A stretch of 64,000 bases of DNA. Source: Bradyrhizobium sp. SRL28 (GTDB taxonomy: Bacteria; Pseudomonadota; Alphaproteobacteria; Rhizobiales; Xanthobacteraceae). Location of the stretch: assembly GCF_018596315.1 (NCBI RefSeq), contig NZ_JAHEAG010000011.1, positions 1-64,000 on the forward strand, in the 5' to 3' direction. The position numbers and the translations under genes were made by a program. The notes under the pieces were generated by a model. The model was not told the DNA's origin and made no database searches. It was given only the letters and a program-made list of their open reading frames with translations. Below, one piece after another: positions 1 to 64,000 of the stretch. How positions within the stretch are numbered: the stretch's first letter is position 1; each line of letters begins with the position of its first letter.

Positions 1-318
1 ACGGGTATCGACCGTCAAAGCCATGCGGGAACGGGCGACAAAGTAATCGGCAAAGCGGTTCTGCTGACCGAGATCGCCGCTCCAGGCCGGCGCGCCGTGG
101 GCGCCACCGTTGAAGGTGACGTCCGCGCGCAGATAACCGCCGATCTTGATGCAGGTGTCGGTGCCAGGGATGAAGAAGAAGCCGGCGCCGTAAAGCGAAC
201 AGATCCTCACATATTCGACTGCCTTGGCCTTGACCGGAAGGTCGGCGGCGGAGGCTGCGCCAACGATGCTGAAAGCGGCTGCAGCAACCGATCCCCTGAG
301 AATTAACTCTCGCATCAT
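1..318 (-). CDS. Alphaproteobacterial porin, 5' part only (cut by window edge)
   Basis: The minus strand from 318 reads 106 codons without a stop and runs off the window. The protein begins with a signal peptide (MMRELILRGSVAAAAFSIVG, cleavage likely after ASA) followed by ADLPVKAKAVEYV, CSLYGAGFFFIPGTDTCIK and IGGYLRADVTFNG. This is the typical N-terminus of the Porin_2 family of Rhizobiales outer-membrane porins: a conserved cysteine pair, FFYIPGTDTC-like motif and IGGYLR first strand. It would form a trimeric beta-barrel for passive diffusion of small solutes. Two adjacent ATG codons (316-318 and 313-315) follow a GGGGG tract that can act as ribosome binding site. The family is known; the rest of the barrel is outside the window. 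Confidence 0.9.
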   Translation of the reverse strand, partial: MMRELILRGSVAAAAFSIVGAASAADLPVKAKAVEYVRICSLYGAGFFFIPGTDTCIKIGGYLRADVTFNGGAHGAPAWSGDLGQQNRFADYFVARSRMALTVDTR

Positions 319-557
319 ACCCCCGAATCTAAAGGTCATGCAGAATGCAATCTCGTCGGACAACTTACAGTAATTTAAAGGGTTTTTGCTCGCCAGAGGG
401 CAGCTCGGGGCGATTTCTGGGAAATGTTGCAATTTGGACGCAGGGAGGTTGATTTCACTGCTCGATGAGAAGCCAAGCGCTTGCCGAAGGCGGTCGAACT
501 GCCCTAGCGCTAACCCGCCCTGTTGTCCTGAATGGCCGCTGCTGAAGAACTAGGGCA

Positions 558-836
558 ATGGCCGCCGATGTCTCAAAGGCGGTCAACGCCGGTCACTCCA
601 TGGAAGCCAACGCCATGGAAGCCAACGGCAATGATCCCTTTGTGATGGCGCTGCGCCGCATTGATATCGAAAACGGCCGCCTGCTGCAGGCGCAAATCCT
701 CTTCCTGAAGGGCCGGGAACTCGTCTCATTTCGCGACGCTGTAAGCGCAGCCCTTGAACGGCGTCACAACGAGATTGGCAAACTATGGGCTCAAGCGCTC
801 GAAGGCGTCGGCATTATCATTCGCCGCGCGGAATAG
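558..836 (+). CDS. Small hypothetical protein, 92 aa
   Basis: I do not recognise this protein. It starts at ATG 558 after AGGG four bases upstream and ends 10 bases before the FixK-type box that precedes the CoA-transferase genes. The N-terminal 25 residues are polar and repeat MEAN twice. Residues about 28-85 are amphipathic and predicted helical (MALRRIDIENGRLLQAQIL, then a segment rich in E, R and A). There is no signal peptide or membrane segment. It lies divergent from the porin and in line with atoDA, but the promoter box sits after it, so it is probably a separate transcript. Composition resembles the neighbours, which supports a real gene, but no domain supports a function. Confidence 0.5.
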   Translation: MAADVSKAVNAGHSMEANAMEANGNDPFVMALRRIDIENGRLLQAQILFLKGRELVSFRDAVSAALERRHNEIGKLWAQALEGVGIIIRRAE

Positions 837-845
837 CAGAAAGCC

Positions 846-859
846 TTGACACAGATCAA
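846..859. promoter_or_regulatory. FixK/FNR-type box TTGACACAGATCAA
   Basis: Perfect TTGA-N6-TCAA palindrome. Its centre is about 80 bases before the atoD start codon, which leaves room for a class II activator site near -40 and a short leader. B. japonicum FixK2 is known to bind TTG(A/C)-N6-(T/G)CAA. Confidence 0.75.
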
Positions 860-932
860 AGATGTGCCGACGGCCCTCGTCAACATCGCTGCCACTTCCG
901 CCCTTGAGCGCTTGTCGACCGGAGTTTCAATC

Positions 933-1580
933 ATGAGGGCCGTTTCCGTCGAAGAAGCCGTTGCGAAGATCCCGGCCGGCGCGAGCATCATGGTTGGCGG
1001 ATTCATGGGTGTCGGAACGCCGCAGCGCCTGCTTGACGAAATCGTCAGGCAGCAAAAGAGCCGTCTTTCGCTGATCAGCAACGACGCCGCGGTGCCTGGG
1101 AAAGGCGTTGGCAAGCTGTTCGATGCGACACTCGTCGCGCGCCTCACCGCAAGCCACATCGGCCTCAATCCGAAGGCGCAGCAGCAGATGCTGGCCAATC
1201 AAATCGCCGTCGATCTCATACCCCAGGGGACCTTCGTCGAACGCATTCGCGCGGGTGGTTGCGGTCTCGGAGGCGTGCTCACGCCAACCGGCGTCGGCAC
1301 CTCGGTGGCCGAAGGCAAGCGCCAGATCGAGGTAAACGGAACGACGTTTCTGCTCGAGACGGCACTGCGGGCGCAGTTTGCCCTGGTTCACGCCTTTCTG
1401 GCAGATTACCTCGGCAACCTCACCTACGCGCTGACCGCACGCAATTTCAACCCGGTCATGGCGATGGCGGCCGACACCGTGATCGTGACGGCGGAGCATA
1501 TCGTGCCCGTTGGCGTTATCGCACCCGATCACGTCATGACTCCGGCGCCGCTCGTCGACTACCTGATTACGAACGGGTGA
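933..1580 (+). CDS. atoD: 3-oxoacid/acetate CoA-transferase, subunit A
   Basis: 215 residues of the family I CoA-transferase alpha subunit. The pair transfers CoA between an acyl-CoA and a free carboxylic acid such as acetate or acetoacetate, in the cytoplasm. Seen here: the N-terminal glycine-rich GGFMGVGTPQRL motif, the GGCGLGGVLTPTGVGT segment and the NLTYALTARNFNPVMAMAA segment typical of AtoD/ScoA. A longer reading from TTG 846 is possible, but that codon is part of the FixK-type box. ATG 933 has GGAG nine bases upstream and starts where family members start, so I chose it. Subunit B follows after three bases, so the two are translated together. The substrate cannot be read from sequence. 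Confidence 0.92.
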   Translation: MRAVSVEEAVAKIPAGASIMVGGFMGVGTPQRLLDEIVRQQKSRLSLISNDAAVPGKGVGKLFDATLVARLTASHIGLNPKAQQQMLANQIAVDLIPQGTFVERIRAGGCGLGGVLTPTGVGTSVAEGKRQIEVNGTTFLLETALRAQFALVHAFLADYLGNLTYALTARNFNPVMAMAADTVIVTAEHIVPVGVIAPDHVMTPAPLVDYLITNG

Positions 1581-1583
1581 ACC

Positions 1584-2234
1584 ATGGATGGACAGACGAT
1601 CATCGCCCGGCGCGTCGCGCGGGAGCTTCATACCGGCGATCTCGTAAATCTGGGGATCGGCATTCCAACGCTGGTTGCCAACCACGTTCCACCGGAGCTC
1701 AAGGTTTTCTTCCAGTCGGAAAACGGATTGATCGGTACCGGACCGATGCCTGAGCAAGGGATGGCTCATCCGCTTCTGACGGACGCGGGTGGACGCCCGA
1801 TCAGCGCTCTGCCAGGTGCCTGCACTTTCGACAGCGCAATGTCCTTTGGATTGATCCGCGGCGGCCATGTCGATGTGACGGTCCTCGGCGGCCTGCAGGT
1901 CGATGCGCACGGGCATCTCGCCAACTGGATGATCCCCGGCAAGATGGTGCCGGGAATGGGCGGAGCGATGGATCTCGTCAGCGGCGCCAAGCGGGTTATC
2001 GTCGCGATGCAGCACGCCGCTAAAGGCAAATCGAAGATCGTCGCCAAATGTACCTTGCCGCTAACGTCGACAAGGCCAGTAAGTTTGGTCGTGACGGACA
2101 TGGCCGTCATTGCTTTCCCGGAGGGTAAAGCGACCCTGCTGGAAACCGCGCCAGGTGTCAGCATCGCCGAGGTCGTGGCCGTAACGGGAGCCGAACTCGC
2201 CATTCCCGAGACCGTCCCCGAAATGAAGATCTAA
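1584..2234 (+). CDS. atoA: 3-oxoacid/acetate CoA-transferase, subunit B
   Basis: 216 residues, the catalytic beta subunit partner of the preceding gene. The active-site signature of family I CoA-transferases is present as FQSENG, with E46 as the expected nucleophile that forms the enzyme-CoA thioester. LGIGIPTL near residues 23-30 and the glycine-rich GGLQVDAHGHLANW region are also typical. The start codon lies three bases after the stop of subunit A, with GGGTGA overlapping that stop as ribosome binding site. Full length. In this context the enzyme probably activates or releases acids made under low oxygen; that is inference from the box upstream and the neighbouring acetate kinase operon. 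Confidence 0.92.
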   Translation: MDGQTIIARRVARELHTGDLVNLGIGIPTLVANHVPPELKVFFQSENGLIGTGPMPEQGMAHPLLTDAGGRPISALPGACTFDSAMSFGLIRGGHVDVTVLGGLQVDAHGHLANWMIPGKMVPGMGGAMDLVSGAKRVIVAMQHAAKGKSKIVAKCTLPLTSTRPVSLVVTDMAVIAFPEGKATLLETAPGVSIAEVVAVTGAELAIPETVPEMKI

Positions 2235-2247
2235 CCAGGTAACGAGC

Positions 2248-2706
2248 ATGCGGATACTCAGCGATTTCAGCGAGATCAAATCCGCCCTCGGCACCGAGAT
2301 TGGCGTGAGCGACTGGATCGAAGTCTCGCAGGAACGAATCAACCAGTTCGCGGAAGCGACCTGCGACGAGCAGTGGATTCATGTCGACCAGGAGCGCGCG
2401 AAGAAAGAATTGCCAGGTGGCACCACCATCGCCCACGGACTGTTGTCGCTTGCGCTCGCACCGCTCTTCATTCGATCGGTGATGGGCCTGAAGGGCCTGC
2501 GCAATACCCTCAATTACGGGGCGGACAGGATACGCTATCTGGCGCCGGTGCCGGCGGGTTCAAGGCTGCGCGGCCGCGTTACGGTTGCGGAAGCGGAGGA
2601 CGTGCCGCCAGACGGCTTGCGCGTGAACTATCATCTCGTGATCGAGATCGAGGGCGGCAAGCGCCCCGCCTGCGTCGCCGAGTTGATCGCCCTGCACTAT
2701 CGCTAG
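2248..2706 (+). CDS. MaoC-family enoyl-CoA hydratase (R-specific type)
   Basis: 152 residues with a single hot-dog fold. The hydratase 2 motif is visible: QWIHVDQERAKKE followed by GGTTIAHGLLSLAL, which carries the Asp/His pair that adds water to trans-2-enoyl-CoA to give (R)-3-hydroxyacyl-CoA. Length and motif match PhaJ-like hydratases that feed polyhydroxyalkanoate synthesis or work in reverse in acyl-CoA reduction. It starts 13 bases after atoA with an AGGTAACGAG ribosome binding site, so atoD-atoA-maoC is one operon. It converges on the fabI operon with only 18 bases between stops. Specificity for chain length is not visible. Confidence 0.85.
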   Translation: MRILSDFSEIKSALGTEIGVSDWIEVSQERINQFAEATCDEQWIHVDQERAKKELPGGTTIAHGLLSLALAPLFIRSVMGLKGLRNTLNYGADRIRYLAPVPAGSRLRGRVTVAEAEDVPPDGLRVNYHLVIEIEGGKRPACVAELIALHYR

Positions 2707-2724
2707 ATAGCGCGCCGATCGCGA

Positions 2725-3513
2725 TCAATCGATGATGTGATAGCCACCATCGATATAGAGGACGCCACCCGTGATGAGCTTGGCGCCGTCGAGCGCCAGA
2801 AATGCGGTGGCGTTGCCGACGTCGTCAATGCTGACGAGGCTGCGCGACGGGGCCTTCGACTGCGCCTTGTCCATCAGTTCGTCGAATTCGGGGATTCCCG
2901 ACGCTGCGCGCGTGGCGAGCGGCCCGGGCGAGATCGCGTGAACGCGGATACCCTTCGGGCCCAGTTCCGCGGCCACGTAGCGAACGGCTGCTTCAAGCGC
3001 CGCCTTCGCCACGCCCATCACATTGTAATTCTCCACCACCATCTGGCTGCCGTAATAGGTCATGGTGAACATGGTTCCACCATTCTTCATCAGCGGTTCG
3101 GCCAGGTGGGCCATTCGCATGAACGACCAGCACGAGACGTCCATCGTCTTGAGGAAGCCGTCGCGGCCGACGTCCACTACGCGGCCATGGAGCGCCTCCT
3201 TCGGGGAGAAGGCGATCGAGTGCAGCAGGAAATCGAGCTGCCCCCATTCCTTCCGGATCCGTTCGAACACCTGCTCGGTCTGGCCCTCGACCATGACATC
3301 CATTGGCATGAAGAGCGACGCCTCCAATGCCTTTGCGAGCGGCTCGACGTGCTTTTTGGCGCGGTCGTTCAGATAGGTGACGGCAAGGTCAGCCCCCAGC
3401 GCACGAAAGGCCTTGGCGCATCCCCATGCGATCGACTGGTCGTTGGCGATGCCGACGATCAGGCCCTTCTTGCCCTTCAGCGCGACCTTGCTATCCGGGA
3501 ATACGGGAATCAT
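2725..3513 (-). CDS. fabI: Enoyl-[acyl-carrier-protein] reductase, FabI-like
   Basis: 262 residues, an SDR-fold NADH-dependent enoyl reductase. Seen: the FabI-type nucleotide motif [16 protein letters not shown] near the N-terminus, the divergent YNVMGVAK catalytic tyrosine/lysine (Y-x6-K), and [15 protein letters not shown] downstream. It reduces enoyl-ACP or enoyl-CoA to the saturated thioester. It is the last gene of a four-gene minus-strand operon and overlaps the acetate kinase gene by four bases (ATGA). FabI paralogues next to acetate kinase and phosphate acyltransferase genes occur in many proteobacteria. Here it may serve as a redox sink in anaerobic acyl-CoA metabolism rather than as the housekeeping fatty-acid enzyme; that is inference. 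Confidence 0.88.
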
Positions 3514-4733
3514 GACACCCTCTCATGTCTGGCGCTGGACGATGGCGTGTTCAACAGCAACGACAATGTGTGCTGCGCGATCATCAGTTCCTCGTCGGTC
3601 GGTATGACGTAGACCGGAATACGGCTGTCGGAACGGGATATCAGGCGCGCATGGCGGGAATTTTCGGCTTCGTCGAGCGTCACGCCGAGCCACCGGAGTT
3701 GTTCGGTGATCCGCGCCCGGATACGTACCGAGTTTTCTCCAATACCGGCTGTAAAGACGAAAGCGTCCAGCCCTTGCAGCGCGGCTGCAAGCATGCCGGC
3801 GTTGAGGCCGATCCGATAGACGAAATACTCGACCGCCAGTTTCGCCTTTGGATCCTCGCTTGCCTCCAGCTCACGCATATCGTTGCTGATGCCCGAGAGG
3901 CCCTTCAATCCGCAATCGCGATAGAGGAAGCTCTGTGCGTTGGACGGCGACATTCCCTTTTCGGAGAGCAGATAGAGCACGACACCAGGGTCGATTTGTC
4001 CCGGGCGCGTTCCCATGGGTAGCCCGTCGAGTGCGGTGAAGCCCATGGTGCTCTCGATGCTGCGCCCTCCCTTTAGCGCGCACATGGAGGCGCCACTTCC
4101 GAGATGCGCTACGATGACCCGCCCCTTTGCGATTTCGGGTGCGACCTGCGGCAAGGTTTTCGCGACAAATTCATATGAGAGACCGTGGAATCCGTAACGC
4201 CGCACGCCCTCGGCATGGAGCTGGTGCGGGATTGCATAGTAGTCAGCGACCGCGGCATGCGTGCGGTGAAACGCGGTGTCGAAACATGCCACCTGCGGAA
4301 GCGCTGGAAAATTGGCCAGAAGCGAACGGATTGGGGCCAGGTTATGCGGCTGGTGAAGCGGGGCCAGCGCAACGAATCGCTCCAACCGGGCTACGACGCC
4401 GTGGTCGATCAGCACCGGCTGATCATAGTCCGGACCTCCATGAACGACGCGATGACCGACGGCCACTGGGCTGATGCGAACTTCGTCCCGCAGCCATCCG
4501 CCTGCAATGCCCATCGCGGCCGGAACATCGGGAACCGCTTCGATCGGATAGGCGCGGTCGGCCAGTGGACCGCTGTCCGTACCGCTTGCCCGCAGGCGAG
4601 GACGACTGCCAATGCCATCCATTTGGCCCTTGATCAGCCGCCGTAGCTTCCCTTCTCTCTCGACTGAAAAGATCTGGAACTTGACGCTCGAGGAGCCGGC
4701 ATTGACGACGAGGATCGTATCCATGGCAATCAC
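3510..4733 (-). CDS. ackA: Acetate/propionate kinase
   Basis: 407 residues. Acetokinase motifs are intact: [11 protein letters not shown] at the N-terminus, GHRVVHGG, the DTAFH segment, [10 protein letters not shown] and a late GIGENS. It interconverts acyl phosphate + ADP with the carboxylate + ATP, giving substrate-level ATP. The longest start is GTG 4733, which overlaps the stop of the phosphate acyltransferase gene as GTGA; ATG 4724 is an equally good family-type start. The stop overlaps the fabI start by four bases. The tight overlaps on both sides indicate translational coupling within the DUF3141-pta-ackA-fabI operon, which has a FixK-type box at its head. Confidence 0.93.
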
Positions 4734-5701
4734 GCTGCAACATTTGGGGCAAGCTGGCGCCGCGCATTTGCATAGAGAGCCGCAACCGCGCAGGAAGCCA
4801 TCCGCGCGCGTGCGGTGTCCGCACGCGACGTCAGAACGACGGGCACCCGGGCGCCGAGCACGATGCCGGCACTATCCGCCTTGGCGAAGTAGGCCAGATT
4901 CTTCGCCAGCATGTTGCCGGCTTCGAGGTCGGGAACGAGCAATATCTGTGCCCGACCGGCAACCTCGGATTTGATTCCCTTGATCCGTGCGGCCTCCACA
5001 TCGATCGCATTGTCGAAGGCAAGTGGTCCGTCGAGCACGCCCCCAGTGATCTGCCCGCGATCTGCCATCTTGCAGAGCGCCGCCGCCTCGATCGTGGATG
5101 GTATCTTGGAGGTAACGGTTTCGACCGCCGACAGGATCGCCACACGCGGTGATTTACCGAAGCCGGCTTGCGTATAGAGATCAATCGCGTTCTGGATGAT
5201 GTCCCGTTTGGTATCGAGATCGGGAAAGATGTTGATGGCCGCGTCCGTTACAATGAGGGTCTCGGCATACGCCGGCACATCCATCACGAACACATGGCTG
5301 ATCCGCCGCTCAGTCCGCAGGCCGCCCACCTTCGCCGTGATGCTGCGCATCAGTTCGTCGGTGTGCAGGCTACCCTTCATCAGCATCTCGCCCTTGGCGG
5401 CATGGATGAGCTCGACGCCCTTTGCAGCCGCGGCCTCGCTGTGCGGGGCATCGACGATCTCGTAGCCGGAAATATCGAGGCCGTATTTGCTGGCCGTATC
5501 CCTGATTTTTCTTTCGGGACCAACCAACAATGGCCGAATAATGCCCGCCGCCGCGCTGTCGACGACACCGCGTAGCGAGGTTTCATCACAGGGATGCACG
5601 ACAATGGTCGGCGTCGGCGGCACTGCTTTGGCCGCGGCGATCAGACGGTCATACTTGCTGGGAGAGTGCGCTTTTCCTGAATCGGCGGGCATGGCTTTCA
5701 T
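4730..5701 (-). CDS. pta: Phosphate acetyl/butyryltransferase
   Basis: 323 residues of the Pta/Ptb type without the long N-terminal domain of E. coli Pta. It converts acyl-CoA + Pi to acyl phosphate + CoA, feeding the kinase encoded next. Seen: [16 protein letters not shown], the [16 protein letters not shown] segment and [16 protein letters not shown], followed by [16 protein letters not shown]. All are characteristic of the PTA_PTB family. The start ATG 5701 has GGAG seven bases upstream. It lies 29 bases after the DUF3141 gene and overlaps ackA. The preferred acyl group (acetyl, propionyl or butyryl) cannot be told; the CoA-transferase and hydratase nearby make C4 acids possible. Confidence 0.92.
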
Positions 5702-5730
5702 GATGTCGCTCCGGATCTTGCCAATTAACG

Positions 5731-7959
5731 CTACGATGCCTTCGCCTTCGGATCGAAGGGGGCGACCTTCGAAGCCTTATCCGAAAATTCGCCCGCATCG
5801 ACGCCGAACAGCTCGGCAACACGCTTCAGACGCCTGGCGACCTCACCCGATATTGCCGCACTGGCGGACAGCACATCGCGAATCGCCGCGAAAGCCGCGT
5901 TGCGTGCCTTTGCATTGTCGGGCAACAGCTTCGGTATCGCGGCCAGCGCTCCCTCTTGATCCAGCAGAAGCATGAAGAACTGCTCGCGAACCAGCATCTT
6001 GAACTCTGCCAGCGTCAGCCGCGCACCGGCGTCGCTACGGCGAACATTGCGCAGCGCTTCAAGGCTCCGCTCGTCCACCATCCCTCTCGCCGACCCGACA
6101 TACAGAAGGCCGCGAATGGCCGCTTCGCGAAGGCCGCCTTCGCTGATTTTGGATTTCAGCTCCGCGATCCGCCTCTGGAGCATTTCACGGTGTGCAGCAG
6201 ACATCTCCTGCCGGCGCGATGGGCTAGATTGCGGATCGATTCCGACAGCCGCCTGCAACGCCGGCGAGCCGTAAACCGCAAGGAAGGTCGCCTCGCTGAG
6301 CGCCTCCTGCGAATCCCGCCAACTGTCCAACGCATTGACGATTTGCTTGGAGACCTGCTCCTGAAAGGCAATGAAAGGATTATCTTCCGACACCTGCTTG
6401 CGATCTTCGCTCGCCCGCTCCGCCAGCGACTTGACCATGGACATCAACGGATTCCGGCTGCTGAAGGCTTCATACTGAAGCCGCAACGGATGCAGATTTC
6501 GCATCGTCTCCGCCATCTGAGGCTTCACCATGCCCTTGATCCAGGGCTGGACGAATTTTTGGTAGGCGGCGAGATTGATTTCCGACACGCGCTTGGCGGC
6601 GGCAAACCGCCGCTCATCCTCGGGTGAATTGCCGCCCATGGCACGGATGTCGTCAAGCGTCCGCGCCTCGCAGCGCATGACCCACTGGCCGACGGCGAGG
6701 TCGGCATTCGCGGTATCAGTGCCCTTGGCCTCGAACGTTGCTTCGTAGAGACCAGGCGGCAGAACATCGATCAGATCGATATTGCTGGAAAATTCCGCAT
6801 GTTCCTTCTTGGCGATGCCACCGGAAACGAAAATGCCGAGATGGCCGACGCTCTCATGAACCGTGTAGACGATCGTCTGACCGTAGGCCCTGATTTCGTC
6901 GACGTCGGCATAGAGATCGAGGATCCAGTCCAACGCCTGTTGCGGCGGGGTAATATTGTCCCCCTTGGAGCAGAACACCACGATCGGTGACCTGATATTG
7001 CGCAAATCGACCGGCTGACCGTCAGACATCTTGATCCGGCCGGCGGCAAGATTGTTGCCGACGAAAAGTTCATCGACGATGAACTGGATTTCCTCGGCAT
7101 TCAGATTGACATGCCCGCCCCACCAGCGTTCGAATTCGAGGTATCGGTCGGCCTCGGTATCGACCTTTGAATAGACGTTGTACTGCTTGGTCCACAGCGT
7201 ATTGGAAGGATTCTGGCCCTCGAAGTTTTGCACGAGCCAGGCGCCATCGAATTTGCCGCCTCCGAGATCGCTCGTCAGCGCGGTTAGCCAGCTGCCTCCC
7301 AGCAGGCCACCGGAATAGCGCATCGGGTATTTGCCATGCACACCCGCCCAGTAGGCAAGCGGGGCGCCTGCGATGATGATAGGTCCGAACAGTTCCGGCC
7401 GCAGCGACGCCAGGATCATGACGGCCCAGCCGGCCTGGCAATTTCCGATGACACACGGCTTGCCGTCGGCTTTGGGATGGAGGCTGATGACTTTCTCGAT
7501 GAACACGGCTTCGGCGCGCGCGATCCGCTCGATTGTTTGTCCAGGCATCGGCTCGGGCAGGAAGCCGATGAAATAGCAGGGATGCCCTGCTTTCATCGCA
7601 ACGCCGATTTCGCTGTCCGCCTTGAATCCCCCGATTCCCGGACCATGCCCGGCACGAGGATCGACCACGATGAACGGCCGCCGGTCGAGATCAATTTCGA
7701 CGTCTTTGGGCGGAATGATGCGCACCAGCGCATAATTCACCGGTTCATCCAGCTTGCGGCCGTCGATGATCAGTTCAGCGGCATATTGCAGGACATGCGG
7801 CGCCGTTTGCGCGATGTGTTCCCGATACTGATCGCCGCGTTGACGCAAGACATCCAGGAACAGGACGCTGCGTTGACCCGCATCCATCATGTACTCTACG
7901 GCCGAAGCGGCAAGCCCTGACATGGGACCGCCCGGCAACATTGCTTTGTCCATCGACAT
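5731..7959 (-). CDS. DUF3141 protein, PhaC-like alpha/beta-hydrolase
   Basis: 742 residues. The first ~400 form an alpha/beta-hydrolase domain that resembles polyhydroxyalkanoate synthase: a nucleophile elbow GNCQAGW with cysteine in the lipase-box position, an aspartate in CSKGDNITPP and a histidine in ESVGHLGIFVSGG. These make a Cys-Asp-His triad like that of PhaC. The C-terminal ~350 residues are mostly helical and specific to DUF3141. A longer reading starts at TTG 8007, but ATG 7959 has AGAGGT eight bases upstream and lies below the FixK-type box, so I prefer it. It leads the operon with pta, ackA and fabI. The family has no settled biochemical role that I know of; a PHA-synthase- or depolymerase-like role is inference. 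Confidence 0.85.
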   Translation of the reverse strand: MSMDKAMLPGGPMSGLAASAVEYMMDAGQRSVLFLDVLRQRGDQYREHIAQTAPHVLQYAAELIIDGRKLDEPVNYALVRIIPPKDVEIDLDRRPFIVVDPRAGHGPGIGGFKADSEIGVAMKAGHPCYFIGFLPEPMPGQTIERIARAEAVFIEKVISLHPKADGKPCVIGNCQAGWAVMILASLRPELFGPIIIAGAPLAYWAGVHGKYPMRYSGGLLGGSWLTALTSDLGGGKFDGAWLVQNFEGQNPSNTLWTKQYNVYSKVDTEADRYLEFERWWGGHVNLNAEEIQFIVDELFVGNNLAAGRIKMSDGQPVDLRNIRSPIVVFCSKGDNITPPQQALDWILDLYADVDEIRAYGQTIVYTVHESVGHLGIFVSGGIAKKEHAEFSSNIDLIDVLPPGLYEATFEAKGTDTANADLAVGQWVMRCEARTLDDIRAMGGNSPEDERRFAAAKRVSEINLAAYQKFVQPWIKGMVKPQMAETMRNLHPLRLQYEAFSSRNPLMSMVKSLAERASEDRKQVSEDNPFIAFQEQVSKQIVNALDSWRDSQEALSEATFLAVYGSPALQAAVGIDPQSSPSRRQEMSAAHREMLQRRIAELKSKISEGGLREAAIRGLLYVGSARGMVDERSLEALRNVRRSDAGARLTLAEFKMLVREQFFMLLLDQEGALAAIPKLLPDNAKARNAAFAAIRDVLSASAAISGEVARRLKRVAELFGVDAGEFSDKASKVAPFDPKAKAS

Positions 7960-8013
7960 GTCTTTGACCTCTCTGTCGCGAATTTCATTCAAGGAGCTCC
8001 GCGGCAAGGAACG

Positions 8014-8027
8014 TTGATTTAGGTCAA
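8014..8027. promoter_or_regulatory. FixK/FNR-type box TTGATTTAGGTCAA
   Basis: Perfect TTGA-N6-TCAA palindrome, centre about 61 bases upstream of the DUF3141 start codon at 7959. It would control DUF3141-pta-ackA-fabI. The AI-2E gene ends only 11 bases away and is transcribed in the same direction toward it. Confidence 0.78.
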
Positions 8028-8037
8028 GGTTCGACAG

Positions 8038-9117
8038 TCAGTCTGGCAATGCCGCATTGACGCGATCGGTGCGTATCCAGGCGACCGTCAATTCCCAGGC
8101 CACGGAGAGAATGATCGGTCCGATGAAGAGACCGACAATCCCGTGCGCGAGTGTTCCTCCGATCACCCCGACGAAGATGACGAGCGTCGGCGTCGTCAGG
8201 CCGCGTCCCATCACGAGAGGTTTCAAAATATTGTCGAGTATGCCGACGATGCCCAGGAACACCGTCAGCAGAAGCGCTGTGGTAAAATCCTTGTCTACCC
8301 AGATCCAGATGATCACGGGAACCAGGACGATTGCCGCGCCGATCTGCACGATCGCCAGGATCATAACCGCGAAGGCCAACAGGCCGGCGCCGGGAATACC
8401 CGCCAGCTTGAAGCCGAGACCGGCCAGCAAGGACTGGATGATGGCGACGCCGATGACGCCCTGGGATACCGCGCGGATGGTTGCGCCCGCCAATTCCAGG
8501 AAATGTTCACTCTGCTCGGGCACGATGCGATAGAGAAAACCCCTGCCCGCCGCCACCAGCTGCGAGCCGTAGGGAAAGAGAAAGCCAGCCAGCGCGACAG
8601 ACAGGAGAAACTTGAGCGTCCCCACGCCGGCATCGCCCGCGAGACCGAGCATGGGGCCGGCCAGCGGCTTCAGATGGGGAGCCACCTCGCGAAAAGCCGC
8701 TCGAATGTTGTTGGACGCGTGGTTCCAGAGTTCGTAAAGCTGCGGACCGATCAGCGGCCAATCCTTGACGCGCTCCGGCGGAGACGGAACCACCAGGTTA
8801 CCAGCGGTCAGATTTGCGGCGACATCCTTCACCCCTTCCACGGCGCTCAAGCCAAGCCATGTCGCCGGCCCGATGACGATCCCGAGATTGATGACGGTGA
8901 GAATAGCCGCTGCGAGCCTCGGGCGATCGCCGAGAAACCTGGAAAGGATCTCGAAGACAGGATAGAGCGCGACGGCGAGTACGATGCTCCAGGCCAGGAT
9001 CGGCACAAAGGGACGGATGAGAACAAACGTCCAATAGATCAGGAAGGCGAGCAATCCGAGCCGGATCGCAAGCTGGATGAGGTCCTCTCCGGACCGCGGC
9101 TGGCGAAAGGTTTTCAA
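8038..9117 (-). CDS. AI-2E family transporter (PerM-like membrane protein)
   Basis: 359 residues, strongly hydrophobic, with about seven to eight membrane segments. The order is the one found in AI-2E/PerM proteins: a hydrophobic N-terminal pair (LGLLAFLIYWTFVLIRPFVP), a soluble helical loop around residues 90-150, and C-terminal paired segments ending in VIGGTLAHGIVGLFIGPIIL. The family includes putative exporters of signals and Na+/H+ antiporters, so the substrate here is open. The reading frame opens only at a TTG (9115-9117) with GAAGG seven bases upstream. No in-frame ATG gives the complete first helix. A FixK-type box lies 73 bases upstream and is shared with the divergent acetyltransferase gene. 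Confidence 0.85.
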   Translation of the reverse strand: MKTFRQPRSGEDLIQLAIRLGLLAFLIYWTFVLIRPFVPILAWSIVLAVALYPVFEILSRFLGDRPRLAAAILTVINLGIVIGPATWLGLSAVEGVKDVAANLTAGNLVVPSPPERVKDWPLIGPQLYELWNHASNNIRAAFREVAPHLKPLAGPMLGLAGDAGVGTLKFLLSVALAGFLFPYGSQLVAAGRGFLYRIVPEQSEHFLELAGATIRAVSQGVIGVAIIQSLLAGLGFKLAGIPGAGLLAFAVMILAIVQIGAAIVLVPVIIWIWVDKDFTTALLLTVFLGIVGILDNILKPLVMGRGLTTPTLVIFVGVIGGTLAHGIVGLFIGPIILSVAWELTVAWIRTDRVNAALPD

Positions 9118-9183
9118 GGATGCGCCTTCACCTGCTAGTGGGATGCGGTCGTCAAGCTACGGGCTGCTTTTCGGCCTGAAGTC

Positions 9184-9197
9184 TTGATCCAGATCAA
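9184..9197. promoter_or_regulatory. FixK/FNR-type box TTGATCCAGATCAA in divergent promoter region
   Basis: Perfect TTGA-N6-TCAA palindrome between two divergent genes. The centre is 73 bases from the AI-2E start (minus) and 85 bases from the GNAT start (plus). A symmetric site could serve both directions. Confidence 0.78.
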
Positions 9198-9275
9198 ACG
9201 ACCGCAATCCGGCCCCGGGCCTCATCGGCGAGCGCCAAACGAGAAGCAGCCTTGTTTGCCGGCACACGAGGCCCA

Positions 9276-9797
9276 ATGTCTGAGCCCATCAACTACACCG
9301 CACGCGAGCTTCTTCGCGACGGCAGCCCAGTCGAAATCCGCGCGCTCCGGCGCGAGGATGAAGCCGACATGGTCGCTGCGGTCGAAAGGAGCAGCGCGCA
9401 ATCACTGCAGCGCCGCTTCTTCGTCATGAAACGCCACTTCTCGGAAAAGGAGCGCGCCTACTTCATGGACGTCGACTTCAAGAATCACGTCGCGTTTGTC
9501 GCGATTGCAGAAGAAGCCGGTCGCAAGGTGATTGCCGGAGGCGGCAGGTACATTGTCTTCGAGCCCGGGCGGGCCGAAATGGCATTTGCCGTCGTCGATG
9601 CCTGGCAAGGACGAGGCGTCGGCTCGATCCTGATGCGTCATCTCGCCAAGTTTGCGAACGATGCGGGATTGCAGGAGTTGACGGCTGAGGTTCTGCCCGA
9701 GAATGTCGCGATGAGAAAAGTATTTGAAAAATTCGGCTTCAGGCATGCCCCGCACCGAGACCCGCAGACACTCCATCTGGTGCTGAAGCTCGGTTAG
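9276..9797 (+). CDS. GNAT-family N-acetyltransferase
   Basis: 173 residues. It has the acetyl-CoA binding signature of the fold, AWQGRGVGSILMRHL (motif A), followed by ENVAMRKVFEKFGF (motif B). The N-terminal half (VEIRALRREDEADM, then LQRRFFVMKRHFS) matches the GNAT domain found at the C-terminus of Pat-type protein acetyltransferases, including the one encoded at 12788-15481. An open frame extends to TTG 9252, but ATG 9276 has GAGG just upstream and gives the usual N-terminus. It probably acetylates a protein lysine or a small amine in the cytoplasm. It is transcribed away from a FixK-type box. The target is not known. Confidence 0.85.
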   Translation: MSEPINYTARELLRDGSPVEIRALRREDEADMVAAVERSSAQSLQRRFFVMKRHFSEKERAYFMDVDFKNHVAFVAIAEEAGRKVIAGGGRYIVFEPGRAEMAFAVVDAWQGRGVGSILMRHLAKFANDAGLQELTAEVLPENVAMRKVFEKFGFRHAPHRDPQTLHLVLKLG

Positions 9798-9859
9798 GAG
9801 CGGGCTACGGTATCGAGAGGTCGTGGGCGCCACGGCGCGTCCGGCACACCACTTCAGAC

Positions 9860-10135
9860 CTACCTCAAGCCCAAGGGCGAGCGCCGGTAGCCGCTATTTC
9901 GGGCCTCATCTCTGCATACGAAACTACCGGTATATCCCGACGCGTAGCGCCTCTGACCTTTCAGGTAGTAGCGCCCTCTTCCGAAGTCGAGCCAGACGAT
10001 CGTGTCCCCGGGACAATGCCGCTGCGCCTGCGATTCATAGCGGAACGGCGTAAGAACTTGCGCCATCGCACTATAAGATGCACATGAAACGAAGGCCAAA
10101 ACCGTCGCGGAACAGCCATAGAAATTTGCTCGCAT
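9860..10135 (-). CDS. Small exported protein with CPGDTIVW motif, 91 aa
   Basis: A signal peptide is clear (MRANFYGCSATVLAFVSCAS, cleavage near AMA-QV). The mature part has CPGDTIVWLDFGRGRYYLKG, then RRYASGYTGSFVCRDEA. I recognise this as a type of small secreted protein common in Rhizobiales: a CPxDTVVW-like start, a Y-x-x-G-x-x-x-YG stretch, and a second cysteine about 35 residues later that could form a disulfide. No enzymatic role is known to me. It is in the same direction as the Ca2+/H+ antiporter gene with about 100 bases between. The start ATG 10133-10135 lacks a strong ribosome binding site. Confidence 0.7.
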   Translation of the reverse strand: MRANFYGCSATVLAFVSCASYSAMAQVLTPFRYESQAQRHCPGDTIVWLDFGRGRYYLKGQRRYASGYTGSFVCRDEARNSGYRRSPLGLR

Positions 10136-10231
10136 TTCGTCGACCCCAAACCGGTAACACCGCGGAACCCTTTACCCCAACAGTGCGCAAACGATGCCGC
10201 TCAGCCACGTGCAAGTCAGGGCGCGACGACC

Positions 10232-11335
10232 TCACACCGGTCCGTGCGATCCGGGCGGGACCATATAGAGTGTCATGGCGAATATGACATAGATGAATAT
10301 CAGCAGAGCGCCAATGAACCATGCTGACCGGCCGCTGTTTGTCACGAAGGTCGCCGTCACGGTAGCGATCATTACCATCGTCACTGCCCCCGGCCAGAAT
10401 TGCAGATCCATTGGTTTGGGCCCGACGACGTAGCTTAAGAGCACAAGCACCGGTGCAACAAACAACGCGATCTGGGACGCGCTTCCGAGCGCGATGCTGA
10501 CGCTCATATCCAGGCGGTTCTTGCGCGCGGCCGAAAACGCCACGGCCATTTCAGCCGCAGCACCGACCAGGGCTACGATGATGAATCCGACGAAAGCCGG
10601 GCTCATCCCGAGTGTCGTCGCCGCATGTTGCACCGACTCAACGAAGATTTCGCTCACCAGCGCCACCAACACCGTGACAACGAGGAGTGTGCCAACTGCG
10701 AGGTTGATCGGCCACTTTGCTTCCCCCGCCTCCCCGTGATCCATGCTCGCAAAGAGTTCCTTGTGCGTCTTTAACGAGAACAGCAGACTCAATCCGTATG
10801 CCGCGATGAGCAGGATGGCCAAAGCAGCGCTGAAATTCTGGGCCATCACCTCGCCTCGCGCCAAATCGAGTTCGGAGACCGCCGCCGGCGCGAGCAGTGC
10901 AATCGTCGCCATCAACAACAGCGCCGAATACATCCTTCCCCCGGCGCGATTGTATTCCTGGACGTGGTACCGCAGGCCACCCAACAGAAAAGAGGCTCCC
11001 AGCATAAAAAGCGAATTGGTAACGATAGCGCCGGCGATCGATGCTTTCACCAGCATGTACTCTCCAGCGCGGAGCGCAGTGATCGCAATGATCAACTCGG
11101 TCAAGTTTCCAAGCGTCGCATTCAACAACCCACCGACTGCGTCACCGGTCTTTTCGGAGACGGCTTCGGTTGCATGACTAAGCAGGGCGGCAAGCGGAAC
11201 AATTGCGAGAACTGCGAGCACAAACAGGAACGTGTGGGCGGTTGGCACGACCCTGGCTGCGATCAGTACGGCGGGCACAAATACCAGCATCCAGAGCAGC
11301 GGGGTATGTCGGATTTCCCTTAGCAGAGGGGTCAT
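10232..11335 (-). CDS. cax: Ca2+/H+ antiporter (CaCA family, Cax/ChaA type)
   Basis: 367 residues with about 11 membrane segments. The two inverted cation-binding alpha repeats are visible: GGLLNATLGNLTELIIAITAL in the first half and IIVALVGAAAEMAVAFSAA with a GSASQIALFVAP segment in the second. A short acidic loop (ASMDHGEAGEAKW) lies between the halves. It exports Ca2+ in exchange for protons across the inner membrane. The open frame runs up to 11716, but the extra N-terminus is unlike the family; ATG 11335 begins directly before the first membrane helix. A perfect FixK-type palindrome lies 130 bases upstream. Confidence 0.88.
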   Translation of the reverse strand: MTPLLREIRHTPLLWMLVFVPAVLIAARVVPTAHTFLFVLAVLAIVPLAALLSHATEAVSEKTGDAVGGLLNATLGNLTELIIAITALRAGEYMLVKASIAGAIVTNSLFMLGASFLLGGLRYHVQEYNRAGGRMYSALLLMATIALLAPAAVSELDLARGEVMAQNFSAALAILLIAAYGLSLLFSLKTHKELFASMDHGEAGEAKWPINLAVGTLLVVTVLVALVSEIFVESVQHAATTLGMSPAFVGFIIVALVGAAAEMAVAFSAARKNRLDMSVSIALGSASQIALFVAPVLVLLSYVVGPKPMDLQFWPGAVTMVMIATVTATFVTNSGRSAWFIGALLIFIYVIFAMTLYMVPPGSHGPV

Positions 11336-11458
11336 CGTGTTGACTGGATCATTTCGGCGGTCCGATAGCCTTCGGCTCCCCTGTGAGGCGACAGTCTCCC
11401 GCTTGGCAATCCCAGCGGACTTCGGGCGTAGAACAATTCCTCGGCTGCACGACTCATG

Positions 11459-11472
11459 TTGATCTAGATCAA
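11459..11472. promoter_or_regulatory. FixK/FNR-type box TTGATCTAGATCAA (perfect 14-base palindrome)
   Basis: All 14 bases are self-complementary, so the site reads the same in both directions. It lies between the divergent antiporter gene (start 130 bases away) and the 61-residue protein (start 113 bases away). Confidence 0.8.
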
Positions 11473-11578
11473 CGGATGCCTGCACAGGGTCTGAAGCAGT
11501 AGGTTGCGAAGCAATAAGCTCGGCGCTCGACCGGGTTGGTATTGTCCGAACGCGGGTCGCCTGGATATGAGGTTTGCC

Positions 11579-11764
11579 ATGGCCGAAACACCGAAACTCT
11601 CCGTCGAGAAAGCGCTGGAAAAACTGCGCAGCGCCGATGCGCCCAAGTCCAAGAACGCGCGACGCGCTGAGGAAATGGACGCGCTCGATGACGAGATAAA
11701 GCGCATGCGAGCGCAAAGACTCCGCCTAGATCGGCACCAACGACGTTCGACTGAGCGTGATTGA
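11579..11764 (+). CDS. Small charged coiled-coil protein, 61 aa
   Basis: Starts MAETPKLSVEKALEKLR and ends with a long basic/acidic helix (EEMDALDDEIKRMRAQRLRL). About 40 percent of residues are charged and heptad spacing of L, M and A suggests a coiled coil. There is no membrane segment or signal peptide. ATG 11579 has GAGG seven bases upstream; an alternative ATG at 11567 adds MRFA. It is transcribed away from the perfect FixK-type palindrome, so it is likely induced at low oxygen. I believe similar small proteins occur in other Bradyrhizobium genomes, but I cannot name a function. Confidence 0.65.
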   Translation: MAETPKLSVEKALEKLRSADAPKSKNARRAEEMDALDDEIKRMRAQRLRLDRHQRRSTERD

Positions 11765-12524
11765 CATCATCATTGGGACGGTCCGGGCCTTCACCGAGAA
11801 GCAAAGCTTCTCGTTGCCGAGACCTGCCGGGGTCCGCGCAAGGCGAAAATCCGCGATCGTTCGCGGTTATGGCGTTGGTACCCGCAGATTTCTTCACTTG
11901 GCGAGCTTCTCACAAGCGAGACTGCCTCTGGAGCAGTCGCTGCATCCGCAGAGAATTCCGTCTTGCAATTTTCGCCTTGGCGGCGTGCACGGCGTTTGCC
12001 CTGGTCGCTTGCTTTGGCGCTGTCGTTTGAATGCTTTCGACCGGCGTCGTGGAAGGCGACTGGGTGGCGGCGATCGAAGGGTGGCTGGCAGGCTGCACAG
12101 CCATGGGTGCGGTTACGGGTGTCCTTCGCCGGGGCATCCTTGATAACTCCGATCGAACGAAGTTGTTCAATCGTGCCCCGCGCTCTAGTTGGCCCGGCGA
12201 ACGACGGTTCCGGACGACATGCGCCGGGCCATAACCACCACGGGTTTCCCCCCGGAATGGCCTGTTCACGCTGGGTCTGATTCTTGGCGGAATTTGGCGC
12301 CCTGCAACGCCAACACAAAATCACTCTTGGGAACTACGGTCTTCGGGTGGCCCTGCCCGGCTCTTCGTTTACTGCGGCGACTATAAGTGTGCCCACTCGA
12401 CCCAAGACAGCACGATCGGACATTTGCCTGTCTAGGCACGAAAGGCGTTGTCTTAAAAACCGCCGGTGCGAGCAGATGGATGATCGCGAACGAGTTGGTT
12501 TTGCGACGGTCGGCCGGTGTTACT
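11765..12524. other. 760-base stretch without a convincing gene
   Basis: Open frames occur on both strands, but all are overlapping, rich in R/P/S and lack ribosome binding sites. On the plus strand one frame reads FRLAIFALAACTAFALVAC, a stop at 12028-12030, and then continues open to 12234. This could be a decayed membrane or exported protein. I found no hairpin with a T tract and no FixK-type box. Confidence 0.4.
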
Positions 12525-12659
12525 TCATTGTCTGGATCGTGACGCTGCCGAGCTGATGGGTCGCAACAAGTATGCCGCGAGCAGCAAAGGTGGCCCCCAC
12601 AAAGCCAGCAATCCGTAAATTACGAGCTCCACAACGTCCACGCTCATCTCCGATGACAT
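12525..12659 (-). CDS. Possible single-span membrane microprotein, 44 aa
   Basis: Reads MSSEMSVDVVELVIYGLLAL followed by WGPPLLLAAYLLRP and a basic tail (SSAASRSRQ). One continuous hydrophobic segment of about 22 residues with a positive C-terminal flank is the pattern of inner-membrane microproteins. Start choice is uncertain (ATG 12659 or 12647) and ribosome binding is weak. It lies just downstream of the Pat-type acetyltransferase gene on the same strand. Confidence 0.4.
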   Translation of the reverse strand: MSSEMSVDVVELVIYGLLALWGPPLLLAAYLLRPISSAASRSRQ

Positions 12660-12787
12660 GTCGCTAGCCAAGCTTTGCTCAGATTCGCGCTTGTTAAAAG
12701 CAAAACAGTTTGTGCATCGCAACCATGCTCGCTTCGGCTCCGTCGCCGATCGCACGCGGGCTGCGCACGCCGCGTGCTTAAGGACAG

Positions 12788-15481
12788 CTAAAGCGTCAGC
12801 TTGACGTTGCAGATGTCGTGTTCGACCGGGTCTGACTTCACCTCGAAACCGAGGCTCCGGCACATCGCGAGCATGACTGTGTTCTCGGCCAGGACGTCAC
12901 CGGAGATCGCTTTCAATCCCTCGGACTTCGCATATTCGATGATCATCTGCATCAGCGCCCAGCCGAGCCCCCTGCCCTTGAGGTCCGACCTCAACAGGAT
13001 CGCATATTCGCCGCTCTGATAGATCGAGTCCGAATGAATCCTGACCACGCCGACCGGCTCGTTGGCCGCCTCGTCGAACGCGACGAAGGCCATCGCCCGG
13101 GAATAATCGAGCTGGGTCAGGCGGGCGATGAACTCATGGGAAAATTCCTTCATCGGAGCGAAAAACCGCAGCCGCAGGTCCTGCATCGTGACGTGTTTCA
13201 ACATCGCGTGGATCAGCGGCTCGTCTTCGGGCCGGATCGGACGAACGAATACGCGCCAGCCGTCCTTGACCTCGATGTGACGTTGCCATTGCGAGGGATA
13301 AGGCCGCACGGCGAAATTCGCAGGTCCCGACCCGCGAAACTTCCGCTCCACGCGCCCGATCACGACGCGCGCATCGACAGCGAGCACGCCGGCTTCATCG
13401 GCCAGCAACGGATTGATATCGAGCCCGCGGATTTCGGGAATGTCGGCCGCCATCTGCGCCAGCTTGACCAGAACCATCGCGACGGCGTCCGGCTTCACCG
13501 CCGGCACGTCGCGATAGGCGCGCAACAGCCGCGAGACGCGGGTGCGCTCGATCAGGCTGCGCGCCAGTTGCAGGTCGAGCGGCGGCAGCGCCAGCGCCTT
13601 GTCATTGATGATTTCAACCGCCGTGCCGCCGCGGCCGAACACGACGACGGTGCCGAAGGTCGGATCGTCGGCGAGGCCGAGAATGAGTTCGCGCGCCTTC
13701 GCCCGCAGCACCATCGCCTGCACCATCACGCCCGAAATCCGGGCCTCCGGCCGCAACGATCTTGCACGCGCGAGGATCTCGGCGGTCGCCTTGCGCACCG
13801 CATCCGCGCTGGTGAGGTTGAGCACGACGCCGCCGACATCGGATTTGTGCACGATGTCGCGCGACATGATCTTGAGCACGACGGTCGAGCCCTGCGCGAA
13901 CAGCGCGTTCGCATGAGCGACCGCCTGCTCGGCATCGGCCGCGGCGAAGGTCGGCACGACCGCGATGTCATAGGCATCGAACAGCCGCTTGACCTCGATC
14001 GGATCGAGCCAGGAGCGGCCGTCGGCGAGCGCTGCGGCAACGATCTGCCGCGCTGCGTCGGCATCGGGCGCGAACTCACTCGGCATGGCGGGCGGAACCT
14101 GCGCCAGCGTCTCCACCAACTCGCGATGGCGGACCAGATGCATGAAGCCGCGCACCGCGTCGTCTTCGGTCGGATAATTCGGAATGCCGGCCCCGCTCAA
14201 CAGATTGCCGATCGACGGCTCCGCGCCGACCCAGACCGCGAGAACGGGCTTCGGCGCCCCGCGATGCCCGGCGCGATATTCCTGCACCACCCCGGTCACA
14301 GCAGCGGCGATCTCGTCGGCGCGCGCAATCGCCGTCTGCACGTTCATGACAAGCACGGCGTCGTTTTCGGGGTCGGCCAGCAACGCTTCCAGCGCTGCGG
14401 CATAGCGCGCGGGATCGGCGTCGCCGACGATATCGACCGGATTCGATTTCGACCATGTCGGCGGCAACGTAGCTTCCAACTTCTCGCTGATCGCCGGCGA
14501 AAGGGCTGCGGGAATACCGCCAAGGTCGACCAGCCGGTCAATAGCCAGCACGCCGATGCCACCGCCATTGGTCAGGATCGCAAGCCGCTTTCCGGGCGGC
14601 GATTTGAGCCGCCCGAGCGTTTCGGCACAGTCGAACAGTTCTCGAAGATCCGAGACCCGCAGGATGCCGGCGCGCTGAAACGCGGCGTCGTAGACGGCAT
14701 CGGCCCCGGCCAGCGCGCCGGTATGGGTTGCAGCCGCCCGTGCGCCTTGCGCCATCCGGCCTGACTTGACGACCACCACCGGCTTCACTCTGGCGGCAGC
14801 GCGCGCCGCCGACATGAACTTGCGCGCATCCTTGATCGCTTCGATGTAGAGCAGGATGGCGTGGGTCTTTTCATCCAGCGCGAAATAATCGAGCAGATCG
14901 GCGATATCGACATCGAGTTGGTCGCCGATCGAAACAATGCCGGAAAAGCCAACGGCCCGCTGCGCCGCCCAGTCCACCATACCAGCGGCAATGGCGCCGG
15001 ACTGCGAGATCAGTGCCAAATGTCCCGCAGCCGGCATATGTGCGGAAAAGCTCGCATTGAGACTGACGCCCGGCATCATGATGCCAAGGCAATTCGGGCC
15101 GATCAGCCGCATGCCATATTTTTGCGCGGCCCGCTCGGCTGCATCCGCCAGCGAACCCGGACCGTGGCCGAGCCCGGCACTGACAATGACGGCGCCTGCC
15201 GCGCCGCGGCGGCCCGCCTCATCGATCAGGCCCGCGATGGTGTGCGCCAGGGCGGTGAGGACAACGAGTTCGGGCGCAAAAGCCAGTTCTGCGATGCTGC
15301 CGACGGACGCGACGCCGTCGATCTCGTGATAACGTGGGTTAACAAGACCGAATTCGCCCTTGAATTGGGCTTTGCGAATATTGTTGAGAATGGCACGGCC
15401 AACCGAGCCATGGCGCGGACTGGCCCCGACCAGCGCGACCGAATGCGGCGAAAGCAGATTTTTCAGACGATAGGTGGACAT
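12788..15481 (-). CDS. pat: Pat-type protein: NDP-forming acyl-CoA synthetase domains fused to GNAT
   Basis: 897 residues. Order: CoA-binding domain (about 8-140, VALVGASPRHGSVGRAIL), succinyl-CoA-ligase-like domain (about 150-450), ATP-grasp domain (about 480-700, with VLKIMSRDIVHKSDVGGV) and a C-terminal GNAT (about 730-890, LKGRGLGWALMQMIIEY). This is the architecture of bacterial Pat/PatZ enzymes that acetylate lysines of acyl-CoA synthetases and other proteins. The histidine in AATHTGALAGAD corresponds to the phospho-histidine of succinyl-CoA ligase and is present, so synthetase activity is not excluded. ATG 15481 has GGAG upstream and removes 18 unlikely N-terminal residues. No box of its own; it may be cotranscribed with the phasin-like gene 176 bases upstream. 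Confidence 0.88.
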   Translation of the reverse strand: MSTYRLKNLLSPHSVALVGASPRHGSVGRAILNNIRKAQFKGEFGLVNPRYHEIDGVASVGSIAELAFAPELVVLTALAHTIAGLIDEAGRRGAAGAVIVSAGLGHGPGSLADAAERAAQKYGMRLIGPNCLGIMMPGVSLNASFSAHMPAAGHLALISQSGAIAAGMVDWAAQRAVGFSGIVSIGDQLDVDIADLLDYFALDEKTHAILLYIEAIKDARKFMSAARAAARVKPVVVVKSGRMAQGARAAATHTGALAGADAVYDAAFQRAGILRVSDLRELFDCAETLGRLKSPPGKRLAILTNGGGIGVLAIDRLVDLGGIPAALSPAISEKLEATLPPTWSKSNPVDIVGDADPARYAAALEALLADPENDAVLVMNVQTAIARADEIAAAVTGVVQEYRAGHRGAPKPVLAVWVGAEPSIGNLLSGAGIPNYPTEDDAVRGFMHLVRHRELVETLAQVPPAMPSEFAPDADAARQIVAAALADGRSWLDPIEVKRLFDAYDIAVVPTFAAADAEQAVAHANALFAQGSTVVLKIMSRDIVHKSDVGGVVLNLTSADAVRKATAEILARARSLRPEARISGVMVQAMVLRAKARELILGLADDPTFGTVVVFGRGGTAVEIINDKALALPPLDLQLARSLIERTRVSRLLRAYRDVPAVKPDAVAMVLVKLAQMAADIPEIRGLDINPLLADEAGVLAVDARVVIGRVERKFRGSGPANFAVRPYPSQWQRHIEVKDGWRVFVRPIRPEDEPLIHAMLKHVTMQDLRLRFFAPMKEFSHEFIARLTQLDYSRAMAFVAFDEAANEPVGVVRIHSDSIYQSGEYAILLRSDLKGRGLGWALMQMIIEYAKSEGLKAISGDVLAENTVMLAMCRSLGFEVKSDPVEHDICNVKLTL

Positions 15482-15657
15482 CGTTCTCCGGTGCCGGCAG
15501 GTCGCGGCCTTCTGTGAGCCCGGGCAGATGTTCAACGCAATCTGCCCCTTGCGCGGCAGGTTAACGCCGGAATGGTTCCCGCGCGTGACAAATCGTGCTC
15601 AGCCGGGTGCACCCGTCGAGATCTGTGACGAACGTACTCGTCTGGCTATTTGGCCGA

Positions 15658-16026
15658 TCAATTCAGAGCGCGGCCACTGATCAGGTTGGACGTCGCCGCA
15701 ATCATCTGCTCGCCATGCTTGAACAGCCGTTCGGAGTCGCGGCGGAAGAAGTCGAGCTGATGCTGGCCGCATTCCTGGCACATCGTGGTAATGTCCCTGA
15801 CGGAATGCGCGCCCGCCATCTTCGTGACGAACTCCGTGAACAGATGCATCTCGGTCTGCGTTCGCTCCAGCATCTCGTCGCCGAGAAACACCATTTCCTC
15901 AAGCATCATCTTCTGCGTGCCAAGCATGAACTCCAGCGCGCCCTGGTTCAGTTTGGCGGCTTCCGCTTCTGCATTTGCGGCTGCTGGAAAGGAACCAAAT
16001 GCGGCCCGCTCAGACAATTCTGACAT
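15658..16026 (-). CDS. Phasin-like protein, 122 aa
   Basis: Helical protein of the phasin_2 type: a short N-terminal part (MSELSERAAFGSFP), then AAKLNQGALEFMLGTQKMML, alternating with charged heptads through TQTEMHLFTEFVTKM, and HGEQMIAATSNLISGRALN at the end. Phasins coat polyhydroxyalkanoate granules or act as granule-associated chaperones. A pair of cysteines (TTMCQECGQHQ) in the middle is unusual for a phasin. ATG 16026 has GGAG six bases upstream; an open frame continues to 16086 but begins inside the FixK-type box. The box centre is 66 bases from this start. Confidence 0.7.
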   Translation of the reverse strand: MSELSERAAFGSFPAAANAEAEAAKLNQGALEFMLGTQKMMLEEMVFLGDEMLERTQTEMHLFTEFVTKMAGAHSVRDITTMCQECGQHQLDFFRRDSERLFKHGEQMIAATSNLISGRALN

Positions 16027-16085
16027 GACGATCTCCGATTTCTGAGTTTCCGCCGAAACGATATTGAGCGGCTTCGCGTCGAACA

Positions 16086-16099
16086 TTGAGGCACATCAA
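16086..16099. promoter_or_regulatory. FixK/FNR-type box TTGAGGCACATCAA
   Basis: Perfect TTGA-N6-TCAA half sites, centre 66 bases upstream of the phasin-like start at 16026. It would also serve the Pat-type gene if the two are cotranscribed. Confidence 0.75.
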
Positions 16100-16190
16100 G
16101 CTGGCGTCATTGCGACCGCAACCACAGCCAGGATGGCCCAAGGCAGGGAACTCGCCGGGACGAAAGGTCACATCCCCTGCCCACGCGAGA

Positions 16191-17021
16191 TCAGTGCGAC
16201 ATCAGCACCGGTACGGTCATGCTGTCGAACATGCTGCGCGTGACACCGCCAAGAATTCGCTCCTGCAACCGCGAATGGCCGTATCCCCCCATCACAAGGA
16301 GGCCCATATTGCTTTCGGCCGCGACCGACAGAATGGCGCCCTGAACGGCGCCGCGATCCGCGGTCAGCCGCTGTACCCGGGCCGCAATGCCGCGCCGCCC
16401 CAGATGCGCGACGAGATGGTCCGAGGAAGTTTCACCAGCCTCCTCATTGGCCGCAATCACGGTCACGGCCTTCGCGCCCATCAGAAACGGCATCGCATCG
16501 CGCCACGCGCGGGCCGCCAGGCGGCTGCCGTCCCAGGCGATGCCGACATGCTGGGCGTCCAGCGGCCCCTTGTGGATATAGGGAACCATCAGCATCGGCC
16601 CGCCGGAATTGAACAGGATCTGCTGCGGAATCTCGTTGTCGTAGCTCGCCTTCGAGGATTCCGGCTGCAGCACGATCGTCATGTCGTAAAGCCGGGCAAG
16701 CGCGCTGATGATCCGCCCGGCGTCGGCGGGAATTGTCGCGAAGGTCCTGGTGCCGTAGGCGATTTTGGCGAGCTTGGCCTCAATCTCGAACATGGCGATC
16801 GCGGCGTTCGCTCTTTCCTGGGCGCGATCCTGTTCAGCCACCATGACGGCTCCAGCAGCGGCGCCGCCCTCGACAATCATCCCGACGGCACTCCTCGATT
16901 CATAGCCGATGGCGACCGCATCGAGATGCGACCGCCGCGCAATGGTCAGCGCGACAGCGACGTCAATCACCGGCCTGACCGAACGCTCGGAGGGAATATG
17001 AACCAGAATGTTCCTGAACAT
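16191..17021 (-). CDS. Universal stress protein, tandem UspA domains
   Basis: 276 residues with two Usp folds. The N-terminal one (MFRNILVHIPSERSVRPVID...) is degenerate. The C-terminal one begins at HVGIAWDGSRLAARAWRDAM and ends with the ATP-binding signature MGGYGHSRLQERILGGVTR (G-2x-G-9x-GG[V]T) and PVLMSH. Such proteins bind ATP and support survival under energy or oxygen limitation. Two ATGs are close: 17027 and 17021; GGGAG is placed seven bases before the second, so I use 17021. The FixK-type box lies 92 bases upstream. In several alphaproteobacteria Usp genes are known members of FNR/FixK regulons. Confidence 0.88.
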   Translation of the reverse strand: MFRNILVHIPSERSVRPVIDVAVALTIARRSHLDAVAIGYESRSAVGMIVEGGAAAGAVMVAEQDRAQERANAAIAMFEIEAKLAKIAYGTRTFATIPADAGRIISALARLYDMTIVLQPESSKASYDNEIPQQILFNSGGPMLMVPYIHKGPLDAQHVGIAWDGSRLAARAWRDAMPFLMGAKAVTVIAANEEAGETSSDHLVAHLGRRGIAARVQRLTADRGAVQGAILSVAAESNMGLLVMGGYGHSRLQERILGGVTRSMFDSMTVPVLMSH

Positions 17022-17106
17022 CGCCATTCTCCCACACTTCGCGAGGGCATGCGGCCCCCGTCCCGGATTGCTGCCGGCAAGGTAACCGACGAACCGATGG
17101 CCGAAG

Positions 17107-17120
17107 TTGACGCGCATCAA
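17107..17120. promoter_or_regulatory. FixK/FNR-type box TTGACGCGCATCAA
   Basis: Perfect TTGA-N6-TCAA half sites between the CHAD gene stop and the Usp gene start, centre 92 bases upstream of the Usp start codon. Confidence 0.75.
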
Positions 17121-17160
17121 ACCCGGAAATGCCGAACGGCAGCGCATGCGAACGGCGACG

Positions 17161-18063
17161 TCAGCGGACTCCGGCGTATTTGAGGTCGTGATGAGCCGCG
17201 ATGGCGTCGCCGAGCAGCTTTTCCTTTCGATGGCGATAGCCCGGCGGATGCTTCTTGCCTCGTTTGCCATTTTCTACCTGCGGCGACCCGCTGGCAAGAT
17301 CGGCGAAGCGTTTGAGATCGCGCATGTCGCCCAATGCACGCTGCAATCGTTTTGCCGGCCGGTGCCGCTGATGGAATTCGCCCCGCCCCTGCAGCGCGAC
17401 GGTTTTCGTGAGCGCTTCCAGCATGTAGCGTAAGCGTTTGGCCTTGATCCGCAGCCGGTGACGGCGTGACGCCCCCAAGGTCTTCAGGCTCCGCCCCTTG
17501 CGGACCAGCCGTTCGTGCCAGCGCGCGAGCTCGCGCGTGCAATAGGATTGCAGAGCCTCCGCATCCGTGCGCCGTTTGTAGCGCGCGAGCCACGGTCCTT
17601 GCCTGATCCAGCCAGCCATGGCCGCGACCAGGCGTTGCGTCCGAGCGGAGCGCAGGCAGCGCACCAGGCGGCGGTGGTCCCGCACCTGGCGCTGATCGAG
17701 CTGCTCGCCGATCGTGCCCTGCGCCCACGCGCGGTATCGCTTGCGGCGCGCATATTCCAGGACGACGTCGCTGTCGCGCGCGGCGCCGAGCGGGCCATTG
17801 AGCCAGGCGATCTCCTTCTTCAGTCGTAGCCATTCCGCATCGACCACGATCGGCGCGAAGAACGCCACGGCGGCGCGCAGCCGCGTGATCGCGACCCGGA
17901 TCTGATGCACGGCCTCGGCATCGCCGGCGCACGCGCTGCTGTGATGGGCCTTGATGTCAGCGACACACTCCAGCGTCATCTTCTGGAATGCGGTCGCACA
18001 ATCGAGCCCCGCCGCTTCAGAGGCCTTTTGTCGGCTGGACGTTCTTGTTTGACCGTTTCTCAT
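17161..18063 (-). CDS. CHAD-domain protein
   Basis: 300 residues, very basic and helical. The CHAD signature is visible: DAEAVHQIRVAITRLRAAVA near residues 48-67 and the second repeat KTLGASRRHRLRIKAKRLRYMLEAL near 193-217, with conserved histidines and arginines that bind polyphosphate. There is no CYTH triphosphatase domain attached, so this is a stand-alone CHAD protein. Such proteins associate with polyphosphate or PHA granules in some bacteria. It lies upstream of the Usp gene in the same direction, but the box and 140 bases separate them. I saw no FixK-type box in its own upstream 300 bases. Confidence 0.85.
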   Translation of the reverse strand: MRNGQTRTSSRQKASEAAGLDCATAFQKMTLECVADIKAHHSSACAGDAEAVHQIRVAITRLRAAVAFFAPIVVDAEWLRLKKEIAWLNGPLGAARDSDVVLEYARRKRYRAWAQGTIGEQLDQRQVRDHRRLVRCLRSARTQRLVAAMAGWIRQGPWLARYKRRTDAEALQSYCTRELARWHERLVRKGRSLKTLGASRRHRLRIKAKRLRYMLEALTKTVALQGRGEFHQRHRPAKRLQRALGDMRDLKRFADLASGSPQVENGKRGKKHPPGYRHRKEKLLGDAIAAHHDLKYAGVR

Positions 18064-18367
18064 CTTCAGTGCTCGCCCGGCACCGCAAGCAAAGAAACAC
18101 GGGCGCTGCGCAGCGACTGGCCCGGTGTGCCTGAGGCATCGATCATGCGCCAGTTTACCGCACCGATTGCGAAAGTCTCCTGCTCCAGGGCAACATTTCG
18201 TGTTGCATCAGACCCTGCCTTCCGCGATCCGCACCAGCCGCGTCGCGAGATCCCTGGTGAGAAAGGACAGGCCGGCGAAGCGCGCGCCAGGCATGGCCGT
18301 AACACCTGCAGTTTCGGTTCATTCCGCTCCCTGCAGACAGGCGTTTTCGGTCATTTCGTGGAGTGAC
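18064..18367. other. 304-base intergenic stretch, no gene seen
   Basis: Lies between the CBS gene stop and the CHAD gene start, both on the minus strand. It should contain the CHAD promoter. I see no TTGA-N6-TCAA site, no hairpin with a T tract and no convincing short gene. Confidence 0.5.
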
Positions 18368-18793
18368 TTATCCCCGCACGCTCTCGGTCAACCCACGCAT
18401 GATGTCCTCGCGCGCGATGATCCCGACCAGCCGCTGTTCGGTATCCAGCACAGGGAGACTCTTCATCCGGTGGTCCACCATCAGTTGCAGGACGCGGGTC
18501 AGTTTTGTTGCCGGATCGACATAGATGAATTCCGGCGTCATCACATCCACCACCATCCGCGACAACAAATCGTCGTAGGCCGGAACCATGCGCCCGGGGT
18601 TGAACGCAAAGCATTTCAGGAAGTCGAAATTACTCACGACGCCGACGATGTCATCGCCTTCGCGGACCGGGTAACAGTTGAAATCATCGGCCTCGAACAT
18701 CTTGTGCAACTCGCGCATGGTGGTGTCGCGCGCAACCGTCTTCACCTTGCGCGTCATGTATTGCCCGGCGGTCGCTTCGAGAAATCTATGCAC
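18368..18793 (-). CDS. CBS-pair domain protein
   Basis: 141 residues made of two CBS motifs and little else: residues about 10-65 (YMTRKVKTVARDTTMRELHK ... VGVVSNFDFLK) and about 80-138 (VVDVMTPEFIYVDPATKLTR ... VGIIAREDIMRGL). Such stand-alone pairs bind adenine nucleotides or NAD and sense energy state. It starts at ATG 18793 and is divergent from fixL with 300 bases between. A degenerate FixK-type site is 116 bases upstream. The partner it regulates is not visible. Confidence 0.88.
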   Translation of the reverse strand: MHRFLEATAGQYMTRKVKTVARDTTMRELHKMFEADDFNCYPVREGDDIVGVVSNFDFLKCFAFNPGRMVPAYDDLLSRMVVDVMTPEFIYVDPATKLTRVLQLMVDHRMKSLPVLDTEQRLVGIIAREDIMRGLTESVRG

Positions 18794-18902
18794 GGGGCTT
18801 CCTCGTCATTGTGAATCCTTAACGGGACAGGAACGCACAGCGGCGCGATTCAGTTGCAAGGTGGCGCGTAACGGCATCCTAGAGGCCAGCCACGCTTCGA
18901 AT

Positions 18903-18916
18903 CTGACCTGGATCAA
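18903..18916. promoter_or_regulatory. Degenerate FixK/FNR-type box CTGACCTGGATCAA
   Basis: One half site is perfect (TCAA), the other has C for T (CTGA). It is in the CBS-fixL divergent region, 116 bases upstream of the CBS start. It is weaker evidence than the six perfect boxes. Confidence 0.45.
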
Positions 18917-18980
18917 GAATCCCGCCCGGCTCTTCCAGGCATCTGAAATCAAGCATTCTGCAGCACTCCACGCCGACAAA

Positions 18981-19010
18981 CTCTCATTTCATATCAACGA
19001 GATATGAGAG
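18981..19010. promoter_or_regulatory. Imperfect palindrome upstream of fixL
   Basis: CTCTCAT and ATATC are mirrored by GATATGAGAG around a short centre. The element lies 84 bases before the fixL start in the divergent region. It is AT-rich compared with its surroundings and could be an operator for an unidentified regulator. Confidence 0.4.
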
Positions 19011-19093
19011 GTTTGTAATTTCGTTTCGCTGCTATTTCACACGCTCGATTTAATGCGATATCTGATAAGCGAGAGCAGCCTGGAAGGCGAAGC

Positions 19094-20635
19094 ATGATCG
19101 ACCCCGACCGTCCTTTTCGAGATCAAGATCCGCTCGACCAGAACGTGCGCAGCGGTGCCGAGGGGGCGGGCGTCGGCGCCTGGGATCTCGAGTTGTCGAC
19201 CCGGAAGTTGAGCTGGTCCACCGCCACCCGAAAACTCTTCGGCGTCGGACCGGATGCACCTGTCGACTACGACCTCTTTCTTTCCCTGCTCAATGCGCAG
19301 GATCGCGATCGCACGGCAAGGGCCATGCAAGCGTCGATCGACACCGGGTGCAATTTCGACGTTCAGTGCCGAGTACACCGGCATTCGGATGAAGGGCACT
19401 GGGTACGCGCGGTTGGCACGACCATCAATGGTCCCGATGGCGCCCCCGCCCGGCTCAGCGGCATCATGATCGACATCAACCGCGAGAAACTCCTCGAGGA
19501 CACGGTCAGGACGCGCGAGAGGCACTTTCGCTCGATTCTGGATACGATTCCGGATGCGATGATCGTGATCGACGAGCAGGGAATCATGCAGTTCTTCTCC
19601 AGCGCCGCCGAGCGTCAGTTCGGTTACGGTGAATCCGAGGCGATCGGGAGGAATATCAGCGAGCTGATGCCGGAGCCGGATCGCAGTCGTCACGACGCCT
19701 ACATCGCCCGCTACCTCAAGACCGGCGAACGGCGCATCATCGGCATCGGGCGCATCGTCACCGGCATGCGCAGGGACGGCACGACGTTTCCGATGCACCT
19801 CACCATCGGCGAGATGCATTCGGGGGGAAAGCCCTTCTTCACAGGCTTCGTCCGCGATCTCACCGAACACCAACAGACCCAGGCACGGTTGCAGGAACTG
19901 CAATCCGAACTGGTCCACGTCTCGCGTCTGAGCGCGATGGGCGAGATGGCTTCCGCCCTCGCCCACGAACTCAATCAGCCGCTGTCGGCCATCAGCAATT
20001 ACATGAAGGGATCGCGCCGCCTGCTGGCTGATAGCACCGACGCCAACGCGCCGAAGATCGAAATGGCGCTCGATCGCGCCGCCGAACAGGCCATCCGCGC
20101 CGGCGACATCATCAGACGATTGCGCGACTTCGTCGCCCGCGACGCGTCCGAGAAGCGCGTCGAGAGTCTTTCAAAAATGATCGAAGAGGCCGGCGCGCTC
20201 GGGCTCACTGGCGCCCGCGAACAGGGCGTGTTTCTGCGCTTCAACCTGGACCCGACGTGTGACCTGGTGCTTGCCGACAGGGTCCAGATTCAGCAGGTCC
20301 TGGTCAACCTGTTCCGCAATGCGCTGGAAGCGATGGCTGTCTCGACGCACCGCGAGCTGATTGCCTCAAACACCAAGGCTGCAGATGACATGATCGAAAT
20401 TGCCGTTTCGGACACCGGGTCCGGCTTCGCAGGCGATACGCTTGCGCACTTGTTCCAGCCATTTTTCACGACAAAGGAGACCGGCATGGGCGTCGGCCTT
20501 TCCATCAGCCGCACCATCATCGAAACCCACGGCGGCCGGATGTGGGCCGAAACCAACAGGTCCGGTGGCGCGACGTTCCGTTTCACGCTACCCGCGGCGC
20601 ACGCCAAGGATATGACCGATGCCGCAGAGCGCTAA
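19094..20635 (+). CDS. fixL: Oxygen-sensing haem-PAS histidine kinase FixL
   Basis: 513 residues, soluble. Order: N-terminal PAS (about 22-130), haem PAS (about 140-256), dimerisation/phosphoacceptor domain ([19 protein letters not shown]291) and HATPase domain ([26 protein letters not shown]). In the haem [13 protein letters not shown] gives proximal H200 and R206, and [10 protein letters not shown] gives R220, the same numbers as in B. japonicum FixL. Oxygen bound to haem keeps the kinase off; loss of oxygen lets it phosphorylate FixJ. Position 214 is Arg where B. japonicum has a non-ligand His. ATG 19094 has GGAAGG seven bases upstream. It overlaps fixJ by 17 bases. Confidence 0.97.
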
Positions 20636-21236
20636 AGTTTATGTCATCGACGACGATCCGGCGATGCGCGACTCGCTGGATTTCCTGCTGAGCGCCGCCG
20701 GCTTCAACGTGCGTCTTTTCGATTCCGCGCAAGTGTTTCTGAACGAGCTTGCGAACCTGGAGGCCGGCTGCGTGGTCACGGACGTCCGCATGCCGGGCAT
20801 CGACGGTATGGAACTGCTGCGTCGGTTGAGCTCGGGCCCACGAAAGCTTCCGGTCATTGTCATGACCGGCCATGGTGACGTGCCCCTCGCCGTCGAAGCG
20901 ATGAAGCTTGGGGCGCTCGATTTTCTCGAAAAGCCGTTCGAAGATGACCGGCTGATCGGCATGATCGAAACCGCTCTCGCTGAGCGCGAGAGCGGCTCGA
21001 AAAGCGAGGCCGTGTCGGCCGATATGGCGGCCCGCGTCGCCAGCCTTACCCAGCGCGAACGCCAGGTCATGCAGGGGCTGGTGACGGGGCAATCGAACAA
21101 GGCCATAGCCCGGGAGTACGACATCAGCCCGCGCACGGTGGAAGTCTATCGGGCCAATGTGATGACGAAGATGCAGGCCGGTAACCTTTCCGAGCTGGTG
21201 CGGTTTGCAATCCGGGCCGGGGTCGTCGAAGATTGA
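20619..21236 (+). CDS. fixJ: Response regulator FixJ
   Basis: 205 residues. Receiver domain (about 5-120) with acidic triad DDD at 11-13, phospho-acceptor D55 in VVTDVRMPG, conserved MTGHGD and lysine in LEKPF. The C-terminal LuxR-type helix-turn-helix has [19 protein letters not shown] and [17 protein letters not shown]. Phosphorylated FixJ activates fixK transcription. The start lies inside the end of fixL, so the two are translationally coupled. A receiver-only gene and fixK2 follow in the same direction. Confidence 0.97.
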
Positions 21237-21279
21237 GCCAAGTCAATTCGGGAACCGGAAGAACGTCTATTTTGTCACA

Positions 21280-21714
21280 ATGACCGACACCCGAAACAGC
21301 GCCACCGGTGAAGCCAGGGTCGGCCTTTCGCCAAGGAAAGCGATGATTTACGTCGTCGATGACGATCACGACGTCCGGACGTCGCTGCAATTTCTGTTCG
21401 AGACCGAGGGATTCGACGTCCGCACCTTCCGCAGCGGAAGCGCGTTGCTCGGCTCTTCCACCCGAAACCGCGCGGATTGCCTTGTCGTCGACTACAAGAT
21501 GGCGGAACTCGACGGTTTGGAACTGGCTCTCCGGCTGAGAAGGCTCGACGTCGCCACCCCGATCATTCTGATGACGGGTTATCCAGACGAGAGCATCTCA
21601 GCCAAAGCAAGCTCGGCCGGCGTGCGCCAGATGCTTTTGAAGCCCTGCCTTGAGGGCAACCTGGTCGACTGCGTTCGAAATGCCATTAAGACCCCGACCG
21701 CGACAGCTACGTAA
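21280..21714 (+). CDS. Single-domain response regulator between fixJ and fixK2
   Basis: 144 residues, receiver only. YVVDDDHDVR gives the acidic residues, DCLVVDYKMAELDG the phospho-acceptor aspartate, and LMTGYPD the conserved Thr. The lysine is in LLKPC instead of the usual KPF. There is no output domain. B. japonicum has a receiver-only gene at the same place between fixJ and fixK2, so the order is conserved. It could compete with FixJ for phosphate or report to another partner; its role is not established to my knowledge. ATG 21280 is the family-like start but has no clear ribosome binding site; ATG 21343 would start right at the receiver. Confidence 0.85.
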   Translation: MTDTRNSATGEARVGLSPRKAMIYVVDDDHDVRTSLQFLFETEGFDVRTFRSGSALLGSSTRNRADCLVVDYKMAELDGLELALRLRRLDVATPIILMTGYPDESISAKASSAGVRQMLLKPCLEGNLVDCVRNAIKTPTATAT

Positions 21715-21726
21715 AACCCCGTAAGG
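21707..21726 (+). promoter_or_regulatory. Candidate FixJ binding site in the fixK2 promoter
   Basis: Two GTAA-containing elements 12 bases apart (CTACGTAA at 21707-21714, CCGTAAGG at 21719-21726) overlap the stop of the receiver gene and lie about 90 bases before fixK2. They resemble known FixJ targets with TACGTAG/GTAAG cores. No TTGA-N6-TCAA box is seen here, so fixK2 is probably under FixJ rather than under itself. Confidence 0.5.
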
Positions 21727-21811
21727 GCCTCCCCTTAGGATATCGCCCCAAATATCGGGCAGCAAAGCTCCCGGATACACCAAAGCCATCCCGCATCGAG
21801 GAGATGGCAAA

Positions 21812-22525
21812 ATGCTCACCCAGACGATCACCGCCCCGGCAGTCACGGCAGTCACGGCAGCCAAGGTTGTCCCCGCCCCGCGCGCCCAGGCCGTTCCGAC
21901 CGTCGACCAGTTCAGCGTGATCGCGAACTCCGCGGGTGCGATTGCCAGCGAGTTTTCCTACCGGAAGGACGAGGAAATCTATGGCGAGGGCGAGCCTTCC
22001 GAATATGTCTATCAGGTGATCCGCGGCGCGGTCCGCACGTACAAGCTGCTCAACGACGGACGACGCCAGATCGGCGCGTTCCATCTGCCCGGTGACGTAT
22101 TCGGCCTCGATGCCGGCTCGACCCATCGTCTGACGGCTGAAGCGATCGCCGACACCACCGTCCGTCTGGTGAAGCGCCGCAACCTGGAAGCCGCTGCGGG
22201 ATCGAATGTCCAGGTCGCCCATAACCTCTGGACCATGACCGCAAGCGACCTCCGGCACGCCGAGGACCACATGTTGCTGCTGGGCCGCAAGACCGCGATG
22301 GAAAAAGTTGCCACCTTCCTGCTCGAAATGGACCGTCGGCTTGCCAAGGCCGGCATGATGGCACTGCCGATGTGCCGCCGTGACATCGGTGACTACCTCG
22401 GGCTAACGCTGGAAACCGTCTCGCGGGCGCTTTCACAACTCAGCGATCAGGGTATCCTGGTGTTTTCGAGCGCCCGTCAAATCGTGCTGCGCAACCGCCA
22501 GCGGCTGGCAGACATGGACGCATGA
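21812..22525 (+). CDS. fixK2: CRP/FNR-family regulator FixK2
   Basis: 237 residues. Cyclic-nucleotide-binding-like beta-roll (about 45-130), long dimer helix (about 140-170) and a winged helix-turn-helix with recognition helix LGLTLETVSRALSQL. E201 and R205 are the residues that read TTGA half sites in FNR-like proteins, in agreement with the boxes in this window. The N-terminal cysteines of FNR that bind an Fe-S cluster are absent, as in FixK. C188 in PMCRRDIGDY corresponds to C183 of B. japonicum FixK2, which is known to be oxidised and to lower activity; this protein is five residues longer at the N-terminus. GAGGAG lies upstream of ATG 21812. Confidence 0.96.
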   Translation: MLTQTITAPAVTAVTAAKVVPAPRAQAVPTVDQFSVIANSAGAIASEFSYRKDEEIYGEGEPSEYVYQVIRGAVRTYKLLNDGRRQIGAFHLPGDVFGLDAGSTHRLTAEAIADTTVRLVKRRNLEAAAGSNVQVAHNLWTMTASDLRHAEDHMLLLGRKTAMEKVATFLLEMDRRLAKAGMMALPMCRRDIGDYLGLTLETVSRALSQLSDQGILVFSSARQIVLRNRQRLADMDA

Positions 22526-22570
22526 GAGTATAAGCTGGCCGCCAGCGCGCCGGAAGGATGGGAGGGCAAG

Positions 22571-22828
22571 ATGAATAATTATCGGGTCTCCTTCTACAAG
22601 GATCTCTGTAACTCCGACGGCCACAGCTTCAAGTGCCTGCAGCGCCAGATCGAGGTCCAATCGGTCGGGCCGTCCCAGGCACTGGTGTTGGCGGAGCGGT
22701 TGGTCGACAACGAACGTCTGAACGCCGATTGCGTCGAGGTCACGCACCTGGCGGACCATCCCGAGTTCGAACATCCGGCGTGCTATACGCCCGCCCCCGG
22801 CAAGCACGCATGGAACCGCGTCGCGTAA
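22571..22828 (+). CDS. Small conserved-looking protein after fixK2, 85 aa
   Basis: Starts MNNYRVSFYKDLCNSDGHSF and continues with a segment like a short alpha/beta domain (RQIEVQSVGPSQALVLAERL). It has three cysteines and a His/Pro-rich end (HLADHPEFEHPACYTPAPGK). There is no signal peptide or membrane segment. It begins 45 bases after fixK2 with a strong ribosome binding site (GGAAGG and GGGAGG) and is probably cotranscribed with it. I do not recognise a domain. The cysteines and histidines make metal binding possible but not shown. Confidence 0.75.
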   Translation: MNNYRVSFYKDLCNSDGHSFKCLQRQIEVQSVGPSQALVLAERLVDNERLNADCVEVTHLADHPEFEHPACYTPAPGKHAWNRVA

Positions 22829-22923
22829 TGAATTGACCACGCCGCGGGACGTGAATCGAAGCCCCCGCGGTTGCGCGGTCGCCTGTTGGCCGCGTTCGCT
22901 GTCGGCACCGTTCGACCGACGGC

Positions 22924-24186
22924 TTACCGATCGGATCGCGCTTCCAGGTCGTGGACGGCCTTGAAGCCATGCGAAGCCGCCTGCAGCGCCTCGTCGATAT
23001 CGGCTGGGCGATGCGCCAAGGACAGAAACATATTGTGCTGAGGGTGAAAGAACGCGCCGTGGCGTAGCGCGGCCGAGCAGAACACTCTGCCCTTGCGTAC
23101 TTCAGGGTCAGCCTCGAACAGCATCAGCGGCATCTGCGGCGGGCCGCTCTGGCGGATCGCGACGCCATGTTCTTTCGCCAGCGACGCCAGTCCCTCGCGT
23201 AACCGCAGGCCCATCGCGCGGATATGCCCGGCCACGTCAGTCTCGCGCGCGATCCGCATCGTCGCCCGCGCCGCCGCCATCGCCACCGTGCCGCACCAGA
23301 ACGAGCCCGTGACGAAGACCTTGGTGGCGGCTTCGCGAAAGCGATCGTTGCCGGTGACGGCAGCCAGCGCATAGCCGTTGGCGATCGCTTTGCTCCAGGC
23401 GCACAGGTCCGGACGCACGCCGAGCGTTTCCCAGCTCCCCCTGACATCGAGGCGCAGGCCCGCTCGCACCTCATCGACAATCAGAGCGGCATCGGCGGCA
23501 TCGCATGCCGCACGCGCGGCTGCCGCAAATTCCTTCGTTGGCAGTTCGAGATCGCGTCCCATGTCGTGGCGGAAAGCCGTCACCAGTATCGCGGCCAGAT
23601 CCTTGCCCGCCTCTTCGACGGCCGCCCGCAGGCTCTGCACGTCGTTGTACTCGAAGTGCAGGAGATGCGCGCGGTCCTCGGCCGTCACCCCGGCAAGGCT
23701 CGGCGAGCACCACGGCAGCGCGCCGTGATAGCTGCCACGTGCGACCAGCACCTTGCGGCGACCGGTGCCGGCGCGCGCGATCGTCACGCAGCACGTAGTC
23801 GCGTCACCGCCGTTCTTTTGAAACATCGCCCAATCGGCATGCGGTAGCATGGCGACGAGATCTTCGGCGAGTTCCACCATGACCTCCCCTGGGCCGTTGA
23901 AGCAATCTCCTTTGGCAGCCTGCGCCTCAGCCACCGCCTGAACTTCGGGATGCCGATGGCCGAGCAGGATGGGGCCCCAACTGCACATGAAATCGATATA
24001 TTCGCGCCCATCGACGTCGCGGACACGGCAGCCCTCCGCGGAGGCGAAGAATTGCGGATAGCCTTCCGGGAGCCGCGCAGCGTTAAGATGGCCCCACATG
24101 CCGCCTGGAACCACCAACCGCGCCCTCGCTCGCAACATGGCATCCGCTGTCTGCGTTTCGCTCAACAGCGCCGTAGGCTGGGTCAT
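22924..24186 (-). CDS. Class III aminotransferase, glutamate-1-semialdehyde aminomutase-like
   Basis: 420 residues, PLP-dependent fold type I. Seen: GGMWGHLNAARLPEGYPQFF at the N-terminus, GREYIDFMCSWGPILLGH, the substrate/PLP segment LIVDEVRAGLR and the Schiff-base lysine in WSKAIANGYALAAV. The sequence is nearest to the HemL-like subgroup, but HemL itself has GTMG/GNP and other conserved segments that differ, so I would not call it hemL. Substrate unknown. Single gene, convergent with the fixK2 cluster; start ATG 24186. Composition matches neighbours. Confidence 0.85.
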   Translation of the reverse strand: MTQPTALLSETQTADAMLRARARLVVPGGMWGHLNAARLPEGYPQFFASAEGCRVRDVDGREYIDFMCSWGPILLGHRHPEVQAVAEAQAAKGDCFNGPGEVMVELAEDLVAMLPHADWAMFQKNGGDATTCCVTIARAGTGRRKVLVARGSYHGALPWCSPSLAGVTAEDRAHLLHFEYNDVQSLRAAVEEAGKDLAAILVTAFRHDMGRDLELPTKEFAAAARAACDAADAALIVDEVRAGLRLDVRGSWETLGVRPDLCAWSKAIANGYALAAVTGNDRFREAATKVFVTGSFWCGTVAMAAARATMRIARETDVAGHIRAMGLRLREGLASLAKEHGVAIRQSGPPQMPLMLFEADPEVRKGRVFCSAALRHGAFFHPQHNMFLSLAHRPADIDEALQAASHGFKAVHDLEARSDR

Positions 24187-24367
24187 GACGTTCTCTTGTT
24201 GGGTTTGCAGGGTCTGCCTTCTTTCTGTCGCCTATGATTGTATCGCGATCAATTCACGGTCAACTGCGATCGCAGCCAGATGGCCTTTGGCGCGCGAAAC
24301 AGGTAGAATAGTCGATAGGCCGCAGCCTTGCCCGCTCACCTTTTACCAATCCGTTTTGGAGTAACCG

Positions 24368-25003
24368 TTGAACGCTCGCTGTCGCATTGCCTTCGTCGCC
24401 CTCCTCGCCTTTGCATCGACGGCCGCCCCGGGTGTCGCCCTCGCACAAAGCGCGATTGCTGCAGCAGTCGCCAAACCGGTATCGCTGCCGGACATTGCAA
24501 TCGGATCTGCGAACGCACCAATCACCATCACCGAATATTCCTCGATGAGCTGTCCGCATTGCGCAGCCTTCGGCCAGAATGTGTTCCCGATGCTGCGGTC
24601 GAAATATATCGATACCGGCAAGGTACGTTTCGTGTTCCGGGAATTTCCGCTCGACATCAAGGCCGCCGCGGCTTCGATACTGGCGCGCTGCATCGGCAAA
24701 GGCGACTCCGAACAATACCTCAGAGCAGTCGAGATGTTATTCAAGCTGCAGGACCGCCTGATGGCCCAGACCAAGGAGACGCTGATCTATGTCGGGAGGC
24801 AGCACGGCATGAGCGAGCAGGACGTCAAGACCTGCGAGGAAGACCAGGCGCAGTTCGACAAGCTGAACGCCGATCAGCAATACGCGCATCGGGAAGTGAA
24901 GGTCACCTCGACGCCGACTTTCTTTCTCAACGGTGTACGGCTGCAGGGCTCGATGTCGTTCGAGGAGCTGGAAGAACGGATCAAGCCGTTGCTCAAGAAA
25001 TAG
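24368..25003 (+). CDS. DsbA-family thiol:disulfide oxidoreductase, exported
   Basis: 211 residues. Signal peptide (first 27 residues, ending GVALAQ) and a thioredoxin fold with an inserted helical domain. The redox motif is SCPHC with C62 and C65; the cis-proline is in TSTPTFFLNG. This is the DsbA/Com1-like type used for oxidation or isomerisation of envelope proteins. The start is TTG 24368 with GGAG six bases upstream; no ATG gives a full signal peptide. It stands alone with no DsbB partner in the window. Confidence 0.9.
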   Translation: MNARCRIAFVALLAFASTAAPGVALAQSAIAAAVAKPVSLPDIAIGSANAPITITEYSSMSCPHCAAFGQNVFPMLRSKYIDTGKVRFVFREFPLDIKAAAASILARCIGKGDSEQYLRAVEMLFKLQDRLMAQTKETLIYVGRQHGMSEQDVKTCEEDQAQFDKLNADQQYAHREVKVTSTPTFFLNGVRLQGSMSFEELEERIKPLLKK

Positions 25004-25088
25004 CGCCCGCCTGCCGTCGCAGTAGCCCCTTGCCCGGCGAGGCCGGCTCGCCGATGATGGCCCCAACAAACATATTGGGGAGAGCGCC

Positions 25089-26057
25089 ATGGTCGCGGCT
25101 TTGCGCGTAGTGTTGGCAGCGGCGTGGCTGCTGTCCGGCGTCGTTGCGTCATCGGCGCAAGGCTATCCGAGCAAGCCGGTGCGTGTCGTGGTCGGCTTTC
25201 CCGCCGGCGGACCGACCGATGCCATCGCCCGCATCGTGGCCCAGAAGCTTACCGACAATCTCGGCCATCAATTCTTCGTCGAGAACGTCGGCGGTGCGGG
25301 CGGCAATATTGCGTCCGGCCAGGTCGCGCGCGTGACGCCGGACGGCTACACCATCATGGTGATCAGCACCGGCTTCGTCGTGAATCCCAGCCTCTACGCC
25401 AAGGTGCCGTATGATCCGGTCAAGGATTTCGCGCCGGTGACGCTGGTCGCGGTCTCGCCGAATGTCGTGGTGGTCAACCCGCAGGTTGCTGCCAAGACGC
25501 TGCCCGAACTGGTGCAGCTCATTCGAGACAATCCCGGCAAGTACGGCTTTGCCGGTCCCGGCATCGGATCGACGCCGCACCTGGGCGGCGAGCTTTTCCG
25601 GCTGGCCTTCAATCTCGACCTGGTGCACGTGCCTTTCACAGGTGCTGGGCCGGCGATCCAGGCAACGGTCGGCGGGCACACGCCGATCGCCTTCACCGCA
25701 CTGCCGCCTGCCCTGTCAGCGGTGCAGAGCGGACAACTACGCGCGCTGGGCGTGGCGTCAACCGAACGTGCCGCCGGGATGCCCGACGTGCCGACCTTCG
25801 CCGAACAGGGCGTGAAGGATCAGGACGCCGACACGCTCACGGGCATCGTCGCGCCGGCGGGGACGCCGAAAGAGATTGTCGATCTGCTTTATCGTGAGAT
25901 CGCCAAAATCGTCGCCCAACCGGACGTCAAGGAACGCCTCACGACGCTCGGCTTCAAGGCGGTTGCGAATACGCCGGGTCAGTTCGGTGCGCGTATCAGG
26001 CTGGAGATGGACAAGTGGGGCAAGGTGGTGCGCGACGCAAAGTTGCGGATCGAATAG
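25089..26057 (+). CDS. Bug/TctC-type periplasmic binding protein
   Basis: 322 residues. Signal peptide (about 24 residues, ending SSAQG), then YPSKPVRVVVGFPAGGPTD, VENVGGAGGNIASGQVARV, and GGELFRLAFNLDLVHVPFTG, all hallmarks of tripartite tricarboxylate transporter binding proteins. These bind carboxylates in the periplasm. No TctA or TctB membrane genes lie nearby, so it is an orphan, as is common in rhizobia and Bordetella. It may deliver ligand to a transporter encoded elsewhere or act as a sensor. ATG 25089 follows GGGGAGAGCGCC. Confidence 0.9.
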   Translation: MVAALRVVLAAAWLLSGVVASSAQGYPSKPVRVVVGFPAGGPTDAIARIVAQKLTDNLGHQFFVENVGGAGGNIASGQVARVTPDGYTIMVISTGFVVNPSLYAKVPYDPVKDFAPVTLVAVSPNVVVVNPQVAAKTLPELVQLIRDNPGKYGFAGPGIGSTPHLGGELFRLAFNLDLVHVPFTGAGPAIQATVGGHTPIAFTALPPALSAVQSGQLRALGVASTERAAGMPDVPTFAEQGVKDQDADTLTGIVAPAGTPKEIVDLLYREIAKIVAQPDVKERLTTLGFKAVANTPGQFGARIRLEMDKWGKVVRDAKLRIE

Positions 26058-26068
26058 CCTGCTCAGCG

Positions 26069-26335
26069 CTACAATGGCGTCGGTTCCGCGATCTTCATGA
26101 AGGTCAGGCCGATACGGTTCTTCTGGATCCAGGCGACCCGGCACTCGTGCACGATCGAGGGATCCTTTGCCATCACCAGGCGAAAATGCTGCGGGACGAA
26201 GGCCGGGTTGTCGACATCGATCGCCGCTCCCTCGCGCGAGATATTCCGCACCACGCAGGGCATGACGGAGCCGCCCGACGAAACATAGGCAGGCTCGTCG
26301 GTCTCCGTTCGCGGATACTTTCGCTTCTCTTCCAT
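26069..26335 (-). CDS. PilZ-domain protein, 88 aa
   Basis: A single PilZ domain. The N-terminal RKYPR (RxxxR c-di-GMP motif) and the downstream NISREGAAIDV (D/N-x-S-x-x-G-like second motif) are visible, so c-di-GMP binding is plausible. There is no attached enzyme or receiver domain. The frame opens earlier (26374), but MEEKRKYPRTE from ATG 26335 is the usual start. It converges on the Bug gene with only 11 bases between stops. Its partner is not known. Confidence 0.82.
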   Translation of the reverse strand: MEEKRKYPRTETDEPAYVSSGGSVMPCVVRNISREGAAIDVDNPAFVPQHFRLVMAKDPSIVHECRVAWIQKNRIGLTFMKIAEPTPL

Positions 26336-26598
26336 CCCGTCCGTCCGCCCCAACCGATTCCGACCAAGCCGCAAAGCTAGCGCAAAACCTTAAACAAGTT
26401 GGCGCGTACCCGGAAACCGGAATAGGCGCAGTCTGTGGCCGATACGACTTTCTTCGGGCTCCATTGTGCAGAGCGGCACGGAATCCCGATCGCTTATTCG
26501 CAGATGTACTCCGCGTTGCCATGGACTTGCCGATCGCGGCGATGGCACGATAGCCTTTCCACCAATGACTGGCACACATACGCGATGGACCTGACGGC

Positions 26599-27801
26599 AT
26601 GGTCTTGAATACACCGATCGCAAACTCTGCCGATCTCGCCGGCGACCAGGCGGTGATCGCCCGGGCTGAGGCCATACGTCCTGACGTCGCGGCAGCTTCC
26701 GATGACATCGAGACCGCGCGCCGGCTGTCGCCCGCGGTGCTCGACAAGCTGCACGATGCGCAGCTGTTCCGGCTGTTATTGCCCCGCTCGACCAACGGGA
26801 TCGAAACCGATCCCATAACCTTTTTCCACGTCATCGAAACCATCGCCAAAGCTGATGCTTCCACCGCCTGGTGCCTCAGCCAGGCCGGCGGTTGCGCGAT
26901 GTCGGCGGCCTATCTCGACCTGCCGGTGGCGCAGGCGATCTTCGGCGATCCGCGCGCGGTGCTGGCGTGGGGACCCGGCCCCAGGGTTCGCGCGGTCGAA
27001 TGCGAGGGCGGCTACCGGGTGACGGGCGTGTGGTCCTTTGCGTCCGGTGGCCGGCATGCGACCTGGCTCGGGGCGCACTGCCCGATCCATGCAGCCGACG
27101 GTTCGCCCAAATACGACGTCAACGGCGTCCCGCTCGAGCGGACCATGCTGGTACGCTCCGAGGACGTCGAGTGGACCGACATCTGGAACACCGTTGGCCT
27201 GCGCGGCACCGCCAGCGACCAGTTCGCCCTCAACGATTTCTTCGTGCGCGCGGACCATTCGATTACCCGCGAGTTCGACCGGGAATGCCGCGAGCGCGGG
27301 CCGCTCTACCGCATGAGCAACCACACCTGTTACCAGGTGGGCTTTGCCGGCGTCGCCTGCGGGATCGCCCGCACCGCGCTCGACAATTTCGTCGAGACGA
27401 TGCGCAACAAGGTGCCGCGTGGCGCAAAGCTGTCGTTGCGGGACAATGCCGTGGTCCAGTGCAACCTCGCCCAGGCGGAAGTCAATCTCCGCGCCGCGCG
27501 CGGCTACGTGCTGCAGTCGATGGCCGATACCTGGAAAGATCTCTCCGCGGGCGCGACCATCACGGTGGCCCAGCGCATGAACATCCGCATGGCCTCGACA
27601 AACGCCATTCACAAGGCGCGCGAGGCGGTCGACTTTGCCTACAACGCCGCAGGCGCCACCGCGATCTTCGAGAACCATCCGCTGGAGCGCCGCTTCCGCG
27701 ACATCCATACCGTGACCCAGCAGCTGCAGGGTCAGCTCAGGCATTTCGAAACTGTCGGCGCCTGGATGATGGGCGTCGATACCGACCTCAGCTTTGTGTA
27801 G
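26599..27801 (+). CDS. Acyl-CoA-dehydrogenase-like flavoprotein
   Basis: 400 residues of the acyl-CoA dehydrogenase fold. Seen: N-terminal helical domain (LSPAVLDKLHDAQLFRLLLP), middle beta domain (GVWSFASGGRHATWLG) and C-terminal helices with QQLQGQLRHFETVGAWMMG. The sequence resembles the branch that includes flavin-dependent monooxygenases (HpaB/HsaA-like, DszC) rather than the beta-oxidation enzymes: the usual catalytic Glu region is not apparent. It would need reduced flavin from a partner reductase, which is not seen nearby. The VOC protein gene follows nine bases later, so they form an operon. Confidence 0.8.
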   Translation: MVLNTPIANSADLAGDQAVIARAEAIRPDVAAASDDIETARRLSPAVLDKLHDAQLFRLLLPRSTNGIETDPITFFHVIETIAKADASTAWCLSQAGGCAMSAAYLDLPVAQAIFGDPRAVLAWGPGPRVRAVECEGGYRVTGVWSFASGGRHATWLGAHCPIHAADGSPKYDVNGVPLERTMLVRSEDVEWTDIWNTVGLRGTASDQFALNDFFVRADHSITREFDRECRERGPLYRMSNHTCYQVGFAGVACGIARTALDNFVETMRNKVPRGAKLSLRDNAVVQCNLAQAEVNLRAARGYVLQSMADTWKDLSAGATITVAQRMNIRMASTNAIHKAREAVDFAYNAAGATAIFENHPLERRFRDIHTVTQQLQGQLRHFETVGAWMMGVDTDLSFV

Positions 27802-27810
27802 GAGGACACC

Positions 27811-28212
27811 ATGGGACTTGGCGGCTTGCAGCACTACACCATCGAACCCGCCGATCTCGAACGCACCAAGGATTTCTATTGCGATGTGCTCGGGCTGGAG
27901 AATGGCGACCGGCCGCCGCTCGATTTCCCCGGCTACTGGCTCTATTCCGGCGGCACCGCCACGGTGCATCTGATGGGTACGCGCAAGCCACGCGAGGGCA
28001 TCGTGGTGCGGGGCACCGAGCGGAAGTACGAAGATACCGGGCGGCTTGACCACATCGCCTTCGCTGCGACCGACGTCGAGGGCATGCGCAAGCGCCTGCA
28101 GTCGAAAGGCGTCAAATTCCGCGAGAGCATCGTGCCGCGCACCGGCGATACACAGTTCTTCCTCTACGATCCCGACGGCGTCGGCGTCGAGCTGAACTTT
28201 CCGAAAACCTGA
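27811..28212 (+). CDS. VOC-family (glyoxalase/dioxygenase fold) protein
   Basis: 133 residues with two beta-alpha-beta-beta-beta modules. Seen: LGGLQHYTIEPADLERTKDF with a first metal-site histidine (H8), RLDHIAFAATDVEGM with the second (His in LDHIAF), and FFLYDPDGVGVELNF with a C-terminal glutamate. These are the positions used for the metal ion in glyoxalase I and extradiol dioxygenases. Together with the flavoprotein just upstream, an oxidative degradation step of an aromatic or similar compound is possible; the substrate is unknown. GGAGGACACC precedes the ATG. Confidence 0.85.
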   Translation: MGLGGLQHYTIEPADLERTKDFYCDVLGLENGDRPPLDFPGYWLYSGGTATVHLMGTRKPREGIVVRGTERKYEDTGRLDHIAFAATDVEGMRKRLQSKGVKFRESIVPRTGDTQFFLYDPDGVGVELNFPKT

Positions 28213-28515
28213 GCCCCCGCCCGCCGGATGACCGAGCTCAATTCGGCCGCATCCATGGCGAGCCCGAATTGGCTTTCGACCCGCTGTGGCGGCAAGGCGC
28301 ACCTGATGTTGAGGTGCAACACTACCCGTCAAAGACTGAAGTTCCCGACAACGCCGCAAGTCAGCCATGACTAAGGCGTGAGTCCGTCAGGGATTCTTCA
28401 TCATTGGAATGAGATTGGAGGGGCCGCGCCGCTGCGGCAGAGTAGCCGGGTGCCGCGCCTTTCAACCCTACCCCAGGGCATGCGTACCCGGCTATTCGTC
28501 CGGCGGGAGCCGGCT

Positions 28516-28604
28516 ATAGCGTTTTCAAGCGAAGCATGCCCTCGGACTTGATCCGTGGGTGGACACCGGTTCGCGTCAAGAGAACGCGTTAAACAACAAT
28601 CTAA
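28516..28604. repeat. Dispersed Bradyrhizobium-type intergenic repeat
   Basis: TAGCGTTTTCAAGCGAAGC ... GACACCGGTTCGCGTCAAGA ... AACGCGTTAAA: I recognise this as a palindromic repeat found many times in Bradyrhizobium genomes. GCGTTTTC pairs with GAGAACGC across the element, with a smaller stem (CCCTCGGAC/ATCCGTGGG) inside. It lies in the 388-base gap (28213-28600) between the VOC gene and the convergent LTxxQ gene; the rest of this gap holds no gene I can see. Confidence 0.65.
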
Positions 28605-29401
28605 TCGAGCCCGCGCTCGTGGCTCAGATTGACCATTTCCTGAATAAAAGTCGCCTTTTGCTTGTCGTTCAGGCTGGTGAACAGAGGCTCGGCCGCATCA
28701 GCCACGTTGCGCTGATCCAGGGCGCGGTCGTTGAGGAACTGAGCCTCATTGCGCATCTGCTCGATGATATCATCGGGGGGATCGCGCTTGGCGCGTGCCA
28801 CACGCAGATTGAGGCGATCGGCACCGTTATGACCGAGATAGTGCATCGCACTGTTGAACCCGGCCCAATGCTTTTCCTGTTCGGGAGTGAGGTTTAGCTC
28901 CTTCTTGATCCGCTCGATATTGGCGTCGCTATTGGCGACGATCTGCTCGGCCGTCAGTTGCGGCGCGCCGGCCTGGGTGAGAACGGCGGGCTGCTGCGGT
29001 TGTTGCGCCTTGGCGGTCTTCGTAGCCTTGCTCCCCTTCGCCGGCTTCGATGGCTCACCTTGTTTGGAAGCCTCACCTTGCTTGGAAGCCTCGCCTTGCT
29101 TGGAGGGCTCGCCTTGTTTGGCATCCTTTGCCGCCGGCGCCTGCCCTCCCTTGGTATTGTTATTGCCCCCGGTCAGCACACCGGTGACTCCGGTCACGAC
29201 GCCCACGACGCCGCCAATGGCGCCGCCAAGCACGCCGCCGACCGGGCCCGCTGCCTTGTTGCCCTCGCGGACGCCCTTCTCGACACCCTGAACCACCTGC
29301 GCATCCGCAAGCCGCGGCGCGTTGAGAAGCATGATGGCGGCCAACCCCATGGCCGCACACACTTTCCACTGCGTGCACAGTTTGGATGTCGGGCTAGTCA
29401 T
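28601..29401 (-). CDS. Exported LTxxQ-motif protein with tandem KQGE repeats
   Basis: 266 residues. Signal peptide (about 35 residues, ending RLADAQ), then a glycine-rich hydrophobic stretch (GGVLGGAIGGVVGVVTGVTG), a low-complexity part with four KQGE(P/A)S units, and a C-terminal helical domain with the LTPEQEKHW motif of Spy/CpxP-like periplasmic proteins and a second LNDKQKATF. Spy-like domains act as periplasmic chaperones or stress sensors. The Gly-rich part resembles glycine-zipper membrane segments, so it may be envelope-anchored. Single gene, divergent from the ABC importer. Confidence 0.85.
   Translation of the reverse strand: MTSPTSKLCTQWKVCAAMGLAAIMLLNAPRLADAQVVQGVEKGVREGNKAAGPVGGVLGGAIGGVVGVVTGVTGVLTGGNNNTKGGQAPAAKDAKQGEPSKQGEASKQGEASKQGEPSKPAKGSKATKTAKAQQPQQPAVLTQAGAPQLTAEQIVANSDANIERIKKELNLTPEQEKHWAGFNSAMHYLGHNGADRLNLRVARAKRDPPDDIIEQMRNEAQFLNDRALDQRNVADAAEPLFTSLNDKQKATFIQEMVNLSHERGLD
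29052..29123 (-). repeat. Four tandem 18-base units inside the LTxxQ gene
   Basis: Four near-identical 18-base units (on the plus strand GGCTCACCTTGTTTGGAA and variants at 29052, 29070, 29088 and 29106) encode the KQGE(P/A)S repeats. In-frame units could change in number by slippage. Confidence 0.8.
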
Positions 29402-29821
29402 TATTGGTCTCCGTGGTCGTTAACTAGGACTGGTGTCCTCGAATCTGAATCTTATCGTTTTAGCGACGAGCAAGTCTAGCGGCGGTGCCGACCGTCATCG
29501 CCGGCGTCGAAAGGCCAAACCCGTCGACCGGGAACCCCGGCACCACCGCAATCTCTAAACTCTCTCGCTTTCATGATGCCGTGTGCAACGCAATATGCCG
29601 CGCAGAGCCATTGCATTATTCCGAGCGCTGGAAATCGCACGCAACGTTAGTTCTAGAATGTCGCACATGTCGTTTCTCGACAGACGCATTTTATTCTGTT
29701 CTGATTGCGCAACCAAATCTCCGCGGGGCACGCCATTCCAAAGCGGCGCGATCGCGTGAAAGCCAATAAGAATAAGAGGAACGACAAGACGACAACAAGA
29801 AGCAAGCAAAGAGGAAACGCC
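29402..29821. other. 420-base divergent intergenic region
   Basis: Lies between the LTxxQ gene and the ABC importer. It is more AT-rich close to the importer (about 29690-29820) and should hold promoters for both. Short open frames exist on both strands but have no ribosome binding site or recognisable domain. Confidence 0.4.
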
Positions 29822-31162
29822 ATGTCACGCAAGAAGCTTTCTCGCCGACAATTCGTTGCTGCTACTGCACTGTCATCCGCTGCACTCATCACCGCACCCT
29901 ATGTGCGCGGCGCCTACGCCGCCGGCAAGCTTTCGATCGGCTTCTGGGACCACTGGGTTCCCGGCGCCAACAAAGCTTCCACAGACATCGTCAATGCCTG
30001 GGCCGAGAAAGAAAAGGTTGAGGTTCAGATCGACTACATCCCCAGCCAGGGCAACAAGAACCTGCTGACGATCGCGGCCGAAGCGCAGGCCAAATCGGGC
30101 CACGACATCCTGGCGATGCCCACCTGGTGGCCGCATGCGCAGGCCGAGCTGCTGGAGCCCATGAACGACGTCGTGGAAGGCCTCATCAAGCAGAACGGCG
30201 AACCCAACGGCACCGTGAAATATCTCGGGCAGTCCAAGGGCAAGTGGCTCGCGGTACCCGCGAGCGTCGGCAGCCAGATCAAGGGCCCCTGCTCGCGCAT
30301 CGACCTGATGAAGCAGCATGCCGGCATCGACGTGCAGGCCTTGTATCCGGCAGGTGCCCCGCCGAAGGCGGACAGCTGGAACCTGGACACCTTCCTCAAG
30401 GCCGCAGAGGCCTGCCAGAAAGGCGGCGTTCCGTTCGGCATCGGGCTTGGCGAGACCAGCGACAACGTCGATACGGCGGGCGCAATCTTCCAGTCGTACG
30501 GTGCAGCCCTTGTCGATGAGAAGGGCAACCTCACCGTCAAGACCGACGCGGTGCGCCAGGCGCTCGAATACTATAAGAAGCTGATCTCGTTCCTGCCGCC
30601 GGATGTGGGGGCCTGGGACGACGCCTCCAACAACAAGTGGCTGGTCTCCGGCAGGGGCGCCATGATCATGAACCCGCCGAGCGCCTGGGCGGTGGCCAAG
30701 CGCGACGCCCCGCAGGTCGCCGAGCAGTGCTGGAGCCATGGCTTCCCGGCCGGACCGAAAGGCCGCTACGCGCCCTACCTCGCCTACTTCTGGGGCACAT
30801 GGTCGTTCTCGAAGAACAAGGAAGCGGCCAAGAGCGTGCTCCGGGCGCTTTCGCAACCGGATGCGATCGAGAAGATGTGCGTGGCGAGCGGCGGCTACGA
30901 CCTCCCTTGCTACGAAAAGCTCACCACCCTGAAGGTCTGGCAGGAGGAAGGGCCGCCGAAGGGCACGCTCTACCACTATCCGAACCCGCACAACCACCAG
31001 ACCCTTTCGATCGCCGCGGCGCCCGCCCCGCCGAAGATCGCACAGCAGATCTATACGCAGGCGACCCTGACCAAGATGTGCCTGCGTTATCACAAGGGCG
31101 AAGCGATGGAAAAGGTGCTCGCCTGGGCTGAAGGCGAGTGCGAAGGCTTCATGCGGAGCTGA
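29822..31162 (+). CDS. ABC importer substrate-binding protein, Tat-exported
   Basis: 446 residues, family 1 extracellular solute-binding protein. The N-terminus has a twin-arginine signal (SRRQFVAATALSSAALITAP), which predicts export of the folded protein. The mature protein starts near AAGKLSIGFWDHWVPGANKA and has EIFH-like and PSAWAVAKRDAP segments typical of sugar/polyol binding proteins. Clusters of cysteines occur in the C-terminal half. ATG 29822 has AGAGGAAAC upstream; a longer frame to 29705 is not needed. It heads an operon with two permeases and an ATPase. Ligand unknown; see the dehydrogenase and amidase genes downstream. Confidence 0.9.
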   Translation: MSRKKLSRRQFVAATALSSAALITAPYVRGAYAAGKLSIGFWDHWVPGANKASTDIVNAWAEKEKVEVQIDYIPSQGNKNLLTIAAEAQAKSGHDILAMPTWWPHAQAELLEPMNDVVEGLIKQNGEPNGTVKYLGQSKGKWLAVPASVGSQIKGPCSRIDLMKQHAGIDVQALYPAGAPPKADSWNLDTFLKAAEACQKGGVPFGIGLGETSDNVDTAGAIFQSYGAALVDEKGNLTVKTDAVRQALEYYKKLISFLPPDVGAWDDASNNKWLVSGRGAMIMNPPSAWAVAKRDAPQVAEQCWSHGFPAGPKGRYAPYLAYFWGTWSFSKNKEAAKSVLRALSQPDAIEKMCVASGGYDLPCYEKLTTLKVWQEEGPPKGTLYHYPNPHNHQTLSIAAAPAPPKIAQQIYTQATLTKMCLRYHKGEAMEKVLAWAEGECEGFMRS

Positions 31163-31175
31163 CGGACGGGATGTT

Positions 31176-31205
31176 ATGGCGGCCTGCCTGATCGCAGGCC
31201 GCCAT
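31176..31205 (+). terminator. Strong hairpin after the binding-protein gene
   Basis: ATGGCGGCCTGC pairs perfectly with GCAGGCCGCCAT around a six-base loop. No T tract follows. It is better read as a partial terminator or 3'-end protector, which would give more binding protein than permease, than as a full stop. Confidence 0.65.
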
Positions 31206-31263
31206 TCCGCATCCGCATTCAATGCGCGGGCCCGGCGAAACGATACAGGGATGAAACCACACC

Positions 31264-32199
31264 ATGGCTGACGTCGCATTGCAGTCGAACCGGGCCGCCG
31301 CGCAAGCCGCGCGCAAACGCTCGAGCCTGCACAAAATGCTCAAGCGAAAATCGACTGTGGCGTTCCTGATGACGCTGCCGCTCATCCTCCTGATCGCGAC
31401 CCTCGTGATCTATCCGGCATTCTACGCGCTGCATCTGGCGACGTTGAACAAGTCGATGCAACGCTTCGTCGGGCTCAGCAATTTCGAATTCCTGTTCAAG
31501 CGCGAGACGTTCTGGCTCGTCGTGAAGCAATCGTGCATCTTCGCGATCACGGCCGTCATCTTCAAGGCGCTGCTTGGTTTCATCGTCGCGCATTTCGTCC
31601 ACAACATCCCGGCCAAGGGACAGCGCAAGTGGCGCGGCATGCTGCTGGTGCCGTGGGTGATTCCGCCAGCGATGAGTACGCTGGCCTGGCTTTGGTTGTT
31701 CGATCCTTCTTACAGTGCGTTCAACTACACGCTCTCGTTCTTCGGCATCGGGCCGATCGCATGGACCGGCGATGAAATGTGGGCGCGCTTCTCGGTCATT
31801 CTCGTCAACATCTGGGTCGGCGCACCGTTCTTCATGATCATGTATCTGGCGGCGCTGAAATCGGTGCCGGAACAGCTCTACGAGGCCGCCGCCATCGACG
31901 GCGCCAATTGGTGGCAGCGCATCTGGTACGTCACGCTACCGATGATGCGAAACATCATCGCGATTACGACGCTGTTCTCGCTGATCGTGACGTTCGCCAA
32001 TTTTGACATTGTGCGCATCCTGACCGCGGGCGGCCCGCTCGATCACACCCATATCTTCGCGACGTGGGCGTTCCGCATCGGCATCGAGGGCAGCGACATA
32101 CCGCTGGGTGCCAGCGTATCTCTCTTCATGGTGCCGATCCTGGCGGTCGCAGCGATCTTCATCCTGCGCGACATCTCCAAACGCGGGAATGAAGCCTGA
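31264..32199 (+). CDS. ABC importer permease 1 (MalF/UgpA type)
   Basis: 311 residues with six membrane segments. The cytoplasmic EAA loop is EAAAIDGANWWQRIWYVTLP, the contact to the ATPase. The N-terminal tail of about 30 residues is basic and cytoplasmic. Belongs to the sugar permease branch of the binding-protein-dependent family. It follows the hairpin after the binding protein and its stop codon overlaps the next permease start by one base (TGATG). Confidence 0.92.
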   Translation: MADVALQSNRAAAQAARKRSSLHKMLKRKSTVAFLMTLPLILLIATLVIYPAFYALHLATLNKSMQRFVGLSNFEFLFKRETFWLVVKQSCIFAITAVIFKALLGFIVAHFVHNIPAKGQRKWRGMLLVPWVIPPAMSTLAWLWLFDPSYSAFNYTLSFFGIGPIAWTGDEMWARFSVILVNIWVGAPFFMIMYLAALKSVPEQLYEAAAIDGANWWQRIWYVTLPMMRNIIAITTLFSLIVTFANFDIVRILTAGGPLDHTHIFATWAFRIGIEGSDIPLGASVSLFMVPILAVAAIFILRDISKRGNEA

Positions 32200-33110
32200 T
32201 GACCACGGTAACAATCGACAAGGCCGGACCGACCCGCAAGGCAAAGTACGGCAGCATGAGCCGCGACCGCACCTGGGCGCTGCGCTGGTCGTATTTCTTC
32301 CTGGTGATCTTCGCCATTTTCTCGCTGACGCCTCCGATCTACATGCTCATCACGTCGTTGAAGAGCAGCGCGGAGATTTCGGCCGCGACCAATCCATGGT
32401 GGGTGTTCCACCCAACGCTCGAGAACTATGTCGGTCTCCTGACCTCGAACCAGTTTTTGCGCTTCTTCTGGAACTCAGCGATCGTCTCGATCTTCGTCGT
32501 TACGATCACCATGCTGATCTCGGTGCCGGCAGCATTCGCATTGGCGCGGATGCGGTTCTGGGGTTCTACGGTTCTCGCCACCGGTGTCTTCCTGACCTAT
32601 CTCATTCCCGAGACACTGCTCTTCATCCCGCTCTTCAAGATGTTTGCCGTCATTGGCGATTGGACCGGCGTCCAGCTCATCAACAGATGGTATGTGCTGC
32701 TGATCCTCTATCCGACCCTGACGGTCCCGTTCTGCACCTGGATCATGATCGGCTATTTCGCTTCGATCCCGAAAGAACTCGATGAGGCCGCCATCATCGA
32801 TGGCGCGTCGTGGTTTCAGACCCTGACCCGCATCTTCATTCCGGTTGCCTTTCCCGGCATCATTGCGGCGACCATCTTCGCCTTCACGGTGTCATGGGCG
32901 CAATTCCTCTATCCGCTGGTGTTCACCACGTCGACCGATCAACTCGTCATGCCGGTCGGTATCATCACCACCCTGATCAAGGGTGACGTTTTCAACTGGG
33001 GACAGATCATGACCGGCGCCCTGCTCGGCGCAGCACCTCCGCTCATCATCTACGCTTTCCTGATGGACTATTACATTGCCGGCCTGACCGCCGGTGCGAC
33101 GAAGGGTTGA
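32199..33110 (+). CDS. ABC importer permease 2 (MalG/UgpE type)
   Basis: 303 residues, six membrane segments. The EAA loop reads [20 protein letters not shown], followed by [15 protein letters not shown]. Partner of the preceding permease; the two form the membrane channel heterodimer. Starts at ATG in the TGATG overlap, so translation is coupled. The ATPase gene follows after four bases. Confidence 0.92.
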
Positions 33111-33114
33111 TCTC

Positions 33115-34215
33115 ATGGCTGACGTGACGTTGCGTAAGGTTGTTAAGCGCTATGACGAAGTCGAGGCGGTGCGCGGCATCGATCTCGATATTGCCGACCA
33201 TGAGTTTGTCGTGCTGGTGGGACCGTCGGGCTGCGGCAAGTCGACCACGCTGCGGATGATCGCCGGCCTGGAAGATATCTCCGACGGCGACATCATGATC
33301 GGCGGCGACGTCGTCAACGACGTGCCGCCGAAGGATCGAGATATCGCGATGGTGTTTCAGAACTACGCGCTCTATCCGCACATGACGGTCGCGGAGAACA
33401 TGTCGTTCGGATTGCGGCTGAAGCGCTATCCGAAGGCCGAGATCAAGAGCCGCGTCGACGAGGCCGCGCGCATGCTCGATATCGTCGAGTTGGTCGACCG
33501 CAAGCCGAAGCAATTGTCCGGCGGCCAGCGTCAGCGTGTCGCCATGGGCCGCGCCATCGTGCGAAACCCGAAAGTGTTTCTGTTCGACGAACCGCTGTCC
33601 AACCTCGACGCCAAGCTGCGCGTGCAGATGCGGATCGAGATCAAGAAGGTGCACCAGAAGGTCCGCACCACGACGGTCTATGTGACCCATGACCAGGTGG
33701 AGGCGATGACGCTGGCCGACCGCGTCGTGGTGATGAACCATGGCCGGATCGAGCAGATCGGCACGCCGAACGAGCTCTATCACAAGCCGGCGACGAAATT
33801 CGTCGCCAGCTTCATCGGCTCGCCGGCGATGAATTTCATTCCCTGCCGGCTGGAGGATCTCGCCGGCAAGTTGCACGTCCGGCTGACCGATCGCGTCGTC
33901 TTCCCGCTGCCGCCGGCCCGCGCCGCCCGCTATCAGGGCGTCCCGCGCACCGACAAATTGCTGCTGGGGCTGCGGCCCGAGCACATCACCGAGGCCAAGC
34001 CGCATTCCGAGCCGGGCATAGAGACCTTCGATACGGTGCTCGATGTCACCGAGCCGATGGGAATGGAGACGCTGATCTATTTTACGATGGAGGGCACGCA
34101 GGTCTGCGGCCGGGTCAATCCTAATGCCGGCGCGCACGATGGCGGCCCGCTTCGATTGGCTGTGGACCTCAACAATATGCACCTGCTAAACGAGGTGACC
34201 GGCGTCGTCCTTTGA
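33115..34215 (+). CDS. ABC importer ATP-binding protein (MalK/UgpC type)
   Basis: 366 residues. Walker [11 protein letters not shown]-loop [14 protein letters not shown], signature [15 protein letters not shown], Walker [17 protein letters not shown] and H-loop [11 protein letters not shown] are intact. The C-terminal third (about 240-366) is the TOBE/OB regulatory domain found in CUT1 sugar importers. ATG 33115 is chosen because [16 protein letters not shown] is the usual start; a longer frame begins in the permease. It is the last core importer gene. Confidence 0.94.
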
Positions 34216-34246
34216 CGGCGCAATTGCTGGAAATCAAGGGCAGGAA

Positions 34247-35236
34247 ATGGCTACCAACAAGAAGAAAATCTTCGTCACGGAATCGATGTCGCAGCAAGGA
34301 AGAGCGCTACTCCACGCGCGAGACGACATCGAACTCGTCGAATTTCCCAACATGATTTCGCAGGAGGATTTCAATATCAAGCTGAAGGAGCATGCGCCGG
34401 TTCACGGCGTCGCCCTCGGCGGCACCCGCTTCGGCGAGCCCGAGCTCGAATCCTCCAAGGACATGCTGGTGGTGACCCGGATCGGCGTCGGGTTCGACGC
34501 CGTTGACGTTCCAGCACTCAGCCGCCGCAAGGTCCCGCTGATGGTGGCGGGCACCGCCAATTCGCCGTCCGTTGCCGAGCACGCCCTGTTCATGATGCTG
34601 ACGCTCGCCAAGCGCGCGACGGAAATGCATTCGCTCGTCAGGGACGACAAATGGGCTGATCGGCTGGGGATGCTGCCCTACGACCTGTTCGGCAAGACGG
34701 CGCTGATCATAGGTTTTGGGCGCATCGGCACGCGCACCGCCAAGCGCTGCCTCGCGATGGAAATGAACGTCCTGGTTTTCGACCCCTACAAGCCCGCCGC
34801 CGACATCAAGGCCGCCGGCTGCGAACCGGTTGCCGACCTCGACGCCGCGCTGCCGCGTGCCGACTTCGTCAGCATCCATTGCCCGAAGAATCCGGAGACG
34901 GTCGGCATGTTCAATGCTGACAGACTGACGCGGATGAAACCATCAGCCTATCTGATCAACACCGCGCGCGGCGGAATCGTCGATGAGGCCGCGCTGCACG
35001 CCGCGCTGGTGTCCGGCAAGCTTGCCGGCGCCGGCCTCGACGTTTTCGCGCAGGAGCCCCCGCCGGCCGGTCAGGCATTGCTCGCCCTGCCGAACGTCAT
35101 CATGGCGCCCCATGTCGCGGGCGTCACGGTGGAAGCCGTAGACCGGATGAGCGAGCAGACCGCTCGCAACATTCTGAGCGTGCTGGATGGCGATCCCGTG
35201 CGCCAGAACGTGATCAACCAGGACGTGCTCGGCTAA
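34247..35236 (+). CDS. D-2-hydroxyacid dehydrogenase
   Basis: 329 residues of the phosphoglycerate/glyoxylate/hydroxypyruvate reductase family. NAD-binding motif: GKTALIIGFGRIGTRTAKRC with the GxGxxG pattern, acidic residue in VLVFDPYKP. Catalytic residues: Arg in NTARGGIVDEAAL, Glu in QEPP and His in APHVAGVT. It reduces a 2-oxoacid or oxidises a D-2-hydroxyacid with NAD(P). It starts 31 bases after the importer ATPase with CAGGAA before ATG, so it is probably cotranscribed and may act on the imported compound. Confidence 0.9.
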   Translation: MATNKKKIFVTESMSQQGRALLHARDDIELVEFPNMISQEDFNIKLKEHAPVHGVALGGTRFGEPELESSKDMLVVTRIGVGFDAVDVPALSRRKVPLMVAGTANSPSVAEHALFMMLTLAKRATEMHSLVRDDKWADRLGMLPYDLFGKTALIIGFGRIGTRTAKRCLAMEMNVLVFDPYKPAADIKAAGCEPVADLDAALPRADFVSIHCPKNPETVGMFNADRLTRMKPSAYLINTARGGIVDEAALHAALVSGKLAGAGLDVFAQEPPPAGQALLALPNVIMAPHVAGVTVEAVDRMSEQTARNILSVLDGDPVRQNVINQDVLG

Positions 35237-35302
35237 ATCGTCCGCAATAGGTGACCCTGGGCACGGTCGGTCCACAGACCGGCCGGCAAGTGAGGTACGC
35301 GC

Positions 35303-36727
35303 ATGGCCTTCAAGGAATACGGCAATTACGACGCGGTCGGCCTTGCCGAATTGGTTCGGAACAAACAGGTCTCGGCCAAGGAATTGCTCGACGAGGCCAT
35401 TGCCCGCACAGCGAAGGTCGATCCGCAGATCAACGCGGTCGTGGTCAAGCATTACGACTATGCCGAACGCCAGATCGAGCGCGGCCTGCCCGACGGCCCC
35501 TTTACCGGCGTGCCGTTCCTCCTGAAGGACCTCGACCTCCTGGAGGGCACGCGCACGACCTTCGGCGCCACGGTCCTGAAGGATTTCGTGGCCGACCACA
35601 ACGGCACGCTGGTGCAGCGCTTTCTCGATACCGGCGTCTCGATCTTCGGCAAGAGCTCGAGTCCCGAATTCGGCCTGATGCCGACGACGGAGTCGCGCCT
35701 GCATGGGCCGACCCGCAATCCCTGGAATCTCGAGCATTCTCCCGGCGGATCATCGGGCGGCGCGGCGGCGGCGGTGGCCGCCCGCATCCTGCCCGTCGCA
35801 CATGCCAGCGATGGCGGCGGCTCGATCCGGATCCCCGCCTCCGCCTCTGGCGTGTTCGGCCTGAAGCCAACCCGGGCGCGCAATCCGCTCGGCCCCGATC
35901 GCGGCGAAGGCTGGGGCGGATTCGCCTGCGGCCATGTCGTGAGCATCAGCGTGCGCGACAGCGCGGTCATGATGGACGCGATCCACGGCCCGGAGCCATC
36001 GAGCCCCTACGTGGCGCCGCCGCCGGAGCGGCCGTTTTCGCAGGAAGTCGGCCGCAATCCCGGCCAGCTCCGCATCGCCTTCACCGACAAATCGCCGTAT
36101 GGCGACGCCATCGATCCCGAAATCGCGGCGGCCGTGCGGGAAATTGCGAGCCTCCTGGCGGGGCTCGGCCATCACGTCGAGGAACGAGCGCCGGTTCTTG
36201 CCGCCGATCCGGCCGCAGTCATGACGACCATCGTTGGCAGTAACACCGCGCTGACAGTACGACTGATCGAGCAAAGGCTTGGGTGCGACGCGACGGAAAA
36301 CGACTTTGAAATATTGACGCTGGCAAGCGCACACAACGCAAGGAAGACAACTTCGACCGACTATGTCGCCGCCCAGCTCGCAGCCTTCCAGATTTCGCGC
36401 TCGCTGGCGGCTTTCTTTGAGAGCTGCGACGTCTTCCTGTGTCCGACATTGTGCGCGCCGCCGCTGCGCATCGGCGAACTCAACACCATGTCGAAGGATC
36501 TGTCGCACATTGCCCCGATCCTGCGCCGCTATATGCCGGGGACTTCCATGTTCAACATGTCCGGCCAGCCGGCGATGTCGGTGCCGTTGGCCTGGAACAA
36601 GGCCGGATTGCCGCTCGGCATGATGTTCTCAGCCAGGTTCGGCGATGAGGCCACCCTGTTCCGGCTGGCAGGGCAGCTCGAACAGGAGCGACCCTGGAGG
36701 AACAGAATACCGCCGGTATGTGCTTAA
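35303..36727 (+). CDS. Amidase-signature-family hydrolase
   Basis: 474 residues. The Ser-cisSer-Lys triad is complete: K75 in VPFLLKDLD, S150 in GGSSGGAAAA and nucleophile S174 in SDGGGSIRIPAS. The family includes amidases, GatA and 6-aminohexanoate hydrolases; no GatB or GatC lies nearby, so it is a metabolic amidase. It follows the dehydrogenase by 66 bases and probably belongs to the same transcription unit, suggesting an amide or related compound as importer substrate (inference). ATG 35303 follows a GTGAGGT stretch. Confidence 0.9.
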   Translation: MAFKEYGNYDAVGLAELVRNKQVSAKELLDEAIARTAKVDPQINAVVVKHYDYAERQIERGLPDGPFTGVPFLLKDLDLLEGTRTTFGATVLKDFVADHNGTLVQRFLDTGVSIFGKSSSPEFGLMPTTESRLHGPTRNPWNLEHSPGGSSGGAAAAVAARILPVAHASDGGGSIRIPASASGVFGLKPTRARNPLGPDRGEGWGGFACGHVVSISVRDSAVMMDAIHGPEPSSPYVAPPPERPFSQEVGRNPGQLRIAFTDKSPYGDAIDPEIAAAVREIASLLAGLGHHVEERAPVLAADPAAVMTTIVGSNTALTVRLIEQRLGCDATENDFEILTLASAHNARKTTSTDYVAAQLAAFQISRSLAAFFESCDVFLCPTLCAPPLRIGELNTMSKDLSHIAPILRRYMPGTSMFNMSGQPAMSVPLAWNKAGLPLGMMFSARFGDEATLFRLAGQLEQERPWRNRIPPVCA

Positions 36728-36848
36728 ACTCCGCCACAAAAGCGCCACGGATGGACAAAGCTCAGTCTTATTCGGTAACGAGGAAGGACACGGGGCGGCA
36801 ACGGGGACATTGATTCTGCTCACGGCGCTCCGATCCGGAGGCTGAATC

Positions 36849-37274
36849 GTGACTCGAAGCGACCCGACCGACAACGCGCTGGCAGCCATCGCCAGCATTC
36901 TCGACCGCCCGGAGAGCCATCGCGAGCCCGAAAAGCCCGCGGTCGCGGAGCATGCGCCCGTGGCCCCTCCGCCGATCCCCGTGTCCCCTCCACCGATTGA
37001 GGCTCACGGCTACTCCAGGTTCGGCCCTGGGCCGATGGCCTCGATCCGCTTCAAGTGGACGGTCCGCCTCGACAATGGCGACTACTATGTCGACGAGACC
37101 ATCGGGGAGAATTCCGCTCCGATCGTCAACGGCCCGATGTCGAGGGAAGCCGCGGTCCAGATGGTGGACGATCGCCAAAGCGACGCACGTCGGCGCTTCG
37201 AGCAATTGAAGAGCGAGATGACCGGACGCAGCGCCGCCGCCAATCTGGCTCACAAGGACAGTGCCGAGGCGTAA
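36849..37274 (+). CDS. Hypothetical protein with proline-rich linker, 141 aa
   Basis: I do not recognise this protein. An acidic N-terminal 35 residues is followed by a proline-rich linker (PVAPPPIPVSPPPIEAHGYS), then a compact part with SIRFKWTVRLDNGDYYVDET that looks like a beta-rich domain, and a helical tail (VDDRQSDARRRFEQLKSEM). There is no signal peptide. The start is GTG 36849 with GGAGG seven bases upstream. It lies 121 bases after the amidase gene and is followed by a palindromic repeat. Confidence 0.7.
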   Translation: MTRSDPTDNALAAIASILDRPESHREPEKPAVAEHAPVAPPPIPVSPPPIEAHGYSRFGPGPMASIRFKWTVRLDNGDYYVDETIGENSAPIVNGPMSREAAVQMVDDRQSDARRRFEQLKSEMTGRSAAANLAHKDSAEA

Positions 37275-37314
37275 CCTTCCGGCGCTGCAAGACGTAGTGG
37301 GGGATTGTCCCACC

Positions 37315-37396
37315 GTCATGCCCGGGCTTGTCCGGGCATCCACGTCTTCACTCGGGCCCCAAGGACGTGGATGGCCGGGACAAGCCCGGCCATGAC
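37315..37396. repeat. Large intergenic palindrome of Bradyrhizobium type
   Basis: GTCATGCCCGGGCTTGTCC ... ATCCACGTC is mirrored by GACGTGGAT ... GGACAAGCCCGGCCATGAC. The arms are about 33 bases with a few mismatches. This is a common dispersed palindrome in Bradyrhizobium and relatives; here it lies between two convergent genes. Confidence 0.75.
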
Positions 37397-37427
37397 AACT
37401 CTTTGAGATGGAGCGCTGCTCTAACAG

Positions 37428-37940
37428 TTATCTCGGCGGTCCCAGAAAATCCTTCTTGGCAAGATCGACGCCGGCATGGCGCAGGATGTCGTAGGCCGTC
37501 GTGACGTGAAAAAAGAACTGCGGCACGCTGAACGTCAGCAGCAGTGATTTTCCGGTGAATTTTCGCTGGGTGCCGTTCTTGAAAGTGAAAGCGACTTCCT
37601 TGTCGGCTGCGGCATCGATCTCGGCCCGCGGCAAGCCTTGCACGAAATCGATCGCCGCTGAAATCCGCGCCTTGAGTTCGGGGATATCGGGCTCGGTGTC
37701 TGAAAATGTGTGGGGAGCACGGCCAGCCAGCAGCCCGCCGGCAACGACCGCATGCCGGTTGGCTTCTCCCACCTGCTGCTTCAGGCTGTACATCGTGGGC
37801 GAGAGCCGCATGTCGAGAAGGACGGCAGGGTCGATGTTCCGGGCTTCGGCATGTGCCGAGGCCTGATCGAGAAGACCAGACAGATTCCCAAGATACGGCA
37901 CGAACACGCCGACGGAAGCTTCGTGAAGCGAAATGGTCAC
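37428..37940 (-). CDS. DUF1993-family protein
   Basis: 170 residues. The pattern MTISLHEASVGVFVPYLGNL, LLDMRLSPTMYSLKQQV, FTGKSLLLTFSVPQFFFHVT and AYDILRHAGVDL with a C-terminal KKDFLG is that of DUF1993, a helical-bundle family related to the DinB fold. Histidines that could bind metal are in FHVTTAYDILRHAG. Function not established. Convergent with the hypothetical gene, divergent from the PheC-like gene with 95 bases between. Confidence 0.85.
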   Translation of the reverse strand: MTISLHEASVGVFVPYLGNLSGLLDQASAHAEARNIDPAVLLDMRLSPTMYSLKQQVGEANRHAVVAGGLLAGRAPHTFSDTEPDIPELKARISAAIDFVQGLPRAEIDAAADKEVAFTFKNGTQRKFTGKSLLLTFSVPQFFFHVTTAYDILRHAGVDLAKKDFLGPPR

Positions 37941-38035
37941 GTTTCGATTTCTCCGGCTGGCTCCGCGTTGGTATCTGGTTTAAATCGGCGCCATCGCTTC
38001 AGAATGTCATCTATTTCGACAGTGGAGAAGACGTG

Positions 38036-38815
38036 ATGCTTCGAGTGTTGACCAGTCTTGCAATCGCCCTGCTGTGGACGGTTTCCGTACACGCGCAGCA
38101 GCCGGCGAATTCCCGCCTCGACGACATCATCAAGCGTGGCACGCTGCGGGTCGGTATGACCGGCGACTATCGTCCCTTCACCTATTTCGACAAGACGACG
38201 TCGAAATTTACCGGTTTCGATGTCGACATGGCGGAAGCACTTGGCAAGGCGCTCGGCGTCAAGGTCGAATTCGTTCAGACGGCGTGGCCGGAGCTGATGA
38301 AGGATTTCGAAGCCGACAATTTTGACATCGCGATGGGCGGCGTCTCGATCACGCTCGACCGGCAGAAGAAGGGAATGTTCTCGACGCCGATCATGCGCGA
38401 GGGCAAGACGCCAATCGCCCGCTGTGCCGACAAGGACAAGTATGAGACCATCTCCGATATCGACAAATCAGGCACGCGCGTCATCGTCAATCCCGGCGGC
38501 ACCAATGAACGCTTCGCCAAGGCGAACATCAAGAACGCCGAGATCAAGATGTGGAACGACAACGTCACGATTTTCGACGAAATCGCCAAGGGCAACGCCG
38601 ACCTGATGATGACTGACTCTTCCGAAACCCGCTACCAGCAGAAACAGCACCCGGGCGTGCTTTGCGCGGTGCATCCGGAAAAGCCGTTCGACTTTGCCGA
38701 GAAGGCCTATTGGCTGCAGCGCGACATCGTGCTGAAGGCCTTTGTCGATCAGTGGCTGCACATCGCCGCGGAGGACGGCAGCTTCAGGAAAATCTATGCC
38801 GCCTGGTTCGATTGA
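38036..38815 (+). CDS. Periplasmic PheC-like cyclohexadienyl dehydratase / amino-acid binding protein
   Basis: 259 residues. Signal peptide (about 21 residues, ending SVHAQ). The body follows the periplasmic cyclohexadienyl dehydratase of Pseudomonas segment by segment: LRVGMTGDYRPFTYFD, GFDVDMAEALGKALGVKVEF, IVNPGGTNERFAKANIK, NVTIFDEIAKGNADLMMTD, PGVLCAVHPEKPFDFAEKAY and VDQWLHIA. PheC makes phenylpyruvate from prephenate, or phenylalanine from arogenate, and evolved from amino-acid binding proteins, so either activity is possible. No ABC permease lies adjacent, which favours an enzyme. ATG 38036 has GGAGAAG upstream; the longer frame from 37706 overlaps the DUF1993 gene. Confidence 0.82.
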   Translation: MLRVLTSLAIALLWTVSVHAQQPANSRLDDIIKRGTLRVGMTGDYRPFTYFDKTTSKFTGFDVDMAEALGKALGVKVEFVQTAWPELMKDFEADNFDIAMGGVSITLDRQKKGMFSTPIMREGKTPIARCADKDKYETISDIDKSGTRVIVNPGGTNERFAKANIKNAEIKMWNDNVTIFDEIAKGNADLMMTDSSETRYQQKQHPGVLCAVHPEKPFDFAEKAYWLQRDIVLKAFVDQWLHIAAEDGSFRKIYAAWFD

Positions 38816-38929
38816 TTCCTGGCTGGACGAGCCTGTTTTGGCAGGAAATTGACCGTCAATTGGGGGCTATTTAGACTGCCAGGATCGAATTTGAACCAAA
38901 GCCGCTAGTACACGACTCATAATTTGAAA

Positions 38930-38943
38930 GTGATCTGGATCAC
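38930..38943. promoter_or_regulatory. CRP-like palindrome GTGATCTGGATCAC
   Basis: GTGA-N6-TCAC, a full palindrome with CRP-type rather than FixK-type half sites. The centre is 71 bases upstream of the DUF2147 start. It could bind another CRP/FNR family member, or FixK2 weakly. Confidence 0.5.
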
Positions 38944-39007
38944 GTTGGGTGAAGCTATTTGCGTAATAGCTTCGGGGGTGGGGTTCCCTGCTCAGGAGGT
39001 CGCAACA

Positions 39008-39838
39008 ATGAAGAAGAGTCTCGCTATCGCCGTGCTCCTGCTGGCGAGCAGCCTCACCGCCGCGCAGGCCCAGTACACGTTTGAATATGGTGGCCGCACC
39101 ATCACCATCGATCCCGATCGCGGCACGGTTCAAATTCCTGGCGTCTACGATAATACCGGCAAGAAGGCCAAGCGCCCGCGTGGCGAGGAAGGCGACCTCG
39201 ATCGTCCGACCAGAAAGGCGCCGCAGCAGGCGAAGACCGCTCCACAGGCTGCCCCCGAGGCGGCAACCCCGGCTGCGCCTGCACCGGCTGAACAGGCGGC
39301 TGCGCCTGTACCAGCCGCCCCTGCTCCGGCCGCTCCAACCACCACATCGAGGAGCGAGCCCTCGGCCGCCACAGCAGCCGTTGCGCCGGCGGATACTGCT
39401 GCGCCTGCGCCAGCACCGCCCGCTGCTCCTCAAGCCGCTCCGGCCGCGCCGCCCGCGCCTGCTCCCGTTGCCGCGCCAGCGCCACCGCCGCCGCAACAGA
39501 AACAGGCCGCCGCCCCGGCAGCTTCGACACTTCCGTCTGCGAACTCACCGCTCGGCGTGTGGCTGACGGAGGAGAAGGAAGGCAAGGTGCGGATCGAACA
39601 GTGCGGCCCCAATATCTGCGGCTATTCCGTCGACAAGAAATCGAACCAGAACGGCGAGCAGGTCCTGATCAACATGAAGCCCGGCAAGGACAAGTGGAGC
39701 GGCCGGATTTTCGATCCGAATTCCGGCAGCACCTACGATTCGACGATCGCGCTGAAGGGCACCGACAGCCTGCGCGTTCAGGGCTGCGCCTTTGGCGGCA
39801 TGTTCTGTGGCGGTCAGACCTGGACTCGCGTCAACTGA
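39008..39838 (+). CDS. Exported DUF2147 protein with Ala/Pro-rich linker
   Basis: 276 residues. Signal peptide (about 21 residues, ending TAAQAQ), a short N-terminal part (YTFEYGGRTITIDPDRGTVQ), a long low-complexity linker of A and P (about 75-175), and a C-terminal DUF2147 domain (SPLGVWLTEEKEGKVRIEQC ... WSGRIFDPNSGSTYDS ... GMFCGGQTWTRV) with four cysteines. DUF2147 is a lipocalin-like beta domain of unknown role. The linker suggests a cell-wall- or membrane-spanning spacer. ATG 39008 has a perfect AGGAGGT seven bases upstream; a longer frame starts in the promoter region. Confidence 0.85.
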   Translation: MKKSLAIAVLLLASSLTAAQAQYTFEYGGRTITIDPDRGTVQIPGVYDNTGKKAKRPRGEEGDLDRPTRKAPQQAKTAPQAAPEAATPAAPAPAEQAAAPVPAAPAPAAPTTTSRSEPSAATAAVAPADTAAPAPAPPAAPQAAPAAPPAPAPVAAPAPPPPQQKQAAAPAASTLPSANSPLGVWLTEEKEGKVRIEQCGPNICGYSVDKKSNQNGEQVLINMKPGKDKWSGRIFDPNSGSTYDSTIALKGTDSLRVQGCAFGGMFCGGQTWTRVN

Positions 39839-39865
39839 CTGGCAAGCACTGCTGCGCATTCAACG

Positions 39866-39891
39866 AAGCCCCGCCGCATCGCGGGGCTTTT
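39866..39891 (+). terminator. Rho-independent terminator after the DUF2147 gene
   Basis: AAGCCCCGC pairs with GCGGGGCTT around CGCATC and is followed by a TTTT tract. Confidence 0.85.
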
Positions 39892-39990
39892 CGCTGCGCC
39901 CCGTCATCGCGTTCTGACGCGTGATGACCGTCACAGCCGTCATGCTACCATTGTCAGACCCTGATCGTGTCCAAACCAAAGGGGCACGTC

Positions 39991-40344
39991 ATGGTAACGT
40001 CTCGGAAATCCTTAGTTGTCGCTTCGCTGCTTGCTGCACTGGGCTTTGCGACACCATCCGCAGCCGCGACATTCGACGGCGCCTGGAATGTGCAGATCGC
40101 CTCGTCGAACGCCGCCTGCAGCAGCGGCGCATCGGTCTCGATCGGAATCAGCAACGGCCAAATCGCCTCGAACAGCGCGACTGTAACGGCGTCCGGCCGC
40201 GTCGCAGATGCCGGTAACATCAGCGTGACATTGTCGAGCGGCCTGAAGCACGCGGTCGGCACCGGTCGCCTCTCAGGTACCTCGGGCTCAGGCACCTGGC
40301 GTGCCGCCCTTTGCTCGGGCACCTGGACGGCGCAGCGAAACTAG
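39991..40344 (+). CDS. Small exported protein, 117 aa
   Basis: Signal peptide (MVTSRKSLVVASLLAALGFA ... PSAAA), then FDGAWNVQIASSNAACSSGA, a Ser/Gly/Thr-rich beta segment, and GSGTWRAALCSGTWTAQRN. Two cysteines could form one disulfide. The FDGxWxV start and GTWRA ending recur in small secreted proteins of Bradyrhizobium, but no function is known to me. ATG 39991 has AAAGGGG upstream; the frame itself begins at GTG 39967. Confidence 0.72.
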   Translation: MVTSRKSLVVASLLAALGFATPSAAATFDGAWNVQIASSNAACSSGASVSIGISNGQIASNSATVTASGRVADAGNISVTLSSGLKHAVGTGRLSGTSGSGTWRAALCSGTWTAQRN

Positions 40345-40356
40345 AAATCAAAAATC

Positions 40357-40396
40357 TAGAGCCCCGTTCCGATTCCATCGGAACGAAAAGGCTCTA
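40357..40396. terminator. Nested hairpin between convergent genes
   Basis: TAGAGCC/GGCTCTA form the outer stem and GTTCCGAT/ATCGGAAC the inner one. The element covers the stop of the cupin gene and follows the small exported protein. This sequence type is repeated in Bradyrhizobium genomes and probably ends transcription in both directions. Confidence 0.65.
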
Positions 40397-40798
40397 ACCG
40401 AGCTTCGCCGAATACTCCGCGTCAGTCACGTGCTCCATCCAGTTCACATAGCTGCCGTCGGCCGCTTCCTGCATGGCAATGTGGGTCATGGCGTTGGTCG
40501 GCGAAGCGCCATGCCAGTGCTTCTCGCCGGGCGGAATCCAGACGACATCACCGGGGCGAATTTCCCTGATCGGTCCGCCTTTGGCCTGCACCCGGCCGAC
40601 CCCTGAGATGACATAGAGCGTCTGGCCTAGCGGATGCGTGTGCCAGGCCGTGCGCGCGCCAGGCTCAAAAGAGACGCGCGTCGAGGCCAGCCGTGCCGGC
40701 GCCTCGGTCTGGATGATGGGATCCTGCAGCACCGTACCGGTAAAATATTCGGATGGCGCCCGGCGCGTCGGCCGGGAGCCCGCGAGATGGATTTCCAT
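40394..40798 (-). CDS. Cupin-domain protein
   Basis: 134 residues, one cupin barrel. Metal motif 1 is TAWHTHPLGQTLYVISGVG and motif 2 is PGDVVWIPPGEKHWHGASPT, giving three histidines for a metal ion. It resembles cupins next to carboxymuconolactone decarboxylases. Single-domain enzyme or sugar/acid binding protein; reaction unknown. It follows the RraA-family gene by 24 bases on the same strand, so they are an operon. Confidence 0.87.
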   Translation of the reverse strand: MEIHLAGSRPTRRAPSEYFTGTVLQDPIIQTEAPARLASTRVSFEPGARTAWHTHPLGQTLYVISGVGRVQAKGGPIREIRPGDVVWIPPGEKHWHGASPTNAMTHIAMQEAADGSYVNWMEHVTDAEYSAKLG

Positions 40799-40822
40799 GG
40801 AGTTGTCTCCCTTTTTCTCAGG

Positions 40823-41521
40823 TTATTTCTTGCTGGCCGCGTAGCGCGCCTTGGTCTCGGCGTTCATCGGATAGAGGCCGGGCAATGCCGCGCCGTTGTT
40901 CACCTCGTTGACGATCCAGGCTTCCATCCGCTCCTGCTCCGGCCCTTCGGCCAGCACATGGTCGAGCAGCGCCTGCGGGATCAGCACCGCGCCGTCCTGG
41001 TCGGCGACGACGATGTCGTTCGGGAATACCGCGACCCCGCCGCAGCCGATCGGCTCGCCCCAGCCGACGAAGGTCAGCCCGGCCACGGACGGCGGAGCCG
41101 CGAAGCCGTCGCACCACACGGGCAAATTGGTGCCGAGTACGCCTTCAATGTCGCGCACGACACCGTCAGTGATCAGCGCCGCAACCCCGCGCTTCACCAT
41201 GCGCGCGCACAGAATGTCGCCGAAGATACCCGCGTCGGTCTCGCCCATGGCATCGACCACAGCAATGCAGCCTTTCGGCATGGCTTCAATCGCGGTGCGG
41301 GTCGAGATCGGCGACGACCAGGACTCAGGTGTTGCCAGATCTTCGCGTGCCGGCACGAAACGCAACGTAAACGCCGGTCCGACCAGCCGCGGCTGCCCGG
41401 GCCGCAGCGGTTTGGTGCCGCGCATCCAGATGTTTCGCAGGCCCTTCTTGAGCAGCACGGTGGTGATGGTGGCGGTGGATACGCCGGACAGGGTTGCGAT
41501 GGCTTCGGGGGACAGGGACAT
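40823..41521 (-). CDS. RraA-family protein (aldolase / RNase E inhibitor fold)
   Basis: 232 residues. The family core is clear: CIAVVDAMGETDAGIFGDILCARMVKRG, then GVVRDIEGVLGTNLPVWC, PNDIVVADQDGAVLIP. RraA-like proteins with this organisation are usually 4-hydroxy-4-methyl-2-oxoglutarate/oxaloacetate lyases with a divalent metal rather than RNase regulators. The extra C-terminal helix (LLDHVLAEGPEQERMEAWIV) is typical of that branch. ATG 41521 (MSLSPEAIATL) is chosen over the longer frame. It forms an operon with the cupin gene. Confidence 0.85.
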   Translation of the reverse strand: MSLSPEAIATLSGVSTATITTVLLKKGLRNIWMRGTKPLRPGQPRLVGPAFTLRFVPAREDLATPESWSSPISTRTAIEAMPKGCIAVVDAMGETDAGIFGDILCARMVKRGVAALITDGVVRDIEGVLGTNLPVWCDGFAAPPSVAGLTFVGWGEPIGCGGVAVFPNDIVVADQDGAVLIPQALLDHVLAEGPEQERMEAWIVNEVNNGAALPGLYPMNAETKARYAASKK

Positions 41522-41750
41522 CTGGACAGCAGGCTCCGGAGGGAATGGGTGAAAGGTAGCGCATCTTGCGGGGCGCGGGCATCGCGTCAAGGGCTCGTGG
41601 AAAAGAAGCGCGATCACAACATCTTATCGTCGGCATGCAGATTAATTTATTGAACTTACTGGCTGATTTCGCGCGAAGCGAATTCCACTCACGCCCAAAA
41701 CACGCTACAGCTTGGGGCGAGCACAGAAGCTGTGAGACAGTAACGAGGCC

Positions 41751-42482
41751 ATGGCCGCGACGCTTCCCCCGCCCCGCCTTTTGCCGAGTGGCGACTGCGC
41801 CATCACGGTGGAATTCAGCCGCAACATCGACGATGCCGCCAACCGGCGGGTGCTGGCGCTCGACCGCGCCATGACTGCTGAGCCGCTCACGGGTGTCACC
41901 GAGACGGTGCCGACCTATCGCTCGCTGCTGGTGCACTACGATCCTGTGCTGGTCGATTTCGACAAGCTTGGCGAAAAGATTCTCGCCCTCGCGCAGCGGC
42001 CGGTACCGGCAACGATAAAGACCCGGCGCTGGCGCATTCCGGTGGTCTATGGCGGCGAGCACGGCGTCGACCTCGAGGATGTCGCCAAAACCCTCAACAC
42101 CACGCCCGACGACATCGTGGCGCGGCATGTCGCCGGCGACTACCGGGTCGCCATGATCGGATTTACGCCCGGCTGGTCCTATCTCAGCGGGTTGGAGAAG
42201 TCCCTGCACATGCCGCGGCGGCAGAACCCACGTCTGCTGACGCCGGCCGGCACCATCTCGATCGGCGGGGTGCAGACCGGCGTGCAGTGCCTGGCCGGCC
42301 CGAGCGGCTGGCACCTTCTGGGACGGACGGCGGTCCGCACCTATCAACTGCATCGCGATCCGATCTTCCTGCTGGAGCCGGGCGACAACGTCACCTTTGC
42401 AGCCATCGATGCCAAGACCTTCGCGGAGCAGGATCGCGCCGCCGAAGCTGGCGAATTCATTGCCGAGCAGATCGCCTCATGA
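41751..42482 (+). CDS. pxpB: 5-oxoprolinase subunit B
   Basis: 243 residues of the KipI/PxpB family. Seen: RLLPSGDCAITVEFSRNID at the start, VVYGGEHGVDLEDVA, and GFTPGWSYLSGLEKSLHMPR with AGTISIGGVQTGVQCLAGPSG. PxpA, B and C together hydrolyse 5-oxoproline to glutamate with ATP. Its stop overlaps the pxpC start by four bases (ATGA). GAGG lies just before ATG 41751. Confidence 0.93.
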   Translation: MAATLPPPRLLPSGDCAITVEFSRNIDDAANRRVLALDRAMTAEPLTGVTETVPTYRSLLVHYDPVLVDFDKLGEKILALAQRPVPATIKTRRWRIPVVYGGEHGVDLEDVAKTLNTTPDDIVARHVAGDYRVAMIGFTPGWSYLSGLEKSLHMPRRQNPRLLTPAGTISIGGVQTGVQCLAGPSGWHLLGRTAVRTYQLHRDPIFLLEPGDNVTFAAIDAKTFAEQDRAAEAGEFIAEQIAS

Positions 42483-43534
42483 GCAAGCTCGTCATTGCAT
42501 CGATCGGCCCGGCGAGTTCGGTACAGGACGGCGGACGCCCCGGCGCCCAGCGTTACGGCCTGGTGCCGAGCGGCGCGATGGATCGGCTGGCGCTGGCGGC
42601 TGCGAATATTCTGGTCGGCAATGAGCCATTCACGGCGGCTGTCGAAGTCGGTCCGTTCGGAGCAAAATTCACCGCACGCGGCGGCGCGGTGCGCGTTGCG
42701 CTGGCGGGAGCCCCGCGCAATGCCGATATCGCCGGCCGCGCGGTGGCATCCGATACATCCGCAACTCTTGCCGATGGCGAGACTCTGACGCTGGGCTTTG
42801 CCCGAGGCGGATCGTTCAGCTATCTGGCGATCGAAGGCGGCATTGCCGGTGAGCCGATGTTCGGCAGTCTGGCCGTCAATGCCCGCGCCGGCCTCGGCAG
42901 CCCCTATCCACGTCCGCTGCAGTCGGGCGACGAACTGCAGGCGAAGGCGGCCAGCGGCACGGCGGAACGGCGGATCGAACTGCCGGCGACAACCGACGCG
43001 CCGATCCTCATAGTCTGGGGTCCGCAGGACGACGAGTTCGCCGACGAGACCAAGAAGCTGTTTGTCGACAGCGAATGGAAGATCTCGGCGACCAGTGACC
43101 GCATGGGCTACCGCCTCGAAGGCCCCGTGCTGAAGCATCTCCACGGCCACAACATCGTTTCCGACGGCACCGTCAACGGCAGCCTGCAGGTGCCCGGCAA
43201 TGGCCAGCCGATCGTGCTGATGCGCGACCGCGGCACCAGCGGCGGCTATCCCAAGATCGCGACCGTGATTTCCGCCGACTTCGGACGGCTTGCGCAGATC
43301 CCCGCCGGGCGCGCCTTTCGCTTTCGGGCGGTCAGCATGGCAGAGGCGCAGGCCGAGGCGCGCAAATTTGCGGCGTTGCTGCACACCCTGCCCGAACGGT
43401 TGCGCGCCATCGAAAGCGTTGATCTCAACATCGAAGCGCTGCACGATGCCAATGTCGCGGGCCACGCCGTCAGCGCCGTCGATGCCGGAACCTGGCACGC
43501 CGTATCTCTGGCCGACATAGCGGGCCCTGACTGA
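42479..43534 (+). CDS. pxpC: 5-oxoprolinase subunit C
   Basis: 351 residues of the KipA/PxpC (biotin-dependent carboxylase-like) family. Seen: [48 protein letters not shown] and [32 protein letters not shown] 42479 in the ATGA overlap with pxpB is the start; the longer frame from 42287 reads through pxpB. pxpA follows after 35 bases. Confidence 0.93.
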
Positions 43535-43569
43535 TCAACCAATCCACTCACGAGAAGCGGACCAGCAAC

Positions 43570-44352
43570 ATGACAACCATCGACCTCAATTGCGATCTCG
43601 GCGAAGGATTTGGCGCGTGGGAAATGGGCAACGACGCCGCGATGATCGAGCTTGCGACGTCGGTGAATGTCGCCTGCGGCTTTCACGCCGGCGATGCCGA
43701 TATCATGCGCCGCACGGTTGAACTGGCGAAAGCGCGCGGCGTCAGCGTCGGCGCGCACCCTGGATACCGCGACCTCCACGGTTTTGGACGGCGGCCGATG
43801 CCGGGCCTGAAATCATCAGAGATCGAGAACCTGATCGCCTATCAGATTGGTGCCCTGCAGGCGATCGCAACCGCGGCGGGATACAAGGTCACACATGTCA
43901 AGGCGCATGGCGCCATCTCCAACGTCGCCTGCGAGGACGACATGACCGCGAGGGCGATCGCCAACGGTATCAAGGCGGTCGATCCCAACCTGATTTTCGT
44001 GGTGCTCGCCAATTCCAAGCTGGTGCAGGCGGGCGAAGCGGCCAATTTGCCGATGGTGCATGAGGTGTTCGCCGACCGCGCCTATGAAGACAATGGCTCG
44101 CTGGTGTCGCGCAAGAAGCCTGGCGCCGTGCTGCACGATGCGAAGGAAATCGCCGACCGCGTGGTGCGGATGGTGCAGGACGGCGCGGTGGTCTCGGTCA
44201 CCGGCAAAGTGATCAAGATGCGTAGCGACACCGTGTGCATTCACAGCGATACGCCGGGCGCGGTCGAGATTGGACGTGGGGTAAGGCAGGCATTGAAGAA
44301 TGCCGGGATCGACGTCGCGCCGTTCAACGTGAACCAACGCGTGAATACATAA
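43570..44352 (+). CDS. pxpA: 5-oxoprolinase subunit A
   Basis: 260 residues, LamB/YcsF family. Seen: [58 protein letters not shown] and [20 protein letters not shown]. Completes the pxpBCA set, which recovers glutamate from 5-oxoproline that forms spontaneously from glutamine. AGAAGCGGACC precedes the ATG. Confidence 0.93.
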
Positions 44353-44544
44353 GTCCAGAGGCGCGGTCGGAAGTTCGATTCGGCGCCTTACAGACCAATT
44401 TTGGAATCGCGCAAGATGCGAAAAGTCGCCGATAAACTACATGTCGCGGCGCATTGAGTCCTCCAATAATTTGTTGGCTCAACCAAAGGGGGAAGATATC
44501 GTTATCTGCCCTCTTGGACTAATCCGGCTTCCTTGGAGGATCGA

Positions 44545-45906
44545 ATGGTCTCCATGTATCTCCGCCGTTTAGTATCGGCGACACCGGTCTGTGCGCTAAT
44601 TTTTTCAACAAGTGCGGCGCAAGCCCAGCAAACCAGCGGCGCGATAACGCTGCTCAACAATGTCAGGGTATTCGACGGCAAGGGCACATCGTTGTCCGAA
44701 CCAACCAACGTACTGGTTCGCGGCAACCTGATTGAAACAATTTCCCGGACGCCTATTTCGGTCGATCGAAGCGCGACCACCACGATTGTCGATGGAGGCG
44801 GCCGCACGCTGATGCCCGGCCTGATCGACAATCATTGGCACGCGATGCTGGCGCGGGCGACGCCATTACAGGCCTTCGGTGACGTCGGCTACAACAATCT
44901 CAATGCTGGCGACGAAGCGACGGACACCCTGATGCGCGGCTTTACCACCGTTCGCGACGTGGGCGGGCCGGTGTTCGGTCTCAAGCACGCCATCGATGAG
45001 GGCATCGTCAAGGGACCGCGCATCTATCCGTCCGGCGCCATGATCACGATCACCAGCGGGCATGGGGACTTCCGTCAGTTGACCGATCTGCCGCGGACGA
45101 TCGGCGGTATGCTCACCCGCATGGAGCAAGTCGGCGGCGCCATCGTTGCGGATAGCCCCGACGAGGTGCGCGTGCGCGCGCGCGAACAGCTCATGCAGGG
45201 CGCCTCCCAGGTCAAATTGACGGCGGGCGGCGGGGTCTCGTCCCCCTTCAGTCCGATCGACGTAACTACCTTCACCGAGGCCGAACTGCGCGCCGCGGTT
45301 GAAGCGGCCGAGAATTGGGGCACCTACGTCGTCGCGCATGCCTTTACGCCGGCTGCGATCCGGGGAGCCATTGCGGCTGGCGTGAAGTGTATCGAACACG
45401 GCTTCCTGATGGACGAGGCAACCGCCAAACTGATCGCCGAGAAGGGCGTTTGGCTGAGCCTGCAGCCGCTCCCCGAGGACTTGAGGCTGGGCTTTCCGGT
45501 GGGTACCGTGCAGCGCGCCAAGGCGGATGAGGTCTGGCCCGGCATAGCCAGGGCCTACGAGTTGGCGAAGAAGCACAAGATCAAGACGGCGTGGGGCACC
45601 GATGTGCTGTTCTCCCGCGCGCTGGCGCAGCAACAAGGGGCCATTCTGGCCTCGCTTGCCCGTTGGTACACCCCCGCTGAGGCGCTGGTCATGGCGACAT
45701 CGACAAACGCCGAACTGCTGGCGCTATCCGGCAAGCGCAATCCCTATCCCGGCAAGCTCGGCGTCGTGGAACAGGGTGCACTCGCGGATCTACTGCTCGT
45801 CGAAGGAAATCCGTTGGACAACATCAACCTGATTGCCGACCCCACCAACAACTTCAAGATCATCATGAAGGACGGCAGAATCTACAAAAACACTCTGGCC
45901 AAGTGA
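44545..45906 (+). CDS. Exported metal-dependent amidohydrolase
   Basis: 453 residues. A signal peptide of about 24 residues (ending SAAQAQ) predicts a periplasmic enzyme. Amidohydrolase core: GLIDNHWHAM (HxH metal site), the lysine region QVKLTAGGG, VVAHAF and IEHGF histidines, and TAWGTDVLF with the final aspartate. The lineage is that of imidazolonepropionase-like prolidases that act on dipeptides or lactams. ATG 44545 has GGAGG five bases upstream; an upstream TTG at 44533 lies in the ribosome binding site. Substrate unknown. Confidence 0.88.
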   Translation: MVSMYLRRLVSATPVCALIFSTSAAQAQQTSGAITLLNNVRVFDGKGTSLSEPTNVLVRGNLIETISRTPISVDRSATTTIVDGGGRTLMPGLIDNHWHAMLARATPLQAFGDVGYNNLNAGDEATDTLMRGFTTVRDVGGPVFGLKHAIDEGIVKGPRIYPSGAMITITSGHGDFRQLTDLPRTIGGMLTRMEQVGGAIVADSPDEVRVRAREQLMQGASQVKLTAGGGVSSPFSPIDVTTFTEAELRAAVEAAENWGTYVVAHAFTPAAIRGAIAAGVKCIEHGFLMDEATAKLIAEKGVWLSLQPLPEDLRLGFPVGTVQRAKADEVWPGIARAYELAKKHKIKTAWGTDVLFSRALAQQQGAILASLARWYTPAEALVMATSTNAELLALSGKRNPYPGKLGVVEQGALADLLLVEGNPLDNINLIADPTNNFKIIMKDGRIYKNTLAK

Positions 45907-45945
45907 GGGCCTGTTGTGTCGGACCTACGTGCCTGAGGTGCAATT

Positions 45946-46098
45946 TCAGAACGGATGAACCGAGAGCGTGCCGAACACGATGGCGGCAATGAGCGCGAAC
46001 GCGCTGTAGAGCGCGGCGGTGTGAAACCCGGTGCCGGAACGGCGGGACACCGAGCGTGCGTAAAGGTGCAGGCGGGCTTCCGCCGATAGTTCGCGCAT
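45946..46098 (-). CDS. Single-span membrane protein, 50 aa
   Basis: Begins MRELSAEARLHLYARSVSRR and ends with one hydrophobic segment (HTAALYSAFALIAAIVFGTL) and SVHPF. A basic cytoplasmic N-terminus followed by a single helix suggests inner-membrane location with the C-terminus outside. ATG 46098 has GGAG eight bases upstream. I believe similar small proteins occur in related genomes; no function is known. Confidence 0.6.
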   Translation of the reverse strand: MRELSAEARLHLYARSVSRRSGTGFHTAALYSAFALIAAIVFGTLSVHPF

Positions 46099-46277
46099 GG
46101 TCGATCTCCAACGCAGCATGGACTGCATATGGAATATCGTTTGCGCTCCGATGCAAGATATCCGCAGAAATAGCGATACGGGCGCTCCGGCGCACTCGAT
46201 TTCGAGGGGAAAATTCCCCTCCTCCCGACCAGGGCGAGAATTTTATTCGGCCCGATTTGAGCCAGTCGGAACCCGGA

Positions 46278-47876
46278 TTAGTAAACGTCTTGCTGGAATC
46301 GTCCCTTCTTCTTCAGTTCGCCCACAAAACTAACGGCCTCGTCCGTGGTGCGGGCACCGAACTGGGCGACGATATCAACCAGCGCGCGCTCGACGTCCTT
46401 GGCCATCCGCTTGGCATCGCCGCAGACATAGATGTTGGCGCCCTCGGCGAGCCAGGTCCACAATTCACGGCCGACCTCGCGCATGCGATCCTGCACGTAG
46501 AATTTCTTGTCACCGTCGCGCGACCACGCCAGCGACAATCGCGTCAGCAGGCCCGAAATCTTCAACGCGTTGAGTTCGTCGGCATAGAAGAAATCGCAAT
46601 CGCTGCGCTGATGGCCGAAGAACAGCCAGTTCTTGCCCGGCGCGCCGGTGGCGCGGCGATCGAGCAGGAAGGCGCGGAACGGCGCCACGCCGGTGCCCGG
46701 TCCGATCATGATGATCGGGGTTTTGGGATCCTGCGGCAGCGCGAAACCGTGGGCCTTCTGTACATAGACCTTCAGTTCATCGCCGGGATTGATCCGCTCG
46801 GCAAGGAAGGTCGAAGCCAGGCCTAAGCGTTTGCGCTTGTTGATCACGTAGCGGACGCAGTCGACCGTCAGCGACAATTTTCCTGGCGTCGCATTGTGCG
46901 ACGACGAGATCGAATAGAGCCGCGGCTGCAGCGGCTCGAGCGCCTCGACAAAGGCCTCGGGGTGCGGCCGCACGCCGGAGAATTTCTGCAGCACCGCCAT
47001 CACGTCCAGCGTTGCCGCGTCGCCGTCCGGGTCCTCGCCCTGCGCCAGCGCCCTCGCCTTCTCGCGCGTGGCGCCGCCAGTGATGAACGAGATCAGTTCG
47101 AACAGCGAGTCCGGCGCCGGCGCCAGCGAAACGTCGTCGATCAGGACTTCGCGCAGCGTCTTACCGTTGACCTTTGTGGTGTGGGAAGCGCCAAGCAGCG
47201 CGATGACCTGGTCCACCAGCCCGACATCGTTGCGCGCAAAAATGCCGAAGGAATCGCCGACGACATAGTCGAGCCCGCAACCGGACAGATCGAACTCGAT
47301 GTGCCAGGTTTCCTTTTCCGAGCCCTTCTTGTTGAGGAGACGACGTGACAGGAAAGTCGCGGCGATCGGGTTGTCGCGCGAGCGTCCAGGTTCCGCCACC
47401 ACCGCAGGCGCAGCCGGCGCGGCCGCGGGCGCCGATGAGGCTGCGGCCGGCACCTTGTCGATGTCTTCATAGAGCGACTTCAGCATCCGCGCGGTTTCCT
47501 TGCCGCCGGGAACGCAGAGGTTGAGCCGCGCTTCGCTCTTGCTCGCAATCGCTTCCGAATAGTTGTGACAATCGTATCCGCACTGGCCGCAATCCTGCTG
47601 CGCCATCGCCGCCATCATGCGCCGCCGCAACGGCCGGCCTTCCGCAAGCTTCATGCGATCGGCAATCGGCATGGTCTGGTCGTGCCAGGGCGCTTCGCCG
47701 TCATCGCCGTCGCCGGCCGCTCCTTCCATGACGGCAGCGCCTTGTTCGGCCGACAACGGCGTCGCATCTGACAGAAGTCCAGCGAAGAACCCGTTCAACC
47801 ACGAGCGCTGCGCTTCCGAGAATGGCGCACTGGACGGGATGATTTCGATCTTCGGTGGAGGTGTGATCTGGTTCAT
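46278..47876 (-). CDS. NADPH-dependent flavoreductase with RnfB-like Fe-S domain
   Basis: 532 residues. The C-terminal ~340 residues are a CysJ-type FAD/NADPH reductase: RLYSISSSH (FAD), GPGTGVAPFRAFLLDRRA (NADPH ribose-phosphate loop) and NIYVCGDAKRMAKDV. In CysJ a flavodoxin FMN domain would come first; here there is an Fe-S domain instead, CGQCGYDCHNYSEAI with C96, C99, C103 and C121 in NLCVPGG, like the RnfB 4Fe-4S domain. It would pass electrons from NADPH via FAD and a 4Fe-4S cluster to the sirohaem reductase whose stop codon it overlaps by four bases. The linker (about 140-165) is Ala/Pro-rich. The electron path is inference. Confidence 0.88.
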   Translation of the reverse strand: MNQITPPPKIEIIPSSAPFSEAQRSWLNGFFAGLLSDATPLSAEQGAAVMEGAAGDGDDGEAPWHDQTMPIADRMKLAEGRPLRRRMMAAMAQQDCGQCGYDCHNYSEAIASKSEARLNLCVPGGKETARMLKSLYEDIDKVPAAASSAPAAAPAAPAVVAEPGRSRDNPIAATFLSRRLLNKKGSEKETWHIEFDLSGCGLDYVVGDSFGIFARNDVGLVDQVIALLGASHTTKVNGKTLREVLIDDVSLAPAPDSLFELISFITGGATREKARALAQGEDPDGDAATLDVMAVLQKFSGVRPHPEAFVEALEPLQPRLYSISSSHNATPGKLSLTVDCVRYVINKRKRLGLASTFLAERINPGDELKVYVQKAHGFALPQDPKTPIIMIGPGTGVAPFRAFLLDRRATGAPGKNWLFFGHQRSDCDFFYADELNALKISGLLTRLSLAWSRDGDKKFYVQDRMREVGRELWTWLAEGANIYVCGDAKRMAKDVERALVDIVAQFGARTTDEAVSFVGELKKKGRFQQDVY

Positions 47877-49672
47877 GAGGACACCTGAGCTTCAGCGACT
47901 TGGGCATCGGCGAGCTTGCGCAGCGTCTCGCCGTCATGGCGGCGCGCAAAAGTCAGGAAGGTTTCTTCGGGCGAAACGCGATGCGCGAGATAGGCCTTCA
48001 GCAGTTTCTCGACCGTCCTCGGTGCATCCTCGGCCTTGAGGTCGTGATAGACCTCCTGCCCGACATCGGCATCCGGCCCAAAGCCGCCGCCGGTGAACAA
48101 GTGATAGCCCTCGACCGGATCGACGTCCTCGCCGACGTCCACTTTCGCCGCGATCAGCCCGATATCGCTGATGTAATGCTGCGCGCAGGAGTGATGGCAG
48201 CCAGTGACGTGGATGTTCAGCGGCGTGTCGATGTTGACGCGCGGTTCGCACCAGTCGCCGATCTCGGCGGCATGGCGCTTGGTGTTCGACGCCGCAAACC
48301 GGCACCCGGCATTGCCGGTACAGGCGATCAGCCCGGCACGAATTTGCGAGGCCTCGACCGCGAGCCCGATCTTCCTGATCGCAGCGATAGCAAGCTCGAC
48401 GTTCGCATCGTGCACGCCCGGGATCAACAGGTTCTGCCAAACCGTCAAGCGGATATCGCCGTCGCCGAGGTCCTGCGCGATCTTTGCCAACCCGCGCATC
48501 TGATCGCAGGTGACCTTGCCGAGCGGCAATGAGACGCCGATCCAGTTCAGCCCTTCCTGCTTCTGCTTGTGCACGCCGATATGCGCCATGCGGTCGAAGG
48601 CCGGCCGTGGCGCGAGCGCTTCCGGAGGCACGCGGGTGAAGGGTTTGCCGAGCCGCTCTTCTACGAGGGCGAGGAATTTTTCATGCCCCATCCCGTCGAG
48701 CACATATTTCAGCCGCGCCTTGTTGCGGTTGGTGCGGTCGCCAAGATCGATGAAGATGCGCACGATGGCATCCGACACCCTGGTCGCATCGGCCGGCTTG
48801 ACGATGATGTCGCCGTATTTGGCAAAATCCCTGTGCCCGGTGATGCCGCCGAGCCCCAGGCGAAACCAGACGCCGGGCTCGACGCCAAAGCCATCCTTCA
48901 CCTCAACCGCGGAAAACGCGATGTCGTTGGTATCTTCCAGCACGGCGATCTTGCCAGCGCCGTCGAAGGCGACGTTGAATTTGCGCGGCAGCCCGTACAG
49001 CGAGCGATCGTTGAGGATGTGATAGTGCCACTCCCGCGCATATTCGCGGGTATCCAATAGCTCCTGCGGATCGATCCCGGCCGTCGGCGTGCCCGTGACG
49101 TTGCGGATGTTGTCGGCGCCGGTACCGCGCGAGCACAGCCCGAGATCCCGGATGCCCTCGATCAACGCCACCGCGTTGTTCGGCGGAATTTCGCGCACCT
49201 GCAGATTGGCCCGTGTGGTGACGTGGCAGAACGGCCCACACAGTTTTTCGGCGAGATCGGCCAAACCTGCAAACTGCCAGTGCTTCAGAATGCCGTTCGG
49301 GATCCGCAGCCGGCACATGTAGGAATCCTGCGCCGGCGCCACATAGAACAGGCCGTAATAGCGCCAGCGGAAATTATCCGCAGGATTCGGCGGCGCATTG
49401 TCGAGCGCCTGCTGCTTCAGCCGCGGATAGGCATCGAACGGATGCTCCTCGCGCTTGAATTTTTCCTGGTCGGCGAGCTTCTTGCCGGAGGCTGTGACCT
49501 TGTCCTGCGCCTTGATATGCGCGGCATCCGGTCCGGCCGGTTCGGCACTCGCCTTGCCGGCGCTACCGCCGAGGCCGCGCCCCACCCGGCTGATCTGCAG
49601 CCCGGTGGTAAAGCCTTCAAGGTAGCGTTTCTGCTCGTCGGTAAAATCGACTGTGAGCGTTTCGATCTTCAT
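47873..49672 (-). CDS. nirA: Sirohaem nitrite/sulfite reductase (NirA family)
   Basis: 599 residues with two ferredoxin-like halves. The sirohaem/4Fe-4S cysteines are CTGNAGC (C-x5-C) and TGCHHSCAQ (C-x3-C). FYVAPAQDSYMCRLRIPNG and LAEKLCGPFCHVTTRANLQV are typical of NirA-type proteins. It reduces nitrite to ammonia or sulfite to sulfide with six electrons. The choice of nitrite is inferred from nasT-nasS directly upstream; the order nasT-nasS-nirA is, as I recall, also found in B. japonicum. The overlapping flavoreductase suggests NADPH as electron source rather than only ferredoxin. ATG 49672 begins MKIETLTVDFTDEQKRYLEG; the long frame to 49831 reads through the leader. Confidence 0.88.
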   Translation of the reverse strand: MKIETLTVDFTDEQKRYLEGFTTGLQISRVGRGLGGSAGKASAEPAGPDAAHIKAQDKVTASGKKLADQEKFKREEHPFDAYPRLKQQALDNAPPNPADNFRWRYYGLFYVAPAQDSYMCRLRIPNGILKHWQFAGLADLAEKLCGPFCHVTTRANLQVREIPPNNAVALIEGIRDLGLCSRGTGADNIRNVTGTPTAGIDPQELLDTREYAREWHYHILNDRSLYGLPRKFNVAFDGAGKIAVLEDTNDIAFSAVEVKDGFGVEPGVWFRLGLGGITGHRDFAKYGDIIVKPADATRVSDAIVRIFIDLGDRTNRNKARLKYVLDGMGHEKFLALVEERLGKPFTRVPPEALAPRPAFDRMAHIGVHKQKQEGLNWIGVSLPLGKVTCDQMRGLAKIAQDLGDGDIRLTVWQNLLIPGVHDANVELAIAAIRKIGLAVEASQIRAGLIACTGNAGCRFAASNTKRHAAEIGDWCEPRVNIDTPLNIHVTGCHHSCAQHYISDIGLIAAKVDVGEDVDPVEGYHLFTGGGFGPDADVGQEVYHDLKAEDAPRTVEKLLKAYLAHRVSPEETFLTFARRHDGETLRKLADAQVAEAQVSS

Positions 49673-50015
49673 GGTGCGCGACGAAGCTCCTGCGGCCACG
49701 AGGGGTGGCGTCAACGAAGTTGGGTGCGACCGCCTGGAAACCAGTCTGGCCTTGTGAGCCGGGCCAGGATTGAGCGGTCCGACCAGCTTCGTTGCTGCGG
49801 AAATCCATCTTGGACGTGGGCCGACAGGCATCTACGCCGACCGGCCGCACTGCAACATACAAGTTGCGTGCCACATCAGGCTCAATAATTCTTTGTATTT
49901 CAATATGTTCCGAGCCAACTCTCGAAACTATGAAGCTGGCTTCACTGCTGCTTGGGGAGCAGCTAGCCTAACAAATAGGCGAATTGGACAAGCGCCTAAT
50001 ATTTCTTCAATTCAG
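49673..50015 (-). promoter_or_regulatory. Long leader between nasS and nirA, candidate NasT target
   Basis: 343 bases without a gene. Reading on the minus strand there is an AT-rich part near nasS with an inverted repeat TAGGCG-N11-CGCCTA (49976-49998), then hairpins GGCCG/CGGCC (49819-49846), CTGGCC/GGCCAG (49746-49767) and GCCAC/GTGGC (49695-49709) before the start codon. NasT belongs to the ANTAR antiterminators that bind paired hairpins in such leaders. No clear T tract was seen. Confidence 0.45.
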
Positions 50016-51182
50016 TCAGGGCTTCCAGTGACCGATCTGAAATGCCGCCAAATGGCCGGCGATGTCGCGGGGATCAAACGCGGGACCAGCAAAGGCGCCG
50101 ATGGCTTCCGAGGCGCCGGGGGGCTTGCCCTGATGCCCCATGGCGGCGTCGTAGAGGTCCGGCCTGAAGACCCCCATGGCGGTCCGCAGCGCGTCCGGCC
50201 GCATCGCCGTCTGCCCCCAGCGCACCATTTGCGCGTAAAGCCAGGCGGCCTGCGCGGGATCGGGACGGCCCGCCCCCTCACGCCCGACCAGAAGATAGCG
50301 GCCGCTCTCGCGCCGCTGACCATCTGGTGAAATCTTCAGCCGGCCGTCGAGGGTGCGCTGGATCACCTCGGCGCCGACGCCGATCCGGTCGGGCCGCGCC
50401 AGGACATGCGCGGTCTCCGCGCGGTTGCCGGGATCCTCGATGTATTCGGCGGCGTGGGAAGCCGCCCGGACCAAGGCAGCCAGCACGTCCGCATTCTTTT
50501 CCGACCAGCTTTGCCGGACCGCGAGAACCTTTTCTGCCGCGCGCACCAGGATGTCAGAGACGAAATGCAGGATGTGGCCGACGCCGAGATCGACCGCGAC
50601 CGAGTTCCAGGGCGCGCCGACGCAGAACGCATCCACATGCCCGTTGGCGAGGCTATCCACCATGTAGGGCGGCGGCAGCACCACCAGGCGAACGTCCTCG
50701 TCGGGATCGACCCCGCCGGCCGCCATCCAGAACCGAAGCTGGTAGTTGTGGGTGGAGAACGGGAACGTCATGCCAAAAGTCAGTGGTTCCGCGCCGCTCT
50801 TGCGCCTGGCGGCCACGACGCGGGCGAGCGCCAGCGCGGTGGCCATGGGATCGAGGGCATCGCCCTCGATCTCGCCCATGATTGCCGCATGCAGCGCCGG
50901 CGATACCGTGATCGCGTTGCCGTTGAGGCCCAGATTGAACGGCGCCACAATTGGCACCTTGACGTGTCCAAGCCCGAGACTCGACGCAATCGCTACCGGC
51001 GCCAGCAAATGCGCTGCGTCGAACAGGCCGATATTGAGCTTATCGCGGACATTGGACCACGACACTTCACGCACCAGCTTGACGTCGAGCCCTTCGGCCG
51101 CCGCAAAGCCCTTGTCGACGGCGATGATCAGCGCGGCGGCGTCAACCAGCGGAATGAAGCCGATATGCAGCGGTGTCGTCAT
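50016..51182 (-). CDS. nasS: Nitrate/nitrite sensor NasS (NrtA/CmpA-like)
   Basis: 388 residues without a signal peptide, so cytoplasmic, unlike the binding protein NrtA. Seen: IGFIPLVDAAALIIAVDKGF, LKLVREVSWSNVRDKLNIG-like segment (DVKLVREVSWSNVRDKLN), and WMAAGGVDPDEDVRLVVLPP with FCVGAPWN. NasS binds NasT and releases it when nitrate or nitrite binds. It overlaps nasT by four bases, upstream of nirA. Length and lack of export signal are those of NasS. Confidence 0.9.
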   Translation of the reverse strand: MTTPLHIGFIPLVDAAALIIAVDKGFAAAEGLDVKLVREVSWSNVRDKLNIGLFDAAHLLAPVAIASSLGLGHVKVPIVAPFNLGLNGNAITVSPALHAAIMGEIEGDALDPMATALALARVVAARRKSGAEPLTFGMTFPFSTHNYQLRFWMAAGGVDPDEDVRLVVLPPPYMVDSLANGHVDAFCVGAPWNSVAVDLGVGHILHFVSDILVRAAEKVLAVRQSWSEKNADVLAALVRAASHAAEYIEDPGNRAETAHVLARPDRIGVGAEVIQRTLDGRLKISPDGQRRESGRYLLVGREGAGRPDPAQAAWLYAQMVRWGQTAMRPDALRTAMGVFRPDLYDAAMGHQGKPPGASEAIGAFAGPAFDPRDIAGHLAAFQIGHWKP

Positions 51183-51769
51183 TTCAACAGCTCCGAGGCG
51201 GTCAGGATCGACTGCGCGATCTCTCCGATCTTCTTTTTCTCGCGCATCGCCGTGGAGCGCATGAGCACATAGGCCTCGTCTTCGGTGAGGCCCTTCACCT
51301 TCATCAGGATTCCCTTGGCACGGTCGATCACCTTGCGTTCCTCGAGCGCGGATTTGGTGCGGTCGAGTTCGTCCTGCAGCTTGGAGAAGGCGTTGAAGCG
51401 GGAAATGCAGAGATCGAGGATCGGCTTGATCCGCTCCTTCTTCAGGCCGTCCACGATGTAGGCGGAGACGCCGGCATCGACGGAGGCCTGAATCGAGGCC
51501 GCGTCGCTCTGGTCGACGAACATGGCGATCGGCCGCCGCACCGCGCGGCTGACCTGGAACATCTGTTCCAGAACGTCGCGGCTGGGGTTTTCCAGGTCGA
51601 TCAGGATGACGTCGGGATCGAGCGCATAGATCCGCGCCAACAGGCTCTGCATTTCGCTGATATGCACGACGCCGGTAAAGCCCGCCTCCCGCAACCCCTC
51701 TTCCAGGATTGCGGCACGGATCGGGCTTTCGTCGACTATGACGATTTTCGGCGAAGACTCAGCGCTCAT
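51179..51769 (-). CDS. nasT: ANTAR-domain antiterminator NasT
   Basis: 196 residues. N-terminal receiver-like domain (about 8-125) with aspartate in VILIDLENPSRD, and C-terminal ANTAR RNA-binding domain (about 135-190): LEERKVIDRAKGILMKVKGL and EDEAYVLMRSTAMREKKKI. NasT prevents termination in leaders of nitrate-assimilation genes when freed from NasS. In B. japonicum NasST also influences nosZ. The nirA leader downstream is the obvious nearby target. Start ATG 51769; divergent from rimO with 113 bases between. Confidence 0.93.
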   Translation of the reverse strand: MSAESSPKIVIVDESPIRAAILEEGLREAGFTGVVHISEMQSLLARIYALDPDVILIDLENPSRDVLEQMFQVSRAVRRPIAMFVDQSDAASIQASVDAGVSAYIVDGLKKERIKPILDLCISRFNAFSKLQDELDRTKSALEERKVIDRAKGILMKVKGLTEDEAYVLMRSTAMREKKKIGEIAQSILTASELLK

Positions 51770-51882
51770 CGGTCAACTCTTAACCCGGCAGGGCTTCCAT
51801 AGCACGTCAGAAATCCCCGCAAAGCCTTGTAATTGTGAGCGATTGGGACTAGTTCGTGCTCATCAATCAGGCAGAATTAGAT

Positions 51883-53208
51883 ATGCAACAGGCCGCTGCG
51901 CCCAAAGTCAGCTTTGTTTCGCTTGGGTGCCCCAAGGCACTGGTGGATTCCGAGCGCATTATCACCCGGCTTCGCGCCGAAGGCTATGAGCTGGCCCGCA
52001 AGCATGATGGCGCCGATATCGTCATCGTCAACACTTGCGGCTTCCTCGACAGCGCCAAGCAGGAATCGCTCGGCGCCATCGGCGAGGCGATGGCCGAGAA
52101 CGGCAAGGTCATCGTCACCGGCTGCATGGGCGCGGAACCCGAGCAGATCGAAGCGGCGTATCCCGGCGTGTTGTCGATTACGGGCCCGCAGCAATATGAG
52201 AGCGTGCTGGAGGCGGTGCACCGGGCGCTACCGCCGGTTCACAATCCGCATCTCGATCTGGTGCCGCCGCAGGGCGTCAAGCTGACGCCGCGGCACTACG
52301 CTTATCTGAAGATTTCCGAGGGCTGCAACAACCGCTGCAGCTTCTGCATCATTCCAAAGCTGCGCGGCGATCTCGTCTCGCGCCCGGCCAACGACGTGCT
52401 GCGCGAGGCGGAAAAGCTGGTAACTGCCGGCGTCAAGGAATTGCTTGTCATCTCGCAGGACACATCGGCCTATGGCGTCGATATCAAATATGCCGACAGC
52501 CCCTGGAAGGACCGCCAGGTCCGCGCCAAATTCTTCGACCTCGCCAAGGAACTCGGCGAACTCGGCGCCTGGGTGCGGCTGCAATATGTCTACCCCTACC
52601 CCCATGTCGACGAAGTCATCGGCCTGGTGACCGAGGGCAAGATTCTGCCCTATCTCGATATTCCTTTTCAGCATGCAAGCCCGGAGGTGCTGAAAGCGAT
52701 GAAGCGCCCGGCAGCGCAGGAAAAGACGCTGGCGCGGATCAAGAAGTGGCGCGAGCAATGTCCTGATTTGACGCTGCGCTCGACCTTCATCGTCGGCTTC
52801 CCCGGCGAGACCGATTCCGACTTTGCGTATTTGCTCGACTGGCTCGAAGAGGCCGAGATCGATCGTCTCGGCTGCTTCAAATACGAGCCGGTCGCGGGTG
52901 CTTCTTCCAACGCCATCGGCAACGCCGTGCCCGACGAAATCAAGCAGGAGCGCTGGAACGCGCTGATGGCGCGGCAGCAGAAAATCTCCGCCCGCCGCCT
53001 CAAGCGCAAGGTCGGCACCAGGCAGCAGATCATCATCGACGAAGTCGGCCCGACGGTCGCAAAGGGCCGTTCAAAGGCCGATGCGCCGCAGATCGACGGC
53101 GCGGTCTACCTTTCCAGCCGCCGCCCACTGAAGGTCGGCGAGATCGTCACCGCGAAGATCGAACGCGCCGATCAATACGACCTGCACGGCAGCGTCGCGG
53201 GATTCTGA
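51883..53208 (+). CDS. rimO: Ribosomal protein S12 methylthiotransferase
   Basis: 441 residues. N-terminal UPF0004 domain with three Fe-S cysteines ([31 protein letters not shown]), radical-SAM domain with [20 protein letters not shown], and C-terminal TRAM domain ([20 protein letters not shown]). It adds a methylthio group to Asp of ribosomal protein S12. LVDSE and RGDLVSR distinguish RimO from MiaB. A GTG start at 51856 would add nine residues; ATG 51883 is chosen. Housekeeping gene, single. Confidence 0.95.
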
Positions 53209-53259
53209 ACCAAATAACCCCGCTTGACACGGTCTGCCATCAGGCTGTATGGGCCATCG

Positions 53260-53410
53260 CCATGAAACTGAACCGGACCAACCGCCGCGCCTGCCTGCGT
53301 CGTCGCTCCAGCGACGATGGGTTGCGCCGTGTCCGACGACAACGCTGATTAGCTAGTTTCAGCAACGTTTTCGAGAAGGCCGCACCCTCAAAAGTGCGGC
53401 CTTCTTGCGT
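53260..53410 (+). ncRNA. Candidate small RNA between rimO and the aminotransferase gene
   Basis: TTGACA at 53224-53229 and TATGGG at 53248-53253 with an 18-base spacer predict a sigma-70 promoter with start near 53260. A stable hairpin (GTCGTCGCT-CC-AGCGACGAT) follows, and a strong terminator-like stem ends at 53404. A 28-codon basic frame starting at 53261 exists but has no ribosome binding site. No known RNA family was recognised. Confidence 0.4.
53375..53404 (+). terminator. Strong intrinsic hairpin GAAGGCCGCAC/GTGCGGCCTTC
   Basis: Eleven perfect base pairs around an eight-base loop, followed by TTG. It lies 47 bases before the aminotransferase start and ends whatever is transcribed from the upstream gap (rimO or a small RNA). 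Confidence 0.75.
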
Positions 53411-53450
53411 TTCGGCCTGCCCCTTCCCCAAAAACCCTGAGGAGATCGAC

Positions 53451-54647
53451 ATGACCAATGCTGCCCATCCGTTCGACGCGCTGATGAACATCACCGCCCG
53501 CCCGCAGGCCGTGTTCGTTCGCGGCGAAGGCGCGTATCTCTGGGATGACGCCGGCAAGCGCTATCTCGATTTCATGCAGGGTTGGGCGGTCAACTGCCTC
53601 GGCCATTCGCCACCGGTGGTGGCCGAAGCGCTCGCAGCACAGGCCAAGCTGTTGCTGACGCCGAGTCCCGCCTTCTACAACGGTCCCAGCCTGAAGCTGG
53701 CAAAAGCGCTGGTTGAGAACAGCTGCTTCGATCAGGTTTTCTTCGCCAATTCAGGCGGGGAGGCCAATGAGGGCGCCATCAAGCTCGCGCGGAGATACGG
53801 CGCGAAATACAAGAACGGCGCGTTCGAAATCATCACCTTCGAGGGCGGCTTTCACGGCCGCACGCTCGCCACCATGTCGGCATCGGGCAAGAAGGCGTTC
53901 GAGCCGCTGTTCGAGCCGAAAGTATCGGGCTTCCGCAAGGCCAAGCTCAACGACCTCGATTCAGTGAAGGCGCTGATCTCGGACAACACGGTCGCCGTGA
54001 TGCTGGAGCCGATCCAGGGCGAAGCCGGCGTGTGGCCGGCGACCGATCAATTCCTGAAGGAGTTGCGCGCGCTCACCAAAGAACACGGCCTGCTGCTGAT
54101 CTTCGACGAGATCCAGACCGGCATGGGCCGGACCGGAAAACTGTTCCATTACGAACATGCTGGCATCGAGCCCGACATCATGACGCTCGGCAAAGGCATC
54201 GGCGGCGGCGTGCCGCTGGCCGCCCTGCTCGCCACTGCGCACGCCTCCTGCTTCGAGCACGGCGACCAGGGCGGCACGTTCAACGGCAATCCGTTGATGT
54301 GCGCCGCGGGGCTTGCCGTGCTCGAGGAGGTTTCAAAGCCGGAATTCCTGAAAGCGGTGGCGGACGCCGGCCTTTTCCTGGAAAGCGAACTGCAAAAACT
54401 GTCGGCGCGCCATGGTCTCGGCGAGGTGCGCGGCCGGGGTCTGCTGCTCGCGCTCGATCTCAAGCTGCCGATCGGCGCCGCGATCGTGGCCGAGGCGCTT
54501 GCGGAGGGCGTGCTCGTCAACTCGCCGCAACCCGATGCGCTCCGCTTCATGCCGGCGCTCAACGTCACACGCGAGGAGATATCGCTGATGATCGACTGCC
54601 TTGATGCGATTTTGGTCAAGGCGGGAGCGGCGCGGCGGGTGGCGTAG
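53451..54647 (+). CDS. argD: Acetylornithine/ornithine-type class III aminotransferase
   Basis: 398 residues, PLP fold type I. Seen: [70 protein letters not shown] (PLP Asp) and the Schiff-base lysine in [18 protein letters not shown]. Length and motifs fit ArgD (acetylornithine to the semialdehyde), but ArgD-like catabolic paralogues are common and no other arg gene is nearby, so the gene name is tentative. GAGGAG lies upstream of ATG 53451. Confidence 0.8.
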
Positions 54648-54655
54648 CCTCAATC

Positions 54656-54717
54656 GTCATTGCGAGCGAAGCGAAGCAATCCATCTCAACGCAAGCGGAG
54701 GCATGGATTGCTTCGTC
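54656..54717. repeat. Palindromic GCGAAGCGAAGCAATCC-type repeat
   Basis: GTCATTGCGAGCGAAGCGAA and GCAATCCAT mirrored by ATGGATTGCTTCGTCG. This element is dispersed in Bradyrhizobium genomes. It abuts the left arm of the inverted repeat described next. Confidence 0.7.
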
Positions 54718-54846
54718 GGTCGTTCGCGCCCGGCCGTTGCCACGTTACGTCACGTGGTGCGAATGCCGGGAATGACGACACGGGCGAGGCGGGTTATATG
54801 CCATGATGACAACCAGAGGGCGGCGAGGCAAATTGAGTGCACTGGC
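54718..54846 (+). repeat. Left arm of a ~130-bp inverted repeat pair
   Basis: 129 bases from GGTCGTTCGCGCCCGGCC to GAGTGCACTGGC. The reverse complement of 55399-55529 matches it with only about eight differences, including two single-base insertions. The arms enclose a 552-base segment. Confidence 0.85.
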
Positions 54847-54878
54847 ACCGTAACTACAAAAGGTGGAGTTGGCGGACT

Positions 54879-55163
54879 ATGGCCCCAGAACAAACAACCG
54901 TAAAGGCCGGTCAAACATACCGCTCTTCAAACAATCTACCGCGGGTAATCCTTGCAGGCGTGGTATCCGCGGTGATTTCAACGGTGCTTATAGGACTTCT
55001 CTGGAAGGAGAAACCGTTCTTCGCTGGTGCCGCGGTAGCGCTTTATCTCATGGGTGGCATGAGAGGCTTTCCATGGAAAACGCCGATTCGAAAGGCGATC
55101 TCTATTGGCATATTTGTTGGTATTGTTGCCTCCAGCGCAATATTCTATTGGGATCTCTTATAG
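54879..55163 (+). CDS. Small membrane protein in a low-GC island, 94 aa
   Basis: MAPEQTTVKAGQTYRSSNNL is followed by three membrane segments: LAGVVSAVISTVLIGLLW, FFAGAAVALYLMGGMRG and AISIGIFVGIVASSAIFYW. I do not recognise a family. ATG 54879 has GGAG and GGCGGA upstream. Codon use (AAA, TAT, ATA, CTT, ATT) and base composition differ from the GC-rich neighbours, which suggests recent arrival. It lies between the two inverted repeat arms. Confidence 0.6.
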   Translation: MAPEQTTVKAGQTYRSSNNLPRVILAGVVSAVISTVLIGLLWKEKPFFAGAAVALYLMGGMRGFPWKTPIRKAISIGIFVGIVASSAIFYWDLL

Positions 55164-55398
55164 AGGTTCCGAACTCTATTCAAAGTCAGAGGATATGGTC
55201 GCCGGATCCGGGGAAGCACTTTAAAGTGGTGAGAGCTCAGAGTTACGGTGACACCCATTAGCCGGCCGGTCGTCAAGATGCAGAGCAATTTTTTTTGGCA
55301 GCGCCAGCTGCCAACGTCGTTCATGTGTCACTCGCAGCTACTGTGTTCGTACCGCGCCCGTTTCTTCGGTTGATGGCTACGTCCGCATCACGGATCGC

Positions 55399-55529
55399 GC
55401 CAGAGCACTCAATTTGACTCGCCGCCCTCTGGTTGTCATCATGGCATATGACCCGCCTCGCCCGTGTCGTCATTCCCGGCATTCCGCACCGCGTGACGTA
55501 ACCTTGGCAACGGCCGGGCGCGAACGACC
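55399..55529 (-). repeat. Right arm of the ~130-bp inverted repeat pair
   Basis: Reverse complement of the arm at 54718-54846 with about 94 percent identity by eye. The 235 bases between the small membrane protein and this arm (55164-55398) contain no gene I can see, only an eight-base T run near 55290. Confidence 0.85.
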
Positions 55530-55554
55530 CGTTGGCTCGCAAGGACGGTGGCGG

Positions 55555-56529
55555 CTACGGCCGCATGATCGCCGCGCCCGTCGTCGCCCTGGCCTCAAGC
55601 TCCGTATGCGCCTTCGCCGCATCCTTCAGCGCGTAGGCGTGGTTGATCGGCACGTGGAGCTTGCCGTTGATGACGGCGGCGAACAGCGTGTCGGCGCCTT
55701 CGAGAAGTTCCTTGCGGGTAGAGACGTAATCGTTGAGCTTCGGCCGGGTCGCGAACAGCGAGCCGTGGTTGTTGAGTTCGGTGAGCGGGAACGGCGGTAC
55801 CGGGCCGGAGGCGTTGCCAAAGCTCACGAACAGGCCGCGTGGCCGCAGGCACGACAGCGAGCCCGGGAACGTGGTCTTGCCGACGCCGTCATAGACGACG
55901 TCGCAGAGCTCATTGCGGCTGATCTGTTTGACCCGTGCCACGAAGTCTTCCTCGTTGTAGAGGATGACGTGGTCGCAGCCATTGGAGAGCGCGAGATCGG
56001 CTTTCGCCTTGGAGCCCACGGTGCCGATCACATGCGCGCCGAGCGCCTTTGCCCACTGGCAGGCGAGCAGCCCAATGCCGCCCGCGGCGGCATGGATCAG
56101 CACGCGATGGCCGGGTTCGACCTTGAAGGTCTTGTGCAGGAGGTACCAGACCGTCAGCCCTTTGAGCATCAGGACGGCGCCCTGCTCGTAGGTAATGTGG
56201 TCGGGCAGCTTGACCAGCTTGTCCGCCGGGATCACCCGCTCGCTGGCGTAGCCGCCAAGCGTGAAATAGTAGGCGACGCGGTCGCCGGGGTGAAAATTGG
56301 TGACGCCCGGGCCGACGGCCACGACCTCGCCGGCGGCTTCGTTTCCGGCGATGAACGGCAGCCCCGGCGCCTTGTAGAGGCCGGTGCGGAAATAGACGTC
56401 GATGAAATTCAGGCCGACGGCATGCTGACGGATGCGGACCTCGCCCGCTCCCGGCGCCGGCACGTCCACGTCCTCATACACCAGGGCTTCCGGACCCCCT
56501 ACCTTGTGCACGCGCACGGCCTTGGTCAT
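55555..56529 (-). CDS. qorA: NADPH:quinone oxidoreductase (zeta-crystallin type)
   Basis: 324 residues, medium-chain dehydrogenase/reductase without zinc ligands. Seen: NFIDVYFRTGLYKAPGLPF, GNEAAGEVVAVGPGV, and the nucleotide motif HAAAGGIGLLACQWAKALGA, followed by YDGVGKTTFPGSLSCLRPRG. It reduces quinones with NADPH. Single gene next to the inverted repeat arm; GAGGGAGA lies upstream of ATG 56529. Confidence 0.9.
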   Translation of the reverse strand: MTKAVRVHKVGGPEALVYEDVDVPAPGAGEVRIRQHAVGLNFIDVYFRTGLYKAPGLPFIAGNEAAGEVVAVGPGVTNFHPGDRVAYYFTLGGYASERVIPADKLVKLPDHITYEQGAVLMLKGLTVWYLLHKTFKVEPGHRVLIHAAAGGIGLLACQWAKALGAHVIGTVGSKAKADLALSNGCDHVILYNEEDFVARVKQISRNELCDVVYDGVGKTTFPGSLSCLRPRGLFVSFGNASGPVPPFPLTELNNHGSLFATRPKLNDYVSTRKELLEGADTLFAAVINGKLHVPINHAYALKDAAKAHTELEARATTGAAIMRP

Positions 56530-56624
56530 GACAGTCTCTCCCTCGGAATTTGCTCAGGCGTCCAACCTGGATACGAAACGAAAGCCATCGCCGCCGGGTT
56601 GTCAACTCGCCCGGCCGAAACCGG

Positions 56625-57350
56625 CTACCTGGCGACCTTCCTGCGGTTGCGCCTGGCGAGCACATTGAACAGTTCGACGGCCGCCGCGAACAACATGGCA
56701 AAGTAGATATAGCCACGCGGGATGTGGAATTGGAATCCGTCAGCCACCAGCGCCACCCCGATCAGCACCAGGAACGCCAGCGCCAGCATCTTGGTGGTCG
56801 GATGATCGGCGACGAATTTGGAAACCGGCCCTGACGACACGTACATCACGAAACAGGCGATCACGACCGCCGCGACCATGATCTCGATATCCTCCGCCAT
56901 ACCGATCGCGGTGATGATCGAATCCAGCGAGAACACCATGTCGACGACGATGATCTGCATGATCACCCAGAAAAAAGCGCTGGCCTTCGGCTTATCGTCG
57001 TTTTCGGCCTCGCGCGCTTCCACCTCGGCATGAATTTCGTGGGTCGCCTTCGCGATCAGGAACATGCCGCCGCCGATCAGGATGATATCGCGCCACGAAA
57101 ATGCGAGGTCCTTCACCGTGATCACGGGTTGGGTCAGGCCGATCAGCCACACCAGCACGCTGAGCAGCAGGATGCGAAATACCAGCGCTAGTGCGAGCCC
57201 GATCTGTCGAGCCTGCTTCGCCTGGTGCTCAGGGATGCGCGAGACAATCACCGATATGAAAATGACGTTGTCAATGCCGAGCACGATTTCCAGTGCCGTC
57301 AACGTCAACAGCGCCGCCCAGGCTTCCGGGCTCGTCAGTAATTCCATCAT
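56625..57350 (-). CDS. TerC-family membrane protein
   Basis: 241 residues with seven to eight membrane segments. Family motifs with buried acidic residues are present: LEIVLGIDNVIFISVIVSRI, and IVVDMVFSLDSIITAIGMAE. TerC/Alx proteins are linked to metal (Mn2+) export or tellurite resistance. It starts inside the end of the phosphatidylcholine synthase gene (four-base overlap), so the two are cotranscribed. Confidence 0.9.
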   Translation of the reverse strand: MMELLTSPEAWAALLTLTALEIVLGIDNVIFISVIVSRIPEHQAKQARQIGLALALVFRILLLSVLVWLIGLTQPVITVKDLAFSWRDIILIGGGMFLIAKATHEIHAEVEAREAENDDKPKASAFFWVIMQIIVVDMVFSLDSIITAIGMAEDIEIMVAAVVIACFVMYVSSGPVSKFVADHPTTKMLALAFLVLIGVALVADGFQFHIPRGYIYFAMLFAAAVELFNVLARRNRRKVAR

Positions 57351-58120
57351 GCCTTGAACAACTTTATTCGCCGGATCACTGTGTCACTTCCTATTATGTA
57401 AGCCGCGATAGCGCACAGCCCGGCGACGATCGGAGCGCCCACGTCGAAATCGCGGGCGAGCGTATATATAGCAAGCACTGCTCCAATGGCCATCAGCCAC
57501 AGGGTCAACCAGCGCAGACGCACCACCCGGATCGGGTGCAGCACATGAAACGGCGCGAATGTCAGCGCGATCAGAACTGCGATGCCGAGACTGGAAAGCA
57601 CGGGCGGCAAGTGCAGCAAGAACAAATAAAACGCTGCCACGTTCCATAGCGCCGGAAAGCCGCGGAAATGATTGTCTGACGCTTTCATGCGCCGGTCGGC
57701 AAAATAGAGCGCACCCGACACCATGATGCCGATACCAAGCAGCGGCGCTGCGACCGGCAGGAGCATCCCGCTGGCGGTGATGGCATAGGCCGGAACGAAA
57801 ACGTAGGTCACGAAATCGACGACGAGATCGAGCACCTCGCCGGACCAGTTCGGCTGCAATCTCACGACATCCAGTCTGCGCGCCAGTGGGCCGTCGATCG
57901 CATCGATGATCAGGGCGACGCCGAGCCAGCCGAACATGTTGGCCCAGTGTTCGCGCACGGCCTCCAGCATCGCCAACAACGCGATACCCGCGCCCATCGC
58001 CGTGAAGATATGCACGGCTAATGCTGCGGTCCGCGTTTGGCCGGTCGCCGGGACGGAATCTGGTTCTGTCGTCTGGTCCATTGCGTCGGCAGTGCTATCA
58101 GGAATCGCTCCGATTTGCAT
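57347..58120 (-). CDS. pcs: Phosphatidylcholine synthase
   Basis: 257 residues, about eight membrane segments. The CDP-alcohol phosphotransferase motif is in the form used by Pcs: IDAIDGPLARRLDV followed by GEVLDLVVDFVTYVFVPAYA. It joins choline directly to CDP-diacylglycerol, a route found in rhizobia and other host-associated bacteria. A long frame to 59086 runs antisense to the ubiH-like gene and is not coding. ATG 58120 (MQIGAIPDSTADAMDQ) has AAGAG upstream; ATG 58081 is an alternative. Confidence 0.9.
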   Translation of the reverse strand: MQIGAIPDSTADAMDQTTEPDSVPATGQTRTAALAVHIFTAMGAGIALLAMLEAVREHWANMFGWLGVALIIDAIDGPLARRLDVVRLQPNWSGEVLDLVVDFVTYVFVPAYAITASGMLLPVAAPLLGIGIMVSGALYFADRRMKASDNHFRGFPALWNVAAFYLFLLHLPPVLSSLGIAVLIALTFAPFHVLHPIRVVRLRWLTLWLMAIGAVLAIYTLARDFDVGAPIVAGLCAIAAYIIGSDTVIRRIKLFKA

Positions 58121-58216
58121 ATCGGCTCTTGCGGCGTTCCGCCGCGCGATTGGGGCGGAAACATTTCGGCCAGTTGATGGCTTGAAAATGCCGGCCCGAA
58201 TGTCAATTGTCCCAAT

Positions 58217-59407
58217 ATGAACGATGCATCCCAAATTTATGACACCGCCGTGATCGGAGGCGGTCCGGCTGGGTTGACCGCAGCCATCGCGCTGGCCGCG
58301 ACCGGCGCCAAAACCGCCCTGCTCGCCCGTCGCGTCCCCTATGCCGACAATCGCACCACGGCGCTGTTGGGGGCTTCCACCGATCTGCTCGAACGTCTGG
58401 ACGTCTGGTCCCGCTGCCGCGACAAGGCCGCCGCCTTGCGGACCATGCGCCTCGTCGACGACACCGGCCGGCTGATCCGCGCGCCCGAGGTGCGGTTCAC
58501 CTCGGACGAGATCGGTCTCGAACAGTTCGGCTACAATATCGACAACCGCTCGCTGATGGTCGCCCTCGAAGAGCGTGCCGCCGGGCTTTCGAACCTGACC
58601 CGGTTTGACGATGAGGCGGCAACGATCGACCCGCAGGACGCGACCGTCATCATCCATACCGGCAAGGGCGAGCAGCTTGCCGCGCGGCTGGTGATCGGCG
58701 CCGACGGGCGGCAATCGCCTTCCCGCGAGGCCGCCGGAATCGGGGTCAGCCGGCGCGACCTGCACCAGTCGGCGCTGACCTTCAACATTTCCCATTCGCG
58801 GCCGCACAACGGCATCTCCACCGAATTTCACACCGCGCAGGGCCCCTGCGTATTCGTGCCTCTGCCCGGCAACCGCTGCAGCGTGGTGTGGGTCTCGGCG
58901 ACCAGGGAGGCCGAGCGGCTGATGTCGCTCGGCGACGAGGAATTGTCGGAAGCCGCGGAGGCGCAGTCGCACTCCATCCTCGGCCGCGTCCAGGTCGAAG
59001 CCGGGCGCAACCTGTTTCCGCTGACGATCGAGCGTCCCGACCAGTTCGCCAGCCATCGTGTCGCGCTGGTCGGCGAATCCGCCCATGTGGTGCCGCCGAT
59101 CGGCGCGCAGGGCCTCAACATGGGATTGCGCGATGCGGCCGATATCGCCGACATCGCAGGCAGTGCGATCTCGCTCGGGGAGGATCCGGGATCGCCGGCG
59201 GTGCTGGCGCGCTATCAGTCCGCCCGCCGCGCCGACGTCGCGAGCCGGCTGATTGCCATCGATGTCGCCAATCGCTCCTTGCTCAGCGATTTCTTAGGCA
59301 TGCAATCGCTGCGCGCGGCCGGCATGCACCTCCTCGGTTCGTTCGGCCCGCTGCGGCGGCTTGCCATGCGCGAGGGGCTGGCGCCGACCTGGAAGCGCGT
59401 GAGCTGA
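58217..59407 (+). CDS. UbiH/UbiF-type FAD monooxygenase
   Basis: 396 residues. FAD motifs: VIGGGPAGLTAAIALAATGA (GxGxxG), VIGADGRQSPSREAAGI (DG) and VALVGESAHVVPPIGAQGLN (GD-like, with E in place of D: GESAHV), typical of the ubiquinone hydroxylase group. In alphaproteobacteria UbiL/UbiM-like members hydroxylate the ubiquinone ring at one or more positions. Divergent from pcs with 96 bases between. The ring position cannot be told. Confidence 0.87.
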   Translation: MNDASQIYDTAVIGGGPAGLTAAIALAATGAKTALLARRVPYADNRTTALLGASTDLLERLDVWSRCRDKAAALRTMRLVDDTGRLIRAPEVRFTSDEIGLEQFGYNIDNRSLMVALEERAAGLSNLTRFDDEAATIDPQDATVIIHTGKGEQLAARLVIGADGRQSPSREAAGIGVSRRDLHQSALTFNISHSRPHNGISTEFHTAQGPCVFVPLPGNRCSVVWVSATREAERLMSLGDEELSEAAEAQSHSILGRVQVEAGRNLFPLTIERPDQFASHRVALVGESAHVVPPIGAQGLNMGLRDAADIADIAGSAISLGEDPGSPAVLARYQSARRADVASRLIAIDVANRSLLSDFLGMQSLRAAGMHLLGSFGPLRRLAMREGLAPTWKRVS

Positions 59408-59417
59408 CCATATTTGC

Positions 59418-59486
59418 CGTAGCCCGGGCGAGCGAAGCGACCCCGGGGGACCGGTCCCGCATATCGCTTCGCTCATGCGGGCTACG
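59418..59486. repeat. REP-like hairpin after the ubiH-like gene
   Basis: CGTAGCCCGGGCGAGCGAAG is mirrored by CTTCGCTCATGCGGGCTACG with a GGGGGACCGGTCCC core. It is a dispersed Bradyrhizobium-type palindrome that lies between convergent genes and may terminate both. Confidence 0.7.
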
Positions 59487-59543
59487 CTTATCTACTTTGC
59501 ATGGGCTTGTTTTCGCGATTTTGTGTTTTGAGAAGCCGCCCCC

Positions 59544-60497
59544 TTACGGAAACACCAGCCGCCCGCTCTGGATGAACCACATCACGCTGGTCAACGTGAC
59601 CACCGAGGCAAAGGTCCCGATCAGGACGGCGACGGACGCCGGCTCGATCCAGGTATTGTTCTGCCGGGCGATCACGAACACGTTCAGTGCAGGCGGCAGT
59701 GCCGCCATCAGCACGGCGGTCGCCGCCCAGGGCTGCGCGAACGGTCCGAACAGCAGCATCAAGCCGAACACGATGAGCGGATGGACCAGCAGCTTGATCG
59801 CGATCACGCCCGGCACTTCCCAGGGCACGCGATCGAACGGGCGCAGCGCCACGGTGACGCCGAGCACGAACAGCGCGGTCGGCGCGGCCGCGTTTTGCAG
59901 AAACAATAGCGTCTTGCCGATTGCGACCGGCAGTTGAATATGCAGCGCAGCCGCCAGCGCGCCCGCGGCAGCCGACATGATCAAGGGGTTCATGACGATC
60001 TGCTTCGCCGCGACCCCAATGGCGTGCAGCATCGAGGGATGCTCGCGATCGGTCAGTGCGATCAACAGCGGCACGATCGAGAACAGGAAGATGCTGTCGC
60101 AGCAGAAGATCAACGCCGTCGGCGCCGCCGCCTTGCTGCCGAGCACCGCGAGCGCCAGCCCTGGCCCCATATAGCCGATATTGCCGTAGGCGCCGGCAAG
60201 GCCGGCCATGGTCGCCTTGCGCAGCGACAGTTCGCCGATGAAGCGGCCCATCACCATCGCGATCACGAACGCGCTCACGGTCGCAAGCGTGGTCGCGATC
60301 AGGAATGGCGGATTGTTCAGTTCGGAAAACGGCGTCTCGGACATGATGCCGAACAGCAACGCTGGCAGAGAAACATACAGCAGGAAGAAGTTCATCCAGG
60401 CGAGACCGGCTTCCGGCAGGCCCCTGGTCTTGCCGCAGGCAAAGCCGATGAAGATCAGGCCGAAATAGGGAAGCGCGAGGTTGAGTATATCGGCCAT
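59544..60497 (-). CDS. AEC-family transporter (auxin efflux carrier-like)
   Basis: 317 residues with about ten membrane segments in two halves: LNLALPYFGLIFIGFACGKT at the start, GAYGNIGYMGPGLALAVLG in the centre (the conserved N/G-rich kink), and ALPPALNVFVIARQNNTWIE near the end. The family exports or takes up organic acids such as malate. Substrate unknown. Convergent with the ubiH-like gene, divergent from hspQ. Confidence 0.88.
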   Translation of the reverse strand: MADILNLALPYFGLIFIGFACGKTRGLPEAGLAWMNFFLLYVSLPALLFGIMSETPFSELNNPPFLIATTLATVSAFVIAMVMGRFIGELSLRKATMAGLAGAYGNIGYMGPGLALAVLGSKAAAPTALIFCCDSIFLFSIVPLLIALTDREHPSMLHAIGVAAKQIVMNPLIMSAAAGALAAALHIQLPVAIGKTLLFLQNAAAPTALFVLGVTVALRPFDRVPWEVPGVIAIKLLVHPLIVFGLMLLFGPFAQPWAATAVLMAALPPALNVFVIARQNNTWIEPASVAVLIGTFASVVTLTSVMWFIQSGRLVFP

Positions 60498-60620
60498 CTC
60501 GAAAACGTCTTTTCGTCAGTGATTTCGGGGATATGGCGCCGGACCTGGCCACCACACGTAAAGGTTAATTCGTCCTATTGCCCCTAGCATCGGCCACAAT
60601 CATGGTCTATTCGACGGGAC

Positions 60621-60953
60621 ATGATTAAAGCGCGCACCGCCAAATTTCAGATCGGGCAGATCGTCCGTCACCGGGTGTTTTCATTCCGGGGCGTGATTTT
60701 CGATATCGATCCGGAATTCAACAATACCGAGGAATGGTGGTTGTCGATCCCCGAAGAGGTTCGGCCGCACAAGGACCAGCCGTTCTATCACCTGCTCGCT
60801 GAAAATTCGGAGTCCGAATACGTCGCCTATGTTTCCGAACAAAACCTGCTGCCGGACGATTCCGGCGAGCCGATCCGGCATTCGCAGGTGGCCGAGATCT
60901 TCGTGAAGGACAAGTCAGGCGGCTATCGCCCGCGCAATCCGTCGCTGAACTAG
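60621..60953 (+). CDS. hspQ: Heat shock protein HspQ (YccV-like)
   Basis: 110 residues, a beta-barrel domain: KFQIGQIVRHRVFSFRGVIF, DIDPEFNNTEEWW and PFYHLLAENSESEYVAYVSE, with QNLLPDDSGEPIRHSQV. HspQ is a specificity factor for Lon and binds hemimethylated DNA in E. coli. ATG 60621 begins MIKARTAKFQIG. Ends before a bidirectional hairpin. Confidence 0.92.
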   Translation: MIKARTAKFQIGQIVRHRVFSFRGVIFDIDPEFNNTEEWWLSIPEEVRPHKDQPFYHLLAENSESEYVAYVSEQNLLPDDSGEPIRHSQVAEIFVKDKSGGYRPRNPSLN

Positions 60954-60974
60954 CCATCATTGCCCGCAACAAAA

Positions 60975-60997
60975 AAGGCGCCCTGCTCGGGCGCCTT
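60975..60997. terminator. Bidirectional Rho-independent terminator
   Basis: AAGGCGCCC pairs with GGGCGCCTT around TGCTC, with a TTTT tract on the plus side and an A tract before it, so it also ends the ialB-like gene on the minus strand. Confidence 0.9.
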
Positions 60998-61023
60998 TTG
61001 TGTTTTGTCGAACGATGCGGCGC

Positions 61024-61800
61024 TTACTTCGCCGCCGGATTGGCGCCGCCCGCTCCCTCGAGCTTCTTGCGGGCTTCTTCAGCCTTCTTCTGCAATTCTT
61101 CCTGCAGCTTCTTCTGATTTTCCTCGAACACCTTGGGATCGGTCGGCGGACCGTCATAGGCCTTGGCGAATTCACCCGCGAGCGGCAGCGGCAGCGTCAG
61201 CGGTGCGCCGTTGGAATTGATCGCCTGAACAACGAGATTCTGGCCCTTCTTCATGCTGGCGATCAGCTCGGGGGTTGCTTCGTAGTCGGACATGCAACCG
61301 TTCTGGAAGCAGATGACGTAGGGGCCCTGCAGCGGCGCATTGCTGTCGACGATGATCCGGGTTCCGTGCACGAGCTGCATGCCGAGCGGCAGGGTCACGC
61401 GCAGGAGCTTCTTCGGCTCGCCTTCCGGCTCGATGATGACGGCGGCGATGACGGGCTGGCCGGACTCGATGCGGCCGTCCTTGCCGGTGAAGCAAACCTG
61501 CTTGGCGCCGGCTTCCTGACCCTTGAGGCAGAACTTGGTCCAGGGCGCGTAGATCAGCTGGACCTGCTGTTCCGGCGGCTGCTGGGGGGCGGCGGGAGCG
61601 CCAGCCGGAGGGGCCTGCGCGGCAGGGGCGGGAGCCTTGGGAGCAGCCTTCGGAGGCGCTTTTGGCGCCGCTGGCGCCGGCGCGGGCTGCTGGGCCTGCG
61701 CGCCCGAAGCGATCAACGTTGCCGACAATGCCGAGGCCGCCAACAGGGCGATGATCTGCCCACGCGGCCGGATCGACCCGGCCAAGATACGGAAATTCAT
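61024..61800 (-). CDS. Invasion-associated locus B (IalB)-family protein
   Basis: 258 residues. Signal peptide (about 36 residues, ending ASGAQAQ), then an Ala/Pro-rich stretch (about 38-75), and an IalB domain: WTKFCLKGQEAGAKQVCFTG, LRVTLPLGMQLVHGTRIIVD, and YVICFQNGCMSDYEA with four cysteines. The tail (about 220-255) is a charged coiled coil (EENQKKLQEELQKKAEEARK). IalB-like proteins are envelope proteins known from Bartonella. ATG 61800 is chosen over the longer frame to keep the signal peptide. Confidence 0.87.
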   Translation of the reverse strand: MNFRILAGSIRPRGQIIALLAASALSATLIASGAQAQQPAPAPAAPKAPPKAAPKAPAPAAQAPPAGAPAAPQQPPEQQVQLIYAPWTKFCLKGQEAGAKQVCFTGKDGRIESGQPVIAAVIIEPEGEPKKLLRVTLPLGMQLVHGTRIIVDSNAPLQGPYVICFQNGCMSDYEATPELIASMKKGQNLVVQAINSNGAPLTLPLPLAGEFAKAYDGPPTDPKVFEENQKKLQEELQKKAEEARKKLEGAGGANPAAK

Positions 61801-62060
61801 TGCGGAAAACCCTTTCTGAACCGCAGCGCCCGAAACCGCTACAGGCACCGACACCTAGCCGCGCTGAGGCGGCTGTCTCGTTGGCAATTGAGGCGGATAC
61901 GTGACAGGTGTTCCCGCCGTCATCAATTGCCCGCCTTCAATACAGAGGCAGGCGAAAAGATCAATGCCGACAGGCATCTTTGGCATTCCCCGAAGGTCCG
62001 GGCCGAAGCCTATGGTAAAGCTTTCGCGTGCGCATTTTCGAATCAAATCCCTGCCCGTCT

Positions 62061-63887
62061 ATGACCGTCTGCGGGCGTATACGTCTGCGTGTGTTGGCCT
62101 GTATCGCCCTCGCGCTGGGTGTAACGCCGCTCGCGGCGGTCGGCGAAGCGAAGGCGACCGAAAGCCACGCGCTGGCGATGCACGGCGCACCGGCCCTTCC
62201 CCCCAACTTCACGCATATGCCCTACGCCAACCCCGATGCGCCGAAGGGCGGGCGGCTGGTCTGGGGCCTCCTCGGAACTTTCGACAGCCTCAATCCCCTG
62301 ATCGTCCGCGGCATCGCCGTTCAGCAGATCAGGGGTTATGTGGTCGAGAGCCTGATGGCGCGCGGCAATGACGAGGCTTTCACGCTCTATGGCTTGCTGG
62401 CCAAAAGCGTCGAGACCGACGACGCGCGCAGCTACGTCACCTTCCACCTCGACCCCAAGGCGCGCTTCGCCGATGGCAAGCCGGTCACGGCAGACGACGT
62501 CCTGTTTTCGTGGGAACTACTGCGCGACAAGGGCCGACCGAATCACCGGCAGTATTATTCCAAGGTCGCAAAGGCGGAGGCGCCCGACCCGCTTACGGTG
62601 CGCTTCGATTTCGGCGGCACAAGTGACCGCGAGCTTCCGCTGATCCTGGGCCTGATGCCCGTCCTGCCGCGACACGCGGTCGATCCAGCGACCTTCGAGG
62701 AAACGACGATGACCGGGCCGATCGGTTCCGGACCCTATCGCGTCACCGCCGTCAAGCCGGGAGCCAGTGTCACGCTGACCCGCAATCCCGACTACTGGGG
62801 CCGCGACCTGCCGGTCAATCGCGGCTTGTGGAATTTCGACGAGATGAGGCTCGACTTCTATCGCGAGTCCAACGGCCAGTTCGAGGCATTCAAGCGCGGC
62901 CTCTATGACTTTCGGGTCGAGCACGAACCGCTGCGCTGGCACGACGGCTACGATTTTGCGGCGGCCCGCAGCGGCGAAGTGATCCGCGACACCATCAAGA
63001 CCGAGATGCCGCAGCCGTCGGAATTCCTGGTGTTCAACACGCGGCGTCCGATTTTTTCAGACATCCGCGTTCGTCAGGCGCTGACGCTGTTGTTCGATTT
63101 CGAGTGGGTCAACCGGAATTACTTTTTCGGGCTCTATGCGCGCTCAGCGGGCTTCTTCGCAGGCTCCGAACTGTCTGCCTATGGCCGTCCGGCCGACGAT
63201 CGCGAGCGCGAGCTTTTGAAACCGTTCACTGAGCGTATCCCGCCGGATATTCTCGACGGCAGTTTCCGCCTGCCCGTCACCGACGGATCGGGGCGTGATC
63301 GCACGACGCTGCGCGGTGCGCTCAAATTGCTGTCGGAGGCCGGTTACGAGCTCGATGGAGCCGTGTTGCGGCAGCGTGCGACCAAAATCCCCTTCACCTT
63401 CGAAATCCTGGTGACGACGCGCGATCAGGAGCGGATCGCGCTGGCCTATCAGCGCGACCTCAAGCGCGCCGGCATCGAAGCCAGCGTTCGCGCGGTCGAT
63501 CCCGTGCAGTTCGACCAGCGCCGGCTAAGCTACGAGTTCGACATGCTGCAGAACCGCTGGGATCAATCGCTGTCCCCCGGCAACGAGCAGTCCTTCTACT
63601 TTGGTAGCCAGGCCGCCGACATTCCCGGCACGCGGAATTACATGGGGGCGAAGGAGCCCGCCATCGACGCCTTGATTGCGGCGCTGCTCGAGGCGCGCGA
63701 GCACCCGGCCTTCGTCTCCGCGGTGCGGGCGCTCGACCGCGCCCTGATGTCAGGCTTCTACGCTATCCCCGTTATTAACGTGCAGGAGCAATGGATCGCG
63801 CGCTGGAATCGGATAGAACGACCTGTAGCAACCGCGTTGACGGGCTATCTGCCGGAAACCTGGTGGCAGAAGCCGGAAGCGAAATGA
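62061..63887 (+). CDS. Oligopeptide ABC binding protein (YejA-like)
   Basis: 608 residues. Signal peptide of about 35 residues, then HALAMHGAPALPPNFTHMPY with NPDAPKGGRLVWGLLGTFDS, PSEFLVFNTRRPIFSDIRVR and FDMLQNRWDQSLSPGNEQ. This is the family 5 solute-binding fold, closest to YejA of the peptide/microcin C importer. The yejB, yejE and yejF genes are not beside it. An upstream GTG 62028 is possible; ATG 62061 gives a proper signal peptide. The acyl-CoA synthetase gene follows by 43 bases. Confidence 0.88.
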   Translation: MTVCGRIRLRVLACIALALGVTPLAAVGEAKATESHALAMHGAPALPPNFTHMPYANPDAPKGGRLVWGLLGTFDSLNPLIVRGIAVQQIRGYVVESLMARGNDEAFTLYGLLAKSVETDDARSYVTFHLDPKARFADGKPVTADDVLFSWELLRDKGRPNHRQYYSKVAKAEAPDPLTVRFDFGGTSDRELPLILGLMPVLPRHAVDPATFEETTMTGPIGSGPYRVTAVKPGASVTLTRNPDYWGRDLPVNRGLWNFDEMRLDFYRESNGQFEAFKRGLYDFRVEHEPLRWHDGYDFAAARSGEVIRDTIKTEMPQPSEFLVFNTRRPIFSDIRVRQALTLLFDFEWVNRNYFFGLYARSAGFFAGSELSAYGRPADDRERELLKPFTERIPPDILDGSFRLPVTDGSGRDRTTLRGALKLLSEAGYELDGAVLRQRATKIPFTFEILVTTRDQERIALAYQRDLKRAGIEASVRAVDPVQFDQRRLSYEFDMLQNRWDQSLSPGNEQSFYFGSQAADIPGTRNYMGAKEPAIDALIAALLEAREHPAFVSAVRALDRALMSGFYAIPVINVQEQWIARWNRIERPVATALTGYLPETWWQKPEAK

Positions 63888-63930
63888 ATCACCAACTGTG
63901 CAACCCTCGTGACAGAGCCGAAGTAACGCC

Positions 63931-64000
63931 GTGACCCAGCCCACCGCTTCGCCAACGCTCGATACGTTGTTCAAACGGAACCTGGCGCGGCAGCCGGATG
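63931..64000 (+). CDS. Acyl-CoA synthetase (AMP-forming), N-terminus only
   Basis: The frame from GTG 63931 stays open to the window end: MTQPTASPTLDTLFKRNLAR followed by QPD. The phrase TLDxLFxRNxxRxPD is typical of the beginning of ANL-superfamily acyl-CoA or benzoate-CoA ligases. Only 23 residues are seen, so the substrate and even the start are tentative; no ATG is available in this frame. Confidence 0.55.
   Translation, partial: MTQPTASPTLDTLFKRNLARQPD

Follow-up and report, generated by a model that had tools for sequence, protein, structure and literature searches.

A conserved set of FixK/FNR-type boxes beside one of two FixLJ-FixK2 cascades in Bradyrhizobium sp. SRL28

The first 21 kb of a 64,000-nucleotide stretch of the Bradyrhizobium sp. 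SRL28 genome (hereafter the window: positions 1 to 64,000 of contig NZ_JAHEAG010000011.1) are very probably part of a FixK-controlled low-oxygen regulon that arose by the fusion of two box-rich blocks, the boxes of which can probably be read by three FixK2-like proteins, the likely arrangement being one of overlapping cascades. By its acs protein, the source strain has its nearest records in B. valentinum, B. jicamae and B. lablabi. Two whole FixLJ-FixK2 cascades are present in its genome: copy A in the window and copy B on another contig, C214. An earlier sequence-only reading had described a dense set of FixK/FNR-type sites next to an intact fixL-fixJ-receiver-fixK2 run, and this description holds, as the sites are both dense and conserved across orthologous promoters.

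All seven perfect TTGA-N6-TCAA sites of the window fall within its first 21 kb; the remaining 43 kb hold none. The six reported before are exact, at 846, 8014, 9184, 11459, 16086 and 17107; the seventh, at 21233, had been overlooked. When conserved start codons are used, the six are intergenic, as had been claimed, and the proposed distance of 60-130 bases agrees with the measured one, the box centres lying 61.5-130.5 bp upstream of the starts. The seventh is the exception to intergenic placement, since it overlaps the fixJ stop codon at the boundary between fixJ and the receiver gene. A site with one mismatch, previously noted at 18903, is also real, and its centre lies 152.5 bp upstream of the cbs start and 184.5 bp upstream of the fixL start. 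At up to one mismatch, 25 matches (7 perfect, 18 imperfect) were counted in the window against 15 expected in all, so a lone single-mismatch site carries little meaning.

Perfect sites are scarce by chance, with a mean of 0.56 and a maximum of 4 per window in 100 dinucleotide shuffles. The whole genome (9.65 Mb) holds 185 of them, compared with 37 for a reversed-pattern control; this is a mean of one per 52 kb, from which 0.39 sites would be expected per 20.4 kb, and 2000 uniform placements of the 185 sites never gave 7 in a stretch of that length. Equal density elsewhere had been put forward as an observation that would count against the cluster, and this is in part the case: two other 20-kb stretches, on contigs C202 and C199, also reach 7 sites, so the density of the window is not unique, although the genome mean is about 18-fold lower. 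C199 is also a point against the regulon reading because, of the 8 FixK2 matches counted in G000 (SRL28), none of the six listed ones is on that contig.

The left part of the cluster starts with box TTGACACAGATCAA (846..859), upstream of the CoA-transferase alpha gene coaA, which belongs to the 3-oxoacid CoA-transferase subunit A subfamily by profile match and forms a probable plus-strand operon with coaB (beta subunit) and a MaoC-like gene (933..2706; Pfam, conserved start). All 10 distinct upstream regions of orthologues retain the box, at a similar distance. Behind box TTGATTTAGGTCAA (8014..8027; centred 61.5 bp ahead of the DUF3141 start; kept in 13/13 regions at similar spacing) lies a probable minus-strand operon of a DUF3141 gene, pta, ackA and fabI (2725..7959), the gene order of which is largely the same in relatives; the DUF3141 protein shows a weak PhaC-like similarity that is below cut-offs. 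Box TTGATCCAGATCAA (9184..9197) occupies the divergent promoter of an AI-2E family transporter (8038..9117, minus strand; Pfam) and a GNAT acetyltransferase (9276..9797, plus strand; Pfam) and is retained at similar spacing in 11/11 regions for each gene. The fully symmetric box TTGATCTAGATCAA (11459..11472) is found upstream of cax, a Cax-type calcium/proton exchanger gene (10232..11335, minus strand; profile matches), and in all four orthologous regions.

Further to the right, acs (12788..15481, minus strand) encodes an NDP-forming acyl-CoA synthetase with a fused GNAT domain. It is followed by a gene for a phasin-like protein (15658..16026, minus strand; Pfam Phasin_2 at 21.6 bits, below the cut-off of 24.9) with box TTGAGGCACATCAA (16086..16099) upstream, which is perfect in 10 of 15 orthologous regions and has the wider FixK2 consensus in two others. 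The universal stress protein gene usp (16191..17021, minus strand; Pfam) is preceded by box TTGACGCGCATCAA (17107..17120; 14/14). Genes for a CHAD-domain protein (chad, 17161..18063) and a CBS-domain protein (cbs, 18368..18793; Pfam) follow on the minus strand. The imperfect box CTGACCTGGATCAA (18903..18916), between cbs and fixL, is conserved as an imperfect box, reading CTGACCT[A/G]GATCAA ahead of A-type fixL in all 10 regions compared. The plus strand then carries fixL (19094..20635; predicted haem-PAS oxygen sensor kinase), fixJ (20619..21236; receiver and LuxR-type HTH by Pfam), a single-domain response regulator gene, rr (the receiver gene, 21280..21714; Pfam), and fixK2 copy A (21812..22525), which encodes a CRP/FNR regulator by profile and structure-sequence matches. 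The overlooked box, TTGAGCCAAGTCAA (21233..21246), has its centre 40.5 bp upstream of the receiver gene and is kept in 8/8 regions; this gene presumably has the same position relative to fixLJ as bll2758 of B. diazoefficiens. A search of the window for tRNA genes gave none.

The published FixK2 box is TTGA/C-N6-T/GCAA (PMC9104804), and a conserved box of this form was found for coaA, DUF3141, AI-2E, GNAT, cax, usp and rr, for phasin in 10 of 15 regions, and in imperfect form for fixL/cbs. These counts leave out orthologues that fell short of an identity threshold set for each gene, matches that begin beyond residue 25, upstream sequences shorter than 200 bp and repeats of an identical upstream sequence; some genomes give two regions. 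A perfect box was absent from the orthologous upstream regions of coaB (0/10), ackA (0/12), fixJ (0/16), fixK2 (0/20), chad (0/13) and at3 (0/7) and occurred in 1 of 11 for pta; operon-internal genes, unlike the box-bearing promoters, lack conserved sites. Of the 81 acs upstream regions only 15 contain a perfect box, and within the window acs, chad and fixK2 are without one; like the 5 of 15 regions in which phasin lacks a perfect box, this counts against the regulon reading. The reversed-pattern control gave 0 in the same orthologous regions for every gene. An origin by chance or from the local base composition, as the count at up to one mismatch (only 1.6 times expectation) might suggest, has a negligible probability and is rejected for the perfect sites on the shuffles, none of which yields 7 perfect sites, on the random placements, and on the orthologous promoters, which retain the sites at similar spacing whereas neighbouring genes do not.

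In copy A, FixL passes the FixL equivalog profile NF041777 (938 bits; cut-off 850), matches FixL structures in the PDB, and has H200 and R220 in the putative haem-PAS stretch that starts at 199, residues for which we assume the roles of His200 and Arg220 in the haem-binding PAS of B. japonicum FixL. FixK2-A has a cNMP-binding fold and a Crp-type HTH (Pfam PF00027, PF13545, PF00325) and aligns over its full length with FixK2 of B. diazoefficiens (4i2o), with an identical recognition helix over RRDIGDYLGLTLETVSRALSQL; the numbering of the recognition residues E201 and R205 given earlier is correct for this protein. It lacks the Fnr-type cysteine cluster, and its single cysteine, Cys188, aligns with position 183 of 4i2o, the place of the redox cysteine C183, where a C183S exchange is present. 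The best NCBIfam FixK profile is the Caulobacter FixK equivalog NF050806, against which FixK2-A (232.9 bits), copy B (231.7) and a third protein, FixK-C (214), all score under the cut-off of 300; this shortfall is not taken as excluding FixK2, since the model was built for another order. Scans with three simple patterns, one of them run on a single strand, gave no FixJ-like motif ahead of either fixK2-A or fixK2-B, a point against the regulon reading. The loosest of these patterns has one match on C202 (4259) and one far off in the window (56188).

It had been supposed that a single regulator, the FixK2 of the window, reads such sites. This has to be revised, as there are genes for three FixK2-like proteins in the genome and their recognition helices are nearly identical, ETVSRALS being common to FixK2-A, FixK2-B and FixK-C. 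FixK-C is encoded on C202, and C214 carries the second fixLJ-fixK2 cassette together with fixN. No fixN was found in the window, and since the only close fixN of the genome adjoins copy B, this copy may outweigh copy A for respiration.

The copy B cassette has probably spread horizontally, because its fixL-fixK2 stretch is 96.4-99.6% identical at the nucleotide level between species, which exceeds the 85-92% of the chromosomal flanks. The G+C content is 0.576-0.614 per 5 kb on C214 and 0.604-0.631 per 8 kb in the window. It is quite improbable that copy B is instead an old duplicate held similar by gene conversion or selection. The strong constraint on FixLJ-FixK2 would favour such an origin, as would the unevenness of the excess identity: fixN beside copy B is 93.3-93.4% identical in G002 and G021, and the neighbouring bio genes in G021 are only 87.1% identical, like the flank. 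However, between G000 and G001 the bio genes (99.9%) and fixN (98.8%) share the excess identity of copy B, and copy A, which is equally constrained, does not show it, being 83.7-89.7% identical to its counterparts in G002, G004 and G008. In addition, both trees group copy B with B. cenepequi, apart from copy A; these trees also make a tandem duplication unlikely as the origin of copy B. In two of the eight genomes with copy B (G004 and G021), the cassette and nifH share one contig, about 163-170 kb apart; in the other six they are on separate contigs.

The targets in the window had been regarded as one contiguous set belonging to its FixK2, and this did not stand, since two conserved blocks are joined at about 11.8 kb (junction at 11776..11840, set by the limits of homology). 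The left block, with the sites from 846 to 11459, adjoins the FixK-C gene in 9 of 9 relatives read there, and none of its genes was found at 70 of the 80 acs loci, those whose sequence continues for 5 kb or more past acs; the right block is linked to fixLJ. The left block is not universal, since a search with E up to 1e-100 did not find its DUF3141 gene in 9 of 23 genomes. A false join of the two blocks in contig C13 is unlikely, though it would account for the sharpness of the junction, where homology to the FixK-C block ends at 11775 and homology to the sequence beyond acs in the loci L021 and L170 starts at 11841. It would also fit the absence of left-block genes from these acs loci, the separation of the blocks in the single-contig genome G146 (at 7.6 and 6.97 Mb), and the state of the assembly, which is in 262 pieces with a contamination value of 4.46. 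Against this, rearrangement of the region is common in relatives.

By analogy with B. diazoefficiens, low oxygen would lead FixL to phosphorylate FixJ, which would in turn induce fixK2. The targets of FixK2, bound at their TTGA-N6-TCAA boxes and thereby activated, would be stress genes and acetyl-CoA/PHB genes. The proposed targets are usp, the phasin and CoA-transferase genes, DUF3141-pta-ackA-fabI, the AI-2E, GNAT and cax genes, and the receiver gene beside fixJ. Candidate readers of these shared boxes are FixK2-A, FixK-C and the FixK2-B of the C214 fixLJ-fixK2-fixN region, which was probably acquired horizontally.

The fate of copy A was followed in 22 genomes, namely that of SRL28 and 21 picked from the genomes of the 80 acs loci. 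Eight carry copy B, and nine, including MAGs and an Afipia, serve as the comparison group; G016-G020 were excluded from the count, as their single cassette belongs to neither group. Copy A is kept in 4 of 8 genomes with copy B and in 9 of 9 comparison genomes (p=0.03), and native fixN in 2 of 8 and 8 of 9, respectively (p=0.015), p-values that overstate the case because the genomes are related and the events not independent; the fixN counts also include a partial match in G007 and several matches with an in-frame stop flag. The other four genomes with copy B thus have no native cascade, that is, no full-length A-type FixL. A missing copy A could in principle be an assembly gap in a draft genome; in all four, however, a single contig joins the flanking genes (at3 and/or chad-phasin-acs), and the cascade is absent from it or reduced to fragments.

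These losses bear on a more serious alternative, to which a sizeable minority chance is given: the main reader of the boxes may be another protein than the FixK2 of the window, with FixK-C reading the left block, the imported FixK2-B the rest, and copy A on its way out. The adjacency of FixK-C to the left block, the shared recognition helix, the four A-less genomes and the lack of a native-type fixN in SRL28 all agree with it. In SRL28, however, fixL-A and fixK2-A have their full length, no stop codon interrupts them, and the frames of fixJ and the receiver gene are open too; moreover, relatives without copy B have the right-block boxes beside copy A. A regulon in which all three proteins can probably read the same boxes is preferred.

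A further reading, which is tentative and held at somewhat below even chance, is that a mobile region linked to symbiosis genes, bringing a full oxygen-sensing cascade into a Bradyrhizobium, plugs into existing FixK boxes, after which the native cascade and fixNOQP are no longer needed and decay repeatedly and in place, the genome of the window having been caught with both cascades intact. The candidate mobile region contains bio genes, fixLJ-receiver-fixK2, cbs, an Fnr-like gene and fixN and, in one genome, also fixG, a fixI-like ATPase gene, cobN and hydrogenase genes. Its odds are reduced by the smaller excess of identity that fixN and the bio genes show in G002 and G021. Two patterns count against a simple replacement: in G006 the cascade is gone from the window-type locus without copy B being present, a second A-type copy being retained, and in G002 it is gone from this locus with copy A retained elsewhere and copy B present. 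No description of a second fixLJ copy in Bradyrhizobium, or of fixLJ on a symbiosis island, was found among the open-access papers searched, mostly by title and abstract.

The closest known system is the FixLJ-FixK2 regulon of B. diazoefficiens USDA110, which is similar in its cascade proteins, box consensus and kinds of target (Usp, CBS, PHA-related, acetate kinase) and differs in that the cascade is duplicated in SRL28. We take the USDA110 fixLJ locus to adjoin usp-cbs-fixNOQP; usp (blr2761), cbs (blr2762) and fixO (blr2764) are present in that strain, whereas no fixN was found in the window, the close copy being with the C214 cassette only. The bll6060-blr6074 cluster of B. diazoefficiens, presumably the site of fixK1, contains microoxia-induced Usp, CBS, GNAT and PhaC2 genes, several of them marked as FixK2 targets; it is a different locus, compared with the window by kinds of gene. 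In B. diazoefficiens, Usp blr2761, a marked FixK2 target, is induced in microoxia, as are the receiver bll2758 and the CBS protein blr2762, which are not marked as FixK2 targets in the table (PMC6515984). Redundant low-oxygen genes within one genome are familiar, as Bradyrhizobium sp. BTAi1 has five fixK copies and many rhizobia several fixNOQPGHIS copies (PMC4999443, PMC9957244). The difference here is that a sensor-to-oxidase set is duplicated, and that one copy differs much less from species to species than do the chromosomal surroundings of the other. A horizontal transfer of fixLJK to Caulobacterales, where existing FnrN sites were taken over, has been proposed (PMC4999443). This would likewise be an imported cascade using pre-existing boxes, but that transfer is proposed to be ancient and between orders, whereas copy B looks like a recent arrival in a genus already equipped with a native cascade.

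A low-oxygen control cluster beside oxygen-sensing genes is ordinary for such bacteria, and the regulon confirms known biology. The interesting part is the duplication of the cascade and its possible replacement. If replacement is true, these genomes would be a natural experiment in the capture of a chromosomal regulon by an imported cascade with a common binding site; it is predicted that, on the same promoters, fixK2-A and fixK2-B can at least in part stand in for each other. The genomes would also have a bearing on the question of which oxygen sensor is the working one in nodules of non-model Bradyrhizobium.

Seven perfect copies of the FixK/FNR-type palindrome TTGA-N6-TCAA (the box) are found in the window, at 846, 8014, 9184, 11459, 16086, 17107 and 21233, all within its first 21.3 kb. 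The sequence-only reading had placed six of them correctly and missed the one at 21233; the one-mismatch site it listed at 18903 is also present. Its observation of a dense set was confirmed, as shuffled windows contained 0.56 boxes on average and at most 4 (100 shuffles). A scan of the whole genome (G000, 9.65 Mb in 262 contigs) gave 185 perfect boxes versus 37 for the reversed pattern used as a control. The density in the first part of the window exceeds the genome mean by a factor of about 18, and 7 boxes per 20.4 kb were reached in none of 2000 random placements. However, contigs C202 and C199 likewise reach seven boxes and C214 has five within about 5 kb, so the window is one of several dense stretches. 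The stretch on C199 (9976-29721, L156/L157; 7 perfect boxes in 20 kb) includes genes for a receiver, an ATP-dependent DNA ligase and a DUF3597 protein; the six G000 matches listed in the FixK2 search are all on other contigs.

The boxes are conserved upstream of orthologues. Distinct regions of 250 bp before the conserved start were scanned at orthologous loci of other genomes. In the left block (coaA to cax), perfect boxes precede coaA in 10/10 regions, DUF3141 in 13/13, AI-2E in 11/11, GNAT in 11/11 and cax in 4/4, though the block is not universal (the DUF3141 gene occurs in 14 of 23 genomes searched). In the right block (acs to at3), which carries fixLJ-fixK2, the counts were usp 14/14, rr (the single-domain receiver gene beside fixJ) 8/8, phasin 10/15, fixL 10/21 and acs 15/81. 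The remaining genes gave coaB 0/10, ackA 0/12, pta 1/11, fixJ 0/16, fixK2 0/20, chad 0/13, at3 0/7 and cbs 0/12. The reversed pattern was absent upstream of every gene scanned in this set. Spacing is also constrained, at 40.5-41.5 bp for all eight rr rows and 76-103 bp, mostly 84-95 bp, for usp. Two of the five phasin regions lacking a perfect box retain the wider consensus published for B. diazoefficiens FixK2, TTGA/C-N6-T/GCAA (PMC9104804). Three phasin loci (L016, L017 and L030) have no site of either kind, and the adjoining usp, cbs and fixLJ-fixK2 genes went undetected there as well. The imperfect site at 18903-18916, in the cbs/fixL gap, reads CTGACCT[A/G]GATCAA in 10/10 upstream regions of A-type (window-type) fixL; of the 12 other fixL rows, all but one have a perfect box upstream. 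This suggests that the imperfect site may be kept as a tuned, weak box.

The cascade genes of the window appear intact. FixL exceeds its equivalog cut-off in the profile search and matches FixL structures, and FixJ, the single-domain receiver and FixK2 each contain the domains expected of them. FixK2 falls below the cut-off of the sole NCBIfam FixK model, which is from Caulobacter; its alignment with B. diazoefficiens FixK2 (4i2o) spans the whole protein and shows no differences across the recognition helix. Its one cysteine, Cys188, takes the place of C183, which is redox-active in FixK2 (PMC9104804), and a cysteine stands there in all A- and B-type FixK2 rows listed. A third FixK-like gene, FixK-C (L159, C202, 3695-4345 in G000), encodes serine at this position in 7 of 10 genomes (G000, G146, G005, G011, G017, G018, G008); in the other three (G002, G004, G009) the residue is cysteine. 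The serine form is a natural counterpart of C183S, the variant with which the FixK2-DNA structure was obtained, and may be insensitive to oxidation.

The left block keeps largely the same gene order in relatives, where coaA lies about 0.6-6.5 kb from FixK-C in all nine genomes whose stretch covers both (G002, G004, G005, G008, G009, G011, G017, G018, G146; in G016 the left block was read without the FixK-C side). FixK-C is adjoined there by a FixJ-like receiver-HTH protein; in G000 it is surrounded on C202 by receiver-HTH, single-domain receiver, histidine kinase, CBS, phasin, PPK2 and SulP genes. From position 616 the window is homologous to the FixK-C block; positions 1-615 match no locus searched in the junction comparison. 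Left-block homology ends at 11775, and homology to a relative's sequence beyond acs (L021/L170) begins at 11841. No left-block gene occurs in the 70 of 80 acs loci having at least 5 kb beyond acs, and in the single-contig genome G146 the two blocks are far apart. This junction would look the same whether it arose by a genuine rearrangement or by an assembly error. G146 also holds a low-oxygen island far larger than the window's (C1:5475001-5575000, L183-L187), with 32 perfect boxes per 100 kb, none of the reversed pattern, and A-type as well as B-type homologues of fixL/fixJ and fixK2.

FixK2 and FixL searches over 22 genomes revealed a second full set in G000 (copy B, on C214), comprising fixL, fixJ, a receiver, fixK2, cbs, an Fnr-like gene and fixN; bioA and bioD lie in its vicinity. 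From fixL to fixK2, its nucleotide identity to G000 is 99.5-99.6% in G001, 99.5% in G008, 99.2% in G003, 98.1% in G014 and 96.4-96.7% in G002, G004 and G021. In the same genomes the acs flank of copy A shows 87.6-91.5%, and the 24-35 kb flank 85.3-90.6% where found; copy A diverges between species like its flank (89.7% in G008, 83.7% in G002, 86% in G004). The excess identity is uneven, with fixN at 98.5-98.8% in G001, G003, G008 and G014 and 93.3-93.4% in G002 and G021, and the bio genes at 99.9% in G001 and 87.1% in G021. A and B stand apart in both protein trees, B being closest to B. cenepequi among those sampled. On these comparisons, copy B has probably spread horizontally. B and nifH share a contig in 2 of 8 genomes, which is only suggestive of a tie to the symbiosis island. 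The B contig of G001 also has cobN, hypF, genes for hydrogenase subunits and fixG, with a copper P-type ATPase gene at the place of fixI. G004 (Bradyrhizobium sp. LMTR 3; C10, C54, C52) has two fixK2 genes of A type, 90-91% identical to that of the window, and one of B type. Multiple fixK and fixNOQP copies per genome are already known (PMC4999443, PMC9957244); in the titles and abstracts of the literature searched, no complete fixLJ-fixK2-fixNOQP package that spread horizontally within Bradyrhizobium is described.

Full-length A-type FixL is absent from 4 of 8 genomes with B (G001, G003, G014, G021) and present in 9 of 9 comparison genomes without it. Two of the eight genomes with B (G002, G004) still have a native-type fixN, 86-89% identical to the B copy. 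Among those without B, eight of nine do, with a partial match in G007 and G012 as the exception. Between the usual flanking genes of G003 and G021, nothing is left of fixL, fixJ and the receiver, and only a piece of fixK2 survives; cbs is gone in G003, where at3 is cut to its first 41 residues, and truncated in G021. G001 and G014 have an at3-chad stretch without the cascade. A similar lesion occurs in G006, which lacks B but retains another A-type copy, and G002 retains A at another location; loss at the window-type locus is therefore not tied to B alone. In G146 the fixL of this locus matches as two overlapping pieces, as if frameshifted (C1:6955001-6975000, L188, 13222-14750), and an A-type fixL of full length is found at 5.55 Mb. 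Across the genus sample, FixL (E <=1e-150) was found in 110 of 136 genomes and at least two in 11, counts that may be lower bounds with about 11 candidates scored per genome. Two FixL sharing 67-71% identity with the window copy occur in each of seven further genomes (G042, G087, G092, G097, G139, G154, G155); FixL is thus also doubled in other Bradyrhizobium lineages.

In B. diazoefficiens, the genes for Usp (blr2761), a receiver (bll2758) and a CBS protein (blr2762) presumably adjoin fixLJ. All three are induced by microoxia, and only blr2761 is marked as a FixK2 target in the table that lists them (PMC6515984); acetate/propionate kinase is about 10-fold lower in the fixK2 mutant (PMC9104804). 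These parallels indicate that the regulon around fixLJ is of a known kind. The proposal that the window joins the oxygen-sensing cascade to a contiguous set of targets is upheld in part: the boxes are conserved and the cascade genes intact, but the predicted targets form two blocks rather than one set, and the genome has three FixK2-type genes. The mechanism is most likely activation of the box-bearing promoters by FixK2-type proteins at low oxygen, in which the FixK2 of copy A would be one of up to three readers of the boxes.
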